Source: a virus. Taken from it: a DNA stretch of 36,162 nucleotides. The DNA lies in the IMG/VR virus record IMGVR_UViG_3300014325_000030, positions 1 to 36,162 of that record. One strand, given 5' to 3'. The notes under the pieces are model-generated. The model made no database searches and was not told where the DNA came from. It saw nothing but the letters and a program-made list of their open reading frames with translations. Below are positions 1-36,162 of this stretch, one piece after another (within the stretch, counting starts at the first letter, position 1; every line of letters begins with the position of its first letter). The position numbers and the translations under genes were made by a program.

Positions 1-961
1 CGACCTTCGCCCGCTTGTATTCCTTGACCGCCTCGACTTCCTGCGTCGCCGCCGAGGTGATGAGACAGATCGAATCGCCCGCCGCGACGGTTTGCAGGAC
101 GGTGCCGACGCCGGAGCCCGCCTGGACCCGGCCGGCGGCCGCGAGGTTGTAGCCGGTCGCCGCCGTCGTGCCGACAATCGCCGCGCTGCCGGTGCCGCAG
201 GTCGCGCCGGTGCCGGAGATGATGCCGACGTTATTGGCCAGCACGGTCAGGAGGTCGAACGACGAGACGCGAATGTGACGCCCGGCGACGCCGGTAATCA
301 GGAGCGTCGTCGTGTTGGTCGAAATGTTGACGTTCTTGAACGTGTCCGCGACGGCCACGCCGATCAGGAACCCGCCGGTCGCGCCCGAGCCGATCCCGGC
401 GATCTGGATCGCGTTGGCCGGCGGCGCCGCGGCGATCGCCGCATCGAAGGCCGCGCCCAGGTTGCCCTTCACGCGCACGGTGCCGATGACTTTGGTCGTC
501 TCGGCGGCGAGGGTGACGTTGGCACTCGCGCCCGCATTGGCCGCGCCGACGCCGCCGCCGCGGGCCGCGGTGAGGACGGCCGTCCCGGTGATCGCGGCGG
601 TGGCCCGCGCGCGAATCTTGACCAACCCGGCATTGGCAAACCCGAACGTCCCGTTGGCGGTCGTCGTGCTCGCGGCGCCCAGGGTCGACAGGTCGGCGCC
701 GAGCACCGTCGTCCAGACACTGCCGTTGTTGCTGCCTTCAAACGTCAGCGTGCCCGTCCAGGTGCCGGATACGTTGAGGCTGACGCTATTGGTCGTGCTA
801 TCGAGGGTAAACGTCGCGCACGCCGTCGGCGCGGTGACACACGCGGTGCCCGAATCGACGACGGTGACCGCGATCGGGCCGCCGATCGACTGCGCGTGCA
901 GCGGCGTGGTGCACGTGAGCAGGGCGACGAGGACGAGGAGCGCGCGGCGAGCGGCAGTCAT
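1..961 (-). CDS. Exported beta-rich phage protein, 3' end cut by window
   Basis: The frame runs off the left window edge after 320 codons. I chose the ATG at 961 because AAGGA lies 6-7 bases before it; the ATG at 967 abuts that Shine-Dalgarno. The N-terminus looks like a type I signal peptide: AARR, then a hydrophobic run (ALLVLVALLT), with a likely cut after LHA. The rest is Ser/Thr/Gly/Ala-rich and beta-like, with a TWTGTLTFEGSNNGS segment of the kind seen in phage decoration and fibre domains, and a last segment (CGTGSAAIVGTTAATGYNLA) containing one of the few cysteines. It follows the LamG-like gene in the late operon. The function is unknown: a surface or adhesin-like virion protein, or an exported host-modifying protein. 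A signal peptide is unusual for a virion component. Confidence 0.75.
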   Translation of the reverse strand, partial: MTAARRALLVLVALLTCTTPLHAQSIGGPIAVTVVDSGTACVTAPTACATFTLDSTTNSVSLNVSGTWTGTLTFEGSNNGSVWTTVLGADLSTLGAASTTTANGTFGFANAGLVKIRARATAAITGTAVLTAARGGGVGAANAGASANVTLAAETTKVIGTVRVKGNLGAAFDAAIAAAPPANAIQIAGIGSGATGGFLIGVAVADTFKNVNISTNTTTLLITGVAGRHIRVSSFDLLTVLANNVGIISGTGATCGTGSAAIVGTTAATGYNLAAAGRVQAGSGVGTVLQTVAAGDSICLITSAATQEVEAVKEYKRAKV

Positions 962-971
962 AGTCATTCCT

Positions 972-1685
972 TTAGGCGGCCCAGCGGCGGCCGACGCGTG
1001 GCAGGACGTCATTGGTGGGAAACGCGCCGGTGATCGTGCCGTGGTTCCGATTGCCGGCGTCGTCCAGGACTGGCCCGCGGCCATTCGCCCCTAGACGCCA
1101 GCGACCCGCACACGCGCGGTAATTCTGGTTCGGGACGAACTGCAGCCGCCGAATCTCAGCCAAGCTGTATTCTGCGGACGCTGCGTAGAACCAGAAGAAG
1201 GAGCCATTTAATGGTGCGTTCGGGACGGCATTATTCCCGAGAAGAAGATTCGATGCCGACTGATCAGTGACGGTGCCAGATCCGAGCGTTTGCGTGACAT
1301 ACGCGCTCGGCTCACCCGCTGGAGTATTCAAGTCGCCCATGTAGAGTCGCGGGAGGCTCGACGCACCGATGTCGTACGTCCCCGCAATAAACACGGGCGT
1401 GCCAAGATGCGTCGTCCAGTTCACCGCAAAACTTGAGGCCTCTGCGAGGGCGCGAAGGAACGTCGTGGAGCGTCCGGTTTCAAAGTCCACGCGATTATTC
1501 GCGGCGTTGGCAAACGTCAGATAGTGATTCCCTTTCTGTGCGATACGCTGGCCCACAACGCCTTGCGACGTAGATATGAACCACCCCGCCCACGTCGCGG
1601 CGTTCGGCACGCCGAGTGCCGTGAACGACCCACAGTCCACCCGATCCGTGGCGTTCGCCCCGAATTTCAGCGCGGTCGGGATCAA
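972..1685 (-). CDS. LamG/concanavalin-A-like tail or decoration protein
   Basis: The 237-residue protein has the pattern of a LamG/ConA-like jelly-roll domain: ATWAGWFIS, RIAQKGNHYLTF, a central stretch ending FIAGTYD, LYMGDLNTPAG, and a late segment with SLAEIRRLQF. A final GRWRLGANGRGPVLDDAG block resembles the C-terminal repeat of LamG-bearing phage proteins. Such domains bind sugars or decorate capsids and fibres. The start is probably TTG at 1685, overlapping the TGA of the upstream gene (TTGA) with GGTGA just before it. The frame stays open further upstream, but there it is the shadow of the neighbouring gene. The fold assignment rests on sequence pattern only; receptor or glycan binding is inference. 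Confidence 0.7.
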   Translation of the reverse strand: MIPTALKFGANATDRVDCGSFTALGVPNAATWAGWFISTSQGVVGQRIAQKGNHYLTFANAANNRVDFETGRSTTFLRALAEASSFAVNWTTHLGTPVFIAGTYDIGASSLPRLYMGDLNTPAGEPSAYVTQTLGSGTVTDQSASNLLLGNNAVPNAPLNGSFFWFYAASAEYSLAEIRRLQFVPNQNYRACAGRWRLGANGRGPVLDDAGNRNHGTITGAFPTNDVLPRVGRRWAA

Positions 1686-2158
1686 CTCGTCACCGCCGCG
1701 GCCACGTCGCCCGCCGTGATGATGGTGCCCGCGCCAAAGAGTTGCTCCGCGCGACTGCCCGATCGCAGTGCCAGCGCCGTCAGGCGCGTCAGCGTGCCGC
1801 TCCCCGCCGGAAACATCGCTTTGAAGTTCTTCGTGACCATCGTGTCGGTGCCGTCCTCGTTGGTGAGGCGCAGGCTCGGGACGCTGATCGCCGCTTCCAT
1901 CCACGACAGGAAGCGCCGCTCGGTGGACAGCTGCGCCGCGGTCGGCGTGCCCGGGAGCGCCGTGTAATCGGTCACGTCGATCGCAATCACCACGTCGGAC
2001 GGCGCAATATCGGCGCGCTTGATCGCAATCGCGACCCGCACGCGGTTGATGAGTTCCGCCGTGATCGAGTCGTCGCGCGTGGCGACCGACGCCGCATAGC
2101 CAAGCTGGCTCGGATCGGTGGTCAGTTCCGTTTTCAACGCCGCGAGGGTGAAGGCCAT
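1682..2158 (-). CDS. Conserved-type phage structural protein, unknown
   Basis: This 158-residue protein begins MAFTLAALKTELTTDPSQLGY, an opening I associate with small phage proteins found near tail genes. It is mixed alpha/beta with few charged repeats and no signal peptide or membrane segment. The start ATG lies directly after the TAA of the fibre-like gene upstream, and its own TGA overlaps the TTG of the LamG-like gene, so the three genes are translationally linked. The position in the late operon suggests a tail or neck component. I recognise no catalytic motif. Confidence 0.7.
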   Translation of the reverse strand: MAFTLAALKTELTTDPSQLGYAASVATRDDSITAELINRVRVAIAIKRADIAPSDVVIAIDVTDYTALPGTPTAAQLSTERRFLSWMEAAISVPSLRLTNEDGTDTMVTKNFKAMFPAGSGTLTRLTALALRSGSRAEQLFGAGTIITAGDVAAAVTS

Positions 2159-3658
2159 TTAGTTGATCAACTCATAGCCAAAGACGGTGTTCCCGCCGGT
2201 GGCCGAAATGGTGCCGCCCGAGTTGTTGATCGCCAGCAGCGCGACGCGTTCTGCCAGCGAGCCGGAGACGTCGGTGTACTTGATCATCCCGCGCACCGTC
2301 GTCGTCGTGTTGCATTGCAGGCTGCCGATATACCGGCTGTTCTTGCGGTTCGCCGCCGTGAACGTGCCTTCCGTGCCGGTGGCGCCATCGGTGAAACTGC
2401 CCGAGGTGAACGCTTCCGCGAGGTAGAAGTCCACCAGGAGCGTGCTGCCCGCGGCGCCGAGGGTTTCGAACAGGAACTGGATCTCGGCGGCGCCGCCGGT
2501 GGCGATGGCCGCCGACTGCCACCCACTGGTATTGGTCAGCCCGGCAAAGTTCGTCGTCGTCAGCGTGACGACGGCGCCGTAGAAGAATTTGCGCGCCATC
2601 GTGACGAGAAAGGCGCCCGCGGTGATCGACTGATAGATCAACCCGCGCAGGTACTGCTGAATCGTGCCAGTGGCGTCGGTGATGACTTTCGCGCCGGTCG
2701 TCGCGCCGAGGGTGGCCACGGCGGGATCGTCGGACGCGAGCGTGTGGCGGATGGCCGCGGCCGCGGTCCCGGCCCCCAGCGCGTTGGCGAAAAACGTCAC
2801 CAACCCGCGCAGGTACTGCTGGATCGTGCCGGTGGCGTCGGTGACGACTTTCGCGCCCGTGGTCACGCCGGCGGCCGCGGCCGTCGCGGCGGTCGAGGTG
2901 TCGATCGTGGCGGCGTGGCCGGCTTCCAGCGCAAAGCCGGTGATCGCGGCCGGTGGGGTCAGCGCGGTGACCTGGATCGCCGTCAGCACGACGGGCGTGG
3001 ACGCCGCGGCGAGCGCCTGGCCTTGGCTGGGGATCTTGTCGACGTCGGTCTTGATCGCATCGAGCGCCGTCTGCGCCGTGTCCTGCTTGGCCGACGTCGC
3101 AAAGCCGGTGATCGCCGCCGGCGGCGTCAGCGCCGCGGCCTGAATCGCCGTCAGGACCACCGGCGTCGAGGCCGCGGCGAGCGCCTGCCCTTGGCTGGGA
3201 ATCTTGTCGACGTCGACCTTGATCGCATCGATCGCGGTCTGCAGGGTGGCCTGCGCGGCCGCGGTGGCCAGCGTGGCCGACGTGATCGGCAGCGCGTCGA
3301 CGTGCTTGACGTAGACCTCGCCCTTCGCGGTCGCGTTGACGGTGATAACGTCGCCATCGTCCGAGACTTCGGACACGAGCGCGTCGCGCCGCCGCGCGTT
3401 CCCGATCGGCCCGACCGGATTCGCCACCGCCGGGGTGTCTTCGGTGTACTCCGTACCGCCTCCTCCGCCGCCGCCCCCGAGGGCGGCCCAGCGCGCGCCA
3501 TTGGTCGCCGTCGAGTCGCGCACGATCGCATCGCCGTCGGTGCCGCCGTCGAATTTCCGCGCGGCGTTCCACGCGTTCGGGCCGACCTTGGTCGGGCTCC
3601 CGGTATCGGGCACGGTCGACACAAACGCCGGCGTGACGACGACGTCGTCGGCGCTCAT
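2159..3658 (-). CDS. Tail-fibre-like protein with internal repeats
   Basis: The 499-residue protein starts at the ATG at 3658, which overlaps the TGA of the gp4-like gene (ATGA) with GGTGGA before it. Residues about 60-75 hold a poly-Gly linker. The middle consists of two near-identical blocks (DVDKIPSQGQALAAASTPVV, then ITGFA) and two further copies of a TTGAKV.TDATGTIQQYLRGL block. The C-terminal third is beta-rich (AAEIQFLFETLGAAGSTLLV). Repeats followed by a unique C-terminal domain are typical of trimeric phage fibres. The adjacent LamG-like gene supports a receptor-binding or baseplate role, but this is inferred from architecture alone. Confidence 0.7.
   Translation of the reverse strand: MSADDVVVTPAFVSTVPDTGSPTKVGPNAWNAARKFDGGTDGDAIVRDSTATNGARWAALGGGGGGGGTEYTEDTPAVANPVGPIGNARRRDALVSEVSDDGDVITVNATAKGEVYVKHVDALPITSATLATAAAQATLQTAIDAIKVDVDKIPSQGQALAAASTPVVLTAIQAAALTPPAAITGFATSAKQDTAQTALDAIKTDVDKIPSQGQALAAASTPVVLTAIQVTALTPPAAITGFALEAGHAATIDTSTAATAAAAGVTTGAKVVTDATGTIQQYLRGLVTFFANALGAGTAAAAIRHTLASDDPAVATLGATTGAKVITDATGTIQQYLRGLIYQSITAGAFLVTMARKFFYGAVVTLTTTNFAGLTNTSGWQSAAIATGGAAEIQFLFETLGAAGSTLLVDFYLAEAFTSGSFTDGATGTEGTFTAANRKNSRYIGSLQCNTTTTVRGMIKYTDVSGSLAERVALLAINNSGGTISATGGNTVFGYELIN
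2637..3243. repeat. In-frame DNA repeats inside the fibre-like gene
   Basis: Two kinds of direct repeat lie in the gene. About 72 bases starting at 2637 recur 162 bases later at 2799. About 145 bases starting at 2931 recur 168 bases later at 3099. Both periods are multiples of three, so the repeats expand the protein in frame (54 and 56 residues). They are the likely source of length variation in the fibre. Confidence 0.8.
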
Positions 3659-4401
3659 TCCACCCACCCGGATCCAAAGCCGCCCGTCGTGCCGCCGCTC
3701 CAGGTGCCCGTGCGCGCGTCCCAGCGGCCGCCGGTCATCCCCGGCAGGCCCAGGCCCGCGGCCGAGAGGCTCGGGATCCGCAGGTTGTTGGCGAAGATGC
3801 GCGCCCGCGCCAGGCCCGCGCGGCGGATCTGGTTGGCGGTCAGCGTCGCGTGAAAGGCATCCACGCAGGCCTCCATCACGGTCAACTCGAGCGCCGACTG
3901 GTAGCCCGGCGGCAGCACGAGCGAGGCGGTGTGGAGCACCGACCCCAGCACCCAGCGCGTCAGCAGCAGCACGTCGAGCCCGGCCGTGGGCGCGCCACTG
4001 GCAAACGACAGCGCGCCATCCGGGACCTCCGCGGCGTAGTAGGCGCCGGCGCCGCCGGTGGCCTGGCGCGCGAGCCACCAGCGCGGATCGTCGGACACGT
4101 CGATGATGGTGAAGACGCCCGAGGACAGCGCGACCGCGAGGCCGTCCACCTTCACCGGGCGGACCGGCAGCACCCAGGTGCCCGTGGGGCCGATGGTGTG
4201 CGGCTGGATCGCCTGCGTGGTGAACGGCGTGACGACGCCGGCGACCGACGTCTGCACGTCCGCGCTCCAGTCGTCGAGCACGCCGTTGATCGCGTCCAGG
4301 ACGACGATCGCGTCGGCCGGCTTGACGGGTTCCCCCGCGCCGACCACCGCGAGGCCGTCAACCAGGACGTGTCGAATGATCGTCGCGACCGAGACCGCCA
4401 T
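3655..4401 (-). CDS. P22 gp4-like head-to-tail adaptor
   Basis: The 248-residue protein matches the P22 tail accessory factor gp4 pattern. An N-terminal helix carries LDAINGVLDDWSADVQT. It is followed by the IQPHTIGPTGTWVLPVRPVKV segment typical of the family, DDPRWWLARQATG, and a C-terminal helical part with LVLPPGYQSALELTVMEACV. In P22, gp4 binds the portal ring after packaging and receives the tail needle and hub. The C-terminus here is extended by a Gly/Trp-rich tail (WDARTGTWSGGTTGGFGSGW). The gene sits downstream of coat and upstream of the fibre-like gene, as expected for a podovirus late operon. Confidence 0.85.
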   Translation of the reverse strand: MAVSVATIIRHVLVDGLAVVGAGEPVKPADAIVVLDAINGVLDDWSADVQTSVAGVVTPFTTQAIQPHTIGPTGTWVLPVRPVKVDGLAVALSSGVFTIIDVSDDPRWWLARQATGGAGAYYAAEVPDGALSFASGAPTAGLDVLLLTRWVLGSVLHTASLVLPPGYQSALELTVMEACVDAFHATLTANQIRRAGLARARIFANNLRIPSLSAAGLGLPGMTGGRWDARTGTWSGGTTGGFGSGWVE

Positions 4402-4410
4402 CCGGCGGCC

Positions 4411-4620
4411 TTACTTCTTGCCGATCTTGAGCGGCTGCGCCGGCACGGTGATCGTCGCCGCCGGCTCGTCGGGGACCGGGTGTTTCTTGTCGACGCGCGT
4501 CAGCCGATAGCCGGCTTTCAGTTTCGCGGCGAGATCGTCGGGATCGGTCGCGGTCGCGGTTTCGGCGGACTCGTCGGCCGGGCCGCGGTAGACGAGACGG
4601 GGCGTGAGAACGTCGGACAT
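4411..4620 (-). CDS. Small hypothetical protein of the head operon
   Basis: This is a 69-residue acidic/basic mixed protein (begins MSDVLTPRLVYRGPADESAE) ending LKIGKK. I chose the ATG at 4620 because GAGGAG stands 7 bases upstream; the frame opens nine codons earlier, but that extension encodes the Shine-Dalgarno itself. Small proteins between the coat and gp4 genes occur in many P22-like phages. No motif is recognised. Confidence 0.7.
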   Translation of the reverse strand: MSDVLTPRLVYRGPADESAETATATDPDDLAAKLKAGYRLTRVDKKHPVPDEPAATITVPAQPLKIGKK

Positions 4621-4703
4621 GAAGCACTCCTCAAGAAAAAAAGACACGAGGGGCGGGCCATCCGCCGACGGCCCGCCCGCACCTCCACGAATCGCGAAAT
4701 CTC

Positions 4704-5159
4704 TTACGCGACCGCGGCGGCCGTGGAGCCGAACGCCCAGATGGTCACGGCTTCCGAGCCCGGCGTCACGTTGGTGACGATGAAGCGGAAGCGTTTGCTG
4801 ACCAGGGTCACCATCGTCAGGACCGCCGCGACGGTGGCGATCGTGGTCTTGGTGACGCCGGTCCCCAGCGCCATCGTGAGCGTGGTGTCGCCGTAGTTCA
4901 CGACGTCGAGATCGAACGCGGTCCCGACCTGGCAGCCTTCAATGGCCGCGACGATCGCGGCCGCCGTCGGCGTGGTGATCGAGCCCGCATCCTGGCAATC
5001 GACCGGGAGCAAGCCCTGCAGGATCTGCGCGGTGGTCAGCGCGACCGGCGTGGTCGCGGTGGTGACGACTTGCGGCGTCACAGCCATCGTCGGAAAGACG
5101 ACGGACGAGAAGCGCGCGTAGTTGGTGGTCGCTGCGAATGTGTTGATGCCGTTGACCAT
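4704..5159 (-). CDS. Putative capsid decoration-type protein
   Basis: This 151-residue beta-rich protein lies directly downstream of coat, with GGAGG about 10 bases before its ATG and overlapping the coat stop region. The segment VGTAFDLDVVNYGDTTLTM followed by FIVTNVTPGSEAVTIWAFG resembles a beta-sandwich seen in phage and virus surface proteins, with alternating hydrophobic residues and few charges. Its place after the major capsid gene and strong Shine-Dalgarno suggest an abundant virion protein such as a decoration protein or head fibre. That role is inferred from position. Confidence 0.6.
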   Translation of the reverse strand: MVNGINTFAATTNYARFSSVVFPTMAVTPQVVTTATTPVALTTAQILQGLLPVDCQDAGSITTPTAAAIVAAIEGCQVGTAFDLDVVNYGDTTLTMALGTGVTKTTIATVAAVLTMVTLVSKRFRFIVTNVTPGSEAVTIWAFGSTAAAVA

Positions 5160-5162
5160 GAC

Positions 5163-6443
5163 TTACACGCCTCCTGCGACCGCAATCGCGTTGCCGTTGT
5201 AGAAATCGCCCATGCCGAACGGACAATCGAAGCGGGTGATCCACTCCATCGTCTTGGCGTCGAACTGCTGGACGAAGCTGACCGCGAGCCCGGACGCCGG
5301 GTCGCGTTTGGTGCTGCTCTTGAAGTCGCCGCCCGACGGGGGGAGCGACAGCTTGACGCCGACGAGCGCGAAGCTCTGCTTCGGGAGCGCCAGGCTGATC
5401 ACGCCGGTCTTGGCGGTCGCCGCGGATCCCGCGGTGTTGGTGCCCGGCCAGAGACAGAGATCCGCGCCCGCCAGCGGCAGCGCGGAGACGTTCTGATACG
5501 GGGAGCCGGGGCCAAACATCGGCGGCGAGAAGGTGATCGTCGACGTGGTCGCGGTGACCAGGGTCTGCGTCAGGATCGTGAAGTCGCGCAGCCGCCCGGT
5601 CGAGCGCCGGGTCATGTTGTTGACTTCGAAGCACGCGGCGAAATTGATCTTGTCGCCGACCACGTAGGTGTCGCCGCTGGTCTGGGTCAGCGCCATCGAC
5701 GTGATGCCGGTGCCGAGATCCGCGTTGACGGTCGGGGCGGTGGTCACTTCCACGACGCCGGCCCACGCGCCCGAGGTGTGCGTGTAGAGACTGGCCGATT
5801 CGTAGGTGTCGAAGCTCTGCGCGCGGCCGATCGCGCCGTCCTTGAACGCGCGCTCAATCTCGCCGAGCGGCGCAAAGAGCGGCAGTTCCGCGGCGATGAG
5901 CGGCCGGGCGATGTTGGGGGCCAGGATCATCATGCGCTTGCCGGGGCCGGCGCCCAGGTTGACCAGGCGCTGACGTGACGCGCCGAAGACCTGATCGAAG
6001 GTCGTCGGGTTGGTGCCCAGAACGCCCACGACGGTGCCCGCGTGGATGTAGGCGTACTTCGCGCAGCGATCTTCGATGTCCTGCGCCATCGTGTTGACGG
6101 CCGGATCGATGATGTCCTCGGTGAGCGCCTCTTCGAAGTGGCGGCTCTCGAGCGCGCGCTGCAGCACGTCATAGGCGAAGTGCACCTTCGCCATCTGGTT
6201 GATCCGCACGTCGGTCGCGCGGTCGATGATCGGCTGGGGTTCGTAGCCGAGATCGTTGGCCGTGCCGGGGAGGAACTGCACCGGGTACGGGACGCGCACG
6301 ACCGCGCCGGTCGCAAACGTCTTGGTGAAGTTCTTGTTGTACGAGGTGTCGAACGCGTCCGAGATCACGAGCTTGTTGGTCAGCTTGCGCAGCTGCTCGC
6401 GCGCGAGGAAGTCGGTGTAGTCGAACGAATTGGGAGCGGCCAT
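5163..6443 (-). CDS. Major capsid protein, P22 coat family
   Basis: The 426-residue protein has the P22 gp5-type layout. The N-arm (NSFDYTDFLAREQLRKL) leads into the HK97 core (VRVPYPVQFLPGTAND, DVRINQMAKVHFAYDVLQ, MAQDIEDRCAKYAYIHAGT). The segment around residues 240-300 (SGDTYVVGDKINFAACFEVN, then TRRSTGRLRDFTIL) matches the inserted I-domain that stabilises P22 coat. The C-terminus has TRFDCPFGMGDFYNG. It is preceded by the scaffold gene and a clear Shine-Dalgarno (AAGGA). The family call is firm. Procapsid assembly with the adjacent scaffold protein follows from P22 biology. Confidence 0.92.
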   Translation of the reverse strand: MAAPNSFDYTDFLAREQLRKLTNKLVISDAFDTSYNKNFTKTFATGAVVRVPYPVQFLPGTANDLGYEPQPIIDRATDVRINQMAKVHFAYDVLQRALESRHFEEALTEDIIDPAVNTMAQDIEDRCAKYAYIHAGTVVGVLGTNPTTFDQVFGASRQRLVNLGAGPGKRMMILAPNIARPLIAAELPLFAPLGEIERAFKDGAIGRAQSFDTYESASLYTHTSGAWAGVVEVTTAPTVNADLGTGITSMALTQTSGDTYVVGDKINFAACFEVNNMTRRSTGRLRDFTILTQTLVTATTSTITFSPPMFGPGSPYQNVSALPLAGADLCLWPGTNTAGSAATAKTGVISLALPKQSFALVGVKLSLPPSGGDFKSSTKRDPASGLAVSFVQQFDAKTMEWITRFDCPFGMGDFYNGNAIAVAGGV

Positions 6444-6453
6444 GTGAGGTCCT

Positions 6454-7437
6454 TCAGGATTTCAAGCGCGCCAGATCGCGGGCGTTCATCGCCGCGTTGT
6501 AGGCGGCCGTATCGCCGCTCGCGATCGCCCGCTCGACCGCATCGCCCGGCGTGGCGCGCGTCGAGAGCGTCGGCGGAGGCGGCGGCGCCGTGGTGGATCG
6601 GACAGCGGCCGGATCGGCGGTCAAGCGCGCGCCCAGCAGGACCAGGGCTTTGAATTGCTCCCGGGGCCCGAGGGCGAGGAGGCGTTTGCGCTCGACGGCG
6701 TTCGCCGGCTGCTGCAGGTGATAGAGAATCTCGGCGCCCGCTTCGTCCTCGAGGACCATCAGATCCGCGACCGATCCCGGCGGAATCTCGGTCGGCGCGA
6801 GCATCGCGACGACATCGAAATCCGGATGTTTCACACGCGCGGCGTCCGCCTTCGCTTCAAAGGCGGTGAGCACGCGCTGTGATTCCTCACGCGCCTTGGC
6901 GACCCGCTGGCCTTCGGTCCACTCGGCGCGCGACTTCTCCGTGGCCTGGGCCACTTTGAAATCGGTGAGCGCTTCGAGGTAGCCGGGGTCCGACGTGCCG
7001 TACGGGAACGTTTCGGGGTCGGGTTTGACGAGCGCAGACGACGACGCCGGGGCCGGGGTCGAAGCGGCAGGCGCGACAGGAGCGGCCGGCGGTCGCGGGG
7101 CGGCCAGGGCGCGCTCGGCACGTTCAGCACGCGCGAGCAACTCCTGGATCCGTTTCGCGGTTTTCGGTTTGTAGTCGGGATCGCTGTCAGCCGGTTCCGA
7201 GGCGGCCTGCGCGGGCGTCTCCGTCGAGACGGGCTGATCTTGCACAGCCGTGGCGGGTGGCGTACCCGCGGGCGACGCCGTAACTGGCGATGTACTGGGG
7301 CGTGCGCCGGTCATGCGCCAGGCGTGCGCCTCGCCGTCGGTCAGGCCGGCGGTCGGGTCGCTCGGGTCCGGCGTCAGATCAGCGGCGGGTGACGGGTCCG
7401 CGGGGAGGGCGTCAGCGACGACGATCGGATCGGGCAC
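6454..7437 (-). CDS. Scaffolding protein
   Basis: This 327-residue, Ala/Pro/Glu-rich, mostly disordered or helical protein lies immediately upstream of coat, the scaffold position in P22-like phages. The first 100 residues are low complexity. The middle has PETFPYGTSDPGYLEALTDF then a long charged helix (QRVAKAREESQRVLTAFEAK), and HPDFDVVAML. The C-terminus is helical and basic (MNARDLARLKS). The helix-turn-helix coat-binding end of P22 gp8 is likewise basic and C-terminal. The start is GTG with AGGTG just upstream. Function is inferred from position, composition and the YL.AL.DFKV motif common in such scaffolds. Confidence 0.8.
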   Translation of the reverse strand: MPDPIVVADALPADPSPAADLTPDPSDPTAGLTDGEAHAWRMTGARPSTSPVTASPAGTPPATAVQDQPVSTETPAQAASEPADSDPDYKPKTAKRIQELLARAERAERALAAPRPPAAPVAPAASTPAPASSSALVKPDPETFPYGTSDPGYLEALTDFKVAQATEKSRAEWTEGQRVAKAREESQRVLTAFEAKADAARVKHPDFDVVAMLAPTEIPPGSVADLMVLEDEAGAEILYHLQQPANAVERKRLLALGPREQFKALVLLGARLTADPAAVRSTTAPPPPPTLSTRATPGDAVERAIASGDTAAYNAAMNARDLARLKS

Positions 7438-7499
7438 GCAGCACCTGCGCGCACGTCATCCGCGTGCGTCATCCGGTTTTCGGAGGGACCCAACGACGA

Positions 7500-7545
7500 A
7501 TGGCGTGTCTCACGACTCTCTTCCCAGGGAGCGCGGACACGCCAT
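7500..7545. other. Long inverted repeat between late genes
   Basis: Perfect 10-base arms ATGGCGTGTC (7500-7509) and GACACGCCAT (7536-7545) enclose a loop that holds a further short CTC...GAG pairing. It lies in the 196-base gap (7438-7633) before the scaffold gene, otherwise without a gene. There is no T-tract, so it could be a processing site, attenuator or operator rather than a classical terminator. Confidence 0.5.
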
Positions 7546-7633
7546 CGCATCGTGTGATCCTTGTACGCGCGACAGTCGGGGATGAGGCGACCCTTCGGGC
7601 TGCAGGCCCTAGTCACGCGCGCAAATCGTGTGG

Positions 7634-7822
7634 TTACTTCATGTGCTCAATCCTCGAGCGTCGCTCGAATGCTCGATCATGATGCCTTGAACCGCGGATC
7701 TCGCGCTCAAGCCGCTCGATGTCTCGTCCTTGCCGATCCTCGGCGATCCACCCGGCGTCAGGCTGTCGCGAATCTTCCTCATCGTCCAGGTTCGGCGCCT
7801 GGTCGTCGTAGTCGACGGCCAT
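7634..7822 (-). CDS. Small charged hypothetical protein
   Basis: This is a 62-residue highly charged protein (begins MAVDYDDQAPNLDDEEDSRQ, ends with a basic RRSRIEHMK). Its ATG overlaps the TGA of the upstream gene as ATGA, the rule in this operon, which is the main support that it is real. The N-terminal half is acidic and the C-terminal half basic. No family is recognised. It is the last gene before the 7.4-7.6 kb gap. Confidence 0.6.
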   Translation of the reverse strand: MAVDYDDQAPNLDDEEDSRQPDAGWIAEDRQGRDIERLEREIRGSRHHDRAFERRSRIEHMK

Positions 7823-8154
7823 CAGACCTCGACGCGTCGCGCGAGCTCGCGCAGGCGGCCGACGGCCTGCTGATAGCCCTCGTTGAGAATCACGAGCCGG
7901 CCGGCCAGATGGGACACGGGCGGGCCGCTCGGTTGCGGCGTTCGATTCGTGTCCGCTTGCGGCGGGACGGGCGCGAGTGCCGTCTCGAGCCGCTTGGTGA
8001 GCACGTCGATCATGCTGTGCAGTTCACTGAGACTCTGCTCGGCGAAACACACGCCATCGCGGATCGGGCTGGGGCTCTCGTCGGCGAGGCCCATCGCGGC
8101 GCCGGTGCTGGTGAGGGGTCGGTTGCTGATCGTCTGCGCGCGTTCGTACTCCAT
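7822..8154 (-). CDS. Hypothetical protein downstream of portal
   Basis: The 110-residue protein starts at the ATG at 8154, 6 bases after AGGAGG; an earlier ATG at 8160 touches that Shine-Dalgarno and is less likely. The start is 15 bases after the portal stop. It contains two predicted helices (FAEQSLSELHSMIDVLTKRL and LNEGYQQAVGRLRELARRV) separated by a Pro/Gln-rich linker, suggesting an oligomeric helical protein. In P22-like phages small proteins may sit between portal and scaffold. No assigned function. Confidence 0.65.
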   Translation of the reverse strand: MEYERAQTISNRPLTSTGAAMGLADESPSPIRDGVCFAEQSLSELHSMIDVLTKRLETALAPVPPQADTNRTPQPSGPPVSHLAGRLVILNEGYQQAVGRLRELARRVEV

Positions 8155-8168
8155 CGGCATCCTCCTGG

Positions 8169-10427
8169 TTATTCGGTGGCGGGTTCGGGTGTCGGCGCGA
8201 GATCCGCGGCTTGCTGCCCTTGCTCGAGCGCCTGCTCGTGTCCCGCCTGCTGCGCATCCGCCGCGGCGCCGGCGCCGGCGGCGGCCATCCCGACCTGGTG
8301 CTGCTGCGCGGCGGTCGCGGCTTCCGCGGCCGCGACGCGCGCGAGCTCGGCCTGCTGGTGCTCGTGGAGCTCGCTCGAGGCCTGCGCGGCCGCGTCGACC
8401 AGGTGCGCGCCGATGCGGGCGCGTTCCTCGAGGAAAAACTGTTTGTCCTTGGTTTTGGCGAGCTCGTAGGCGACCGCGAGTTTCGTTTCGCGCTCGAAGG
8501 CCCGATCGGCGTCGGCGATCTTCTCTTTGCTCGCGATCTCCCACTGGACGATTTTTTCTTTGCTGGCGATCTCGGCCCGCTTCCCCTTCAGCTCGCTCTC
8601 TTGCTCCTGCATGACGCCTTCCGCGTGCTGCAGCCGCTGTTTGAGTTGGGCGAGCTCCTGCTGCAGTTGCCGCGGGTCCGGACCCTTGCCGTCCTTCTTC
8701 TGCTGCCGCGCCTGCTGCATCGCCGGCGGCTGCAGGAATTCAAGATCGTCCGACATCTGATCGCCGATCGGGCCGACGTCGAGCAGCTTGACGGCGTCCG
8801 ATGCGATGATCGGGAACGCCTGCGGGTTTTGCAGGAGCGCCATCGCGGCGTCTTTGCCGGCGTCGCGCTGGCTGTCGGAGCTCGGGCCGGTGGAGATCGT
8901 CACGGTATGCCGGCCGACGTCCATGCGCGCATCGGCCGGCGCATACATCGGGCTGCCGTCGGCGGTGCGGCCGGTCGGCGTGTTGATCGTGACCATCTTC
9001 ACGTCGCCATTGGGGAGCCGGGTCGCGATCTCTTTCGCCGTGTCGTCGTAGTGGGTCAGCAGGTCGTCGTACTGTTCGCCCATGAACCGGAGAAAATCAT
9101 CGTAGTGATCCTGGAAGTCGTAACTCCCGAGATCGCCGGCGCGTTTGAGTTCGGCGAGGGCGACGCCGCTCGTGACCTTCGTCGCGCCCATCCGGGCGTC
9201 CTGCGCGTTGAAATGCCCGAGCGCGTTCTGGATATTGCGCTGCGAGGCCTCCGCGACCAGGAGATCGGCTTGAATGTTGGGCTCGCGGATCCCGTACTGC
9301 GGCAGCGAGAGCACCGCGGTCCCGGTCGCATCGAGCACCGGCTTGAAGCCGATCCACGCGATGTGCTCTTTCGTCGAGCGTTCGATCAGCGCGAGGATCT
9401 CGTTATCGACCTGCCCCTGCCAGCCGAGCATCGCCGCCTTGATCGGGAGCGCCATCTTTTCGAAGATGGTCGACCAGGCCCAGTTGAACCCCTTCGCGCC
9501 GTCGCGCGCGAAGCGGATATAGGAGTGGATCGCCTTCTTACTGGTGCCCGCGGTGTCGGTCTTGTACACGACGCGTCCCAGGCACGATCCAAAGGGGATG
9601 TACTTCCCTTTCCAGATGTTCTTGATCGGCTGTCCGGGTTTGGCGAGGAACTCGAGCCCGTTGGTGAGATAACTGCAGACTTCGCGCTTCGGCCGGCCCT
9701 TGCCGTTGGGCTGCGGCGTCTCGATGACGCGCCAGGCCTCGGCGACCATGACCTGCGTCGCGGTGACCCAGCGGGGACCGGCCTGCGCGATCGCGGCCGC
9801 GTCGAAGTCAACGATCCGCGCGTGCGGATAGTCCCGCTTGAATTCCCGGTGGGTCAGCGGCGTGAGAAAGACGCAGCGTTTCCAGTCGCGGCCGCTCGTG
9901 CTCTGCGCGTCGGTGTCGGGGAGGACTTGATCGGGGTTCGGGATCGCCTTCGGCCGAAACACCTGCACGTCGCCGGCCTCGTCCTCGTATTCGGCGACGA
10001 TGCGCGCGAAGCCGTACGACCGCGTCAGGCAGTCGTGATACGCCTGGCTGTACGCTTCCTGCGCGTGGCCCTGATATTCGATCTCGCGGATCCGATTCGC
10101 GCGCAGTTCCGCGGTCTCTGGGGTCGCGCCCTCGCCCGCCGGCGACGTCTTGACGCCGCGCTTGTTCTGGCGCACGAGATTCTCGACCTGGTTGCGGTAC
10201 TGCGAGAGCTGATCCAGGTTGACCATCGGCCGGCCGACGCGCAGCTCGAGGTCTTCGGTGTCCCAGGTGTCGTTACTCGCGTACTTGACGTCGATCGCGC
10301 CCTCGGTGCGGATCGGTGTCCAGTTGTCGAGGTCGTACTCATAGTCCGCGCGAATGTCGGCGAGCAGCTGCTCCTCGGCGCTGAGGCCGGCCGTCGTCGT
10401 CTCGTTGGGGTCGACGTCCTCAGCCAT
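8169..10427 (-). CDS. P22-type portal protein
   Basis: The 752-residue protein is close in length to P22 gp1 (725). Diagnostic stretches include VGRPMVNLDQLSQYRNQVEN near the N-terminus, LTRSYGFARIVAEYEDE, the FRPKAIPNPDQVLPDTDAQS segment and CVFLTPLTHREFKRDYP. The C-terminal quarter is a long charged, Gln/Ala-rich helix (about residues 590-740), which fits the coiled-coil barrel of P22 portals. The dodecameric portal is the packaging channel at one capsid vertex. The ATG overlaps the preceding TGA (TGATG). Position between the large terminase and scaffold agrees. Confidence 0.92.
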   Translation of the reverse strand: MAEDVDPNETTTAGLSAEEQLLADIRADYEYDLDNWTPIRTEGAIDVKYASNDTWDTEDLELRVGRPMVNLDQLSQYRNQVENLVRQNKRGVKTSPAGEGATPETAELRANRIREIEYQGHAQEAYSQAYHDCLTRSYGFARIVAEYEDEAGDVQVFRPKAIPNPDQVLPDTDAQSTSGRDWKRCVFLTPLTHREFKRDYPHARIVDFDAAAIAQAGPRWVTATQVMVAEAWRVIETPQPNGKGRPKREVCSYLTNGLEFLAKPGQPIKNIWKGKYIPFGSCLGRVVYKTDTAGTSKKAIHSYIRFARDGAKGFNWAWSTIFEKMALPIKAAMLGWQGQVDNEILALIERSTKEHIAWIGFKPVLDATGTAVLSLPQYGIREPNIQADLLVAEASQRNIQNALGHFNAQDARMGATKVTSGVALAELKRAGDLGSYDFQDHYDDFLRFMGEQYDDLLTHYDDTAKEIATRLPNGDVKMVTINTPTGRTADGSPMYAPADARMDVGRHTVTISTGPSSDSQRDAGKDAAMALLQNPQAFPIIASDAVKLLDVGPIGDQMSDDLEFLQPPAMQQARQQKKDGKGPDPRQLQQELAQLKQRLQHAEGVMQEQESELKGKRAEIASKEKIVQWEIASKEKIADADRAFERETKLAVAYELAKTKDKQFFLEERARIGAHLVDAAAQASSELHEHQQAELARVAAAEAATAAQQHQVGMAAAGAGAAADAQQAGHEQALEQGQQAADLAPTPEPATE

Positions 10428-10711
10428 CAGCGGCGCCCCGTCACGTGCCAGCGCAGGCGCTGCCAGAACGTCATGTGCACGAACGCGTCGAACTGGCGCG
10501 CCAGGAGCGTGTCCGCCGCATCGAGGCGCGACGCTTCCGCCTCGTGAAAGAGCCGCAGCCGCTCATTGAAGACCGCGAGATCGTCGGTCACCTGCTCGCC
10601 GTGCTTGACGAGATCCTTGGCGAGCTCGGTGACGACGAGCTCGAGATCATTGAGCCGCTTCTCGGCGCGCGCGACGGCGGTATGGCGCTCGCGCTGTTCG
10701 GTGCCGTTCAT
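10427..10711 (-). CDS. Helical hypothetical protein upstream of portal
   Basis: This 94-residue, almost wholly helical protein (RAEKRLNDLELVVTELAKDL, then FNERLRLFHEAEASRLDA) ends with an aromatic/basic tail (FWQRLRWHVTGRR). Heptad-like spacing suggests a coiled-coil oligomer with a membrane- or nucleic-acid-interacting end. The ATG overlaps the preceding stop (ATGA) and its TGA overlaps the portal ATG, so it is co-translated with portal. No family is recognised. Confidence 0.7.
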   Translation of the reverse strand: MNGTEQRERHTAVARAEKRLNDLELVVTELAKDLVKHGEQVTDDLAVFNERLRLFHEAEASRLDAADTLLARQFDAFVHMTFWQRLRWHVTGRR

Positions 10712-11001
10712 CGCGTGCGGCCCCGGGCTTTCTTGAGCGTCTCGAGTTGGGTGTCACTGAGGCCCGTCGTGTCGTCCGCGGTCGCGAGCCGTGTTTTGTC
10801 GCCGTCGACGATGACGAAGGTCGCGCGCCCCGCCTTCCCGCCGCACGCGGTCGGATCCGGGTTGCCGCAGATCGCGACGGTGCCGACGTGCGCGGCCGGC
10901 GCGTCCATCGTGTAGTGACAGCGGGGACAGGTCAGCATGGGCTGTAACTGGCGATGTACGACCCAATCGCCGCGGCGCTGCCGGAAGCGCGGACTGAGCA
11001 C
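10708..11001 (-). CDS. Small zinc-finger protein in the terminase-portal interval
   Basis: The 97-residue protein carries CPRC near residue 25 and a second pair in CGNPDPTACGG, a possible four-cysteine zinc site. The remainder (ATFVIVDGDKTRLATADD) is beta-like, ending with a basic helix. The start is GTG at 11001, one base after the upstream TGA. A shorter form from an ATG at 10938 would still keep all cysteines. DNA or RNA binding is a guess from the zinc motif. Confidence 0.65.
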   Translation of the reverse strand: MLSPRFRQRRGDWVVHRQLQPMLTCPRCHYTMDAPAAHVGTVAICGNPDPTACGGKAGRATFVIVDGDKTRLATADDTTGLSDTQLETLKKARGRTR

Positions 11002-11002
11002 C

Positions 11003-11236
11003 TCAATGGTCCTGCCCTTCGATCGTGTTCCAGTGCTCGGTGCTGATCCGATCGGAGAGGCGGATCTCGCGGGGCTTGAGCTGGTCGGCGGCGTTCGCGT
11101 GCATTGGGCGCCAGCAGTTCGGGTTTATCGTCCAAACCGTCGGGTAGCGCATGGCAATCCGGGGTCGGCCGGCGTCGCCGAACTGATACCCGGGCGTCAA
11201 AGAGGGGCGAGTCCGCTGCAGCCGAGCCTCGGGCAT
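11003..11236 (-). CDS. Small hypothetical protein after large terminase
   Basis: The 77-residue protein (begins MPEARLQRTRPSLTPGYQFG) has the ATG at 11236 preceded by GGGTGAG at a 6-base spacing; a GTG two codons upstream is also possible. It contains several Trp/Asn residues (VWTINPNCWRPMHAN) but no recognised motif. It sits 19 bases after the large terminase stop and runs to the next gene with a one-base gap, so it belongs to the late operon. Confidence 0.6.
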   Translation of the reverse strand: MPEARLQRTRPSLTPGYQFGDAGRPRIAMRYPTVWTINPNCWRPMHANAADQLKPREIRLSDRISTEHWNTIEGQDH

Positions 11237-11254
11237 GAACACTCACCCTACGCC

Positions 11255-12754
11255 TTATCCCCACCGGGACGCCGGCGGCCGCGGCGCCGCGGTACGGGCC
11301 TTCTGCGGCGGCGCGACGGCGGTCGCAAACGTCAGCCAGAACGCATCGCTGTCGTCGGGACTGGCTTCCCCGCGGCCGGTGATGTGCTCTTTCGATTCCA
11401 GGACGAGCTTGCCGGCGGTCTGGTGATAGCCGGCGAGGCCGAGCTGCTCGCCGAGGCGATCTTCGTCGGGCAGACTGCCAAGGAGCAGCCAGTCCTTGCA
11501 CTTGCGCGCCATGTTCGCGCGGCGGTTGTAGTCGTGCGGGTCCGGCGACTCGCCGCCGAAGTTGATCTCGTAGACGTTGGTGTAGTTCAGCGCGTGGAGA
11601 CGCGAGACGATCGCGGCGCCGAACGCGCTATCGACAAAGAGCGCTGCGAGCTGGTGCCCCGGCCGGCGATCGCTGAGCAGCTCCGCACAGAGCGCAATGC
11701 GGGCCGAGCGATCGGGATCCTTCTCGCCGGCCAGGCGAATGGGCCCCAGCGGCTGCCCGTCGGCGCCGAGCGGATTCCCGCACAGCCCGCGCCGGAAGCG
11801 GATCACGTTCCACGCCTTGCCGCCGCCGGAGACGTCGAAGCCGGCGATGAGCGGATCATCGGGCAGCGGGACCATGACGCGTGTGCGCGCGAGGTCGATG
11901 CGGCCTTTGTCGATGTACTGCAACTCGTCGGCCGCCGGCGGATAGCCGAGCACGCGCACGCGCACGAAATCGGAGTCGATCCCGTAGTCGAGGATCTCGC
12001 GCGCGATCTTCTCTTTGTTGGTGAAGCGGGACGTGCGGCTGTCCACGCGGCGGTGATTCCAGCGCGCCGCCTCGCTGCCGAAACACGCCTTGTAGAACGC
12101 GCCGGTGTTGCGCGTCATCTGCCCGAAGGCGAAGATCATCGGCTCGCCGTCGGTCATGCCGCCGCTGGCCACTTCCCAAACTTTGTCGGGGACCTGGCTC
12201 GACTCGTCGAAGAAGTAGCCCGACGTCGAGCGCCGGCTGTGCTGGCCCGCAAACGCCTGCGCGTTTTGCTCTTTGCAGCTTTGGATCTGCGCTTTCCAGG
12301 TCGCCGGGAAGTCTTTCGAATAGATGCCGCGCTCCATCACGTCGAACCAGGGCGCGGTGATCGCCAGACCCGTCCAGAACTGGATCGCCGGCCAGGTCCG
12401 CGCTTCCAGCTGCGCATAGCCGCCGGCGGTGACGGTGAGATCGCTATGTGGCCGCGTCGAAAGCACCCAATCGACGAGCCAGGACAGCAGCGCGGATTTG
12501 CCGGTGCCGTGGCCGGAGGTTTCCGCCATCTGGACCGGCATCACGGGCGTGGTGCCGTCGAAGTGGCGCGCGGTGACTTCGGCGCCGAGCGCGGTCAGGA
12601 ATTCGATCTGATTGGCGTCGGGCCCGGGCTCGTCCTCGAGCGGCGTGCCCACTTCGCCCCAGGGATAGGCCCCTCTCACCCAGCGGAGGGGATCGTAGTG
12701 GCAGCTGGCGACGAAGTCTTCGATCTCGCGCTCGACGGTCGCCGCGGTCGTCAC
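11255..12754 (-). CDS. terL: Terminase large subunit (ATPase/nuclease)
   Basis: The 499-residue protein has a Walker A loop GHGTGKSA (residues 81-88) and Walker B YFFDES (180-185, Asp-Glu pair). A C-terminal RNase H-like nuclease follows, with acidic residues in AGFDVSG (D307), LFVDSAFG (D375) and SPDDSD (467-470). It pumps DNA into the procapsid through the portal and cuts the concatemer. The start is GTG at 12754. A 46-base gap separates it from the small subunit gene. ATPase, nuclease and position all agree. Confidence 0.95.
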   Translation of the reverse strand: MTTAATVEREIEDFVASCHYDPLRWVRGAYPWGEVGTPLEDEPGPDANQIEFLTALGAEVTARHFDGTTPVMPVQMAETSGHGTGKSALLSWLVDWVLSTRPHSDLTVTAGGYAQLEARTWPAIQFWTGLAITAPWFDVMERGIYSKDFPATWKAQIQSCKEQNAQAFAGQHSRRSTSGYFFDESSQVPDKVWEVASGGMTDGEPMIFAFGQMTRNTGAFYKACFGSEAARWNHRRVDSRTSRFTNKEKIAREILDYGIDSDFVRVRVLGYPPAADELQYIDKGRIDLARTRVMVPLPDDPLIAGFDVSGGGKAWNVIRFRRGLCGNPLGADGQPLGPIRLAGEKDPDRSARIALCAELLSDRRPGHQLAALFVDSAFGAAIVSRLHALNYTNVYEINFGGESPDPHDYNRRANMARKCKDWLLLGSLPDEDRLGEQLGLAGYHQTAGKLVLESKEHITGRGEASPDDSDAFWLTFATAVAPPQKARTAAPRPPASRWG

Positions 12755-12800
12755 TTGTCAAGCACCTTGGTCACGTTGACGAAATGCTCTCTTTTGAATC

Positions 12801-13340
12801 TCACTTGCCCGCCGTCCGCTTCCGCGCCGCCATCAGCCGCGCGATCCGCGCGTCACTGTCGCCGCTCTTCACCTTGATCGGAATTTCCTGCTCCTGCGGC
12901 CGATCGAGCGCGCGATCGAGCAAGTAGGTGAACGCGTGGACGCTGGGATCCTTCTCCCAGACTTCGATCAGCTCTTCGCCCTTTTTCAGCTTCGCGCCCG
13001 CCATCGCCTGCGTCACGCGCAGGAACTTGCCGGTTTTCTTCTCGCGGACCACGAGGTAGGAGATCCCGAGGGCGTTGGCCAGGTGCGCGTCGACGAGCGG
13101 CCCGAGTTGCGCGGTGACCCGAGCCCGGACGAATTCGCGCGCGGCGATCTTGTCGAGCGTCGACTGCGCGCGGTGGCCTTTCGGCTTGCCGGCGCCGGGG
13201 CGCGCGCCGCCGCGTTTTTTTGATTGGGATTTCAAGATATCAAACGGCCTTCGCCCGCTTGGCGCGTCGTTGTCGGCGTCGGTCCCGACGTCGGCTCTGC
13301 ATCGTCGGCGGTTGCGATCGTTCGTGGTACCACCACGCAA
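12801..13340 (-). CDS. terS: Terminase small subunit candidate
   Basis: The protein is up to 179 residues. The motif KKRGGARPGAGKPKG is typical of small terminase and related phage DNA-binding N-termini. A helical body (STLDKIAAREFVRARVTAQL) follows, and it lies directly upstream of the large subunit. In this frame the only starts are TTG at 13340 and TTG at 13235; no ATG or GTG exists. I keep 13340 because the Arg-Arg-x-Phe-Asp-Ile-Leu-Lys-Ser motif between them also occurs in the 40-residue protein at 23.2 kb with different Arg codons, which hints at protein-level conservation. The start remains open. Small subunits recognise the packaging site and stimulate the large one. Confidence 0.75.
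   Translation of the reverse strand: MRGGTTNDRNRRRCRADVGTDADNDAPSGRRPFDILKSQSKKRGGARPGAGKPKGHRAQSTLDKIAAREFVRARVTAQLGPLVDAHLANALGISYLVVREKKTGKFLRVTQAMAGAKLKKGEELIEVWEKDPSVHAFTYLLDRALDRPQEQEIPIKVKSGDSDARIARLMAARKRTAGK
13220..13246. repeat. 27-base AT-rich element, copy 1
   Basis: An AT-rich 27-base block with dyad TTTGAT...ATCAAA in a GC-rich genome. It matches 25 of 27 bases of the block at 23239-23265 in the same orientation. Here it lies inside the 5' part of the terminase small subunit gene, where P22 has its pac site. Confidence 0.75.
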
Positions 13341-13350
13341 ACGGGTTCAT
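13240..13350 (-). CDS. Possible 36-residue basic peptide
   Basis: Its ATG stands directly after the TAG of the upstream gene with a GGGGG Shine-Dalgarno at about 5 bases, better than any start of the overlapping small terminase frame. The peptide begins MNPFAWWYHERSQPP and ends in an Arg-rich tract. It overlaps the small terminase frame. It could be a leader that couples translation into the terminase TTG start at 13235 (the two are 5 bases apart), or chance. Confidence 0.35.
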   Translation of the reverse strand: MNPFAWWYHERSQPPTMQSRRRDRRRQRRAKRAKAV

Positions 13351-13671
13351 CTATGCCCCCTTCTCCCAAATCCGCCGCTGAATCGCGCGCAGCCGCAACA
13401 TCGTGCGGACCGTCACGCCGGCGCCGCGGCGCCAGTGCAGCTGCCGCCGATGCCCGAGCCAGGCCCCGATCTGGCCGGTCCGATAGCCCTCGGCGACGAG
13501 CGCGGCGATCACGCGGGCGGCTTCCGTGCCGGCGACATGCGCGCCGAGCGGAGGCCGGCCCGCGCGTGCCGCCTGTCGGTACTGTGCGCTGTACGCCGTG
13601 TTGACCGTCGTGCAGGCCGCACAGCGACAGCCGCGTTGATAGGTGCGGCGGACCCCATGCCGATCAGCCAT
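13351..13671 (-). CDS. Zinc-binding HTH protein upstream of terminase
   Basis: This 106-residue basic protein has an N-terminal YQRGCRCAACTTVNTAYSA segment (three cysteines), a type seen in small phage DNA-binding proteins. A C-terminal helix-turn-helix-like part follows (IAALVAEGYRTGQIGAWLGH, then basic helices). Its ATG overlaps the end of the tiny gene upstream, and it ends one base before the next ATG. Its place at the head of the late operon suggests a regulator of late transcription or a packaging accessory. That role is inferred from position and fold. Confidence 0.7.
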   Translation of the reverse strand: MADRHGVRRTYQRGCRCAACTTVNTAYSAQYRQAARAGRPPLGAHVAGTEAARVIAALVAEGYRTGQIGAWLGHRRQLHWRRGAGVTVRTMLRLRAIQRRIWEKGA

Positions 13672-13825
13672 GCCGGCGCGTCAGGCGCCGTCGGGCCGGT
13701 GTCCGATAGCACCAGGGTTCGTCGCTCGTTTCATCGGTGTCCGAGCTGCGCGGATCCAGGTCATACCCATCGACGAGCAGGCGTCGGCCACAGCCGACGA
13801 TCGGGCGAGTGAGGCGACACCGCAT
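13664..13825 (-). CDS. 53-residue Cys-containing protein, first gene of late operon
   Basis: The ATG at 13825 follows GAAGG by about 7 bases. The peptide (begins MRCRLTRPIVGCGRRLLVDG, ends RRRLTRRHG) has three cysteines and an acidic centre (SSDTDETSDEP). Its TGA overlaps the first codons of the next gene, which supports translation. No family is recognised. Confidence 0.55.
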   Translation of the reverse strand: MRCRLTRPIVGCGRRLLVDGYDLDPRSSDTDETSDEPWCYRTPARRRLTRRHG

Positions 13826-13977
13826 CGCGGGGCCTTCTTTCAGCGGAAACGCGCGAGGAGCGCAGGGCGCGGGTCGGCGGGTGTGCCTGGGGAGGCGGGA
13901 TCAGGATCGCGCGATCGCTGGCTGAGGTGTTCTAGATGTAGGACGAGCGGCGCGGGGGTCGGTGTACATTCCCCGGC
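13826..13977. promoter_or_regulatory. Divergent intergenic region, late operon vs accessory island
   Basis: These 152 bases separate the leftward late operon from the rightward island, so promoters for both should lie here. I see no convincing -35/-10 pair. A TACATT on the plus strand (13965-13970) lies just before the first rightward gene, and a GATCGCGCGATC palindrome is present near 13907. A phage-specific late regulator may be needed. Confidence 0.4.
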
Positions 13978-14178
13978 ATCACTACCGATAAGTTTCGCTG
14001 CCCGCACTGCGGCGCCTGGAAATCCCGGGTCGTCGACTCCCGGCCCGACACGCAGGGGACGTCGTTCCTGCGATGGCGGCATTGCATGGCCTGTTCGCAA
14101 ATGTTCGAAACGGCTGAGCAAGCGACGGGCAAGACGATTCCGCTGCACGACGCGCCGGCCCAGCCGGGCACGAGGTAA
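13978..14178 (+). CDS. NrdR/Ogr-like zinc ribbon, non-standard start
   Basis: The frame encodes FRCPHCGAWKSRVVDSRPD, then RWRHCMACSQMFETAEQ: two CxxC knuckles with the VDSRP and F.T.E pattern of NrdR-type zinc ribbons and related phage activators. The frame is closed by a TAG 12 codons upstream, and no ATG, GTG or TTG occurs before the first cysteine; the only near-cognate codon is ATC at 13978. Either translation starts at a rare codon or the 5' end is mutated or mis-assembled. It heads the rightward accessory island and is probably a transcription factor or nucleic-acid-binding protein. Confidence 0.6.
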   Translation: MTTDKFRCPHCGAWKSRVVDSRPDTQGTSFLRWRHCMACSQMFETAEQATGKTIPLHDAPAQPGTR

Positions 14179-14183
14179 CGCCG

Positions 14184-14402
14184 ATGGACCTGAAGGACAA
14201 GATCGACGACCTGTTCACCTATCACGCGCCGGACGCCACGCAGGCGGCGCAGTACGAAGCGATTCGCCAGGGCGCGAAGGCCTTCGCGTACATCGCGCTC
14301 GCCAACTCGCCGACGTCGGCCGACCAGACCGCCGCCATCCGGAAGCTGCGCGAGTGCGTGATGACGCTGAACGCGGCGATCGCGCTCAAGGGGATTTCGT
14401 AA
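14184..14402 (+). CDS. Acb2/Tad1-hairpin family protein (anti-CBASS sponge)
   Basis: The 72-residue protein fits the Acb2/Tad1 hairpin domain: FTYHAPDATQAAQYEAIRQG at residues 11-30, a central amphipathic helix, then SADQTAAIRKLRECVMTLNA leading to NAAIALKG. Members are 60-95 residues, two helices. Acb2 from Pseudomonas and T4-like phages forms a hexamer that sequesters cyclic di- and trinucleotides and so blocks CBASS defence. The conserved FTYH.P and NAAIA motifs are present. Ligand specificity cannot be read from sequence. It sits in a rightward island between two leftward operons, a usual place for accessory genes. Confidence 0.82.
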   Translation: MDLKDKIDDLFTYHAPDATQAAQYEAIRQGAKAFAYIALANSPTSADQTAAIRKLRECVMTLNAAIALKGIS

Positions 14403-14405
14403 ACC

Positions 14406-14600
14406 GTGGCACACCTCATCGTCGATCCCGCCGTCCCGCCGCGCGAAGTCTGGGTCGAGGGCCGCAACGTGCACGTCGAGATGGTCGACGGCATGATCCA
14501 CCTGATTCCCACCGGTGAGCACGTGATCCGCGTGCGGCTGGCGTACGTGGCCGGCGTTGACGGGCCGCCGCGAGTCGAGGATCCGGAGACGGTGTGCTGA
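14406..14600 (+). CDS. Small beta-rich hypothetical protein
   Basis: The 64-residue protein starts with GTG three bases after the Acb2-like gene, and its TGA overlaps the next ATG (TGATG). Short alternating strands (REVWVEGRNVHVEMVDGMIH, HVIRVRLAYVAG) suggest a compact beta-barrel or OB/SH3-like fold. There are no cysteines until the last residue. It is co-transcribed with the Acb2-like gene, so an anti-defence role is possible, but there is no direct evidence for one. Confidence 0.65.
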   Translation: MAHLIVDPAVPPREVWVEGRNVHVEMVDGMIHLIPTGEHVIRVRLAYVAGVDGPPRVEDPETVC

Positions 14601-15019
14601 TGGAAGACTACGCGGCGTTTTCCGTGCTCGACGGTCTGCCGCCACTCGTCCGCCGGCAGCGCCAGCTCGAAGCGAAGATTCTCCCGTTGGCGCCGCTCGT
14701 CGACGATGAGAAGGCCGTCCGTCAACAGATCGACGCGCTGCTCGTCGCGGCCGGGATCGCGAGCAACGACGGCGTGACCTGTCTCGGCTATGACGTCGTC
14801 CACCATGCGCGGCTGGGGTCCGCGCGGATCAACGCCGATCGCCTCGTCGAGCAGCTCGTCGCCGCGAAGGTCGATCGCGCGCTTGTGCTGCAGGTCCTGG
14901 CCGACAGTACCGACACCAGTGAACCGTCGACGTGGGCGACCGTGAAGCCGTCCAAGGGGTCAAAGGTGCGCGCGGTCCCGGCGAAGGCCGGGCTGCGCCC
15001 ACGAAAGCACCGGGCATGA
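14600..15019 (+). CDS. Helical hypothetical protein of the accessory island
   Basis: The 139-residue protein starts at ATG 14600, overlapping the preceding TGA; a GTG at 14594 is an alternative. An N-terminal helix (LPPLVRRQRQLEAKILPLAP) is followed by a small alpha/beta part (DGVTCLGYDVVHHARLGSAR) and a C-terminal basic tail (KAGLRPRKHRA). The layout of helix, short strand pair with VxxH and a C-terminal helical part recalls small phage proteins found with recombination genes, but I cannot name a family. Its TGA overlaps the next gene's ATG. Confidence 0.65.
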   Translation: MEDYAAFSVLDGLPPLVRRQRQLEAKILPLAPLVDDEKAVRQQIDALLVAAGIASNDGVTCLGYDVVHHARLGSARINADRLVEQLVAAKVDRALVLQVLADSTDTSEPSTWATVKPSKGSKVRAVPAKAGLRPRKHRA

Positions 15020-15498
15020 AATCCGTCACCGTGCGCGACCTGTACGATCGGCTGCACGACCTGGAACACGGCCACGGCGCCAACGGCACGGTCCTCGCGA
15101 TCTGCGCGCTGACCCGCGCGGTGTTGCTGGCGACCGAACACGCCGCGGACGCGCGCCGCGCCGACCGCAAGCTCGATCTCATCCTCTCGAAACTCGCGTC
15201 GCTCACCACGCAGGAGACCAGGCTGATGACCACGATTCAAGACGTGAAACTCCAGGCCGACAAAGCCCTCGCCGCGATCGCGGACGAGAGCTCGAAAGAC
15301 GATTCGATCATCGCGTTGGTGACGGCCAACACCGCGCAGATTGCGGCGCTGCGGCAGCAGCTCGCCGACGCGATCGCGGCCGGGGATCCCGCGGCGCTCG
15401 ACGCAGTCCTGGCGAGCCTCACGGCCGCCGAAACCAACGCGCTCGCCAACAGCGCGAAGGTCGTCGACGCGGTCAACGCCAACACCGTGACGCCGTAG
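15016..15498 (+). CDS. Coiled-coil phage protein, possibly two fused parts
   Basis: The frame is 160 residues from the ATG at 15016. The first 70 residues form a helix with LYDRLHDLEHGHGANGTVLA and DRKLDLILSKLASL. From Met-71 (ATG at 15226, with AGGAGA about 9 bases upstream) the sequence MTTIQDVKLQADKALAAIAD begins like stand-alone phage proteins of about 90 residues, with a heptad-like helix (ANTAQIAALRQQLADAIAAG). An internal start could yield a second, shorter product. It is the last rightward gene and meets the leftward operon at 15499 with no gap. It may be a tail-fibre or accessory coiled-coil protein. Confidence 0.65.
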   Translation: MKSVTVRDLYDRLHDLEHGHGANGTVLAICALTRAVLLATEHAADARRADRKLDLILSKLASLTTQETRLMTTIQDVKLQADKALAAIADESSKDDSIIALVTANTAQIAALRQQLADAIAAGDPAALDAVLASLTAAETNALANSAKVVDAVNANTVTP

Positions 15499-15825
15499 TC
15501 ACGTCCGCCGGCGGTCGAGCTCGTCGGCGTGATCGGTGAGCAGCCGCGCGAACGCCCGTGCCTCGTTGGACGGCAGGCCGAGCCAGGCGATCGGCTTGCC
15601 GAAGACGATCCGCACGATCCCCTGGTGATGATCCGCGGCGACGGCGAGCCGCAGCTCGCCCTCGTCGGTCGCGTCGGCGGGCCCGCGCGGAAATTTGCCG
15701 GTCGCGCCGAGCTGCAGGTGTTTGATCTTCATCCACGTTCCTGTCGCGCGCGGCGAGAGTGCGCGCAGAAGGCGGTCCAGGTGGGCCGCGTCCTCGTCGG
15801 TGTCGTCCGTCCCGAAGCCGATCAC
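15499..15825 (-). CDS. Hypothetical protein, end of early-type operon
   Basis: This 108-residue alpha/beta protein (begins MIGFGTDDTDEDAAHLDRLL) has a central beta part (MKIKHLQLGATGKFPRG, IVRIVFGKPIAWLGLP) and a final helix (NEARAFARLLTDHADELDRR). It is tail-to-tail with the rightward island, the stops adjoining at 15498/15499. Its start overlaps the upstream gene (ATGA type). The pattern LGLP..EA..FA.LL..HA recurs in phage early genes of unknown role. Confidence 0.65.
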   Translation of the reverse strand: MIGFGTDDTDEDAAHLDRLLRALSPRATGTWMKIKHLQLGATGKFPRGPADATDEGELRLAVAADHHQGIVRIVFGKPIAWLGLPSNEARAFARLLTDHADELDRRRT

Positions 15826-16025
15826 GCGCCGGGTCCCCCCGCCTCGATCTCGTCGGCCATCTCGCGCAGGATGCGCGGCAGCACGAGCGTCAGTTCGAGC
15901 GGCATCTGGACCGAGAAGCCGTTGCCGTGCGCGCCCTGCACGATGATCACGGCAGCGCCGACCGCCTTGGCCTCGCGGCGGATCTTCGTGCAGAGATCGT
16001 CGTACTTGCCGGGGCCAAGCGCCAT
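15822..16025 (-). CDS. Small conserved-type phage protein
   Basis: The 67-residue protein (begins MALGPGKYDDLCTKIRREAK) has AAVIIVQGAHGNGFSVQMPL and a C-terminal helix (LVLPRILREMADEIE). I recognise the GPGKYDDLCT...GFSVQ...LP.IL..MA pattern from many phage early operons, where its function is unknown. ATG and TGA overlap both neighbours by ATGA. Confidence 0.75.
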   Translation of the reverse strand: MALGPGKYDDLCTKIRREAKAVGAAVIIVQGAHGNGFSVQMPLELTLVLPRILREMADEIEAGGPGA

Positions 16026-16351
16026 CAGCGATCCCTCGCGGGCCGATCCTGCGCCGGGTCGTCGCCGCGGCGGATCAGGTCCAGCGTCGCCGGCGCGTCG
16101 GCGAAGTACTCGCGGAGTTCGTCGATCAGATGCCGCGCCAGGTACCGCGCGCGCGGGCCCAGGCTCGGGTGTCGGGTCGCGAGTTGCAGGAGGCCGACCA
16201 GCTCGAGGCCTTGCGCCGGCGCGATCGGGCCGAGGATGATCGGGACGCGCGTCGCGGTGATGCGAGTGATCTCGTCGACGACCAGCGCGAGTAGTTGCGC
16301 GTCGGTCAGGGGGTGTTGGGCGATCGGGTCGCCGTCGGAATCGAGGATCAT
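16025..16351 (-). CDS. Hypothetical early protein
   Basis: The 108-residue protein starts at ATG 16351 with GAGGG 8 bases upstream; the frame extends further but only as overlap with the upstream gene. It is mostly helical (LTDAQLLALVVDEITRITAT, PSLGPRARYLARHLIDELRE) with an Asp-rich end. No signature residues are recognised. It is followed by an ATGA-overlapped gene. Confidence 0.6.
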   Translation of the reverse strand: MILDSDGDPIAQHPLTDAQLLALVVDEITRITATRVPIILGPIAPAQGLELVGLLQLATRHPSLGPRARYLARHLIDELREYFADAPATLDLIRRGDDPAQDRPARDR

Positions 16352-16361
16352 GCAGCGGCCC

Positions 16362-16649
16362 TCATTGCGGCCAACTCGTCGACCGCGTGCCCTGGCGCAG
16401 CTCACGCAAGTCGAGCAGCGCCGCCGCGGCCGCGCCTTCCGGCAGGCCGATTTTCGTCGTCAGGAACTTGAACATGAGTTCGTCAGATACTGCGGCCTCG
16501 ATCGCGCCCTGCAGCATGCCGACGACCTCGCGCGCCTTGGCGAGATCCATCTGGGTTTTCTCGCCGTTGAGCGTGAATTCCACCATGCCGCCCTTCGTGC
16601 GGTGACTCAGGATGCTGGCCACCTCGATCGTGGAGAGCTTGGGCGTCAT
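16362..16649 (-). CDS. Conserved-type phage early protein
   Basis: The 95-residue protein has TKGGMVEFTLNGEKTQMDLA then KAREVVGMLQGAIEAAVSDE, FLTTKIGLPEGAAAAAL. This VEF.LNGE.TQM...KA..V..ML..AIEAA pattern is familiar from many temperate phages of Proteobacteria and other high-GC hosts as an unassigned early gene. The beta-hairpin plus helix layout suggests a small alpha/beta protein that could interact with a host complex. Overlaps upstream and downstream indicate operon expression. Confidence 0.7.
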   Translation of the reverse strand: MTPKLSTIEVASILSHRTKGGMVEFTLNGEKTQMDLAKAREVVGMLQGAIEAAVSDELMFKFLTTKIGLPEGAAAAALLDLRELRQGTRSTSWPQ

Positions 16650-16885
16650 GCGTCGGCGTCCACTTTCAGCGCGAGTAACGGCAAGAAGCCCGGCGGCGGC
16701 GGCTCGACGACATACACGCAGGGCAACACAATCGACTTGCCGAGCGCGGCGTTTTCCATCGTCAACTGCTCGACGCGATCGAGATCCACGCGATAGCGTT
16801 TGCCGAGCGGCACGTCGTCGCCCAGGATCGGCCAGCCGGGCTCAACCTCGCGGGTGACGAACGTCGCCGAAACCAGCCGCATCAC
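16646..16885 (-). CDS. Small hypothetical early protein
   Basis: The 79-residue beta-rich protein (RLVSATFVTREVEPGWPILG, GKRYRVDLDRVEQLTMENAA) has a proline run (EPPPPGF) before a short C-terminal strand. The spacing of the pattern (P-x-L...G..Y.VDLDR....T...) suggests a small SH3- or tudor-like barrel. Start overlaps the HTH gene stop (ATGA). No function assigned. Confidence 0.6.
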   Translation of the reverse strand: MMRLVSATFVTREVEPGWPILGDDVPLGKRYRVDLDRVEQLTMENAALGKSIVLPCVYVVEPPPPGFLPLLALKVDADA

Positions 16886-17415
16886 AGCGCCTCCAGGTCC
16901 TGCCGCCGGTACCGCCGGCCCCGCTGTTTCACTTCCCCCGCCGCGACCGCCGCCCGCAGCTCTCGCGCCGAGACGCCGGCGATCGCGAGCGCCGCGGCCC
17001 GGTCCACGTAGGCCGCCCGTGTCTGGGATGTCTCGGACATCTGTCGCAGGGCGAGCGCGACGGCGTGCAGGAGGTCGGCGCCCGGCGGGATATCACGATT
17101 TCGTGATAATTCGATCGCTGCCGCGCTGCTGTGCCCGTTGCCACTGACCGGGGAGGTCACACCCGGCGGCAGGACGAACGCCCGGGCCTCTGTACGCCGC
17201 TCAGACGCGAGCCGGGCGACGTCGTCGGGGTGATAGACCGCCCGCACGGGCCCGCGGCCGTGGGGCTGTCTGGCGCCCTGGTGGATCTTGCCGGCGGCGG
17301 CCAGGCGTTCGATCGTTTTCGGGGTCACGCCGAGGGCGGCCGCGGCCGCGTCCTTAGTCAGCCAGTCGGCATAGACATCGCCCGATGTCTCAGACGTTCC
17401 ACGTTCCACAGTCAT
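16882..17415 (-). CDS. MerR/excisionase-like HTH protein
   Basis: This 177-residue protein starts at ATG 17415, 6 bases after AAGGA. Residues about 18-65 form a winged-HTH (LTKDAAAAALGVTPKTIERL, then a YHPDDVARL wing end). The C-terminal part holds a second HTH-like segment (AALAIAGVSARELRAAVAAG with GRRYRRQDLEAL), so the protein may have two DNA-binding domains. It contains two copies (17019-17040, 17384-17400) of the dispersed 22-base palindrome, one in each half. Probable role: regulator or replication/recombination accessory. Excisionase is possible but it is far from the integrase. Confidence 0.7.
   Translation of the reverse strand: MTVERGTSETSGDVYADWLTKDAAAAALGVTPKTIERLAAAGKIHQGARQPHGRGPVRAVYHPDDVARLASERRTEARAFVLPPGVTSPVSGNGHSSAAAIELSRNRDIPPGADLLHAVALALRQMSETSQTRAAYVDRAAALAIAGVSARELRAAVAAGEVKQRGRRYRRQDLEAL
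17019..17040. repeat. Dispersed 22-base palindrome, copy A
   Basis: Matches the consensus GTGTCTSNGAC followed by its inverted copy, with two or three departures. Coding, in the HTH gene (encodes MSETSQT). Confidence 0.55.
17384..17400. repeat. Dispersed palindrome, partial copy B
   Basis: GATGTCTCAGACGTTCC, an almost complete left half plus centre of the same palindrome. The right half is lost. It encodes GTSETSGD near the start of the HTH protein. Confidence 0.45.
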
Positions 17416-17518
17416 TGAGGATCCTTGGCAGAAGGGACGACGGACGACGACGACGATGGTTCGCGCCCCGCTCCGCTTTCCCGGCGTTGGGCATGGGGAT
17501 CTCCGCGAGAGGACCGCA

Positions 17519-17731
17519 TCAGGCCCGCTCCCCTCGCTGCCAATCACGAAAGAAATCCTCTATCGCTCGGTTGATGAGGGCTTCGATCGTGATGCCCGCT
17601 GCCGTCGCGTACGCCTGCATGTCGAGCCACAACCCGGGCGGCGGAGTGAAGTCGAACGATTCGCCTGTATCGCCCAAGTGCACCACGATCGTCGGCGGGC
17701 CGTCGTCGTCGGCTTCGAGTATTTCGGCCAT
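17519..17731 (-). CDS. Small hypothetical protein with hydrophobic helix
   Basis: The 70-residue protein starts at the ATG that overlaps the preceding TGA (TGATG). An acidic N-terminus with a beta-hairpin (PTIVVHLGDTGESFDFTPPP) is followed by LWLDMQAYATAAGITIEALI and a helical tail. The TIEALINRAIEDF segment resembles the end of ribbon-helix-helix or CopG-type proteins, so DNA binding is possible but uncertain. A 103-base gap without a gene follows to the next start at 17415. Confidence 0.6.
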   Translation of the reverse strand: MAEILEADDDGPPTIVVHLGDTGESFDFTPPPGLWLDMQAYATAAGITIEALINRAIEDFFRDWQRGERA

Positions 17732-17988
17732 CAATGTGCCTCGCTGATGACCATGCCGCTCTGCCGCAACAGCGCCTTGATCGCGTCCTTCGTCTTCTCG
17801 TGAAACACCACGACGTGGGAGACGTCGGCGAACCTGACGCCTGCCGGCGGTTGCGCGAGTAGGGTCATACCGGGTTGCGCCCGCAGGTAGTTCAGGCCGG
17901 TGTCTGTGAGCCCGATCATCACCACTTCGCGATCGTCGCCGTCCTTGCCATACGCCCACACGATGTGTTCGTTCTTGATGTCAGCCAT
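17731..17988 (-). CDS. Hypothetical early protein
   Basis: The 85-residue protein (begins MADIKNEHIVWAYGKDGDDR) starts 4-5 bases after AGGTAGG. Strands VVMIGLTDTGLNYLRAQPG and VSHVVVFHEKTKDAIKALLR suggest a ferredoxin-like alpha/beta fold. It precedes the 70-residue gene by a TGATG overlap. About 73 bases of gap separate it from the upstream gene. No family is recognised. Confidence 0.6.
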   Translation of the reverse strand: MADIKNEHIVWAYGKDGDDREVVMIGLTDTGLNYLRAQPGMTLLAQPPAGVRFADVSHVVVFHEKTKDAIKALLRQSGMVISEAH

Positions 17989-18061
17989 CGACCTACCTCG
18001 TTGCGGTCGCGGTACCTGCGTCGTCCAGTCGTCCGAGGGCGCGCATCAACTTCGTCGTCGG

Positions 18062-18289
18062 TTACTTCGTCGTCGTCCGTCGGCCCTTCTTCGCCACCGC
18101 CGCCACCCGTGCCGCCTGGCGCAGTGCGTCGCGCTGCCAGCCGAGGCAGCGATAGGCGCGCCGGCTGACCGACTCGAGCACAATCCCGTCGGCGAGATGT
18201 TGCATTTCGACCTGGTCGACGTCGATCGTGTAGATCGGCCGGCGGCGAACGGTCACGCCGAGCGGCCGCCGGGTGTTCTTCGCGGTCAC
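18062..18289 (-). CDS. Small basic hypothetical protein
   Basis: This 75-residue protein starts with GTG overlapping the upstream TGA (GTGA). It is rich in Arg/Lys, with IYTIDVDQVEMQHLADGIVL and a helix ending RVAAVAKKGRRTTTK. The basic C-terminus suggests nucleic-acid contact. No motif is recognised. Confidence 0.6.
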   Translation of the reverse strand: MTAKNTRRPLGVTVRRRPIYTIDVDQVEMQHLADGIVLESVSRRAYRCLGWQRDALRQAARVAAVAKKGRRTTTK

Positions 18290-18462
18290 GTTTGCCCCAC
18301 GACGACGAAGCGCGCGCGGATCGTCCACACGGCGTGCGACGCGATCCCTTTGATGTAGGTCCACTCGTGCGGCGCCCACCCTGCCGGCGGGGCGACGGTG
18401 TCGCCATTGGCGAGCTGCAGCACGAGGAGCTCGAGGCCTTCGGCGATGCGATCGCGCGTCAT
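18286..18462 (-). CDS. 58-residue hypothetical protein
   Basis: It begins MTRDRIAEGLELLVLQLANG and ends ARFVVVGQT, with a Trp-containing middle (WAPHEWTYIKGIAS). Both ends overlap neighbours: its ATG lies in the preceding TGA (ATGA) and its TGA lies over the next GTG. The double overlap is the best support for it. Confidence 0.6.
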   Translation of the reverse strand: MTRDRIAEGLELLVLQLANGDTVAPPAGWAPHEWTYIKGIASHAVWTIRARFVVVGQT

Positions 18463-18692
18463 ACTTCACCGGCCGACGCGAACGCCTGAATGTAGGCGTC
18501 GACGCCGCTCTTACTCGGGACGATGCCCCGCGCGCGTCCCTCAGTGAGAATCTGATCGCAGCGAGCGACGTCGACGACCGGGCCGCCGGTGATCAAACCG
18601 TATTGCCGCGCGCTGTCGACGAGCAGGCAGGCCTCGGCTATGTTGACCGCGGTTTGCCACTCGGCCGGCGTCTTGGGGTCGCGGGTCTTCAT
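18459..18692 (-). CDS. Hypothetical early protein
   Basis: This 77-residue, mainly helical protein (WQTAVNIAEACLLVDSARQY, CDQILTEGRARGIVPSKSGV) overlaps the J-domain gene upstream by ATGA and the 58-residue gene downstream. The PSKSGVDAYIQAF end is regular. The function is unknown. Its place next to a J-domain gene may mean a shared role in early takeover. Confidence 0.6.
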   Translation of the reverse strand: MKTRDPKTPAEWQTAVNIAEACLLVDSARQYGLITGGPVVDVARCDQILTEGRARGIVPSKSGVDAYIQAFASAGEV

Positions 18693-19390
18693 GGCAGGGG
18701 CGCCTCGGTTTTGAAATACGCGCGGGCCGCGTCGCGGGCCAGGTTGAGCCGCACGACGGCGTCATGGCTGCCGCCGTTGTCGGGGTGTCGCTGTTTCAAG
18801 AGCGCGCGGTACCGCGCCTCGACGACCTCGAGGGTGATCGGATGGTCGCCGGGTTTGAAGTCCATTTCCGCGCGCCAGTCGCCGCCCTGCGTGCCGCCGA
18901 CGGCCGGGAGCGCCGCATAGCCGGCAAACGCCTGATTGAGATCCCCGATGCCGTAGCGTTCGATCCGGCGCAGCGCGTCGATGTGTTGCGCGATCGCCGC
19001 GATGTTGTCGGCGACGCGCGTCCACTTGTCGCAGGCCAGGACGCGCGTCTGGCCGTTGAGGGTGAAATACACCGCGGCGCCGACGTCGGTCGGTTCTCCG
19101 CGATCCGATCGGGGCGTGCCGTCGAGGCGCAGCTGCAGGCTCGTGCTCAGTTTCGCGTCCTCGGCGCCCAGCCGATCAAGTTCGGCCTCGAGCCGGGCGG
19201 CGGCGTCGGCGGCTGAGAGGGGCGCTTTACTTTTCCGCGTCTTGGTTTCCGGCGGGCGTCCGTCGTAGTGGCGCTCGACGTACGACTTTTCGATCGTCTT
19301 CCCGAAGTCGGCGCGCTGCCGCTCGCTCGCGGGCGTGCGCGTCCAGCCGAGTGGCCAGGAGAGCGGATACCGTCGGACGGTGTCACTCAC
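18689..19390 (-). CDS. Phage J-domain (DnaJ-like) protein
   Basis: The 233-residue protein ends in a J-domain core: helix RYRALLKQRHPDNGG with the HPD triad at residues 202-204, then DAVVRLNLARDAARAYF. The HPD loop is what stimulates Hsp70 (DnaK) ATPase. The N-terminal 60 residues (YPLSWPLGWTRTPASERQRA) form a motif seen in a phage family of J-domain proteins. The middle has a small beta/alpha part. It likely recruits host DnaK, perhaps for replication initiation or capsid assembly. The first 40 residues and the C-terminal J-domain are the reliable parts. Confidence 0.82.
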   Translation of the reverse strand: MSDTVRRYPLSWPLGWTRTPASERQRADFGKTIEKSYVERHYDGRPPETKTRKSKAPLSAADAAARLEAELDRLGAEDAKLSTSLQLRLDGTPRSDRGEPTDVGAAVYFTLNGQTRVLACDKWTRVADNIAAIAQHIDALRRIERYGIGDLNQAFAGYAALPAVGGTQGGDWRAEMDFKPGDHPITLEVVEARYRALLKQRHPDNGGSHDAVVRLNLARDAARAYFKTEAPLP

Positions 19391-19593
19391 TTCGGCAGCT
19401 CCCAGATCTCATTGCAGCCCGGGCAATAGACCCAGCCGGCGCCCTTCGTTCTCGAGGGGCGTTGGCCGGTGCGGCCGCACGCGGGACAGACGGCCGCGGT
19501 GATCTTCACGGCTTCGGCGCGGTTCGTCGGGAGTTTCATCATCGAGCGCTTGCCGGCGGGCTTGAGGCCCATCTTGGAGTTGATGCTGGTCAT
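19387..19593 (-). CDS. Zinc ribbon protein
   Basis: This is a 68-residue protein with CPACGRTGQRPSRTKGAGWV followed by CPGC, a four-cysteine zinc ribbon, and a short C-terminal NEIWELPK. The basic N-terminal 30 residues (KPAGKRSMMKLPTNRAEAVK) could bind DNA or RNA. It overlaps its neighbours on both sides by ATGA, in front of the J-domain gene. Confidence 0.7.
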   Translation of the reverse strand: MTSINSKMGLKPAGKRSMMKLPTNRAEAVKITAAVCPACGRTGQRPSRTKGAGWVYCPGCNEIWELPK

Positions 19594-19901
19594 GCATGGA
19601 CCGCCGTTTCTTTGTCGCGTTGGTGGAGACGTCGCTCGGCGGCTTGCCAGGCCTCGGTCATCTTGCGCAGTTGGTATTTCAGGGCGGCGATCTCGGCCTG
19701 TGCCGCGTGCACGTCGCCCCTTTGAGCCGAGACGGTCGCGACACGTTTCGCCGCCTCGATGAACGTCAACAGGGTCGACGCGTCGCTCAACGACAGCGTC
19801 GCTCCTTCCGCGTGCTCAGTGGCGGCAATGAGCCGCTCGATGATCGCCGTCACGTGCGAGCGTGGCCGGAGGACGGATCGAAGAGCCCCGCGGTGCGTCA
19901 T
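19590..19901 (-). CDS. Coiled-coil hypothetical protein
   Basis: The 103-residue protein starts at ATG 19901, 4 bases after GGGGGAG. It is basic at the N-terminus, then helical throughout (SDASTLLTFIEAAKRVATVS, AQAEIAALKYQLRKMTEAWQ), with heptad spacing over residues 45-95, so a coiled-coil dimer is likely. No motif gives a function. Confidence 0.65.
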   Translation of the reverse strand: MTHRGALRSVLRPRSHVTAIIERLIAATEHAEGATLSLSDASTLLTFIEAAKRVATVSAQRGDVHAAQAEIAALKYQLRKMTEAWQAAERRLHQRDKETAVHA

Positions 19902-20059
19902 CGTCTCCCCCTGCGATGCACGCGGCGCCGGAGTCTCGGATGGATCCAGGGCGTCGACCAGTACACGCGGTGCGCGGGGACCGTCCAGCACAGCGCGCGG
20001 CCGTTGACCAGGCGGCTGTAGACGGCGCGGCTGATGTCGATCCGGTGATAGTGGGTCAT
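19898..20059 (-). CDS. Small basic protein after initiator gene
   Basis: The 53-residue protein starts at the ATG overlapping the preceding frame's TGA (ATGA). It begins MTHYHRIDISRAVYSRLVNG and ends in an Arg/His-rich tail (HPRLRRRVHRRGRR). Strong positive charge suggests nucleic-acid binding. Its own stop overlaps the next ATG. Confidence 0.5.
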   Translation of the reverse strand: MTHYHRIDISRAVYSRLVNGRALCWTVPAHRVYWSTPWIHPRLRRRVHRRGRR

Positions 20060-20991
20060 CCGGTTTTTCTCCCCTGCTCGAGCCCGCGGCGCAGCGCGTC
20101 GGCGAGTTGGCCCCATTGCGGCGTCGGACGTTCAGCCGGTTTCGCGCCGACCGGCGTGTTCACATCCGCGAGGAGCCCGAGGCCCGGTTGCGTTGGTCCC
20201 ATGAGCGCGCGGGGTCGCTCAGGGCTTTCAGCGCCCGCAGGATCTGGTCCGGGTCGTAGTGAAACCCGAGCGCTAGGTGCCGGACCTTGATCGCTTCGAG
20301 CCGACTGCTGTAGTCCGCTTCCACGGTCGGCAAGGTCTGGATGATGACCACCGTCTGCGCAAAGGTCGGGTGCTGGAGCGGCTGATTGCGGCGCATCGGC
20401 GTCCTCGCGGGTTTCGTCGTCGGGGTGTTCGAACAACCCGGCGCGCAGCGCGGGTGCACTTGGGATCGGTTCTTGTACTGGGGATCTGTACGTACTGGGG
20501 ATCGGGGTGCCACTGGTGGCACTCAGATCGCGCGGTTGGGTGTCAACGGTGGCACTCAAATCGACGCCTTGGGTGCCACGGGTGGCACTCAACTGCGTGC
20601 CACGGGTGTCACTCAATTGAGTGCCACGGTTGACACTCAAATTTTTGTCACCCTGTGGAAAAGTCGTAGCCACCCCCCCGACCACCTTCGGCACCATCCA
20701 ATGCGGCGCGAGCCGATCGATCGCGATATCCCGCGCCGTCGCGTGGCGATGATGCCGCGTCCCAGTAATCCAGCCGCCGGCTTCCAAGCGCTGCAGCGAC
20801 CGGAGCACCGTCCGCCGCGGGAGTTCGGCGCGGGCACAGAGTTTCTTGACCGACACCCGCGCGCCCTTCCCGGTCTCGAAATTCGCGAAGGTCGAGAGGG
20901 CGCCGAGCACGAGCTTGTCGGTCGCGCAATGAAACCCCGTCGTCCACGTGATGCGCTCGGGCACCGACGCGTAGCCGCGATCGCCACTCAT
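20056..20991 (-). CDS. Replication initiator, O-like, with internal origin
   Basis: The frame is 311 residues. Residues about 15-90 form a winged helix of the phage replication-protein type (TDKLVLGALSTFANF, RVSVKKLCARAELPRRTVLR, SLQRLEAGGWITGTRHHRHA). The linker that follows is encoded by the iterons (repeats of LSATRGTQ). Beyond about residue 200 the frame looks like a shadow: low complexity, while another frame (20396-20160) has good coding character. So the true protein may end or shift frame there. By analogy with lambda O, the N-terminal domain would bind the iterons in its own gene and load the host helicase. A helicase loader was not found. Confidence 0.7.
   Translation of the reverse strand: MSGDRGYASVPERITWTTGFHCATDKLVLGALSTFANFETGKGARVSVKKLCARAELPRRTVLRSLQRLEAGGWITGTRHHRHATARDIAIDRLAPHWMVPKVVGGVATTFPQGDKNLSVNRGTQLSDTRGTQLSATRGTQGVDLSATVDTQPRDLSATSGTPIPSTYRSPVQEPIPSAPALRAGLFEHPDDETREDADAPQSAAPAPDLCADGGHHPDLADRGSGLQQSARSDQGPAPSARVSLRPGPDPAGAESPERPRALMGPTQPGLGLLADVNTPVGAKPAERPTPQWGQLADALRRGLEQGRKTG
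20160..20396 (-). CDS. Nested 78-residue protein or shifted C-terminus of initiator
   Basis: The ATG at 20396 follows GAGG by about 6-7 bases. The product has a convincing coding pattern: FAQTVVIIQTLPTVEADYSS, SRLEAIKVRHLALGFHYDPD, QILRALKALSDPARSWDQRN, with GC-rich third positions. The initiator frame, by contrast, is low-complexity over the same bases. It ends at TGA 20160, overlapping a GTG of a 34-residue continuation in the initiator frame (starts at 20163). Either it is a separate gene fully overlapping the initiator frame, or it is the real C-terminus reached by a +1 shift. No family is recognised. Confidence 0.6.
   Translation of the reverse strand: MRRNQPLQHPTFAQTVVIIQTLPTVEADYSSRLEAIKVRHLALGFHYDPDQILRALKALSDPARSWDQRNRASGSSRM
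20505..20660. other. Putative replication origin with iterons and AT-rich tract
   Basis: Five copies of a GGTGNCACTCA-type iteron lie in one direction. Their ACTCA cores are at 20521, 20554, 20587, 20611 and 20635, spaced 33, 33, 24 and 24 bases. Related GTGCCAC half-sites lie between them, including a perfect 14-base palindrome CACTCAATTGAGTG (20610-20623). Right next to the last copy is an AT-rich tract (CAAATTTTTGTC, about 20638-20649). Iterons plus an unwinding tract inside the initiator gene is the lambdoid origin layout. Confidence 0.72.
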
Positions 20992-21465
20992 CGACGCCCG
21001 ATCTGAGCGCAGCGTTTTGCGACAGTTGCACGCCTGAAAAAACTCGCGTATTTTGAAACCGTTCCAGCCGCCATCGACGCACTCCGGGGTTCCTCCCCGC
21101 GCGGCTGCGCTGTGACACGTCAGGCCGCGGGCGGGAGGTTCGGTTAGAGTTAGCCGCTCGACCTAGGCGCGCTGGAATCACGCACAAGCCGATCGATTCG
21201 ATCGTGAACGTCTTGCCTGTCTCGAGCGCGGCGAGCCTTCCCCGCACGCCGCGCTCGACCGCGCACTTATCTCGGATCGTCGCTGCGTGGATCGTTGTCC
21301 GGGATCCACCGTCGTTCGGTCTTTGGTGCCCGCAGATATTCCGGTGTCCGCTCTCGACGGATGCGATCCTCAGCAGCGCGCTGAGGACCCCGGTCACTGT
21401 TCCGCCGATTCATGGCTTCTTCACGAAGGGATTCAGAGCTTCTCATTTGGTGTTAAGCCTCTCCC
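20992..21465. other. Non-coding region upstream of initiator gene
   Basis: This is about 470 bases without a convincing gene; the open frames here look like shadows. It contains a short AT-rich patch with TATTTTGAAA (21049-21058), a CGATCGATTCGATCG palindrome near 21188, and a hairpin with arms CCTCAGC and GCTGAGG (21368-21386). It may carry the leftward promoter for the initiator operon, or be a remnant of a decayed gene. Confidence 0.4.
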
Positions 21466-21588
21466 CTACACGGCGACGCTGAGATCCTCGTCGTCGTCGT
21501 CGTCCTCGTCGTCCTCGAGCTCGTCGTCGTCCTCGAGATCTTCCGCGTCGTCAATGTCGGCCGGATCCGGATCCTCGTCGCGTCCCAT
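21466..21588 (-). CDS. Hyperacidic 40-residue peptide
   Basis: The ATG at 21588 follows GGGGGAAG by about 4 bases, a good start. Most of the 40 residues are Asp or Glu (for example DDDELEDDEDDDDDEDL), with a hydrophobic end LSVAV. Such acidity recalls DNA-mimic or histone-binding proteins, or an acidic tail of a larger gene that has been cut. It lies last in a run of small genes and just before the non-coding region. Confidence 0.55.
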   Translation of the reverse strand: MGRDEDPDPADIDDAEDLEDDDELEDDEDDDDDEDLSVAV

Positions 21589-21599
21589 CGTCTTCCCCC

Positions 21600-21749
21600 T
21601 CAGTCGCGCCGGCCGCGGAGCCGCTCGTCGCGCCACTGCGTCGACACCTCGCCGCGGTCCGTCGGTTGCCGCACGAACCAGAACACCGCGCCGACAATCG
21701 CCGCCGTCGCCAGGCCGAGCACGCCGAGCACGATCGCAATCGGGCTCAT
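21600..21749 (-). CDS. 49-residue single-pass membrane protein
   Basis: This small protein starts at the ATG overlapping the preceding stop. It begins MSPIAIVLGVLGLATAAIVG and then AVFWFV, one clear membrane segment, followed by a basic/polar tail (RQPTDRGEVSTQWRDERLRG). It could be an inner-membrane early protein. Without a signal peptide the N-terminus would face the periplasm or cytosol by charge (tail in). No family is recognised. Confidence 0.6.
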   Translation of the reverse strand: MSPIAIVLGVLGLATAAIVGAVFWFVRQPTDRGEVSTQWRDERLRGRRD

Positions 21750-22060
21750 GGCGTGGCGTCGTGGAAGGCGTGACACGCGCCGCAATACTTTTCGGCGATG
21801 TCGCGCGGGTGGAAACTGCGCGCGTGACAGCGCGGGCAGACAATCGACGGCGGGATGTCCGAGCGTTTTTGTAAGACCGCCGCGATCAGCGCGAGCCGGC
21901 CGCCCCCGAACGCGATTGCCTCGGGGGTCGTCGCGTGCGCGGCGTCGAGTTGGTGCGCGAGCTGCAGCCGCAGGAGTTCCTCAGTCCGCATACTTTCGTA
22001 GGCGCCGTACGCGGTCCGCGCGTCCAGGATCGCCGCGGTCAGAAATTCGTCGGCGGTCAT
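21746..22060 (-). CDS. Helical protein with C-terminal zinc ribbon
   Basis: The 104-residue protein has an N-terminal helical part (MTADEFLTAAILDARTAYGA, MRTEELLRLQLAHQLDAAHA) and a C-terminal zinc ribbon (CPRCHARSFHPRDIAEKYCG then AC). Four cysteines are spaced CxxC...CxxC. The ATG overlaps the preceding stop (ATGA). It may recruit a partner to DNA, but this is inference. Confidence 0.7.
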   Translation of the reverse strand: MTADEFLTAAILDARTAYGAYESMRTEELLRLQLAHQLDAAHATTPEAIAFGGGRLALIAAVLQKRSDIPPSIVCPRCHARSFHPRDIAEKYCGACHAFHDATP

Positions 22061-22341
22061 CGCTTGCCTCGACGTCGACGCAGCGCCGCGCGCACACGTC
22101 GATCGCCCACTCGGGCGTCGTTAAGGATGTCGCCTGGTCGACCGTATGATCGGCCGAGCGCGCAGCGCGAACAGAGATTCGGTTCCGCCCAGATGCACCC
22201 GCCCGGGCACCCGTCCTCGCTCGAGCAGCCGCACACGCGACAAATACCCTGGTCGGTCCACACGATTTTCCCGTCCGCGCGGATGGTCGGCGCGTCGGCC
22301 GCCGCGCGCTCGAGCCGGTCGGTCGCGTCCTCGATCGTCAT
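22057..22341 (-). CDS. Zinc-cluster phage protein
   Basis: The 94-residue protein starts at ATG 22341 (ATGA overlap). After a helical lead (MTIEDATDRLERAAADAPTI) it has GICRVCGCSSEDGCPGGCIW, then AEPNLCSRC: seven cysteines in a pattern I recognise from many phages (CRVCGCTD..CPGGC.WVE.DLCS.C), probably binding two zinc ions. The rest is basic (ARVGDRRVRAALRRRRGKR), which suggests nucleic-acid binding. The function of this family is unknown to me. Confidence 0.75.
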   Translation of the reverse strand: MTIEDATDRLERAAADAPTIRADGKIVWTDQGICRVCGCSSEDGCPGGCIWAEPNLCSRCALGRSYGRPGDILNDARVGDRRVRAALRRRRGKR

Positions 22342-22802
22342 CGCCGCCCGCCCGCGGATCTTCGGTTCACATAATCGAGCTTCTCGGATCCCGCTCGTCC
22401 GTCGAACGAATCCGCGCGTTTCACTTCCGCATGCGGAAGTGACCTTTCGCCGCGCGCCACGATCCGCAGGCCCAAGCCGTGCAGGAAGGACAACTGCCGC
22501 GGCTCGTACCCCGCCTTCAACATCCGCACGCGGACGGCCCGCAGCCGCGCCGGGCGATTGCGCGCCTGCACCTCCGCGCGCTGAATCAACACGCGCCGCA
22601 CCGCGTCGCGCCGGAAAATCCGCTGGCCGGATTCGGTGACCTCGCAGGGCAACTCGCGGGCCCGTGCGAGCCAGCGGACCCAGCGCGTCGACACGTCGAG
22701 CACCCGGGCGACATCCTCCGTCGTGAGCCACATCCGTATAGGCAGCGCGGCCCCGGCGTCCCTGTATCGTGTAGACCCGTCATCCTTTGCTAAAATACGC
22801 AT
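22338..22802 (-). CDS. MerR/excisionase-type HTH regulator
   Basis: In this 154-residue protein, residues about 24-72 form a MerR-like winged HTH (MWLTTEDVARVLDVSTRWVR, then GQRIFRRDAVRRVLIQRAEV). A long basic helical C-terminus follows. The start is ATG 22802 with weak Shine-Dalgarno (GAG); an alternative is the ATG at 22733. Its gene contains a perfect 22-base palindrome (22421-22442) related to the one at the Cro-like gene start. It may be an excisionase or an early regulator. Confidence 0.65.
   Translation of the reverse strand: MRILAKDDGSTRYRDAGAALPIRMWLTTEDVARVLDVSTRWVRWLARARELPCEVTESGQRIFRRDAVRRVLIQRAEVQARNRPARLRAVRVRMLKAGYEPRQLSFLHGLGLRIVARGERSLPHAEVKRADSFDGRAGSEKLDYVNRRSAGGRR
22421..22442. 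promoter_or_regulatory. Perfect 22-base palindrome, candidate operator
   Basis: Arms TCACTTCCGC (22421-22430) and GCGGAAGTGA (22433-22442) are separated by AT. It shares CTTCCGC...GCGGAAG with the palindrome over the start codon of the Cro-like gene at 24341-24360, with a shorter spacer (2 rather than 6). It is coding in the HTH gene here. It could be a binding site of one of the phage repressors, or a transcription pause hairpin. Confidence 0.5.
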
Positions 22803-22907
22803 GGGCTCGGGAGCTCCACTCTCCCGGGTTCTGTCTGTCTCGTGTCGTAGCGGGCGCCGGCGGCGGCCCTGAAACCGACGCCGCCCGGCGTCCGCGCTCT
22901 CCCCCGC

Positions 22908-23225
22908 TCAGTGTTTCCGGTCGGCCGACCCTTGCACGCTCACGCCAAACTCCAGGTGTCCGGCGTTGAGTTGTCGCTCCATCGCGGCCGCCGCGAGCTC
23001 GGCCATCCGTCGCTGCGCGATCGCCTCGCCGAGTTTCGCGTCCAGCGTCGCGCTGATCTTCGGCACGAGCCAGCCCCACGCGGCGAGCAACGCCACCAGA
23101 ACCGATTGCACGCCCGCGGTCCCGTAATCGTGGCGGACGATCGACATGCCGACCGCCGCGAGATTGAACCCGCCACCGAGCCACAGCGCCGCGACCGCGA
23201 TCCCGCCGCGGGTCGTGTCCGTCAT
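22908..23225 (-). CDS. Two-pass membrane protein
   Basis: The 105-residue protein has two hydrophobic segments (GIAVAALWLGGGFNLAAVGM and GVQSVLVALLAAWGWLVP) and a C-terminal helix with KLGEAIAQRRMAELAAAAME. The length and layout resemble small phage holin-like or inner-membrane proteins, but it sits among early genes, so a lysis role is doubtful. The ATG overlaps the TGA of the tiny gene upstream (ATGA). About 105 bases without a gene follow downstream of it. Confidence 0.65.
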   Translation of the reverse strand: MTDTTRGGIAVAALWLGGGFNLAAVGMSIVRHDYGTAGVQSVLVALLAAWGWLVPKISATLDAKLGEAIAQRRMAELAAAAMERQLNAGHLEFGVSVQGSADRKH

Positions 23226-23344
23226 CGCCCGTGTCCGGTTGATTTGGATTTCAAAATATCAAACGCCCGGCGCGGCGCCGCCGCGCGTGTTAGGTCGGAA
23301 ACAGACGAGGCGGGATCGGGGTTGGTACGCTGGCCGGCAATCAT
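23222..23344 (-). CDS. 40-residue protein sharing a motif with the terminase small subunit
   Basis: ATG 23344 follows GGAGG by 10 bases. The peptide (begins MIAGQRTNPDPASSVSDLTR) ends RRAFDILKSKSTGHGR. The Arg-Arg-x-Phe-Asp-Ile-Leu-Lys-Ser motif also occurs in the terminase small subunit candidate. Both are coded by a 27-base AT-rich block identical at 25 positions. The TGA overlaps the membrane protein's ATG, so it is read before it. Either a short functional peptide or a relic of a duplicated terminase start. Confidence 0.55.
   Translation of the reverse strand: MIAGQRTNPDPASSVSDLTRAAAPRRAFDILKSKSTGHGR
23239..23265. repeat. 27-base AT-rich element, copy 2
   Basis: Same orientation as the copy at 13220-13246; differs at two bases. 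TTGAT...ATCAA dyad, AT-rich in a GC-rich setting. Together they are about 10 kb apart. Confidence 0.75.
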
Positions 23345-23440
23345 GGCGTGCGGTCCTCCACTGACCGCGGGTTGTGAGAAGACCGTCGCGATGCTGGCGA
23401 GCGTCGCGGCGGTCGCTGTCCGATCGGGCCTACCCCACCG

Positions 23441-23773
23441 TCAGGCCACTTTCTGCAGCGTGATCGTGGTCTGCACGATCACGCCAAGCCCCGCGCGTTC
23501 CGCCAGGGCGATGATGAGCGGCTGCCGAAACGAGTCGATCGCAAACAACGTATCGAGCTGACTGTGTTCGGTGCCGTCGATCCAGCGCGCGAGTTGGCGC
23601 TCGCCGCGCTGCGCGGCGCCGGACAATTCCTTGAGACTCCAGCCGCGGAGCTGCCGCGCGCGCTCGATCGCCTGGCCGGCGGCGTTCTCCGCTTTCCGCA
23701 GATCGGCCTTGGCCATCTTCTCCGCTGTTGGGAGTAGCGCGGCGCGCGGCGCCTCCGGCAGCATCGGCGGCAT
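23441..23773 (-). CDS. HTH regulator-like early protein
   Basis: The 110-residue protein starts at ATG 23773. After a Pro/Ala-rich lead comes a helical domain with ARQLRGWSLKELSGAAQRGE, RQLARWIDGTEHSQLDTLFA and LRQPLIIALAERAG-like wording (here FRQPLIIALAERAGLGVIVQ). The helices W-S-L-K-E-L and R-Q-L-A-R-W match a HTH_XRE-like DNA-binding family in phages. A TTITLQKVA tail ends it. Upstream, about 100 bases without a gene precede the 40-residue gene. Probably a DNA-binding repressor-type protein. Confidence 0.65.
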   Translation of the reverse strand: MPPMLPEAPRAALLPTAEKMAKADLRKAENAAGQAIERARQLRGWSLKELSGAAQRGERQLARWIDGTEHSQLDTLFAIDSFRQPLIIALAERAGLGVIVQTTITLQKVA

Positions 23774-23775
23774 GT

Positions 23776-23907
23776 TCAGGCCACGCCTTTCAGCAGTTGC
23801 GTTTGACAGCGCGGGCAACACGCGTGCGAGGTCGCCGCGCCCGGCGTCCCTTCCTGGAGCACGTCCTGACACCAGGCGCAGACGACGCGCAGCACGACGG
23901 CGCTCAT
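23776..23907 (-). CDS. 43-residue zinc-binding protein
   Basis: It begins MSAVVLRVVCAWCQDVLQEG and has CAWC plus CCPRC. The CAWC...EG.PG....SH..CP.C pattern is common in small bacterial and phage proteins that bind zinc. Its ATG overlaps the preceding gene by ATGA. Confidence 0.6.
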   Translation of the reverse strand: MSAVVLRVVCAWCQDVLQEGTPGAATSHACCPRCQTQLLKGVA

Positions 23908-24143
23908 GAGGCGATCCGATGCTGGAGATTGGCGAGGCTCGCCGGGTGCATCACGCGGCGGGGTTTGCGGCGCCGCAGCACGCGATCGAGATCCCGTTTG
24001 TCGACCGAGCCGTTGGCGCGCGGGATGATGCCGTGGCGTTTGCGCCAGGCGTACCACGCCTTGACGTTCTTACAGGGAATGTAGGCGGCCGCGGTTTTCG
24101 CGTCGAACCAGGGCCCAGCGAAGGGATCGCGCTCGGGGGTCAT
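23904..24143 (-). CDS. Small HTH protein, possible excisionase
   Basis: The 79-residue protein has WFDAKTAAAYIPCKNVKAWY, then AWRKRHGIIPRANGSVDKRD and a basic tail (LRRRKPRRV). The order TAAAYI.....A..AWRKRHGI followed by a KRDLD helix is that of excisionase-like/MerR winged HTH proteins. Located just downstream of the Cro-like gene on the minus strand and close to integrase, it is the best excisionase candidate by position. It overlaps both neighbours by ATGA. Confidence 0.65.
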   Translation of the reverse strand: MTPERDPFAGPWFDAKTAAAYIPCKNVKAWYAWRKRHGIIPRANGSVDKRDLDRVLRRRKPRRVMHPASLANLQHRIAS

Positions 24144-24349
24144 GAGGCGAGCGCCTCGTCGGGAAACAATTCTTCGCGCGACGTGCCCAGAATGGCGGCG
24201 ATCCGTGCCTGCATGTCGACGCTGGGCACCAAGACGCCTGATTCAAATTTACTCAGGGTCTGCTGGCTGATCTCGAGGAGGTTCGCGAGCTGCTCCTGGT
24301 TCAGCGTGCGCGCGCGGCGCAGGTTGCGAAGGCGCGTTGTCTTCCGCAT
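24140..24349 (-). CDS. Cro-like XRE-family regulator
   Basis: This 69-residue protein is a single HTH domain: RLRNLRRARTLNQEQLANLL, EISQQTLSKFESGVLVPSVD, ILGTSREELFPD. It matches Cro/XRE proteins. Its start codon lies inside a palindrome (24341-24360), so it may be autorepressed. It faces the CI-like gene across 125 bases. By this divergent arrangement it would be the lytic-side partner of the lysogeny switch. Confidence 0.85.
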   Translation of the reverse strand: MRKTTRLRNLRRARTLNQEQLANLLEISQQTLSKFESGVLVPSVDMQARIAAILGTSREELFPDEALAS

Positions 24350-24360
24350 ATAGGCGGAAG
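24341..24360. promoter_or_regulatory. Operator candidate over the Cro-like start codon
   Basis: Inverted repeat CTTCCGC (24341-24347) and GCGGAAG (24354-24360) with a six-base spacer containing the ATG. Binding here would block both translation start and transcript elongation. Shares its arms with 22421-22442. Confidence 0.55.
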
Positions 24361-24474
24361 GTTACGCCTGTACGCACGCGGCGATCAAGCGTAATCTTAC
24401 GCCACGACGAGGAATCTGCTAACTAGAGCCGGTACAGGCGGTTGTGAGCTGGACAATGACCGCTATAAGGAAGC
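24361..24474. promoter_or_regulatory. Divergent promoter/operator region of lysogeny switch
   Basis: It contains palindrome GCGTAATCTTACGC (24389-24402) and a further TTACGC half at 24362-24367. A rightward TTGTGA (24442-24447) and TATAAG (24464-24469) pair with 16 bases between lies right before the CI-like ATG. The leftward side has a weaker TTGATC/TAACCT pair. Half-site spacing suggests repressor operators. Confidence 0.5.
24417..24474 (+). promoter_or_regulatory. Promoter candidate for CI-like gene
   Basis: TTGTGA (24442-24447), 16 bases, TATAAG (24464-24469), with AAGGA overlapping and ATG at 24475. The distance from -10 to ATG is only five bases, so transcription would start inside the first codons; a second promoter further upstream is likely for the normal form. 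Confidence 0.35.
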
Positions 24475-25029
24475 ATGGCCGGTGAGTTCACCCTGGGCGA
24501 TGTCATTCGCAAGGCCCGCATGGCGCGACGGTGGAACCAAACCCGCCTCGGCGCGGAGGCGGCCAAGTTCCCACTTCGCAGTCGCGACGTCGCGATCAAT
24601 AAGTCGACGGTCAGCAAAGTCGAGAAGGATCCGTACACGAGTGAGTTCGGAACCGTGTGGCGGCTCCTCGCGGCGCTGCAATTGAAATTCAGCGATGTCG
24701 AAAAACGCGTCGGGCATCCGTTCATCGACGCGATCCGTCAGTCCCCTGTCTCGGAGTCGCACACGCCGAGCGTTCGTCCTACAGCGTCTGTGAGCCAGCG
24801 CGACGGCCACGCCCTTGCTACTTCTTCCCCACCTGGCCCAATTGATCCCCTTCCCCCGCGTGCGCGAGGCGGCAGCCTACGCGCTCGCCTTGAGCGCGAG
24901 GTGGTCGCGCGTGAGCAAAGCCAAGCCGTGGCGCCAGCCGCGCGAGCCCGAGCGGCTCGGCAATCTCCTGCAGCAGCTCGCCACCAAGCGGCCGGCGGTG
25001 GTGTTCGTGCTCGAAAACCTCGTCGCTGA
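24475..25029 (+). CDS. CI-like repressor (N-terminal HTH), C-terminus uncertain
   Basis: The frame is 184 residues. The first 75 form an XRE-type HTH (FTLGDVIRKARMARRWNQTR, NKSTVSKVEKDPYTSEFGTV, WRLLAALQLKFSDVE), with an unusual insertion (KFPLRSRDVAI) in the HTH. After about residue 110 the frame becomes Pro/Arg/Ala-rich, and another frame (24815-25054) shows the better coding pattern over the same bases. So either the repressor really ends near 24.8 kb with a frame change, or two genes overlap. Divergent from the Cro-like gene and upstream of integrase, it is the lysogeny repressor candidate. Confidence 0.65.
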   Translation: MAGEFTLGDVIRKARMARRWNQTRLGAEAAKFPLRSRDVAINKSTVSKVEKDPYTSEFGTVWRLLAALQLKFSDVEKRVGHPFIDAIRQSPVSESHTPSVRPTASVSQRDGHALATSSPPGPIDPLPPRARGGSLRARLEREVVAREQSQAVAPAARARAARQSPAAARHQAAGGGVRARKPRR

Positions 25030-25054
25030 AATGCTGCGGCAGATCGATTCATGA
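24815..25054 (+). CDS. Small helical protein before integrase, possibly shifted C-terminus of repressor
   Basis: The frame begins after a TGA near 24793. The first canonical start is TTG at 24815, with no clear Shine-Dalgarno; other starts are possible. The 79 residues have regular coding character (LIPFPRVREAAAYALALSAR, ERLGNLLQQLATKRPAVVFV, LENLVAEMLRQID). Its TGA overlaps the integrase ATG (ATGA), so it is translationally coupled to integrase. If the repressor frame shifts in the CTTCTTCCCC stretch near 24822, this would be its C-terminal domain. Confidence 0.55.
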   Translation: MLLLPHLAQLIPFPRVREAAAYALALSARWSRVSKAKPWRQPREPERLGNLLQQLATKRPAVVFVLENLVAEMLRQIDS

Positions 25055-26127
25055 CACCCCGCACGCGCACGCGTGTCGCCACCGGCATCTATCGCGATCG
25101 GTACGGCCTGGCCGCCACGGTGAAGGTTGGCGGCATTCAACGGGAGCACCGCTTTGCGCCCGACGAACCGCTCGACACGATCAAGGCGTGGCAGGCGCGC
25201 ACGCGCGCGGATCTGACCGACGATCGCGAGGAGACGCGGACGATCGATGAGCCGATCCCAGCGCGCGGGACGTTCGCGAGTGACCTGCCCCGCTACCTGA
25301 AAAAGATCGAGAGCCGCGCCAGCTACAAATCCGATCGTTCACATCTCTCGGCCTGGCTGCCGCTTGTGGGGCCGCTGCGGCGCACCGCGATCCGCCCCTC
25401 GCACGTCCGCGCGGCGTTCAGTGCGTGGGCGACGGCCGGGAAGAGTCCGCGGACGATCCGGCATCGCCGCCGCGTGTTGCGTGAGCTCTATCAGGCGCTC
25501 GACGGTGCGCACGCGCGGCCGCCGTTGAAAGGGGTGAAGGTGCCGAAGCCGGAGGATCCGCATCCGACCCCGGTCCCGCTCGCAACGATTCAGCGCGTCG
25601 CCGCGAGTCTCAAGAAAGGCAAGGCTGGCAAGCAGCGGTGCGGCCCGACGCGGAAACTCGTGCGCGTCCAGTACGCCGAGCCGGCGAAAGCGCGCGCGCG
25701 GTTCCTCGTCCGGGCGACGACGGGCCAACGGCCGTCGCAGATCATGCGCGCGAAACCGGCCGACGTCGACTTGGTGCGGCGGATCTGGTTCGTGCGGGCG
25801 GGCAAGGGCGGGCAGCCGATCCCGCTGCCACTGACGCGCGATATGGTGCGCGCGTGGAAAGCCTTCGCCGCGGCCGACGCGTGGGGGACGTTCGATAGTC
25901 GCAGTTTCAGCAAGACCCTGCGCCGGCACGGCTGGCCAAAGGGCGTGCGTCCGTACAACCTGCGGCACACCTTCGCGATCGATCACCTGCTGGCCGGCAC
26001 GCCGATCGGCGATCTGCAGGGCCTGCTCGGCCATCGCCAGATCGAAACGACGCGCAAGTTTTACGGGCCGGTGCTGCTCGCGCGGCTCCGGAAAATGGTC
26101 GGGCGGCGCACGCTCAAGCTCGCCTGA
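25051..26127 (+). CDS. int: Tyrosine integrase
   Basis: The 358-residue protein has an N-terminal arm-binding part (MTPRTRTRVATGIYRDRYGL), a core-binding helical domain and a catalytic domain. Catalytic residues visible: Arg-I R227 in TTGQRPSQI, Lys K252 in GKGGQPIPL, R305 and H306 in PYNLRHTFA, H328 in LLGHRQ, and nucleophile Y338 in TTRKFYGP. The usual first His of the HxxR motif is Tyr302. It lies directly before the attP site, oriented towards it, as in most phages integrating into tRNA genes. It catalyses site-specific recombination between attP and the host tRNA-fMet gene. Confidence 0.93.
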   Translation: MTPRTRTRVATGIYRDRYGLAATVKVGGIQREHRFAPDEPLDTIKAWQARTRADLTDDREETRTIDEPIPARGTFASDLPRYLKKIESRASYKSDRSHLSAWLPLVGPLRRTAIRPSHVRAAFSAWATAGKSPRTIRHRRRVLRELYQALDGAHARPPLKGVKVPKPEDPHPTPVPLATIQRVAASLKKGKAGKQRCGPTRKLVRVQYAEPAKARARFLVRATTGQRPSQIMRAKPADVDLVRRIWFVRAGKGGQPIPLPLTRDMVRAWKAFAAADAWGTFDSRSFSKTLRRHGWPKGVRPYNLRHTFAIDHLLAGTPIGDLQGLLGHRQIETTRKFYGPVLLARLRKMVGRRTLKLA

Positions 26128-26135
26128 CGCCGATC

Positions 26136-26161
26136 ACTGCCAGCCGACGGACTGCCAGCCG
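26136..26161 (+). repeat. Integrase arm-type sites, left pair
   Basis: Two direct copies of ACTGCCAGCCG at 26136-26146 and 26151-26161, spacing 15 bases, between integrase and the attP core. Confidence 0.7.
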
Positions 26162-26264
26162 CGGCGATCGAAATCCCGTGGAATGCGCTCGATTTGCGTC
26201 GACTCGTCCGCGCGCACGCGAACGCCCGCGTTTGGTGCAATCGGCCAATTGTCTGAGGAAAATG

Positions 26265-26311
26265 TGGTTGCGGGGGCGGGATTTGAACCCGCGACCTTTG
26301 GGTTATGAGCC
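26265..26311 (-). other. attP: attP core: 3' half of tRNA-fMet (anticodon CAT)
   Basis: Read on the minus strand, about 47 bases run from the last two bases of the anticodon stem through loop CTCATAA, CCCAA, variable loop AGGTC, T-arm (GCGGG/CCCGC), acceptor CCCCGCA, discriminator A and CCA. The three C's after the anticodon loop and the A72 in the acceptor are initiator tRNA features. Upstream of this the sequence does not continue as a tRNA, so it is not a complete gene. It is the part of host tRNA carried by the phage to restore the gene after integration. Confidence 0.85.
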
Positions 26312-26366
26312 TATGCCGCGTGCCCGACGCTGACCGAATTTCGGCGCGTTTTTCGGCGTGGAGACG

Positions 26367-26391
26367 ACTGCCAGCCGTGCGCTGCCAGCCG
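26367..26391 (+). repeat. Integrase arm-type sites, right pair
   Basis: ACTGCCAGCCG at 26367-26377 and GCTGCCAGCCG at 26381-26391, 14 bases apart, on the far side of the attP core in the same orientation as the left pair. A CCGAATTTCGG palindrome (about 26333-26343) lies between core and sites. Confidence 0.7.
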
Positions 26392-26428
26392 CAATCAGGC
26401 GTAGACTCCCCGATCGGAGGACTGCACC

Positions 26429-26749
26429 ATGTTGCTCGCACTCGCCAAGAAGCTCCGCGCCGACGCCATCAAAGCCACGCCCGACACCGGCCCCTATCCG
26501 GTCGGCACGCTCACCCTGATCGAGCTCTACACCCAGCCCCGCTACGGCGAGATCAACGGCGAGCTCGTGCGCGTCGAGGGCGAGGGGAACATGGTCGGCT
26601 TCTCGCCGGTCACCAAATGCGTCGACGCGCACGGGGAGACCGCCTGGATCCCGACCGACCTGGTCAAGAACATCAGCCTCGAGCCGTTCACCTTCGTCAC
26701 CGGCAACACGACGCGCGGCCGGACGCCGAAGAACCTGACCAAGACGTAA
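26429..26749 (+). CDS. Hypothetical protein beside attP
   Basis: The 106-residue protein starts at ATG 26429 with GGAGG 8 bases upstream. A basic helix (MLLALAKKLRADAIKATPDT) precedes a compact beta-rich part (VGTLTLIELYTQPRYGEING, VDAHGETAWIPTDLVKNISL). No motif is recognised. It is rightward and lies between the arm sites and a terminator-like pair of hairpins, a single-gene unit. It might be expressed from the lysogen, but the sequence does not prove this. Confidence 0.65.
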   Translation: MLLALAKKLRADAIKATPDTGPYPVGTLTLIELYTQPRYGEINGELVRVEGEGNMVGFSPVTKCVDAHGETAWIPTDLVKNISLEPFTFVTGNTTRGRTPKNLTKT

Positions 26750-26760
26750 GACCCGCCATT

Positions 26761-26815
26761 CTGCATTTTGCCAATGCAGCTTCGGGCCGTGTCGCAGACG
26801 TCTGAGACACGGCCC
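26761..26815. terminator. Two hairpins between convergent genes
   Basis: Hairpin 1: CTGCATT (26761-26767) and AATGCAG (26773-26779). Hairpin 2: GGGCCGTGTC (26784-26793) and GACACGGCCC (26806-26815), whose loop holds the centre of the dispersed palindrome (AGACGTCT). Convergent genes end on both sides, so it likely works as a bidirectional terminator. No long T-run is visible. Confidence 0.6.
26789..26810. repeat. Dispersed 22-base palindrome, copy C (non-coding)
   Basis: GTGTCGCAGAC followed directly by GTCTGAGACAC: one mismatch from a perfect palindrome. It lies in the intergenic terminator region and is the only copy clearly outside a gene. Confidence 0.7.
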
Positions 26816-26818
26816 CCG

Positions 26819-27037
26819 CTACCGGGACAGCCACGCCATCAGCGCGACCGCGACGCACGTCGAGCCCACGATCACGAGCACGACGAACGCCACTCCGAGG
26901 AGGACGCGCGCCGTCTCCGCGCGGGTACTGCGGGCCCTCCGCACCGGCGTGCTCGGCGCGGGCGGCGCCCACAGAGGCTGTGACAACCGCGGGGTGACGA
27001 GGGGCGTCGCGACGCGACGGCGCGGGTCGGTGACCAT
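26819..27037 (-). CDS. Small membrane protein with basic N-terminus
   Basis: The 72-residue protein starts at ATG 27037 (weak Shine-Dalgarno GGGAA). The Pro/Arg-rich first half (PLWAPPAPSTPVRRARSTRA) is followed by one strong membrane segment (VLLGVAFVVLVIVGSTCVAV). It is the last gene of the leftward recombination operon. No family is recognised. Anchoring of a cytosolic basic tail is likely. Confidence 0.6.
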   Translation of the reverse strand: MVTDPRRRVATPLVTPRLSQPLWAPPAPSTPVRRARSTRAETARVLLGVAFVVLVIVGSTCVAVALMAWLSR

Positions 27038-27110
27038 AGGCCGGTTCCCTGACGGTGAACGGATCGCGCGGGGTGGAGGCGGGTGCCTTGAGTCTACGCG
27101 ACCGCGCCGG

Positions 27111-27536
27111 CTACCGCCGGACAAAGATCACCGGGTGCGTGCAGTCGATGTAGCGCGCGCCGTGTAGGACAAACCACGACGTGCCCTCGATCGTGAGATC
27201 CCCGCGCGTCAGGGCGTCGTGCGTGGCCAGGCTGACCGTCAGGCCGTTGCGGATGTCGTGGCGGACCGCCCAGTCGTCCCGGCTGACGACGTGATGCGCT
27301 TCCGCGCGCAGCGGGTCGAGCTCGAGGCGGCGGTGTAGCCGCTGGCCGGTTTTGCGGTCGCGCCAGTGATCGCGCTCTTTCACCGCGATCGCCCACCGGC
27401 GCAGCTCACGTTCGTCCTCGAGGCGTGCGATTTTGTTGGCGATCGCGCGATCGAGCCTCGTTTCCAGCTCACGTTTCGGCGTCGCGCGCGGCGTCGCCTG
27501 CAGTTCCGCGAGCGTCGGAAGATCCTGGATGCTCAT
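27111..27536 (-). CDS. HNH-type endonuclease
   Basis: The 141-residue protein starts at ATG 27536 (ATGA overlap with the upstream nuclease). A coiled helical lead (RELETRLDRAIANKIARLED) precedes a compact nuclease-like core: EAHHVVSRDDWAVRHDIRNG and LTVSLATHDALTRGDL. His81-His82, Asn97 and His106 are the expected HNH metal and base residues. The zinc cysteines of many HNH proteins are absent. In phages such proteins help packaging or recombination. Adjacent to the RecB-like gene, a role in DNA processing is likely. Confidence 0.72.
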   Translation of the reverse strand: MSIQDLPTLAELQATPRATPKRELETRLDRAIANKIARLEDERELRRWAIAVKERDHWRDRKTGQRLHRRLELDPLRAEAHHVVSRDDWAVRHDIRNGLTVSLATHDALTRGDLTIEGTSWFVLHGARYIDCTHPVIFVRR

Positions 27537-28351
27537 GCAACCGCCTGACGCGCGGCGGCCGGCTTGCGTTGACGCGCGCGAAAGGCTTGCTCGTTCGCAT
27601 ACGTCCACTCCCAGAGCGCCCGCGTCGCCAGGAACACCGGCAGCAGCTCCGCGCGGGCCGGCACGTCGACCGGCTCGAAGGGCGTCGGGTCTGTCTCGTC
27701 CTTGCGCAGCCGGACGACGAGCGATCGCACGGGCTCGAGGTAGCCCATTTCCTCGAGCGCCGCGCTGTACGCCGCGGCCTGCAGGTGACTCTCGCCGTAG
27801 ATCGCTTTGCCGGTCTTGAAATCGACCATCGTCAGCACGCCGTCGACGCGTGCCAGGAGATCCAGGGTCCCGGCATAGCGCCGCGTCTTCGAGTAGACGA
27901 TCCGCTCGATGAGCACCGGCTTGAGGCGGACACTCGCCGCCCACGCGCGAAATGCCTGCACCGCGACGAGCGCCGGCGCCGTGATGTAGGGCTCGGGACC
28001 GGCCTGCGCGCCGATCGCCGTCCGCATGATCCACTCGATCGCTTTGTGCGCCTGCGTCCCGATGTCGCCGGCCTTCTCCATCGTGCGCTGATGCGCTTTG
28101 ACGGTTCCGAGGCGCGCGTGCAGCTCGGTGAGGTACCACGAGGCCGGGAATTTCTGCCCCGTGGTGTCGAGTTCCTCGTAGAGCGCCGCGGCGGCCGCCG
28201 TGCAGGCCTCGCGCTCCACCTTCGCCGCCCACGGCACGAGCGCCGGCTTGTTGATCGCCGTGAGAATATGCGTCACGGAGGGGTAGAGTTCGCCGTCGAC
28301 TTCGTAAAACCGTCCGCTCGGGCCGTCGCGCCGCGTGACCTTCGCGGTCAT
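27533..28351 (-). CDS. PD-(D/E)XK exonuclease, Cas4/RecB-like
   Basis: The 272-residue protein has the RecB/Cas4 nuclease core: GDIGTQAHKAIEWIM (His102), YAGTLDLLARV (Asp164), LTMVDFKTGKA (Asp177, Lys179) and the HLQAAAYSAAL (QxxxY, Gln191/Tyr195) motif. No four-cysteine cluster of Cas4 is seen. Such nucleases make 3' tails for phage homologous recombination and pair with single-strand annealing or binding proteins. The OB-like protein directly upstream is the natural partner. Both are in one operon with ATGA overlaps. Confidence 0.85.
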   Translation of the reverse strand: MTAKVTRRDGPSGRFYEVDGELYPSVTHILTAINKPALVPWAAKVEREACTAAAAALYEELDTTGQKFPASWYLTELHARLGTVKAHQRTMEKAGDIGTQAHKAIEWIMRTAIGAQAGPEPYITAPALVAVQAFRAWAASVRLKPVLIERIVYSKTRRYAGTLDLLARVDGVLTMVDFKTGKAIYGESHLQAAAYSAALEEMGYLEPVRSLVVRLRKDETDPTPFEPVDVPARAELLPVFLATRALWEWTYANEQAFRARQRKPAAARQAVA

Positions 28352-28806
28352 CGGCGGCCTCCATCCTGCAGATCGATTTCGAGTTCATCGGTGAAGATCG
28401 CCGGCACGTTGGATGAGTCGACCCACCGGATCGACGTCGCCCGCGTGTCTGCGACGTCCGAGACACGGCCGCGCGCCGACGTTGCGGCGACGGGCGCCTT
28501 GATCCGGATGACGTCGTGTGTTTTCTTGTCGAACGTCGCCGTCGTCGCGTAGAGGGTGACCGCGACGCCCGCCCAGCGTTCGGTGAGCGGCGAGCCCGCA
28601 ATCTCAGTGACCGTCTGCGCGTTGGTCTTGTTCAGGAGCAGACCCTTCGTCTTCCCGGTGAAATACAGGACCGCCTTGGTGTCGGTCTTGACGCGGTTGC
28701 GGACCTGCTCGACGTCGACGCGCGCGATCGTGACCGTCGGGGATGTGCCTTTCAGCTCGTGCGCCTTGAGGAACTTCGAGGGGAAGAGATCGTTGATGTT
28801 CGCCAT
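28348..28806 (-). CDS. Recombination-associated ssDNA-binding-like protein
   Basis: The 152-residue protein (begins MANINDLFPSKFLKAHELKG) has YFTGKTKGLLLNKTNAQTVT, the K.KGL.LNKTNA..I pattern of a phage protein family next to RecB/YqaJ-type nucleases. Alternating strands suggest an OB-like fold. It carries a copy of the dispersed palindrome (28445-28466) in its Ser/Asp linker (VSDVADT). It lies between the zinc finger protein and the nuclease. ssDNA binding is inferred from context and not proven. Confidence 0.65.
   Translation of the reverse strand: MANINDLFPSKFLKAHELKGTSPTVTIARVDVEQVRNRVKTDTKAVLYFTGKTKGLLLNKTNAQTVTEIAGSPLTERWAGVAVTLYATTATFDKKTHDVIRIKAPVAATSARGRVSDVADTRATSIRWVDSSNVPAIFTDELEIDLQDGGRR
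28445..28466. repeat. Dispersed 22-base palindrome, copy D
   Basis: GTGTCTGCGAC followed by GTCCGAGACAC. Near-palindromic, coding for VSDVADT (minus strand) in the ssDNA-binding-like protein. Confidence 0.65.
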
Positions 28807-28808
28807 GG

Positions 28809-29252
28809 CTATGCCGCCTCCGGCGTGACGGGTGTCTCGGACGTCTCAGACTCGGCCGCCGCGAGCTCGCGATCCACGCGCGCGTTGTCGGCGAGTGCCG
28901 CATCGAGCCGCCGGCCCGTCGACGGCGCCGCGAGGAACGTGCGAAAGGTCGCGGGAAACGGGAGCCGGCTGCGCAGGACCTGGACGCGCTCGATCGACGC
29001 CATCAGGGTCCAGCCCTGGCCCATCAGCGCGACGCAGAGACTGATCTCGCTCGGCGTGAGCTGCGGCGTCGCGGGCCGGGCCGTCGCCATCGTCAGGCGG
29101 CGTTCCAACATGGACGTGTGCGCGTCGCGGCGGTCGCTGCACGCGTCGCACAGCGTGCCGAGGTCGTGGTCCGCGCGGGAGAAATCCGCGCTGCAGTCGG
29201 TGCAGGTGGCGTTCGGGCGGTCGTCGTCCTGGTAGGTGTCGGGGCTGAACAT
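28809..29252 (-). CDS. Zinc finger protein, first gene of recombination operon
   Basis: The 147-residue protein starts 6 bases after GAGG. It has NATCTDCSADFSRADHDLGT followed by CDAC, a four-cysteine zinc site in the first 40 residues. Then comes a helical part (SEISLCVALMGQGWTLMASI, RVQVLRSRLPFPATFRTFLA) and an acidic, Ala-rich tail with SETSET (palindrome copy E, 28832-28853). It is the first gene after the two leftward promoters at 29.4 kb, hence well expressed. DNA-binding is possible. Confidence 0.72.
   Translation of the reverse strand: MFSPDTYQDDDRPNATCTDCSADFSRADHDLGTLCDACSDRRDAHTSMLERRLTMATARPATPQLTPSEISLCVALMGQGWTLMASIERVQVLRSRLPFPATFRTFLAAPSTGRRLDAALADNARVDRELAAAESETSETPVTPEAA
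28832..28853. repeat. Dispersed 22-base palindrome, copy E
   Basis: GTGTCTCGGAC followed by GTCTCAGACTC. Lies at the 3' end of the zinc finger gene, 380 bases from copy D. Confidence 0.65.
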
Positions 29253-29382
29253 CGGGAGCCTCTTTCGTGGCTGGCTGGCTCCCCCTTACACTCTGGGTAG
29301 CCCGCTTGGCCGCTTACTCGGTTGACGGGTTAGGCGTCGTTCGGTGTGCAACCACCGGGCGGCGCCGTTTACTCACTCACCT

Positions 29383-29411
29383 AATATACAGCAATGCTGT
29401 ATGTCTGTCAA
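29383..29411 (-). promoter_or_regulatory. Leftward sigma-70 promoter P1 with operator O1
   Basis: Minus strand: TTGACA (29406-29411), 17-base spacer, TATATT (29383-29388). The perfect 17-base palindrome ATACAGCAATGCTGTAT (29386-29402) covers spacer and -10. It would drive the zinc finger and nuclease operon. The consensus match is excellent. Confidence 0.8.
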
Positions 29412-29442
29412 CCCCTCTTGTGTGGCGCGCGGCAGGCTTCGT

Positions 29443-29472
29443 TTGACGCCTCATACAGCAATGCAGTACGCT
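29443..29472 (+). promoter_or_regulatory. Rightward promoter for HTH gene, probably leaderless
   Basis: Plus strand: TTGACG (29443-29448), 18-base spacer, TACGCT (29467-29472). The ATG at 29481 would be at about +1 to +3, and no Shine-Dalgarno precedes it. Operator O2 lies in the spacer, so the regulator may repress its own gene. Confidence 0.5.
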
Positions 29473-29478
29473 CGTCAA
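29450..29478 (-). promoter_or_regulatory. Leftward promoter P2 with operator O2
   Basis: Minus strand: TTGACG (29473-29478), 17-base spacer, TATGAG (29450-29455). ATACAGCAATGCAGTAC (29453-29469) is a degenerate copy of O1 in the same place. P2 lies 67 bases upstream of P1. Confidence 0.65.
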
Positions 29479-29480
29479 CC

Positions 29481-29675
29481 ATGACGATTCGCGACGAGGT
29501 GCGGGCGCTTCGGACCGCGCTCGGGGAAAACCGGGCGACGTTCGGCGCGCGGTGGCACCGCACGGGTCGGACCGTCGAAACCTGGGAGCAGGGGTTACGT
29601 CAGCCCGATCCGCTCGTGCTCGAGGGGATCCGAAAGCTCGCCGCCCGCACAAAGACTCGAAAGTCCGCAAAGTAG
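29481..29675 (+). CDS. XRE-type regulator of the recombination operon
   Basis: This 64-residue single-domain HTH protein reads EVRALRTALGENRATFGARW, HRTGRTVETWEQGLRQPDPL, VLEGIRKLAARTKTR. The T-V-E-T-W-E-Q-G helix is typical for XRE proteins. Divergent from the recombination operon across a region with two copies of its probable operator, it is likely the repressor of those promoters. The start ATG has no Shine-Dalgarno. Confidence 0.75.
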   Translation: MTIRDEVRALRTALGENRATFGARWHRTGRTVETWEQGLRQPDPLVLEGIRKLAARTKTRKSAK

Positions 29676-29688
29676 AAGGAAGGACTAG

Positions 29689-29883
29689 ATGAAACAGAGC
29701 GATCCGGTCCCGGACGACAAGGCCTGCTCGCGGTGTGGGCGGCGCTTGGTCTGGCTCGGCACGGGCGCGAAGCACAATCTGCCTGGGGACATTGAGGCCG
29801 AAGGCCTGTTCCGATGCCCTGATGACCACGAACTTTGGTCGTACGCTCCGACCTCGCAGACGTGGCGTCGTGAGCCACAGTGA
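29689..29883 (+). CDS. Small zinc-binding protein
   Basis: The 64-residue protein starts 4 bases after GGAAGGA. It has KACSRCGRRLVWLGTGAKHN and LFRCPDDHELWSY, with three cysteines plus His as possible zinc ligands. Its TGA overlaps the GTG of the next gene. The role is unknown. Confidence 0.65.
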   Translation: MKQSDPVPDDKACSRCGRRLVWLGTGAKHNLPGDIEAEGLFRCPDDHELWSYAPTSQTWRREPQ

Positions 29884-30158
29884 GCGAAGACAGCCCGCCC
29901 TACGGTGCGGACGTCCGACGGGTGCCTGAGTCCCCCGACTTCGATCAGATCGCGCGCAGGCTCGCGGACATGCCCGACGCCGACGACCAGGTCGAAGCCA
30001 TCGCCGAGCAGCTCTGTCTCGTCTGGAACGCCCGCGGCGCCGCCGATCTCGCGAAGGTGGACGCCGAACTCTCCATGATGATGGGCGCGACGATGGCCGG
30101 GCCCTACGTGAAGAACCTCGATCGCGCGCTCCGGAAGTTAGACCGCCCGTCCGTCTAA
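29880..30158 (+). CDS. Helical hypothetical protein
   Basis: The 92-residue protein starts with GTG overlapping the preceding TGA (GTGA). It is almost wholly helical (FDQIARRLADMPDADDQVEA, VDAELSMMMGATMAGPYVKN). It is acidic and likely a small dimer. No function is recognised. It is followed by about 60 bases before the glycosyltransferase frame. Confidence 0.6.
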   Translation: MSEDSPPYGADVRRVPESPDFDQIARRLADMPDADDQVEAIAEQLCLVWNARGAADLAKVDAELSMMMGATMAGPYVKNLDRALRKLDRPSV

Positions 30159-30219
30159 CCCTCGTCGGCTTCTCCGTTCATCCCCCGCGCACCGTGGACC
30201 CATCGTCGGTGGAAAGTGA

Positions 30220-31635
30220 TCCTCGCGCAAAACCCTCTCGCGGCTGCCCTTCACCGCGCGCGATCTCGCTCTCGTCCTGGCGGGGCCGGTCCTCCTCTGG
30301 GCGGCGTGGCGGCATCTCCTGGCGTGGTACATCGTCCGGCGTCTGTCGTACAACGACTTCGCGCGGTTCTACGCCTCCGCGCAGGCGTGGCGCGCGGGCG
30401 GCTCGCTGTATGACTCGACCTGGGCGACCGTCGGGCTGGTGCGCGGCCAGGCGATCGCGTTCGTCAATCTGAACCCGCCGCACTTTGAGCTCCTCCTGCT
30501 GCCCCTCGCGCCGCTGCCGCTCGCATCCGCCTACGCCGTCTGGGCCCTGCTGAACGTCGCGGGGTTTGCCGTGGCGGCCGGGATCGTCGTCCGGCGGCTC
30601 CAGCTGCGGCTCTCGGGCGGGCCGCTGCTCCTCGCGATCGGCGCGACGCTGGCCGCGACGCCGGTCACCGGCTGGGCGGCGTCGGCGCAGGTGACGGGCC
30701 TGGTCGCCGCGCTGTTCGCGTGGATCTGGCTCGCGCTCGAGGATCGTCGCTGGTCGCGCGCCGCTGTCGGGATCGGGATCGCGTGGAGTCTCAAGCTCCT
30801 GTTTGCGCCGGCGGTGATCTGGCTGCTCTGGCGCCGGCAGTACCGCGCGGCGGCGATCGCAGTCGTGACGGGCTTGAGCTGCTTTGCCGTCGGGCTCGCG
30901 GTGTTCGGCTGGCCGGAGCATCTCGCCTGGCTGCACGCGCTGTCCTCGGTGACCTGGGGCTGGTACTCGGTGAATAGTGCGCTGGCCGCGATTCCGGCGC
31001 GGATCGTCTACATGCGCAGCGGCGCGCTCGTGAATCCGCCCGGGCTGCCGGCCGCGACGATCCTCGGCCTGGCGATCGCGGCGCCGGTCGCGCTCGTCGG
31101 GACGTGGCGCGCGGCGACCGATCCCGACGCGTCGCGCGGCTGGCTGCTGTTGCTGCTGACGTGCCTGTTGTGTTTCCCGGCGTCGTGGATCGAGTACTGG
31201 GTCGTGCTCGGGCCGCCGGCGATCGCGTGTTGGCAGGCGCGCACGGTCCGGCGGCCGACGCTCTGCGCGGCGCCGGCGTGGTGGGTGCAAGCGTCGTGGA
31301 TCTATCCGTACACGTCAATGCTCGAGGCGGTCACCCTGGGGTCGGTCTATACGTGGTGTCTGCTGGTGTGGTGGATCGGCGTCGCGTGGCGATCAGCGCC
31401 CGTCGTCGCGCCCGCGCGGCCGATCGCGCCGCTGATGCTCCCCGACAAACATCTGGCCGCGCGCATCGTCGAGGTACTCCCGCGCGGCCTGGCGACACCG
31501 GCGGATCGCCTGGTCGGTGTCGTGGTCGAACCCCTGCAGGCTGTCGGGCCAGATCTGCTGTTGCACGCCGTTGGCGGTACTGGGGAGCGCGGCGAGCACG
31601 AAAAAGTCAAACCCTTGATCCGGCATCGCGAGTAG
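30220..31635 (+). CDS. GT87-like membrane glycosyltransferase, start uncertain
   Basis: The open frame of 472 codons contains NDFARFYASAQAWRAGGSLY then the NPPHFELLLLPLA motif typical of GT87 (DUF2029) mannosyl/arabinosyl-type transferases. About ten hydrophobic segments follow. The Asp in NDF and the NPPH motif are the usual family marks. The first canonical start (GTG 30439) would remove the Asp motif; upstream only CTG (30244) exists. A frame change in the AAAA run near 30230 could join it to a GTG at 30194. The 3' part (from about 31393) overlaps a minus-strand gene. Likely role: adding sugar to host envelope or phage glycan (lysogenic conversion). Confidence 0.65.
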   Translation, partial: SSRKTLSRLPFTARDLALVLAGPVLLWAAWRHLLAWYIVRRLSYNDFARFYASAQAWRAGGSLYDSTWATVGLVRGQAIAFVNLNPPHFELLLLPLAPLPLASAYAVWALLNVAGFAVAAGIVVRRLQLRLSGGPLLLAIGATLAATPVTGWAASAQVTGLVAALFAWIWLALEDRRWSRAAVGIGIAWSLKLLFAPAVIWLLWRRQYRAAAIAVVTGLSCFAVGLAVFGWPEHLAWLHALSSVTWGWYSVNSALAAIPARIVYMRSGALVNPPGLPAATILGLAIAAPVALVGTWRAATDPDASRGWLLLLLTCLLCFPASWIEYWVVLGPPAIACWQARTVRRPTLCAAPAWWVQASWIYPYTSMLEAVTLGSVYTWCLLVWWIGVAWRSAPVVAPARPIAPLMLPDKHLAARIVEVLPRGLATPADRLVGVVVEPLQAVGPDLLLHAVGGTGERGEHEKVKPLIRHRE

Positions 31636-31668
31636 CGCGGCGAGCAGGTGCCGGCGGCGTTTCTTCAT
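31393..31668 (-). CDS. Small hypothetical protein, end of late operon 2
   Basis: The 91-residue protein (begins MKKRRRHLLAALLAMPDQGF, then DFFVLAALPSTANGVQQQIW) has helical segments and a basic tail. Its codons have GC-rich third positions, and its start overlaps the upstream gene by ATGA. It overlaps the 3' end of the glycosyltransferase frame on the other strand by 243 bases; at least one end is probably shorter in reality. No family is recognised. Confidence 0.6.
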   Translation of the reverse strand: MKKRRRHLLAALLAMPDQGFDFFVLAALPSTANGVQQQIWPDSLQGFDHDTDQAIRRCRQAAREYLDDARGQMFVGEHQRRDRPRGRDDGR

Positions 31669-31895
31669 GCCCAGCGATCCGTGCGCCCGATCGGCTCGGG
31701 CAGTTTGACGACCTGATCCGCGTACGCGTTGAAGTAATCGATCGGGACCGCGACGGCGCGCCGCTCGTTGGCGCGGATCCGCACCTGGACAAAACAGGTG
31801 GCCTCGTCGATCGCCGAAATCGTGCAGTCCACCGTCACCCGATCACCCAGGCGCAGCGCGACGCCGTGCCGATCGACGCAGCGGGCGCGGCTCAT
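31665..31895 (-). CDS. Small beta-rich hypothetical protein
   Basis: This 76-residue protein starts at the ATG overlapping the PAP2 stop (ATGA). GVALRLGDRVTVDCTISAID and CFVQVRIRANERRAVAVPID suggest a small SH3- or OB-like barrel. A helical end carries NAYADQVVKLPEPI. The first residues (MSRARCVDRH) are basic. Its own stop overlaps the next gene. Function unknown. Confidence 0.65.
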   Translation of the reverse strand: MSRARCVDRHGVALRLGDRVTVDCTISAIDEATCFVQVRIRANERRAVAVPIDYFNAYADQVVKLPEPIGRTDRWA

Positions 31896-32371
31896 GCCCC
31901 ACACCGCAGCAGATGCCCGGCGCCCTCGGCCGCGATCCCGAGCAGCGCGCCGGTGAGGACCTGCGTCGGGGTGTGGCGGTGCGCCGTCGTCCGCAGGATC
32001 GCCGTCGACCAGGTGAAGCCGACGCCGAGCCGCCAGCTCGAGGCAAACCCGATCGTGCTGTTCATGGTGTGGCCGGACGGTTCGCCGTCGGGTGTGCAGC
32101 CGAAGCAGGGCCGCGGCGAGACGATGAAATGCTTGAGGGTGATCACGGCGACATTGCCAACGGCTTCACTGATCGCGAGCTGCCCGAGCTTGCACGCGCG
32201 GTGCGGCGACCGCCAGGCGGCGATCGCGGCGACCGTCGGATTGACGAGCGCCGTGCCGTAGCTCAGACGATCGGCCCAGGGTTCGACCGGCGGCGGCTGC
32301 GCCTGGACGACGGGCGCGAACAGGAGCAGCGCGAGTAGGACCGCCGATATACGTTTGACGGTATATCGCAT
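31892..32371 (-). CDS. Exported PAP2-family phosphatase
   Basis: The 159-residue protein starts at ATG 32371 with a signal peptide (MRYTVKRISAVLLALLLFAP, cut after VQA). The PAP2 motifs are present: KHFIVSPRP (Lys80, Arg87), EPSGH (Ser99-His101) and RTTAHRHTPTQ (Arg127, His133). The final Asp that normally helps the nucleophilic His is Gln137. PAP2 enzymes remove phosphate from lipid-linked carriers such as undecaprenyl pyrophosphate. Near the GT87-like gene, a role in envelope sugar or peptidoglycan lipid metabolism is possible; activity is uncertain because of the Gln. Confidence 0.8.
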   Translation of the reverse strand: MRYTVKRISAVLLALLLFAPVVQAQPPPVEPWADRLSYGTALVNPTVAAIAAWRSPHRACKLGQLAISEAVGNVAVITLKHFIVSPRPCFGCTPDGEPSGHTMNSTIGFASSWRLGVGFTWSTAILRTTAHRHTPTQVLTGALLGIAAEGAGHLLRCGA

Positions 32372-32544
32372 CAGTAGCTCGAGCGGTTCCACGCGTCGAC
32401 CATCATCGGGACGAGCGGATCGGGGCAGCCCGCGCGACTCTTCATGTTGTCGACAAAGGGCGGTGACGGCGGTCCGCCCTGCCACGGACGGAGCGGCGTG
32501 TCTGAGACGTCTGCGACAGGCGTCGGACTCGAGTTCGTCGTCAT
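32371..32544 (-). CDS. 57-residue protein with palindrome copy F
   Basis: It begins MTTNSSPTPVADVSDTPLRP and ends in a Met/Trp-containing tail (MMVDAWNRSSY). ADVSDTP is coded by copy F of the dispersed palindrome (32498-32519). Its TGA overlaps the PAP2 ATG (TGATG), and its own ATG lies over the stop of the preceding gene. No family is recognised. Confidence 0.6.
   Translation of the reverse strand: MTTNSSPTPVADVSDTPLRPWQGGPPSPPFVDNMKSRAGCPDPLVPMMVDAWNRSSY
32498..32519. repeat. Dispersed 22-base palindrome, copy F
   Basis: GTGTCTGAGAC followed by GTCTGCGACAG. Coding (ADVSDT) in the 57-residue gene. About 3.6 kb from copies D and E. Confidence 0.6.
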
Positions 32545-33107
32545 GGCCGGAGCTTCCCCACCAGCGCCTCGAGCAGCGGCAGATAGTTGGCGACGGTCTG
32601 CTCGAGATCCTCGACGACCTGGTTGATGTGGAGGTGGATCCCCTCGGTGTTCTGGTTCTGCTGCACCATCAGCGCGTCGACCTTGTCCTCGAGGCGCGCG
32701 AGCGTGGTCAGCACGAGCGTCACGACGTCGGGCGCCGGCGGCGGGACCGGCGGTGCGACGGGGGGATCGATGGGCCCCACGTCGACGAGCGGCGTCGTCC
32801 AGCCGCCGGCGGGGCCGACGTTGGGCGGATTGGCGTACGGCCCGTAGGGCGGGACGTCGTCGCCGCCGGCCTGCCAGCCGATCAGTCGGTCCCAGGCGTA
32901 CCGGATCGCGGCGCCGGGATCGTCGCCGCCGTAGTGGACCTCGAGGCCGCGCGCGAAGAGGACCGGCATGATGCCGCGCCAGTAGGCCCAATCGACGGCC
33001 GTCGGGACGACGTCGGCGGTGTCGCTCTTCGCCGCGGCGATGAGGAGATCGGTGAACGCGGGATCGGCGACGTCGCCGATCGGCGCGGTGAAGCGGGCGC
33101 GGCTCAT
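32541..33107 (-). CDS. Hypothetical virion-associated protein
   Basis: The 188-residue protein overlaps its neighbours by ATGA at both ends. The N-terminus (DPAFTDLLIAAAKSDTADVV, DWAYWRGIMPVLFARGLEVH) is helical. The middle is Pro/Gly-rich with a PPVAPPVPPPAPD linker. The C-terminus has a heptad pattern (LVLTTLARLEDKVDALMVQQ, NQVVEDLEQTVANYLPLLEA). Helical end pairs with a Pro-rich spacer suggest a structural or spanin-like role, but no lipobox or signal peptide is visible. Confidence 0.6.
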   Translation of the reverse strand: MSRARFTAPIGDVADPAFTDLLIAAAKSDTADVVPTAVDWAYWRGIMPVLFARGLEVHYGGDDPGAAIRYAWDRLIGWQAGGDDVPPYGPYANPPNVGPAGGWTTPLVDVGPIDPPVAPPVPPPAPDVVTLVLTTLARLEDKVDALMVQQNQNTEGIHLHINQVVEDLEQTVANYLPLLEALVGKLRP

Positions 33108-33520
33108 ACAACCTCCGTCGTGGTGGCGAGGGGCACGTTGACGACTTCGACTTTCAGAGGGTCATCTGTCGATCGATGCGCGGACCGGACGCCTTGCGCT
33201 TGCACGGCTTGCGCGAGCAGCGCTGCGGTTTGTTTGTGTTCGGCCATCGACGCCGTCAGGCTGACGACCTGGCGCTGCAGGTCCTCGATCATCGCGGCCG
33301 CCCGGGCGGCGGCGCCGTTGGTTTGCGTGGAGATCACGTCGGTTTTGCCTTCGATGCGATGCGTGCTCTGACTGGCCGCGAGCGTGACGGCGGTGTTGTC
33401 GTCCATCTTTTTCCCCGTGCGGACCGCGACCACGATCGACACGATCGAGGCGCCGATCGTCGAGGTCAGCACGCCGAGCGCGGCGAGAATCGTCACGACT
33501 TCCGTCGAGCTGTAGCTCAC
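33104..33520 (-). CDS. Membrane-anchored coiled-coil protein, possible lysis gene
   Basis: The 138-residue protein starts with GTG 33520, overlapping the preceding stop (GTGA). A membrane segment (TILAALGVLTSTIGASIVSI) is followed by a polar helix (ASQSTHRIEGKTDVISTQTN, MIEDLQRQVVSLTASMAEHK). The pattern N-terminal membrane anchor plus coiled coil suits phage lysis-region proteins (holin- or spanin-like), but there is no endolysin next to it in this window. Confidence 0.55.
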   Translation of the reverse strand: MSYSSTEVVTILAALGVLTSTIGASIVSIVVAVRTGKKMDDNTAVTLAASQSTHRIEGKTDVISTQTNGAAARAAAMIEDLQRQVVSLTASMAEHKQTAALLAQAVQAQGVRSAHRSTDDPLKVEVVNVPLATTTEVV

Positions 33521-33687
33521 CGCAGCCGCCCGAGGCCGCCCAGATGCCCGGTGAGATAGAGCACGAACAGGATCAGCAGCACGAGGCCGATGCCACTGCC
33601 GCCGTAGATCGGGCCGTGGTCCGGCCCGCCGTAGCGGTAGCCGCCGCCGCCGAAGACGAGCAGGAGAAGAATGATGAGGAGGATCAT
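33517..33687 (-). CDS. DUF3309-like small membrane protein
   Basis: The 56-residue protein starts at ATG 33687, about 8 bases after AAAGG. It is MILLIILLLLVFGGGGYRYG, a polar Gly-rich middle, then IGLVLLILFVLYLTGHLGGL. Two membrane segments with a Gly/Tyr loop fit the DUF3309-type phage or bacterial peptides. It overlaps the genes on both sides, one by ATGA and one by GTGA. It could be part of a lysis cassette. Confidence 0.6.
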   Translation of the reverse strand: MILLIILLLLVFGGGGYRYGGPDHGPIYGGSGIGLVLLILFVLYLTGHLGGLGRLR

Positions 33688-34721
33688 CGGCGGTTACCTT
33701 TCGGAAACGACGTTTGCGCCGCGGTCGGTTGACTGAGGCCGAATTGCCGCGCGAGCTGTCCCGCCGCCCGGGCGCCGGTGGCCGCCTCTTCGAGCCCCAC
33801 GCCGCGCGCGCGCAGCTCGCGGAAGGCCGCCCACTCGGGCGCGGTGAAATGCAGCTTGCCGCTGGCTTTCACGACGGCGTCTGCGTCGGGCTGCAGGCTC
33901 GCTTGATACGCGACGCGCTTGGCGGCGATCGCCGCGTCGTTGAGGGCTTTCTGGTCCGGGAGCGCGGGATTGCCGCCCGGTCGGCCGACGAGCTTTCCGT
34001 CTGGACCCATCCGGATGGCGCGCGCGGCCTCGAATTCCGTCGCCGCGGCCGGCGTCGACGCGGCGGCCGGTGCGACGGCGGGCGCCGCGGCTTCCACAGC
34101 GGGCGCGGCCTCGGCGGCCACGGGCGCGGCGGTCGGCGGGCTCGCCATCCGCCGCGCGAGGGCGTCCTGGGCGGTCTCCACGCCAGCGGGCGCGGCGGTC
34201 GACGGCGGACCGGCCGGGGCCGCCTTGCCCGGCTTCTTGTAGCCGGAGACTGCGATTGCGGCCGCAATCGCGAGCGGGGACGGCAGGCCGATTTTCTCGA
34301 GCGCCGTCTTCGTCGCTTCGTACTTGATGAGCGGCGAGGCGTCCGCGATCGCGGTCTTCGCCGCCGCGGTCACGCCGCCCGCCATCCCGGCCCGCGCGAT
34401 CCCGACGCCGCCGGCCGCCAGCGACGCCAGGCCGACCGGTGAGGTGAACCCATCGATCGCGTCGATGCCGGTCGGATGCGCCAGGGGCGTGGTCGCGAGC
34501 GCGACGCCGCGGTTCGATTTGTCAAGATCGAGCTGCGTGCCGCGGCCGCGCGCCGGAACGCCGGCGTGCGCGGATACATCCGGCAGCGACGTGGCCGCCG
34601 GCGCCGTGTCGACGCCGGCGTTCGCGAAGATATCGTGCAGCTCCGCTTCGGTCGGCACATGGTCGCCGGTGATCTCGAGCGTTTTGCCGTTGGGCGCGGT
34701 GATCGCGTAGGTCTGCGGCAT
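33684..34721 (-). CDS. Putative ejection (internal virion) protein
   Basis: The 345-residue protein is Ala/Pro-rich. The N-terminus MPQTYAITAPNGKTLEITGD resembles the repeat start of some large phage internal proteins. The middle contains hydrophobic segments (SPVGLASLAAGGVGIARAGM) and a Pro/Ala linker. The C-terminus is helical (APEWAAFRELRARGVGLEEA). By order (before a 475-residue protein and the small membrane genes) it resembles P22 gp7/gp20-type ejection proteins. Similarity is by position and composition only. Confidence 0.5.
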   Translation of the reverse strand: MPQTYAITAPNGKTLEITGDHVPTEAELHDIFANAGVDTAPAATSLPDVSAHAGVPARGRGTQLDLDKSNRGVALATTPLAHPTGIDAIDGFTSPVGLASLAAGGVGIARAGMAGGVTAAAKTAIADASPLIKYEATKTALEKIGLPSPLAIAAAIAVSGYKKPGKAAPAGPPSTAAPAGVETAQDALARRMASPPTAAPVAAEAAPAVEAAAPAVAPAAASTPAAATEFEAARAIRMGPDGKLVGRPGGNPALPDQKALNDAAIAAKRVAYQASLQPDADAVVKASGKLHFTAPEWAAFRELRARGVGLEEAATGARAAGQLARQFGLSQPTAAQTSFPKGNRR

Positions 34722-36148
34722 TACTTCACCACGACCGTGAAGCCGCCGACCTTGATCGCCCCGCTGTCGCCCTGCACGGTCGGATGCGCCGGATCGAACC
34801 CGTGCTTGGTCAGGATCCGCTTCACGTCCGGCGACAGCGCGGAGAACGGATCATCGGCGCCCATCGCCTGGTGAAACTGATAGTCAAGCGACGCCAGCTT
34901 CGACCCCATGACGGGAATCAAGGTCTTGACGTAGCCGGCCAGCTGCGCCGGGGAGTTGGCGCCGTGGATCTTCTCTTTCGCTTCCGCGATGCCGGACACG
35001 GTCGCGCCGCCCTTACTGAGCACGCTCGAGACTTCGCCGGCGAGCGCGTCTTTCAACGTGTCGAAGTTGGTGACACTCGCGCCGCCGAACATCGTCTTGA
35101 CCACGTTGGCCGCTTTGTTGGCCGGCACGAAGCCGCCGTTTTGGAGGTCGTCGGCCAGCGCCGTCAACTGATCGATGTGCCCGATCGCTGTGTTGATGGC
35201 GTTGATCTGCTGGCCCTGGACACCCGTCGTGAAGGCTTTGCGCGTCGGCGCACGGTTGGTGAACTCGTCCGCCTTGTACGCGGGGTTCACCTGGTTGACC
35301 CATTGCGTCAACATCTCGCGGTTACCACCGCGCATCGACGCGACCTTCGTCGGGTCCTCGTCGTAGGCGGCGATTTTCTTCACGGTCGCCCGCCACTGTG
35401 CGGGAATCGTCGCGAGGAAGTCCTCGCCGGTTTTCGCAAAGTCGCCGGGCGGCGGCGGCGCATTGGGGCCGGTGTTGACCGTGATCCGCGGGCGATCGTC
35501 GGCCTGCTGATAGGCCTTCCGAAACTGCTCGATATCCTTCGGCGTCAGTTGGCTGGTCGGCTTCCCTAGCGCCGCGGCGCCGCGCTGCACGTAGTCGGTG
35601 AAGCTGCCGACGTCGGGCGGTTTCGGCGCCTCTTTCGGCGGCCGCATCAGGTCGAGCGCGGTGGACGACTGCGCCTGCGTCGGGCTGTGCGGGTTCGCCG
35701 CATCGGCGGCGAGTTCCGCCTGCGTTTTCGGCGCGTTCTTCTGGGCCGTCGTTTCGTGCGCGTCGATCAGTTCCTTCGCGATGCTGGTGCGCCCGCGCTT
35801 CATCGCTTCGGCCACCGCGGGCTCGAACTTGAACGCCGGCGTCGGCCCGGTCGTATCGAGGCCCGCCGTCATGATCGCGGCGCGGTCCTGGCGCTCCTGC
35901 TCCGCTTGCTGCGTCTTCGTCAGCTCGCGCTGGCCCGCCTGTTCCTGCAACGTCTGATCGCTGGTCGCGCGGGCGTCGGCGTGCCGTTGGAACCCGAGCT
36001 GCTCGGCCTGCCGTGCCTCCTGCAGCCGTTGCACGCGGAGCCGTTCCCGATCGGCGAGGATCTGCGCCGGCACCTGGGCCGCGCCGGCGACCAGGTCGCC
36101 GTAGATCGCGCCCTTGCGCCGGGCACCGAGCCCGGCATTCGCCGCCAT
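34721..36148 (-). CDS. Putative ejection protein, 5' end near window edge
   Basis: The 475-residue protein is helical, Gln/Ala/Lys-rich (LQEQAGQRELTKTQQAEQER), with a middle part holding TPKDIEQFRKAYQQADDRPR and KKIAAYDEDPTKVAS, and a C-terminal domain (DALAGEVSSVLSKGGATVSG, YQFHQAMGADDPFSALSPDV). This composition is usual for phage internal or ejection proteins. The ATG at 36148 abuts GGAG (no spacer), and the frame stays open to the window edge (ATTCTCTCGGAG before it), so the real start may lie outside. Its stop overlaps the next ATG. Confidence 0.55.
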   Translation of the reverse strand: MAANAGLGARRKGAIYGDLVAGAAQVPAQILADRERLRVQRLQEARQAEQLGFQRHADARATSDQTLQEQAGQRELTKTQQAEQERQDRAAIMTAGLDTTGPTPAFKFEPAVAEAMKRGRTSIAKELIDAHETTAQKNAPKTQAELAADAANPHSPTQAQSSTALDLMRPPKEAPKPPDVGSFTDYVQRGAAALGKPTSQLTPKDIEQFRKAYQQADDRPRITVNTGPNAPPPPGDFAKTGEDFLATIPAQWRATVKKIAAYDEDPTKVASMRGGNREMLTQWVNQVNPAYKADEFTNRAPTRKAFTTGVQGQQINAINTAIGHIDQLTALADDLQNGGFVPANKAANVVKTMFGGASVTNFDTLKDALAGEVSSVLSKGGATVSGIAEAKEKIHGANSPAQLAGYVKTLIPVMGSKLASLDYQFHQAMGADDPFSALSPDVKRILTKHGFDPAHPTVQGDSGAIKVGGFTVVVK

Positions 36149-36162
36149 CTCCGAGAGAATGC

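Follow-up and report, generated by a model that had tools for sequence, protein, structure and literature searches.

The window, meaning the whole 36,162-nucleotide stretch of viral DNA that was analysed (IMG/VR record IMGVR_UViG_3300014325_000030), carries a gene for a two-domain winged-HTH protein and several copies of a palindrome, two of them inside that gene:

16882..17415, minus strand: two-domain winged-HTH protein, 177 aa, putative palindrome binder
17019..17040, no strand assigned: degenerate mid-gene copy in the stretch separating the HTH domains, differs from the 18-bp core at 3 positions and is read as MSETSQT
17387..17395, no strand assigned: 5'-end site, one exact 9-bp unit GTCTCAGAC, the partial copy placed at 17384 by the original prediction
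17396..17409, minus strand: parS-like palindrome GTTCCACGTGGAAC, degenerate, 3 mismatches, at the 5' end of the HTH gene and conserved with the related record G031
26789..26810, no strand assigned: intergenic dispersed copy lying 3' of gene 26429-26749, with a counterpart at the same position in G031
28445..28466, no strand assigned: dispersed copy within gene 28348-28806 (phrog_21613, minus strand), in the part for the C-terminal linker, read as VSDVADT
28832..28853, no strand assigned: dispersed copy within gene 28809-29252 (minus strand), in the part for the C-terminal tail, read as ESETSET
32498..32519, no strand assigned: dispersed site, probably in a 57-aa ORF, 32371-32544 (minus strand), where it would encode VADVSDT; otherwise intergenic

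All six positions originally given for the palindrome (17019, 17384, 26789, 28445, 28832 and 32498) were correct. Four copies are near-perfect, with no mismatch to GTGTCNNNGACGTCNNNGACAC at 26789 and 28445 and one each at 28832 and 32498; the copy at 17019 is degenerate (two mismatches) and that at 17384 is a half-copy. The same pattern read backwards, used as control, had no match in the window. The 57-aa ORF that probably contains the 32498 copy shares an ATGA overlap with its upstream neighbour, as read from sequence and translations, and is absent from two scripted gene predictions, one of which places 32498 in intergenic DNA; if the ORF is genuine, 26789 is therefore the only clearly intergenic copy.

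The 18-bp core GTCTSAGACGTCTSAGAC was found at five sites of the window with up to 3 mismatches and its reversed pattern at none, the mean in 100 order-3 Markov sequences being 0.02 and the maximum 1, which bears out the claim that the copies are too regular for chance. A motif-free search for palindrome families, covering seven records including the window, yielded two families in the window that exceeded all 30 Markov sequences at lengths of 22 and 26 bp: the GTCTSAGAC-type palindrome and an iteron cluster at 20504-20640. At 18 bp neither rose above the highest Markov score, the unweighted form of the search returned G+C-rich palindromes only, and for the six relatives only G+C-rich low-complexity palindromes reached or passed the null scores in places. 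Codon-preserving shuffling, a check proposed with the original prediction, set the palindrome apart in two genes (the observed match was reached in 4/2000 shuffles of gene 28809-29252 and 31/2000 of gene 28348-28806) and not in the HTH gene 16882-17415 (594/2000); the degenerate 17019 copy is therefore unremarkable by itself.

The repeat unit is better read as a 9-bp odd palindrome, GTCTSAGAC, two of which abut. Some phages show three 9-bp units or a non-palindromic junction (GTCTGAGAAGTCTGAGAC).

The HTH protein has an N-terminal HTH_17/BldC-like domain, a disordered linker and a C-terminal Xis-like HTH. It matched Pfam HTH_17 (2.7e-9), a domain present in 19/19 alignment members, and the PHROG families phrog_2474 and phrog_66. 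The A1 profile matched Pukovnik Xis (4j2n) in the C-terminal domain (E 1.2e-4) and, weakly, BldC (6ama) in the N-terminal domain (E 0.04). The fold search with the protein model gave nothing below E 0.001; 6ama was recovered weakly (Foldseek E 0.09, probability 1.00). Both domains were predicted with confidence, with an overall pTM of 0.40. No promoter or terminator was found in a scan of 17300-17700, Rfam gave no match in the window, and tblastn with two family members gave none in 50,697 deposited phage records. Homologues are present on small cyanobacterial plasmids, and the mid-gene repeat was absent from all five of those examined. By eye, four Nostoc plasmid homologues showed CTCGCCAA repeats immediately before the start codon.

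Scanning IMG/VR with the 18-bp core alone identified 27 stretches in 25 records. A homologue of the HTH protein was encoded in 19 of the 27 stretches and in 20 of the 25 whole records, and the family gene was missing in the other five (G011, G016, G020, G026 and G030). Protein similarity alone gave 17 further contigs, of which 14 were used; L077 and L091 were dropped for having the same scores as L076 and L090, and L101 for a weak, short match. The 35 gene-bearing records analysed exclude the five without the gene and G021, a close copy of G013, and still hold near-copies such as G033/G034 and G041/G042.

Motif-bearing family proteins are 35-64% identical to that of the window, and exact units occurred both at the 5' end and between the HTH domains in 21 of the 35 records. 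At the gene, two to three abutting 9-bp units were present in 19 records with outer base G (G-type), 6 with T and 2 with C. Among the G-type records, 16 of 19 had at least one exact 9-mer at both places and the mid-gene site was exact in 14 and within one mismatch in 18, counts which are not independent because 18 of the 19 records had been selected by the motif. The window, itself G-type, has the exact 5' unit and the degenerate mid-gene copy; G009 and G012, the latter with an HTH gene that lacks its N-terminal half, have the mid-gene unit only. Among the 14 records recovered through protein similarity alone, five carried TTCTSAGAA units at both places, two a CTCTSAGAG unit at the 5' end, and seven none of the GTCTSAGAC, TTCTSAGAA or CTCTSAGAG units.

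In the window, the mid-gene copy carries synonymous changes (TCC, ACA, TCC) with the peptide MSETSQT retained, which fits a constraint on the peptide rather than on the DNA there. Conservation of the peptide without the palindrome, which the original prediction had named as evidence against itself, is seen at this copy. Serine codons at the mid-gene site were TCT in 35/38 cases against 10/154 elsewhere in the same genes (19 records), a bias that we discount because 18 of these records were selected by the exact motif. A motif-free comparison of words shared by the 5' and mid-gene regions, applied to the 14 protein-similarity-only records, gave a longest word reached by at most 17/400 random region pairs in six (G033, G034, G035, G036, G037 and G039); the other eight failed, as did the window itself (382/400).

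Away from the HTH gene, G031 keeps the 26789 site together with its flank, again 3' of the gene that is 26429-26749 in the window, although the surrounding intergenic sequence aligns poorly. Across the 660 kb of the 19 G-type records there were 15 off-gene type-G pairs and 2 matches to the reversed pattern; 12 of the 19 records had no such pair. The eight T- or C-type records contained one dispersed pair of their own type, and G019, which has Gln at residue 37, carries a type-G pair elsewhere in the record. All off-gene counts are partial for G010, G012, G022, G031 and G044, where the last 63-2131 bases are missing, and for G040, G041, G043 and G045, of which only the locus was fetched. G024 and G027 have sites in common within a P22-type portal gene and close to where the following gene begins, the latter being scaffold-like in G024; the G027 genes were matched by peptide only. 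With a looser 22-bp pattern (up to 3 mismatches), relatives with a shared exonuclease gene gave 7 matching places in 6 records, compared with 3 when the pattern was reversed, and L020 showed 1 against 0.

Residue 37 of the protein was compared with the outer base of the site. Arg occurred in 18/18 G-type records, the window included, and Gln or Ala in 8/8 T- or C-type records, with neither Arg beside T or C nor a non-Arg residue beside G (Fisher 6.4e-7; G019 was classed as T-type from one exact unit, its other units being mixed). On a tree built with the trait column left in, residue 37 changed three times, twice on supported branches and always in agreement with the base, so that the link rests on about three independent switches and a sign test cannot reach 0.05. 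Eight of the 34 family records with a readable residue 37 had no G, T or C unit at the gene. The weak profile alignment with 6ama pairs residue 37 with the Arg in the KTVTR segment of BldC. Each BldC protomer is described as binding a 9-bp direct repeat, Arg30 as making bidentate contacts to G and the R30A mutant as giving no saturable binding (PMC5859096). Judged from the compared sequences, the spelling of the site changes in step with one residue of the predicted recognition helix of the phage's own HTH protein.

Many relatives have the palindrome GTTCCACGTGGAAC at the start of their HTH gene, and it occurs with every motif type. It is the core of the Myxococcus xanthus parS consensus TGTTCCACGTGGAACG as published (PMC3899335). 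GTTYCACGTGRAAC was found with at most one mismatch in 18 of the 35 HTH 5' regions, against 0.33% of random 130-bp windows, and the perfect 14-mer in none of 44 records. Our search of the open-licence literature yielded no paper treating parS, phage and host ParB together, and no match for GTCTGAGACGTCTGAGAC.

The motif co-occurs with the gene, recurs at the same in-gene positions and changes together with residue 37, the residue expected to read its outer base. We consider it likely that the palindromes are sites of the phage's own two-domain winged-HTH protein, serving as autoregulatory and dispersed operators or roadblocks. The N-terminal HTH_17 domain would read the 9-bp unit NTCTSAGAN', and Arg37 would recognize the outer G when the unit is GTCTSAGAC. 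Adjoining units would be occupied by neighbouring protomers, or by the two domains, in the way that BldC occupies its 9-bp direct repeats. The 9-bp units would then be the targets of the protein. Binding at the gene-start and mid-gene sites may mediate autorepression of the HTH gene, and the copies at 26789, 28445, 28832 and 32498, at gene ends and in linkers, could place other genes under the same protein, acting as operators or transcription roadblocks. The original suggestion of 'stoperator' sites is supported insofar as candidate sites of a nameable phage HTH protein can be given, and is not borne out in the strict sense of the word.

The same palindromes might instead be sites of a host-encoded factor, whether regulator, methylase or nuclease, which the phage uses. 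The absence of the HTH gene from 5 of 25 motif records speaks for such a factor, as does the adjoining parS-like palindrome, whose presence beside all motif types would suit a site read by the host. If the sites were methylation or nuclease targets, as first suggested, the motif would not be expected to follow the HTH residue of each phage, and it does vary in step with that residue between phages; no genome in an 84,980-genome collection is rich in the strict pattern. Megablast searches for the phage host gave no match. We regard a host factor as quite improbable, and an anchoring of the phage DNA to the host segregation machinery by the HTH protein, its sites and the parS-like palindrome as improbable to the same degree. 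The frequency of near-parS sequences at the gene, the identity of the GTTCCACGTGGAAC form with the Myxococcus core and the homologues on small cyanobacterial plasmids favour such a centromere; it is opposed by the lack of a perfect 14-mer, by the 3 mismatches of the window copy, by the presence of an integrase, by the ParM that one homologue-bearing Nostoc plasmid has of its own, and by the failure to find ParA or ParB in the subset of window proteins tested.

That the protein is a recombination directionality factor, with the copies as its Xis sites, is unlikely, though somewhat less so. Pukovnik Xis and excisionase families are among its neighbours by profile and by fold, and a tyrosine integrase (25051-26127) and a tRNA-like remnant (about 26265-26312) lie near the 26789 site, the remnant at about 0.5 kb. 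Excisionase sites cluster in attP arms, and 26789 is far for such an arm; 2-9 kb separate the remnant from the remaining dispersed copies and from the two in-gene sites, the HTH gene is about 8 kb from the integrase, and a second Xis-like HTH is encoded at 22338-22802. Apl of phage 186, both excisionase and regulator, binds direct repeats according to PMC7498355, and RdfS is a further protein of this kind. Least probable, in our estimate, is a mobile palindrome that enters phage genes and persists wherever translation tolerates it, another of the original suggestions. Most copies do lie in linkers, tails and gene boundaries, and comparison of homologues with and without the palindrome gave one possible insertion, the protein of 28348-28806 being 9-18 residues longer at the 28445 palindrome than relatives without it. 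Elsewhere the comparison showed positional conservation: in one gene family, where the two in-gene positions recur despite the divergence of its proteins, in the portal region of G024 and G027, and at 26789 in the window and G031. The motif also shifts with residue 37, and the exact strict pattern occurred in 18 stretches of the 84,980 genomes, each in a different genome, so that no abundant host repeat was seen in that collection.

Beyond its probable role as binder of operators, the HTH protein and its sites could form a diversifying self-recognition module of uncultured soil phages, with a near-parS tie to host ParB, that serves as a portable immunity or identity tag; this extension we hold to be doubtful. 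The cognate site would be written twice into the protein's own reading frame, so that specificity and address travel as one gene; the address would shift between phages by single recognition-residue swaps (Arg to Gln or Ala), extra copies of it would be spread over the genome, and the adjoining near-parS could tie the phage DNA to host ParB. The likely reading, with the palindromes as sites of the HTH protein, would by itself supply a natural set of BldC/Xis-type proteins, each paired with a DNA site of its own specificity. Regulatory DNA is apparently retained within coding sequence at two recurrent points, and the parS-like element beside the gene poses the specific question of phage use of host ParB.

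Several known systems resemble the locus in part. In BstA/aba, as described, a short stretch of DNA likewise overlaps the start of the gene for the protein involved, and different phages have cognate pairs, but aba is 63 bp long with CCCGCC end repeats, and no BstA family was among the PHROG and Pfam matches of the HTH protein. Chromosomal parS is approached by the palindrome that adjoins the HTH gene, which in 18 of 35 records departs from it at a single position; here it is imperfect in every record and in nearly all stands at one place beside the gene. Pukovnik Xis, RdfS and Apl are of the same wHTH family, with Apl combining direct-repeat binding and two functions as noted above and RdfS described as repressing its own gene, whereas the present sites are not centred on attP, include a recurrent in-gene pair and belong to a 177-aa two-domain protein. 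Cluster A mycobacteriophage stoperators also pair a repressor having two DNA-binding domains with genome-spread sites, many reported in short intergenic gaps; there the immunity repressor halts elongation at its sites. Those of the L5 type are described as asymmetric 13-mers, more than 20 per genome, oriented with transcription (PMC9283540), while the present sites are near-symmetric, 18-22 bp and about five in number. BldC of Streptomyces (MerR-like, binding as a head-to-tail filament) is a small single-domain protein recognizing AATTnnnnC, in contrast to a phage-encoded chain with two HTH domains, nearly symmetric GTCTSAGAC units and sites within its own coding sequence. It shares with the phage protein an HTH_17-type N-terminal domain, by profile and fold matches that both have weak E-values, a 9-bp tandem unit (here the putative target), and an arginine, Arg30, that aligns with Arg37, the residue tracking the outer G.

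The dispersed 22-base palindrome of the original prediction was found at the positions claimed for it (17019, 26789, 28445, 28832 and 32498, with a partial copy at 17384) and far exceeds chance: in the window five sites differ from GTCTSAGACGTCTSAGAC at three positions or fewer, where 100 order-3 Markov sequences averaged 0.02, and the reversed form of the pattern has no site in the window at this threshold. Synonymous shuffles bore this out for the two genes at about 28.4-29.3 kb, where the match was equalled in 4 and 31 of 2000 shuffles, but not for the HTH gene (594 of 2000), whose copy in the window is degenerate. Each half of the 22-bp site is an odd palindrome by itself, GTCTSAGAC, and two such units abut. 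Because in other phages the units number three, or meet at a junction without the 22-bp symmetry (GTCTGAGAAGTCTGAGAC), the common feature is a 9-bp tandem unit and not a palindrome.

The window (36,162 bases, one IMG/VR virus record, 68% G+C) has genes for a P22-type portal, a major head protein, a terminase, a tyrosine integrase, a PD-(D/E)XK exonuclease and an XRE regulator. Further features are:

14184-14402, Acb2/Tad1 hairpin domain protein (PF24729, 2e-10), 89% identical to its counterpart in the viral record G031; presumably an anti-CBASS/Thoeris sponge
16882-17415, minus strand, two-domain winged-HTH protein of 177 aa, with the sites at 17384 (5' end) and 17019 (mid-gene)
20056-20991, O-like replication gene; within it, at 20504-20640, about five near-palindromic repeats at 24-33 bp spacing (e.g. 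TTGGGTGCCACGGGTGGCACTCAA), likely an origin of replication lying within the gene of its initiator
26265-26312, immediately downstream of the integrase, antisense of a tRNA 3' half with a CAT anticodon loop readable by eye, likely an attP core; ARAGORN found no tRNA
30439-31635, GT87 glycosyltransferase encoded by the phage genome (Pfam 2.9e-24)

Outside the window the strict 22-bp pattern is almost lacking: it was found in one other viral contig, L001, and a slightly stricter form, scanned against 84,980 prokaryote genomes, gave 18 stretches, all in different genomes. The 18-bp core matched 27 stretches in 25 viral records, which include near-copies (G013/G021, G011/G020, G016/G030) and thus represent fewer lineages than records. 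A homologue of the two-HTH protein is encoded in 19 of the 27 stretches and, at whole-record level, in 20 of the 25 records; the gene was not found in G011, G016, G020, G026 and G030, of which four have only sub-cut-off HTH_17 matches and G026 has none. A protein-profile scan returned 34 loci, 17 on motif-found contigs and 17 new, 14 of the latter being taken as records.

The search by tblastn of two family members against 50,697 phage records gave no match. Distant homologues (25-32% identity, query coverage of at least 80% in seven) are present on eight cyanobacterial plasmids; the small Nostoc and Anabaena plasmids L161-L165 carry full-length two-HTH homologues, and CTCGCCAA repeats were seen by eye immediately 5' of the homologue's start codon in the four Nostoc plasmids among them. 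In most of 20 loci compared, the HTH gene has an O-like replication gene about 2-6 kb upstream; the protein cluster of the latter, identified via the window member, has members in 18. Two relatives, L072 (13891-14718, 2.2e-33) and L078 (13003-13965, minus strand, 1e-31), have bacterial-type Ku genes (PF02735) at a distance of a few kb from the HTH gene.

If up to three mismatches are allowed, two sites 347-430 bp apart (365 in the window) are seen in 14 of the 20 motif records that encode the protein, one at the 5' end of the HTH gene and the other between the two HTH domains; the remaining six have a single site at the gene. Exact 9-mers occur at both places in 16 of the 19 G-type records, those with GTCTSAGAC units. 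In the window the 5' unit is exact and the mid-gene copy degenerate, an exact 5' unit is missing from G009, and record G012 is without the N-terminal half of the gene. Among the 14 records chosen by protein similarity, five (G033-G037) have TTCTSAGAA units (T-type) at both places, two (G041, G042) a CTCTSAGAG unit (C-type) at the 5' end, and seven none of the three types at the gene. By eye, CCGCCA/TGGCGG-type repeats stand there instead in G039, G043 and G046 and less clearly in G038, and GGTCCGACA repeats stand mid-gene in G003; shared-word statistics support G039 only.

The outer base of the unit covaries with residue 37 of the protein, which follows a conserved Glu in the recognition helix of the first HTH domain and is Arg in the window. 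In 18 of 18 G-type records this residue is Arg, and in 8 of 8 T/C-type records it is either Gln or Ala (Fisher 6.4e-7, related records being non-independent; G019 is classed as T-type from one exact unit, its remaining units being mixed). On a tree whose input still included the trait column, three residue/base changes are needed, all concordant and two on supported branches, too few for a sign test to reach significance. The C-terminal domain does not track type by eye: the G-type loci L048 and L049 are very similar there to the T-type L076 and L078. In the profile alignment residue 37 stands opposite the Arg of BldC KTVTR, which we take as Arg30 because of its spacing to Lys26. According to PMC5859096, each BldC protomer covers one 9-bp direct repeat, Arg30 touches G, and R30A gives no saturable binding. 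The linker is of low confidence in the predicted structure of the window protein.

A second element, GTTCCACGTGGAAC with mismatches, lies just upstream of the 5' site or overlaps it and accompanies every motif type. It occurs at the HTH gene in 18, 23 and 26 of 35 records at up to one, two and three mismatches (among random 130-bp windows, in 0.33%, 0.47% and 1.8%); the window form has three. The 44 whole records together hold 44 places at up to two mismatches (the reversed pattern has 11); 21 of the places have at most one, 18 of these being at the HTH gene, and none is perfect. The M. xanthus parS consensus, as given in PMC3899335, has GTTCCACGTGGAAC as its core; host ParB, the second domain of the HTH protein itself or another regulator could read the element. 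G046 has two parS-like elements (29698 and 30106) upstream of a single HTH gene, with about 400 bp between them.

Away from the HTH gene, the G-type records (660 kb) have 15 type-G pairs at up to three mismatches, where the reversed pattern has two. The 15 comprise four in the window, three each in G009 and G027, two in G024, one each in G008, G022 and G031, and none in the other 12 of the 19 records. The eight T/C-type records have a single dispersed pair of their own type, in G036. Dispersed sites lie mostly at or near gene starts and ends, linkers and short gaps; among the exceptions are sites within the portal gene of G024 and its counterpart in G027. The relative G031, whose HTH protein is 62-64% identical, keeps the 26789 site and its flank, likewise 3' of the corresponding gene (75% identical), amid DNA that otherwise aligns poorly. 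The 28445 palindrome is absent from relatives that have the exonuclease and phrog_21613 genes in common with the window but no G-type HTH gene, and the window protein there is 9-18 residues longer than theirs.

From the covariation and the homology we infer, with fair confidence, that the HTH protein binds the tandem units, on which it would sit in the manner of BldC. The position of the 5' and mid-gene sites suggests that it controls its own gene. At the dispersed sites it might act as a repressor or roadblock; this is the weakest step, because copy number and place vary between phages. Against this reading stand the five of 25 motif records without the HTH gene, a type-G pair elsewhere in the Gln-type phage G019, the selection of 18 of the 19 G-type records via the motif, and the weakness by E-value of the BldC match: the fold search returned BldC and Pukovnik Xis, with no match below 0.001. 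A further point against it is a possible constraint on the peptide: the mid-gene copy is translated as MSETSQT or a near variant, and in the window it has drifted at synonymous positions with the peptide unchanged.

As for the binding reading, a phage family that carries its address twice inside its own gene and switches it by one residue was not found in the open-licence literature, as far as its texts were accessible. Winged-HTH regulators of direct repeats are already known in BldC (PMC5859096) and Apl (PMC7498355), and a self-repressing one in RdfS.

Follow-up and report, generated by a model that had tools for sequence, protein, structure and literature searches.

The initiator gene and its iterons

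The window analysed here is the virus record IMGVR_UViG_3300014325_000030 over its full length (positions 1-36,162; 36,162 bases). The description of this DNA as that of a P22-type phage is borne out by matches to P22_portal (E 3e-74) and P22_CoatProtein (E 1e-20), which are accompanied by a scaffold gene; a tyrosine integrase is also encoded, and the window shows no close sequence relation to database phages. Two other features of the record are a 168-bp tandem duplication (87% matches) at 2930-3242 within a long ORF (2159-4078), and GT87 glycosyltransferase and PAP2-like genes near its right part (30439-32485), which could be host flank or phage surface-modification genes.

A 311-aa initiator is encoded on the minus strand at 20056-20991. 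Between 20991 and about 20450 the GC content by codon phase backs this frame; below that it is ambiguous until the last ~25 codons, which by eye resemble the C-termini of relatives. From about 20450 down to 20160 on the minus strand the phase signal leaves the initiator frame and follows the ORF at 20160-20522. The 79-aa product of this frame-B insert has no homologue in the relatives; a proposed homology to a small downstream gene of one relative (L007) was rejected, the two-sequence comparison giving E 0.03 and other comparisons no match. The switch could be due to a nested gene, to a frame switch or frameshift, or to two assembly indels, and the region concerned does not touch the iterons described below.

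The first ~100 residues of the initiator (20692-20991, minus strand) are predicted to form a winged-helix DNA-binding domain (AlphaFold, pLDDT 72). In a Foldseek search with this model the matches included winged helix-turn-helix (wHTH) proteins, among them the RepA_N structure 4pql (E 0.014) and TubR structures, the best being MarR/CodY-type regulators; none reached E 0.001. No RepA_N domain was matched by sequence in the window initiator, which therefore does not group with the RepA_N plasmid initiators. At the sequence level, the N-domains of the window and its relatives match PHROG replication-initiation and O-like families (best members: phrog_391, 5e-10; phrog_270, 6e-8; phrog_678, 8e-8), and the relation to O-like initiators is weak for the window's own domain alone (7e-5) and stronger for the best relatives.

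Five imperfect dyads of ~24 bp, of the form TTGAGTGCCAC-NN-GTGGCACTCAA (consensus TTGRGTGNCAC-NN-GTGGCACYCAA), occupy positions 20503-20640 in the linker-coding part of the gene, so that several inverted-repeat iterons of a size suited to an initiator lie between its N- and C-terminal parts. All are given on the minus strand: iteron 1, TTGAGTGTCAA-CC-GTGGCACTCAA (20617-20640); iteron 2, TTGAGTGACAC-CC-GTGGCACGCAG (20593-20616); iteron 3, TTGAGTGCCAC-CC-GTGGCACCCAA (20569-20592); iteron 4, TTGAGTGCCAC-CG-TTGACACCCAA (20536-20559); and iteron 5, CTGAGTGCCAC-CA-GTGGCACCCCG (20503-20526), whose right arm is degenerate and which adjoins a second repeat, motif 2. Their centres are 24, 24, 33 and 33 bp apart along the coding strand. 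Half-sites with one mismatch or fewer occur nowhere else in the 36-kb window.

The original prediction had placed five iterons with steps of 33, 33, 24 and 24 (window order) at 20505-20660, in the linker-coding part of a winged-helix initiator gene. A mechanical repeat search found five at this place, the array falls inside the initiator ORF and the N-domain is a predicted winged helix. The iteron was then given as GGTGNCACTCA, a real repeat that makes up only the right half of each ~24-bp unit; similarly, the 14-base palindrome that had been noted, CACTCAATTGAGTG, exists at 20611-20624, where it arises from two dyads meeting end to end and is no element of its own.

DNA symmetry and encoded peptide in five lineages

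All steps of the window array are multiples of 3 and the array is thus in frame, as would be expected if the repeated LSATRGTQ peptide alone mattered and the DNA repeat were incidental. In a null model that held the peptides fixed and redrew synonymous codons at their frequencies in the window (20,000 draws), the mean unit-to-unit identity came to 0.65 +/- 0.03, compared with an observed 0.80, and 23 +/- 2.6 dyad pairs were formed, compared with an observed 44/55; the observed value was reached in 0/20,000 draws in either case. Moreover, nearly every repeat copy contains TTG and AGT, codons that are rare in this genome (5% of Leu and 9% of Ser, respectively). Given the resampling result and these recurring rare codons, the repeat is kept as DNA: selection acts on the DNA and the LSATRGTQ peptide repeat is its passenger. 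The earlier statement that DNA and protein repeats are one and the same was right in that the dyads encode LSATRGTQ, but it was too strong, the peptide being a by-product.

Relatives were sought in IMG/VR, where a single-protein scan with the window N-domain returned none and a two-sequence profile was needed. The profile scan gave four other viral contigs (L045, L046, L047/L007 and L048) that share the initiator N-domain at 60-70% identity; a five-sequence profile scan of genomes had no match in 84,980 species. The P22-type portal of the window was found in only one of the four, L045 (68%), and the initiator with its sites therefore appears to occur in phages with different structural modules, some of these records possibly being incomplete. 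Anchoring the search on the neighbouring gene at 18689-19390 gave five further relatives (L002-L006), in which no homologue of the initiator was found.

Each of the four contigs carries four dyads at the equivalent place, one of those in L048 being degenerate. The dyads are uniform within each locus and different between loci: the unit is TTGAGTGCCAC-G-GTGGCACCCAA in L007, CTGAGCGCCAC-CG-GTGGCGCTCAA in L045, TTGACCGTCAC-GA-TTGACGGTCAA in L046 and TTGCGCGTCAC-GG-GTGACGCGCAA in L048, and iteron length across the lineages is 22-24 bp. Over 20 units from the five lineages, 5/10 arm pairs have changed on both sides. Paired cells make up 86.7%; sliding the partner by one to three bases lowers this to 22-39% and leaves hardly any double changes. 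Because units of the same locus are not independent of one another, the sample effectively consists of five lineages; the slide control retains this relatedness. Several of the paired arm changes are nonsynonymous (Ser to Thr, Ala to Val, Gly to Asp, Thr to Ala), and the peptide therefore follows the DNA. Across the homologues the encoded peptides are LSATRGTQ, LSATVAP, LSATGGAQ, LTVTIDGQ and LRVTGDAQ, and one dyad copy in L007 stands in a shifted reading frame and encodes FECHGGTQ. The proposed check of whether DNA repeats persist while codons change has thus been run on four homologues, and dyads were kept with differing peptides; the outcome that would have spoken against the prediction, a conserved peptide over scrambled DNA, is the opposite of what the homologues display. 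With peptides that differ between relatives exactly as DNA symmetry demands, rare codons that are fixed and frames that change, the reading in which only the peptide matters is effectively refuted, and we give it next to no weight.

Covariation alone cannot tell RNA pairing from DNA dyads, and the repeats might instead be hairpins in the initiator mRNA that control translation or frameshifting, a view to which the odd reading-frame switch downstream in the gene lends some colour. We consider this very improbable: dyad symmetry reaches the centre of each unit, leaving 0-2 spacer bases where an RNA loop would need more, the CA/TG pairs at the centre never vary, and the conservation of motif 2 is one of sequence, with no such pairing.

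Similar arrangements were also seen at other loci. A half-site pattern scan gave 38 matches, mostly unrelated repeat proteins or intergenic arrays. On a phage contig of 73% GC (L028:2541-2666, plus strand) an unrelated winged-helix protein has four GTGAGTGCCACTTTGGCAC dyads in its linker, spaced 54, 24 and 24, with a half-site nearly identical to that of the window. A remote homologue (40% over 77 aa), gp71 of Streptomyces phage TurkishDelight, is annotated only as an HTH protein and has CGTCACG-type repeats in its linker (L060:3318-3450), which probably mark, in a cultured phage, an embedded origin that has gone unannotated. In two further contigs (L017:4414-4484, minus strand; L032:1979-2049, plus strand) a terminase-small-subunit-like gene, with no match in Pfam, has GTCACTC-type repeats encoding an NVTP/NVTQ peptide; these are possibly packaging-site repeats lying within a gene, much as an origin can lie within that of an initiator. 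Finally, perfect palindromes, CCACTCAAGCTTGAGTGG, recur at ~31-bp steps with no long ORF across them at L023:3736-3803 and L043:4545-4612, another iteron- or operator-like array.

Flanking elements and the case for an origin

The second repeat, GATCCCCWGTACG (motif 2), which is absent from the original prediction, adjoins the last dyad in 5/5 contigs. In the window it is present on the minus strand as two copies of GATCCCCAGTAC (20492-20503 and 20475-20486) and a degenerate third, GATCCCAAGTGC (20456-20467); each contig has two or three copies of GATCCCCWGTAC(G), spaced 13-19 bp, and the distance from half-site to motif 2 is constant at 22-23 bases across all five. The twelve copies use codon phases 0, 1 and 2, even inside one gene, and motif 2 is therefore also kept as DNA. 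Unlike the iterons, it is almost unchanged between lineages. An IMG/VR scan with the motif matched exactly the four relatives; eight matches in cellular genomes were judged low-complexity or chance.

Domain searches for a DnaB_C helicase and an IstB/DnaC-type loader, with positive controls, found neither in the five records, some of which are possibly incomplete; these two domain types were the scope of the search. A tentative idea, which we rate well short of probable, is that a conserved host replication factor lands on motif 2 or unwinds the DNA there, and that these phages start replication without a helicase or loader of their own. If true, the origin would have two halves, one specific to the initiator and evolving fast, the other specific to the host and frozen, in a module that moves between unrelated phages.

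An AT-rich tract of modest strength does lie beside the iterons, where it had been predicted. The 40-mer of lowest stability next to the array, a candidate unwinding element on the N-terminal-coding side (20630-20669), is in the least stable 0.06% of window positions, and among separate sites of the window the 50 bp at 20615-20664 rank fourth in instability (z 3.2). Low-stability DNA of modest strength lies near the array in all five contigs, on a side that is not constant: the least stable stretch is on the motif 2 side in L045, L047 and L048 and on the opposite side in L046. The window's sole match to the consensus TTWTNCACA, the DnaA-box-like TTTTCCACA (20654-20662, minus strand), is 14 bp from the array, with 0.23 such matches expected in the whole window. 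An identical site inside the array of L048 is the only one in its 12.3 kb, and the other three relatives have no match to this consensus. The possible DnaA box beside the array was noticed post hoc and is suggestive only. Cumulative GC skew, which had been put forward as a check around 20.6 kb, gave no support for an origin: near 20.7 kb the curve reaches a local maximum where an origin calls for a minimum, and the relatives have no common pattern or switch. We rejected skew as uninformative.

We favor the interpretation, with a probability of roughly 80%, that the array is a phage replication origin embedded in its own initiator gene, of the lambda O/P22 gp18 type. Our reasoning for this is that: (i) there is DNA-level selection in a coding region, as judged from the codon-resampling null (0/20,000), the covariation, the use of several phases by motif 2 and the shifted L007 dyad; (ii) the N-domain is initiator-like in its PHROG matches, predicted winged helix and Foldseek wHTH matches; (iii) equal anatomy recurs across all five phage contigs, and just one contig besides the window has the same portal; (iv) low-stability DNA lies beside all five arrays and the sole DnaA-box-like site beside that of the window; and (v) there is published precedent in P22-like phages (PMC8022706) and in lambda and Stx phages (PMC7466680). 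Against it stand the GC skew, the lack of DnaB_C and IstB/DnaC matches, the weak scores of the window N-domain and the varying side of the low-stability DNA. The lambda O/ori layout of the original prediction is thus supported by the dyads, the covariation and the initiator-like N-domain and gains nothing from GC skew; that the origin would fire at the array is inferred from lambda O and P22-like phages.

Dyads are also the typical shape of operators, and the best fold matches of the N-domain are regulators, so that the winged-helix protein might regulate its own operon or silence an internal promoter while replication starts elsewhere. However, four to five tandem dyads deep in a gene, beside low-stability DNA and a second repeat, better fit an origin, and the relatives' N-domains match replication-initiation families; we regard the operator explanation as unlikely, and the two roles could coexist. 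A partition site or centromere of the TubR/ParB kind, with no origin, is an even weaker candidate than RNA hairpins. wHTH proteins such as TubR do bind iterons, and TubR was among the structural matches, but an integrase is present, the proteins scanned included no recognisable ParA or TubZ neighbour, and the family scores point to initiators.

The most likely scenario for an origin at the array is that initiator dimers would bind the five dyad iterons through the N-terminal winged-helix domain; any matching of iteron to recognition helix would rest on five lineages only. The bound dimers could wrap the dyads and build a nucleoprotein complex, which may strain and open an adjacent low-stability stretch, either at motif 2, at its fixed distance from the last iteron, or in the AT-rich 20630-20669 with the DnaA-box-like site. 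The C-terminal part might then bring in host helicase machinery. What motif 2 and the DnaA box do in this working model is guesswork.

Comparison with known origins

An origin inside the initiator gene is a textbook arrangement. In lambda and Stx phages the iterons are 19-bp imperfect inverted repeats in mid-gene, bound by O dimers and beside a low-stability region (PMC7466680). The window array shares with ori-lambda and the Stx origin this placement of inverted-repeat iterons beside low-stability DNA. It differs from lambda in iteron sequence, in a length of 22-24 bp, in the extra motif 2 that abuts the last iteron, in a most AT-rich stretch on the N-terminal-coding side and in that no P-type loader was recognised, the search covering DnaB_C and IstB/DnaC domains. 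P22-like phages have three distant O-like proteins, each with its own iterons in the coding region (PMC8022706). Like the gene 18 origins of P22 and phage L, the window combines P22-type virion genes with lineage-specific iterons within an O-like gene; unlike these phages, it has no DnaB-type gp12 helicase that we could find and, as noted, no close database relative.

SPP1 encodes a loader (gp39) and a helicase (gp40) of its own; no counterpart of either was recognised in the window phage, where the domains searched for were DnaB_C and IstB/DnaC. Direct repeats and an AT-rich element lie inside its origin-binding protein gene (gene 38, oriL; PMC6316719), and repeats plus an AT-rich element within the initiator gene are what the window has in common with it. 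In pSK41 the N-terminal domain binds four boxes located centrally in rep, and the linker encoded by the origin is dispensable as protein (PMC5703833). The central placement of the sites resembles that in this RepA_N replicon, which is a plasmid and belongs to another sequence family, with only the weak fold match to 4pql.

The arrangement itself is therefore already known from lambda, P22, phage L, SPP1 and pSK41; what is new is its occurrence in this family, with covarying arms, a second motif independent of reading frame and a possible DnaA box. Least expected were motif 2 and how clearly DNA symmetry is seen to dictate peptide in five lineages; the comparison cleanly illustrates a protein compelled to change with the DNA sites that its coding region overlaps. 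Compared with the known systems, the family allows iteron symmetry, initiator specificity and reading frame to be separated by comparison, and it makes available five cognate initiator-site pairs for tests of recognition rules, together with a second conserved origin element.
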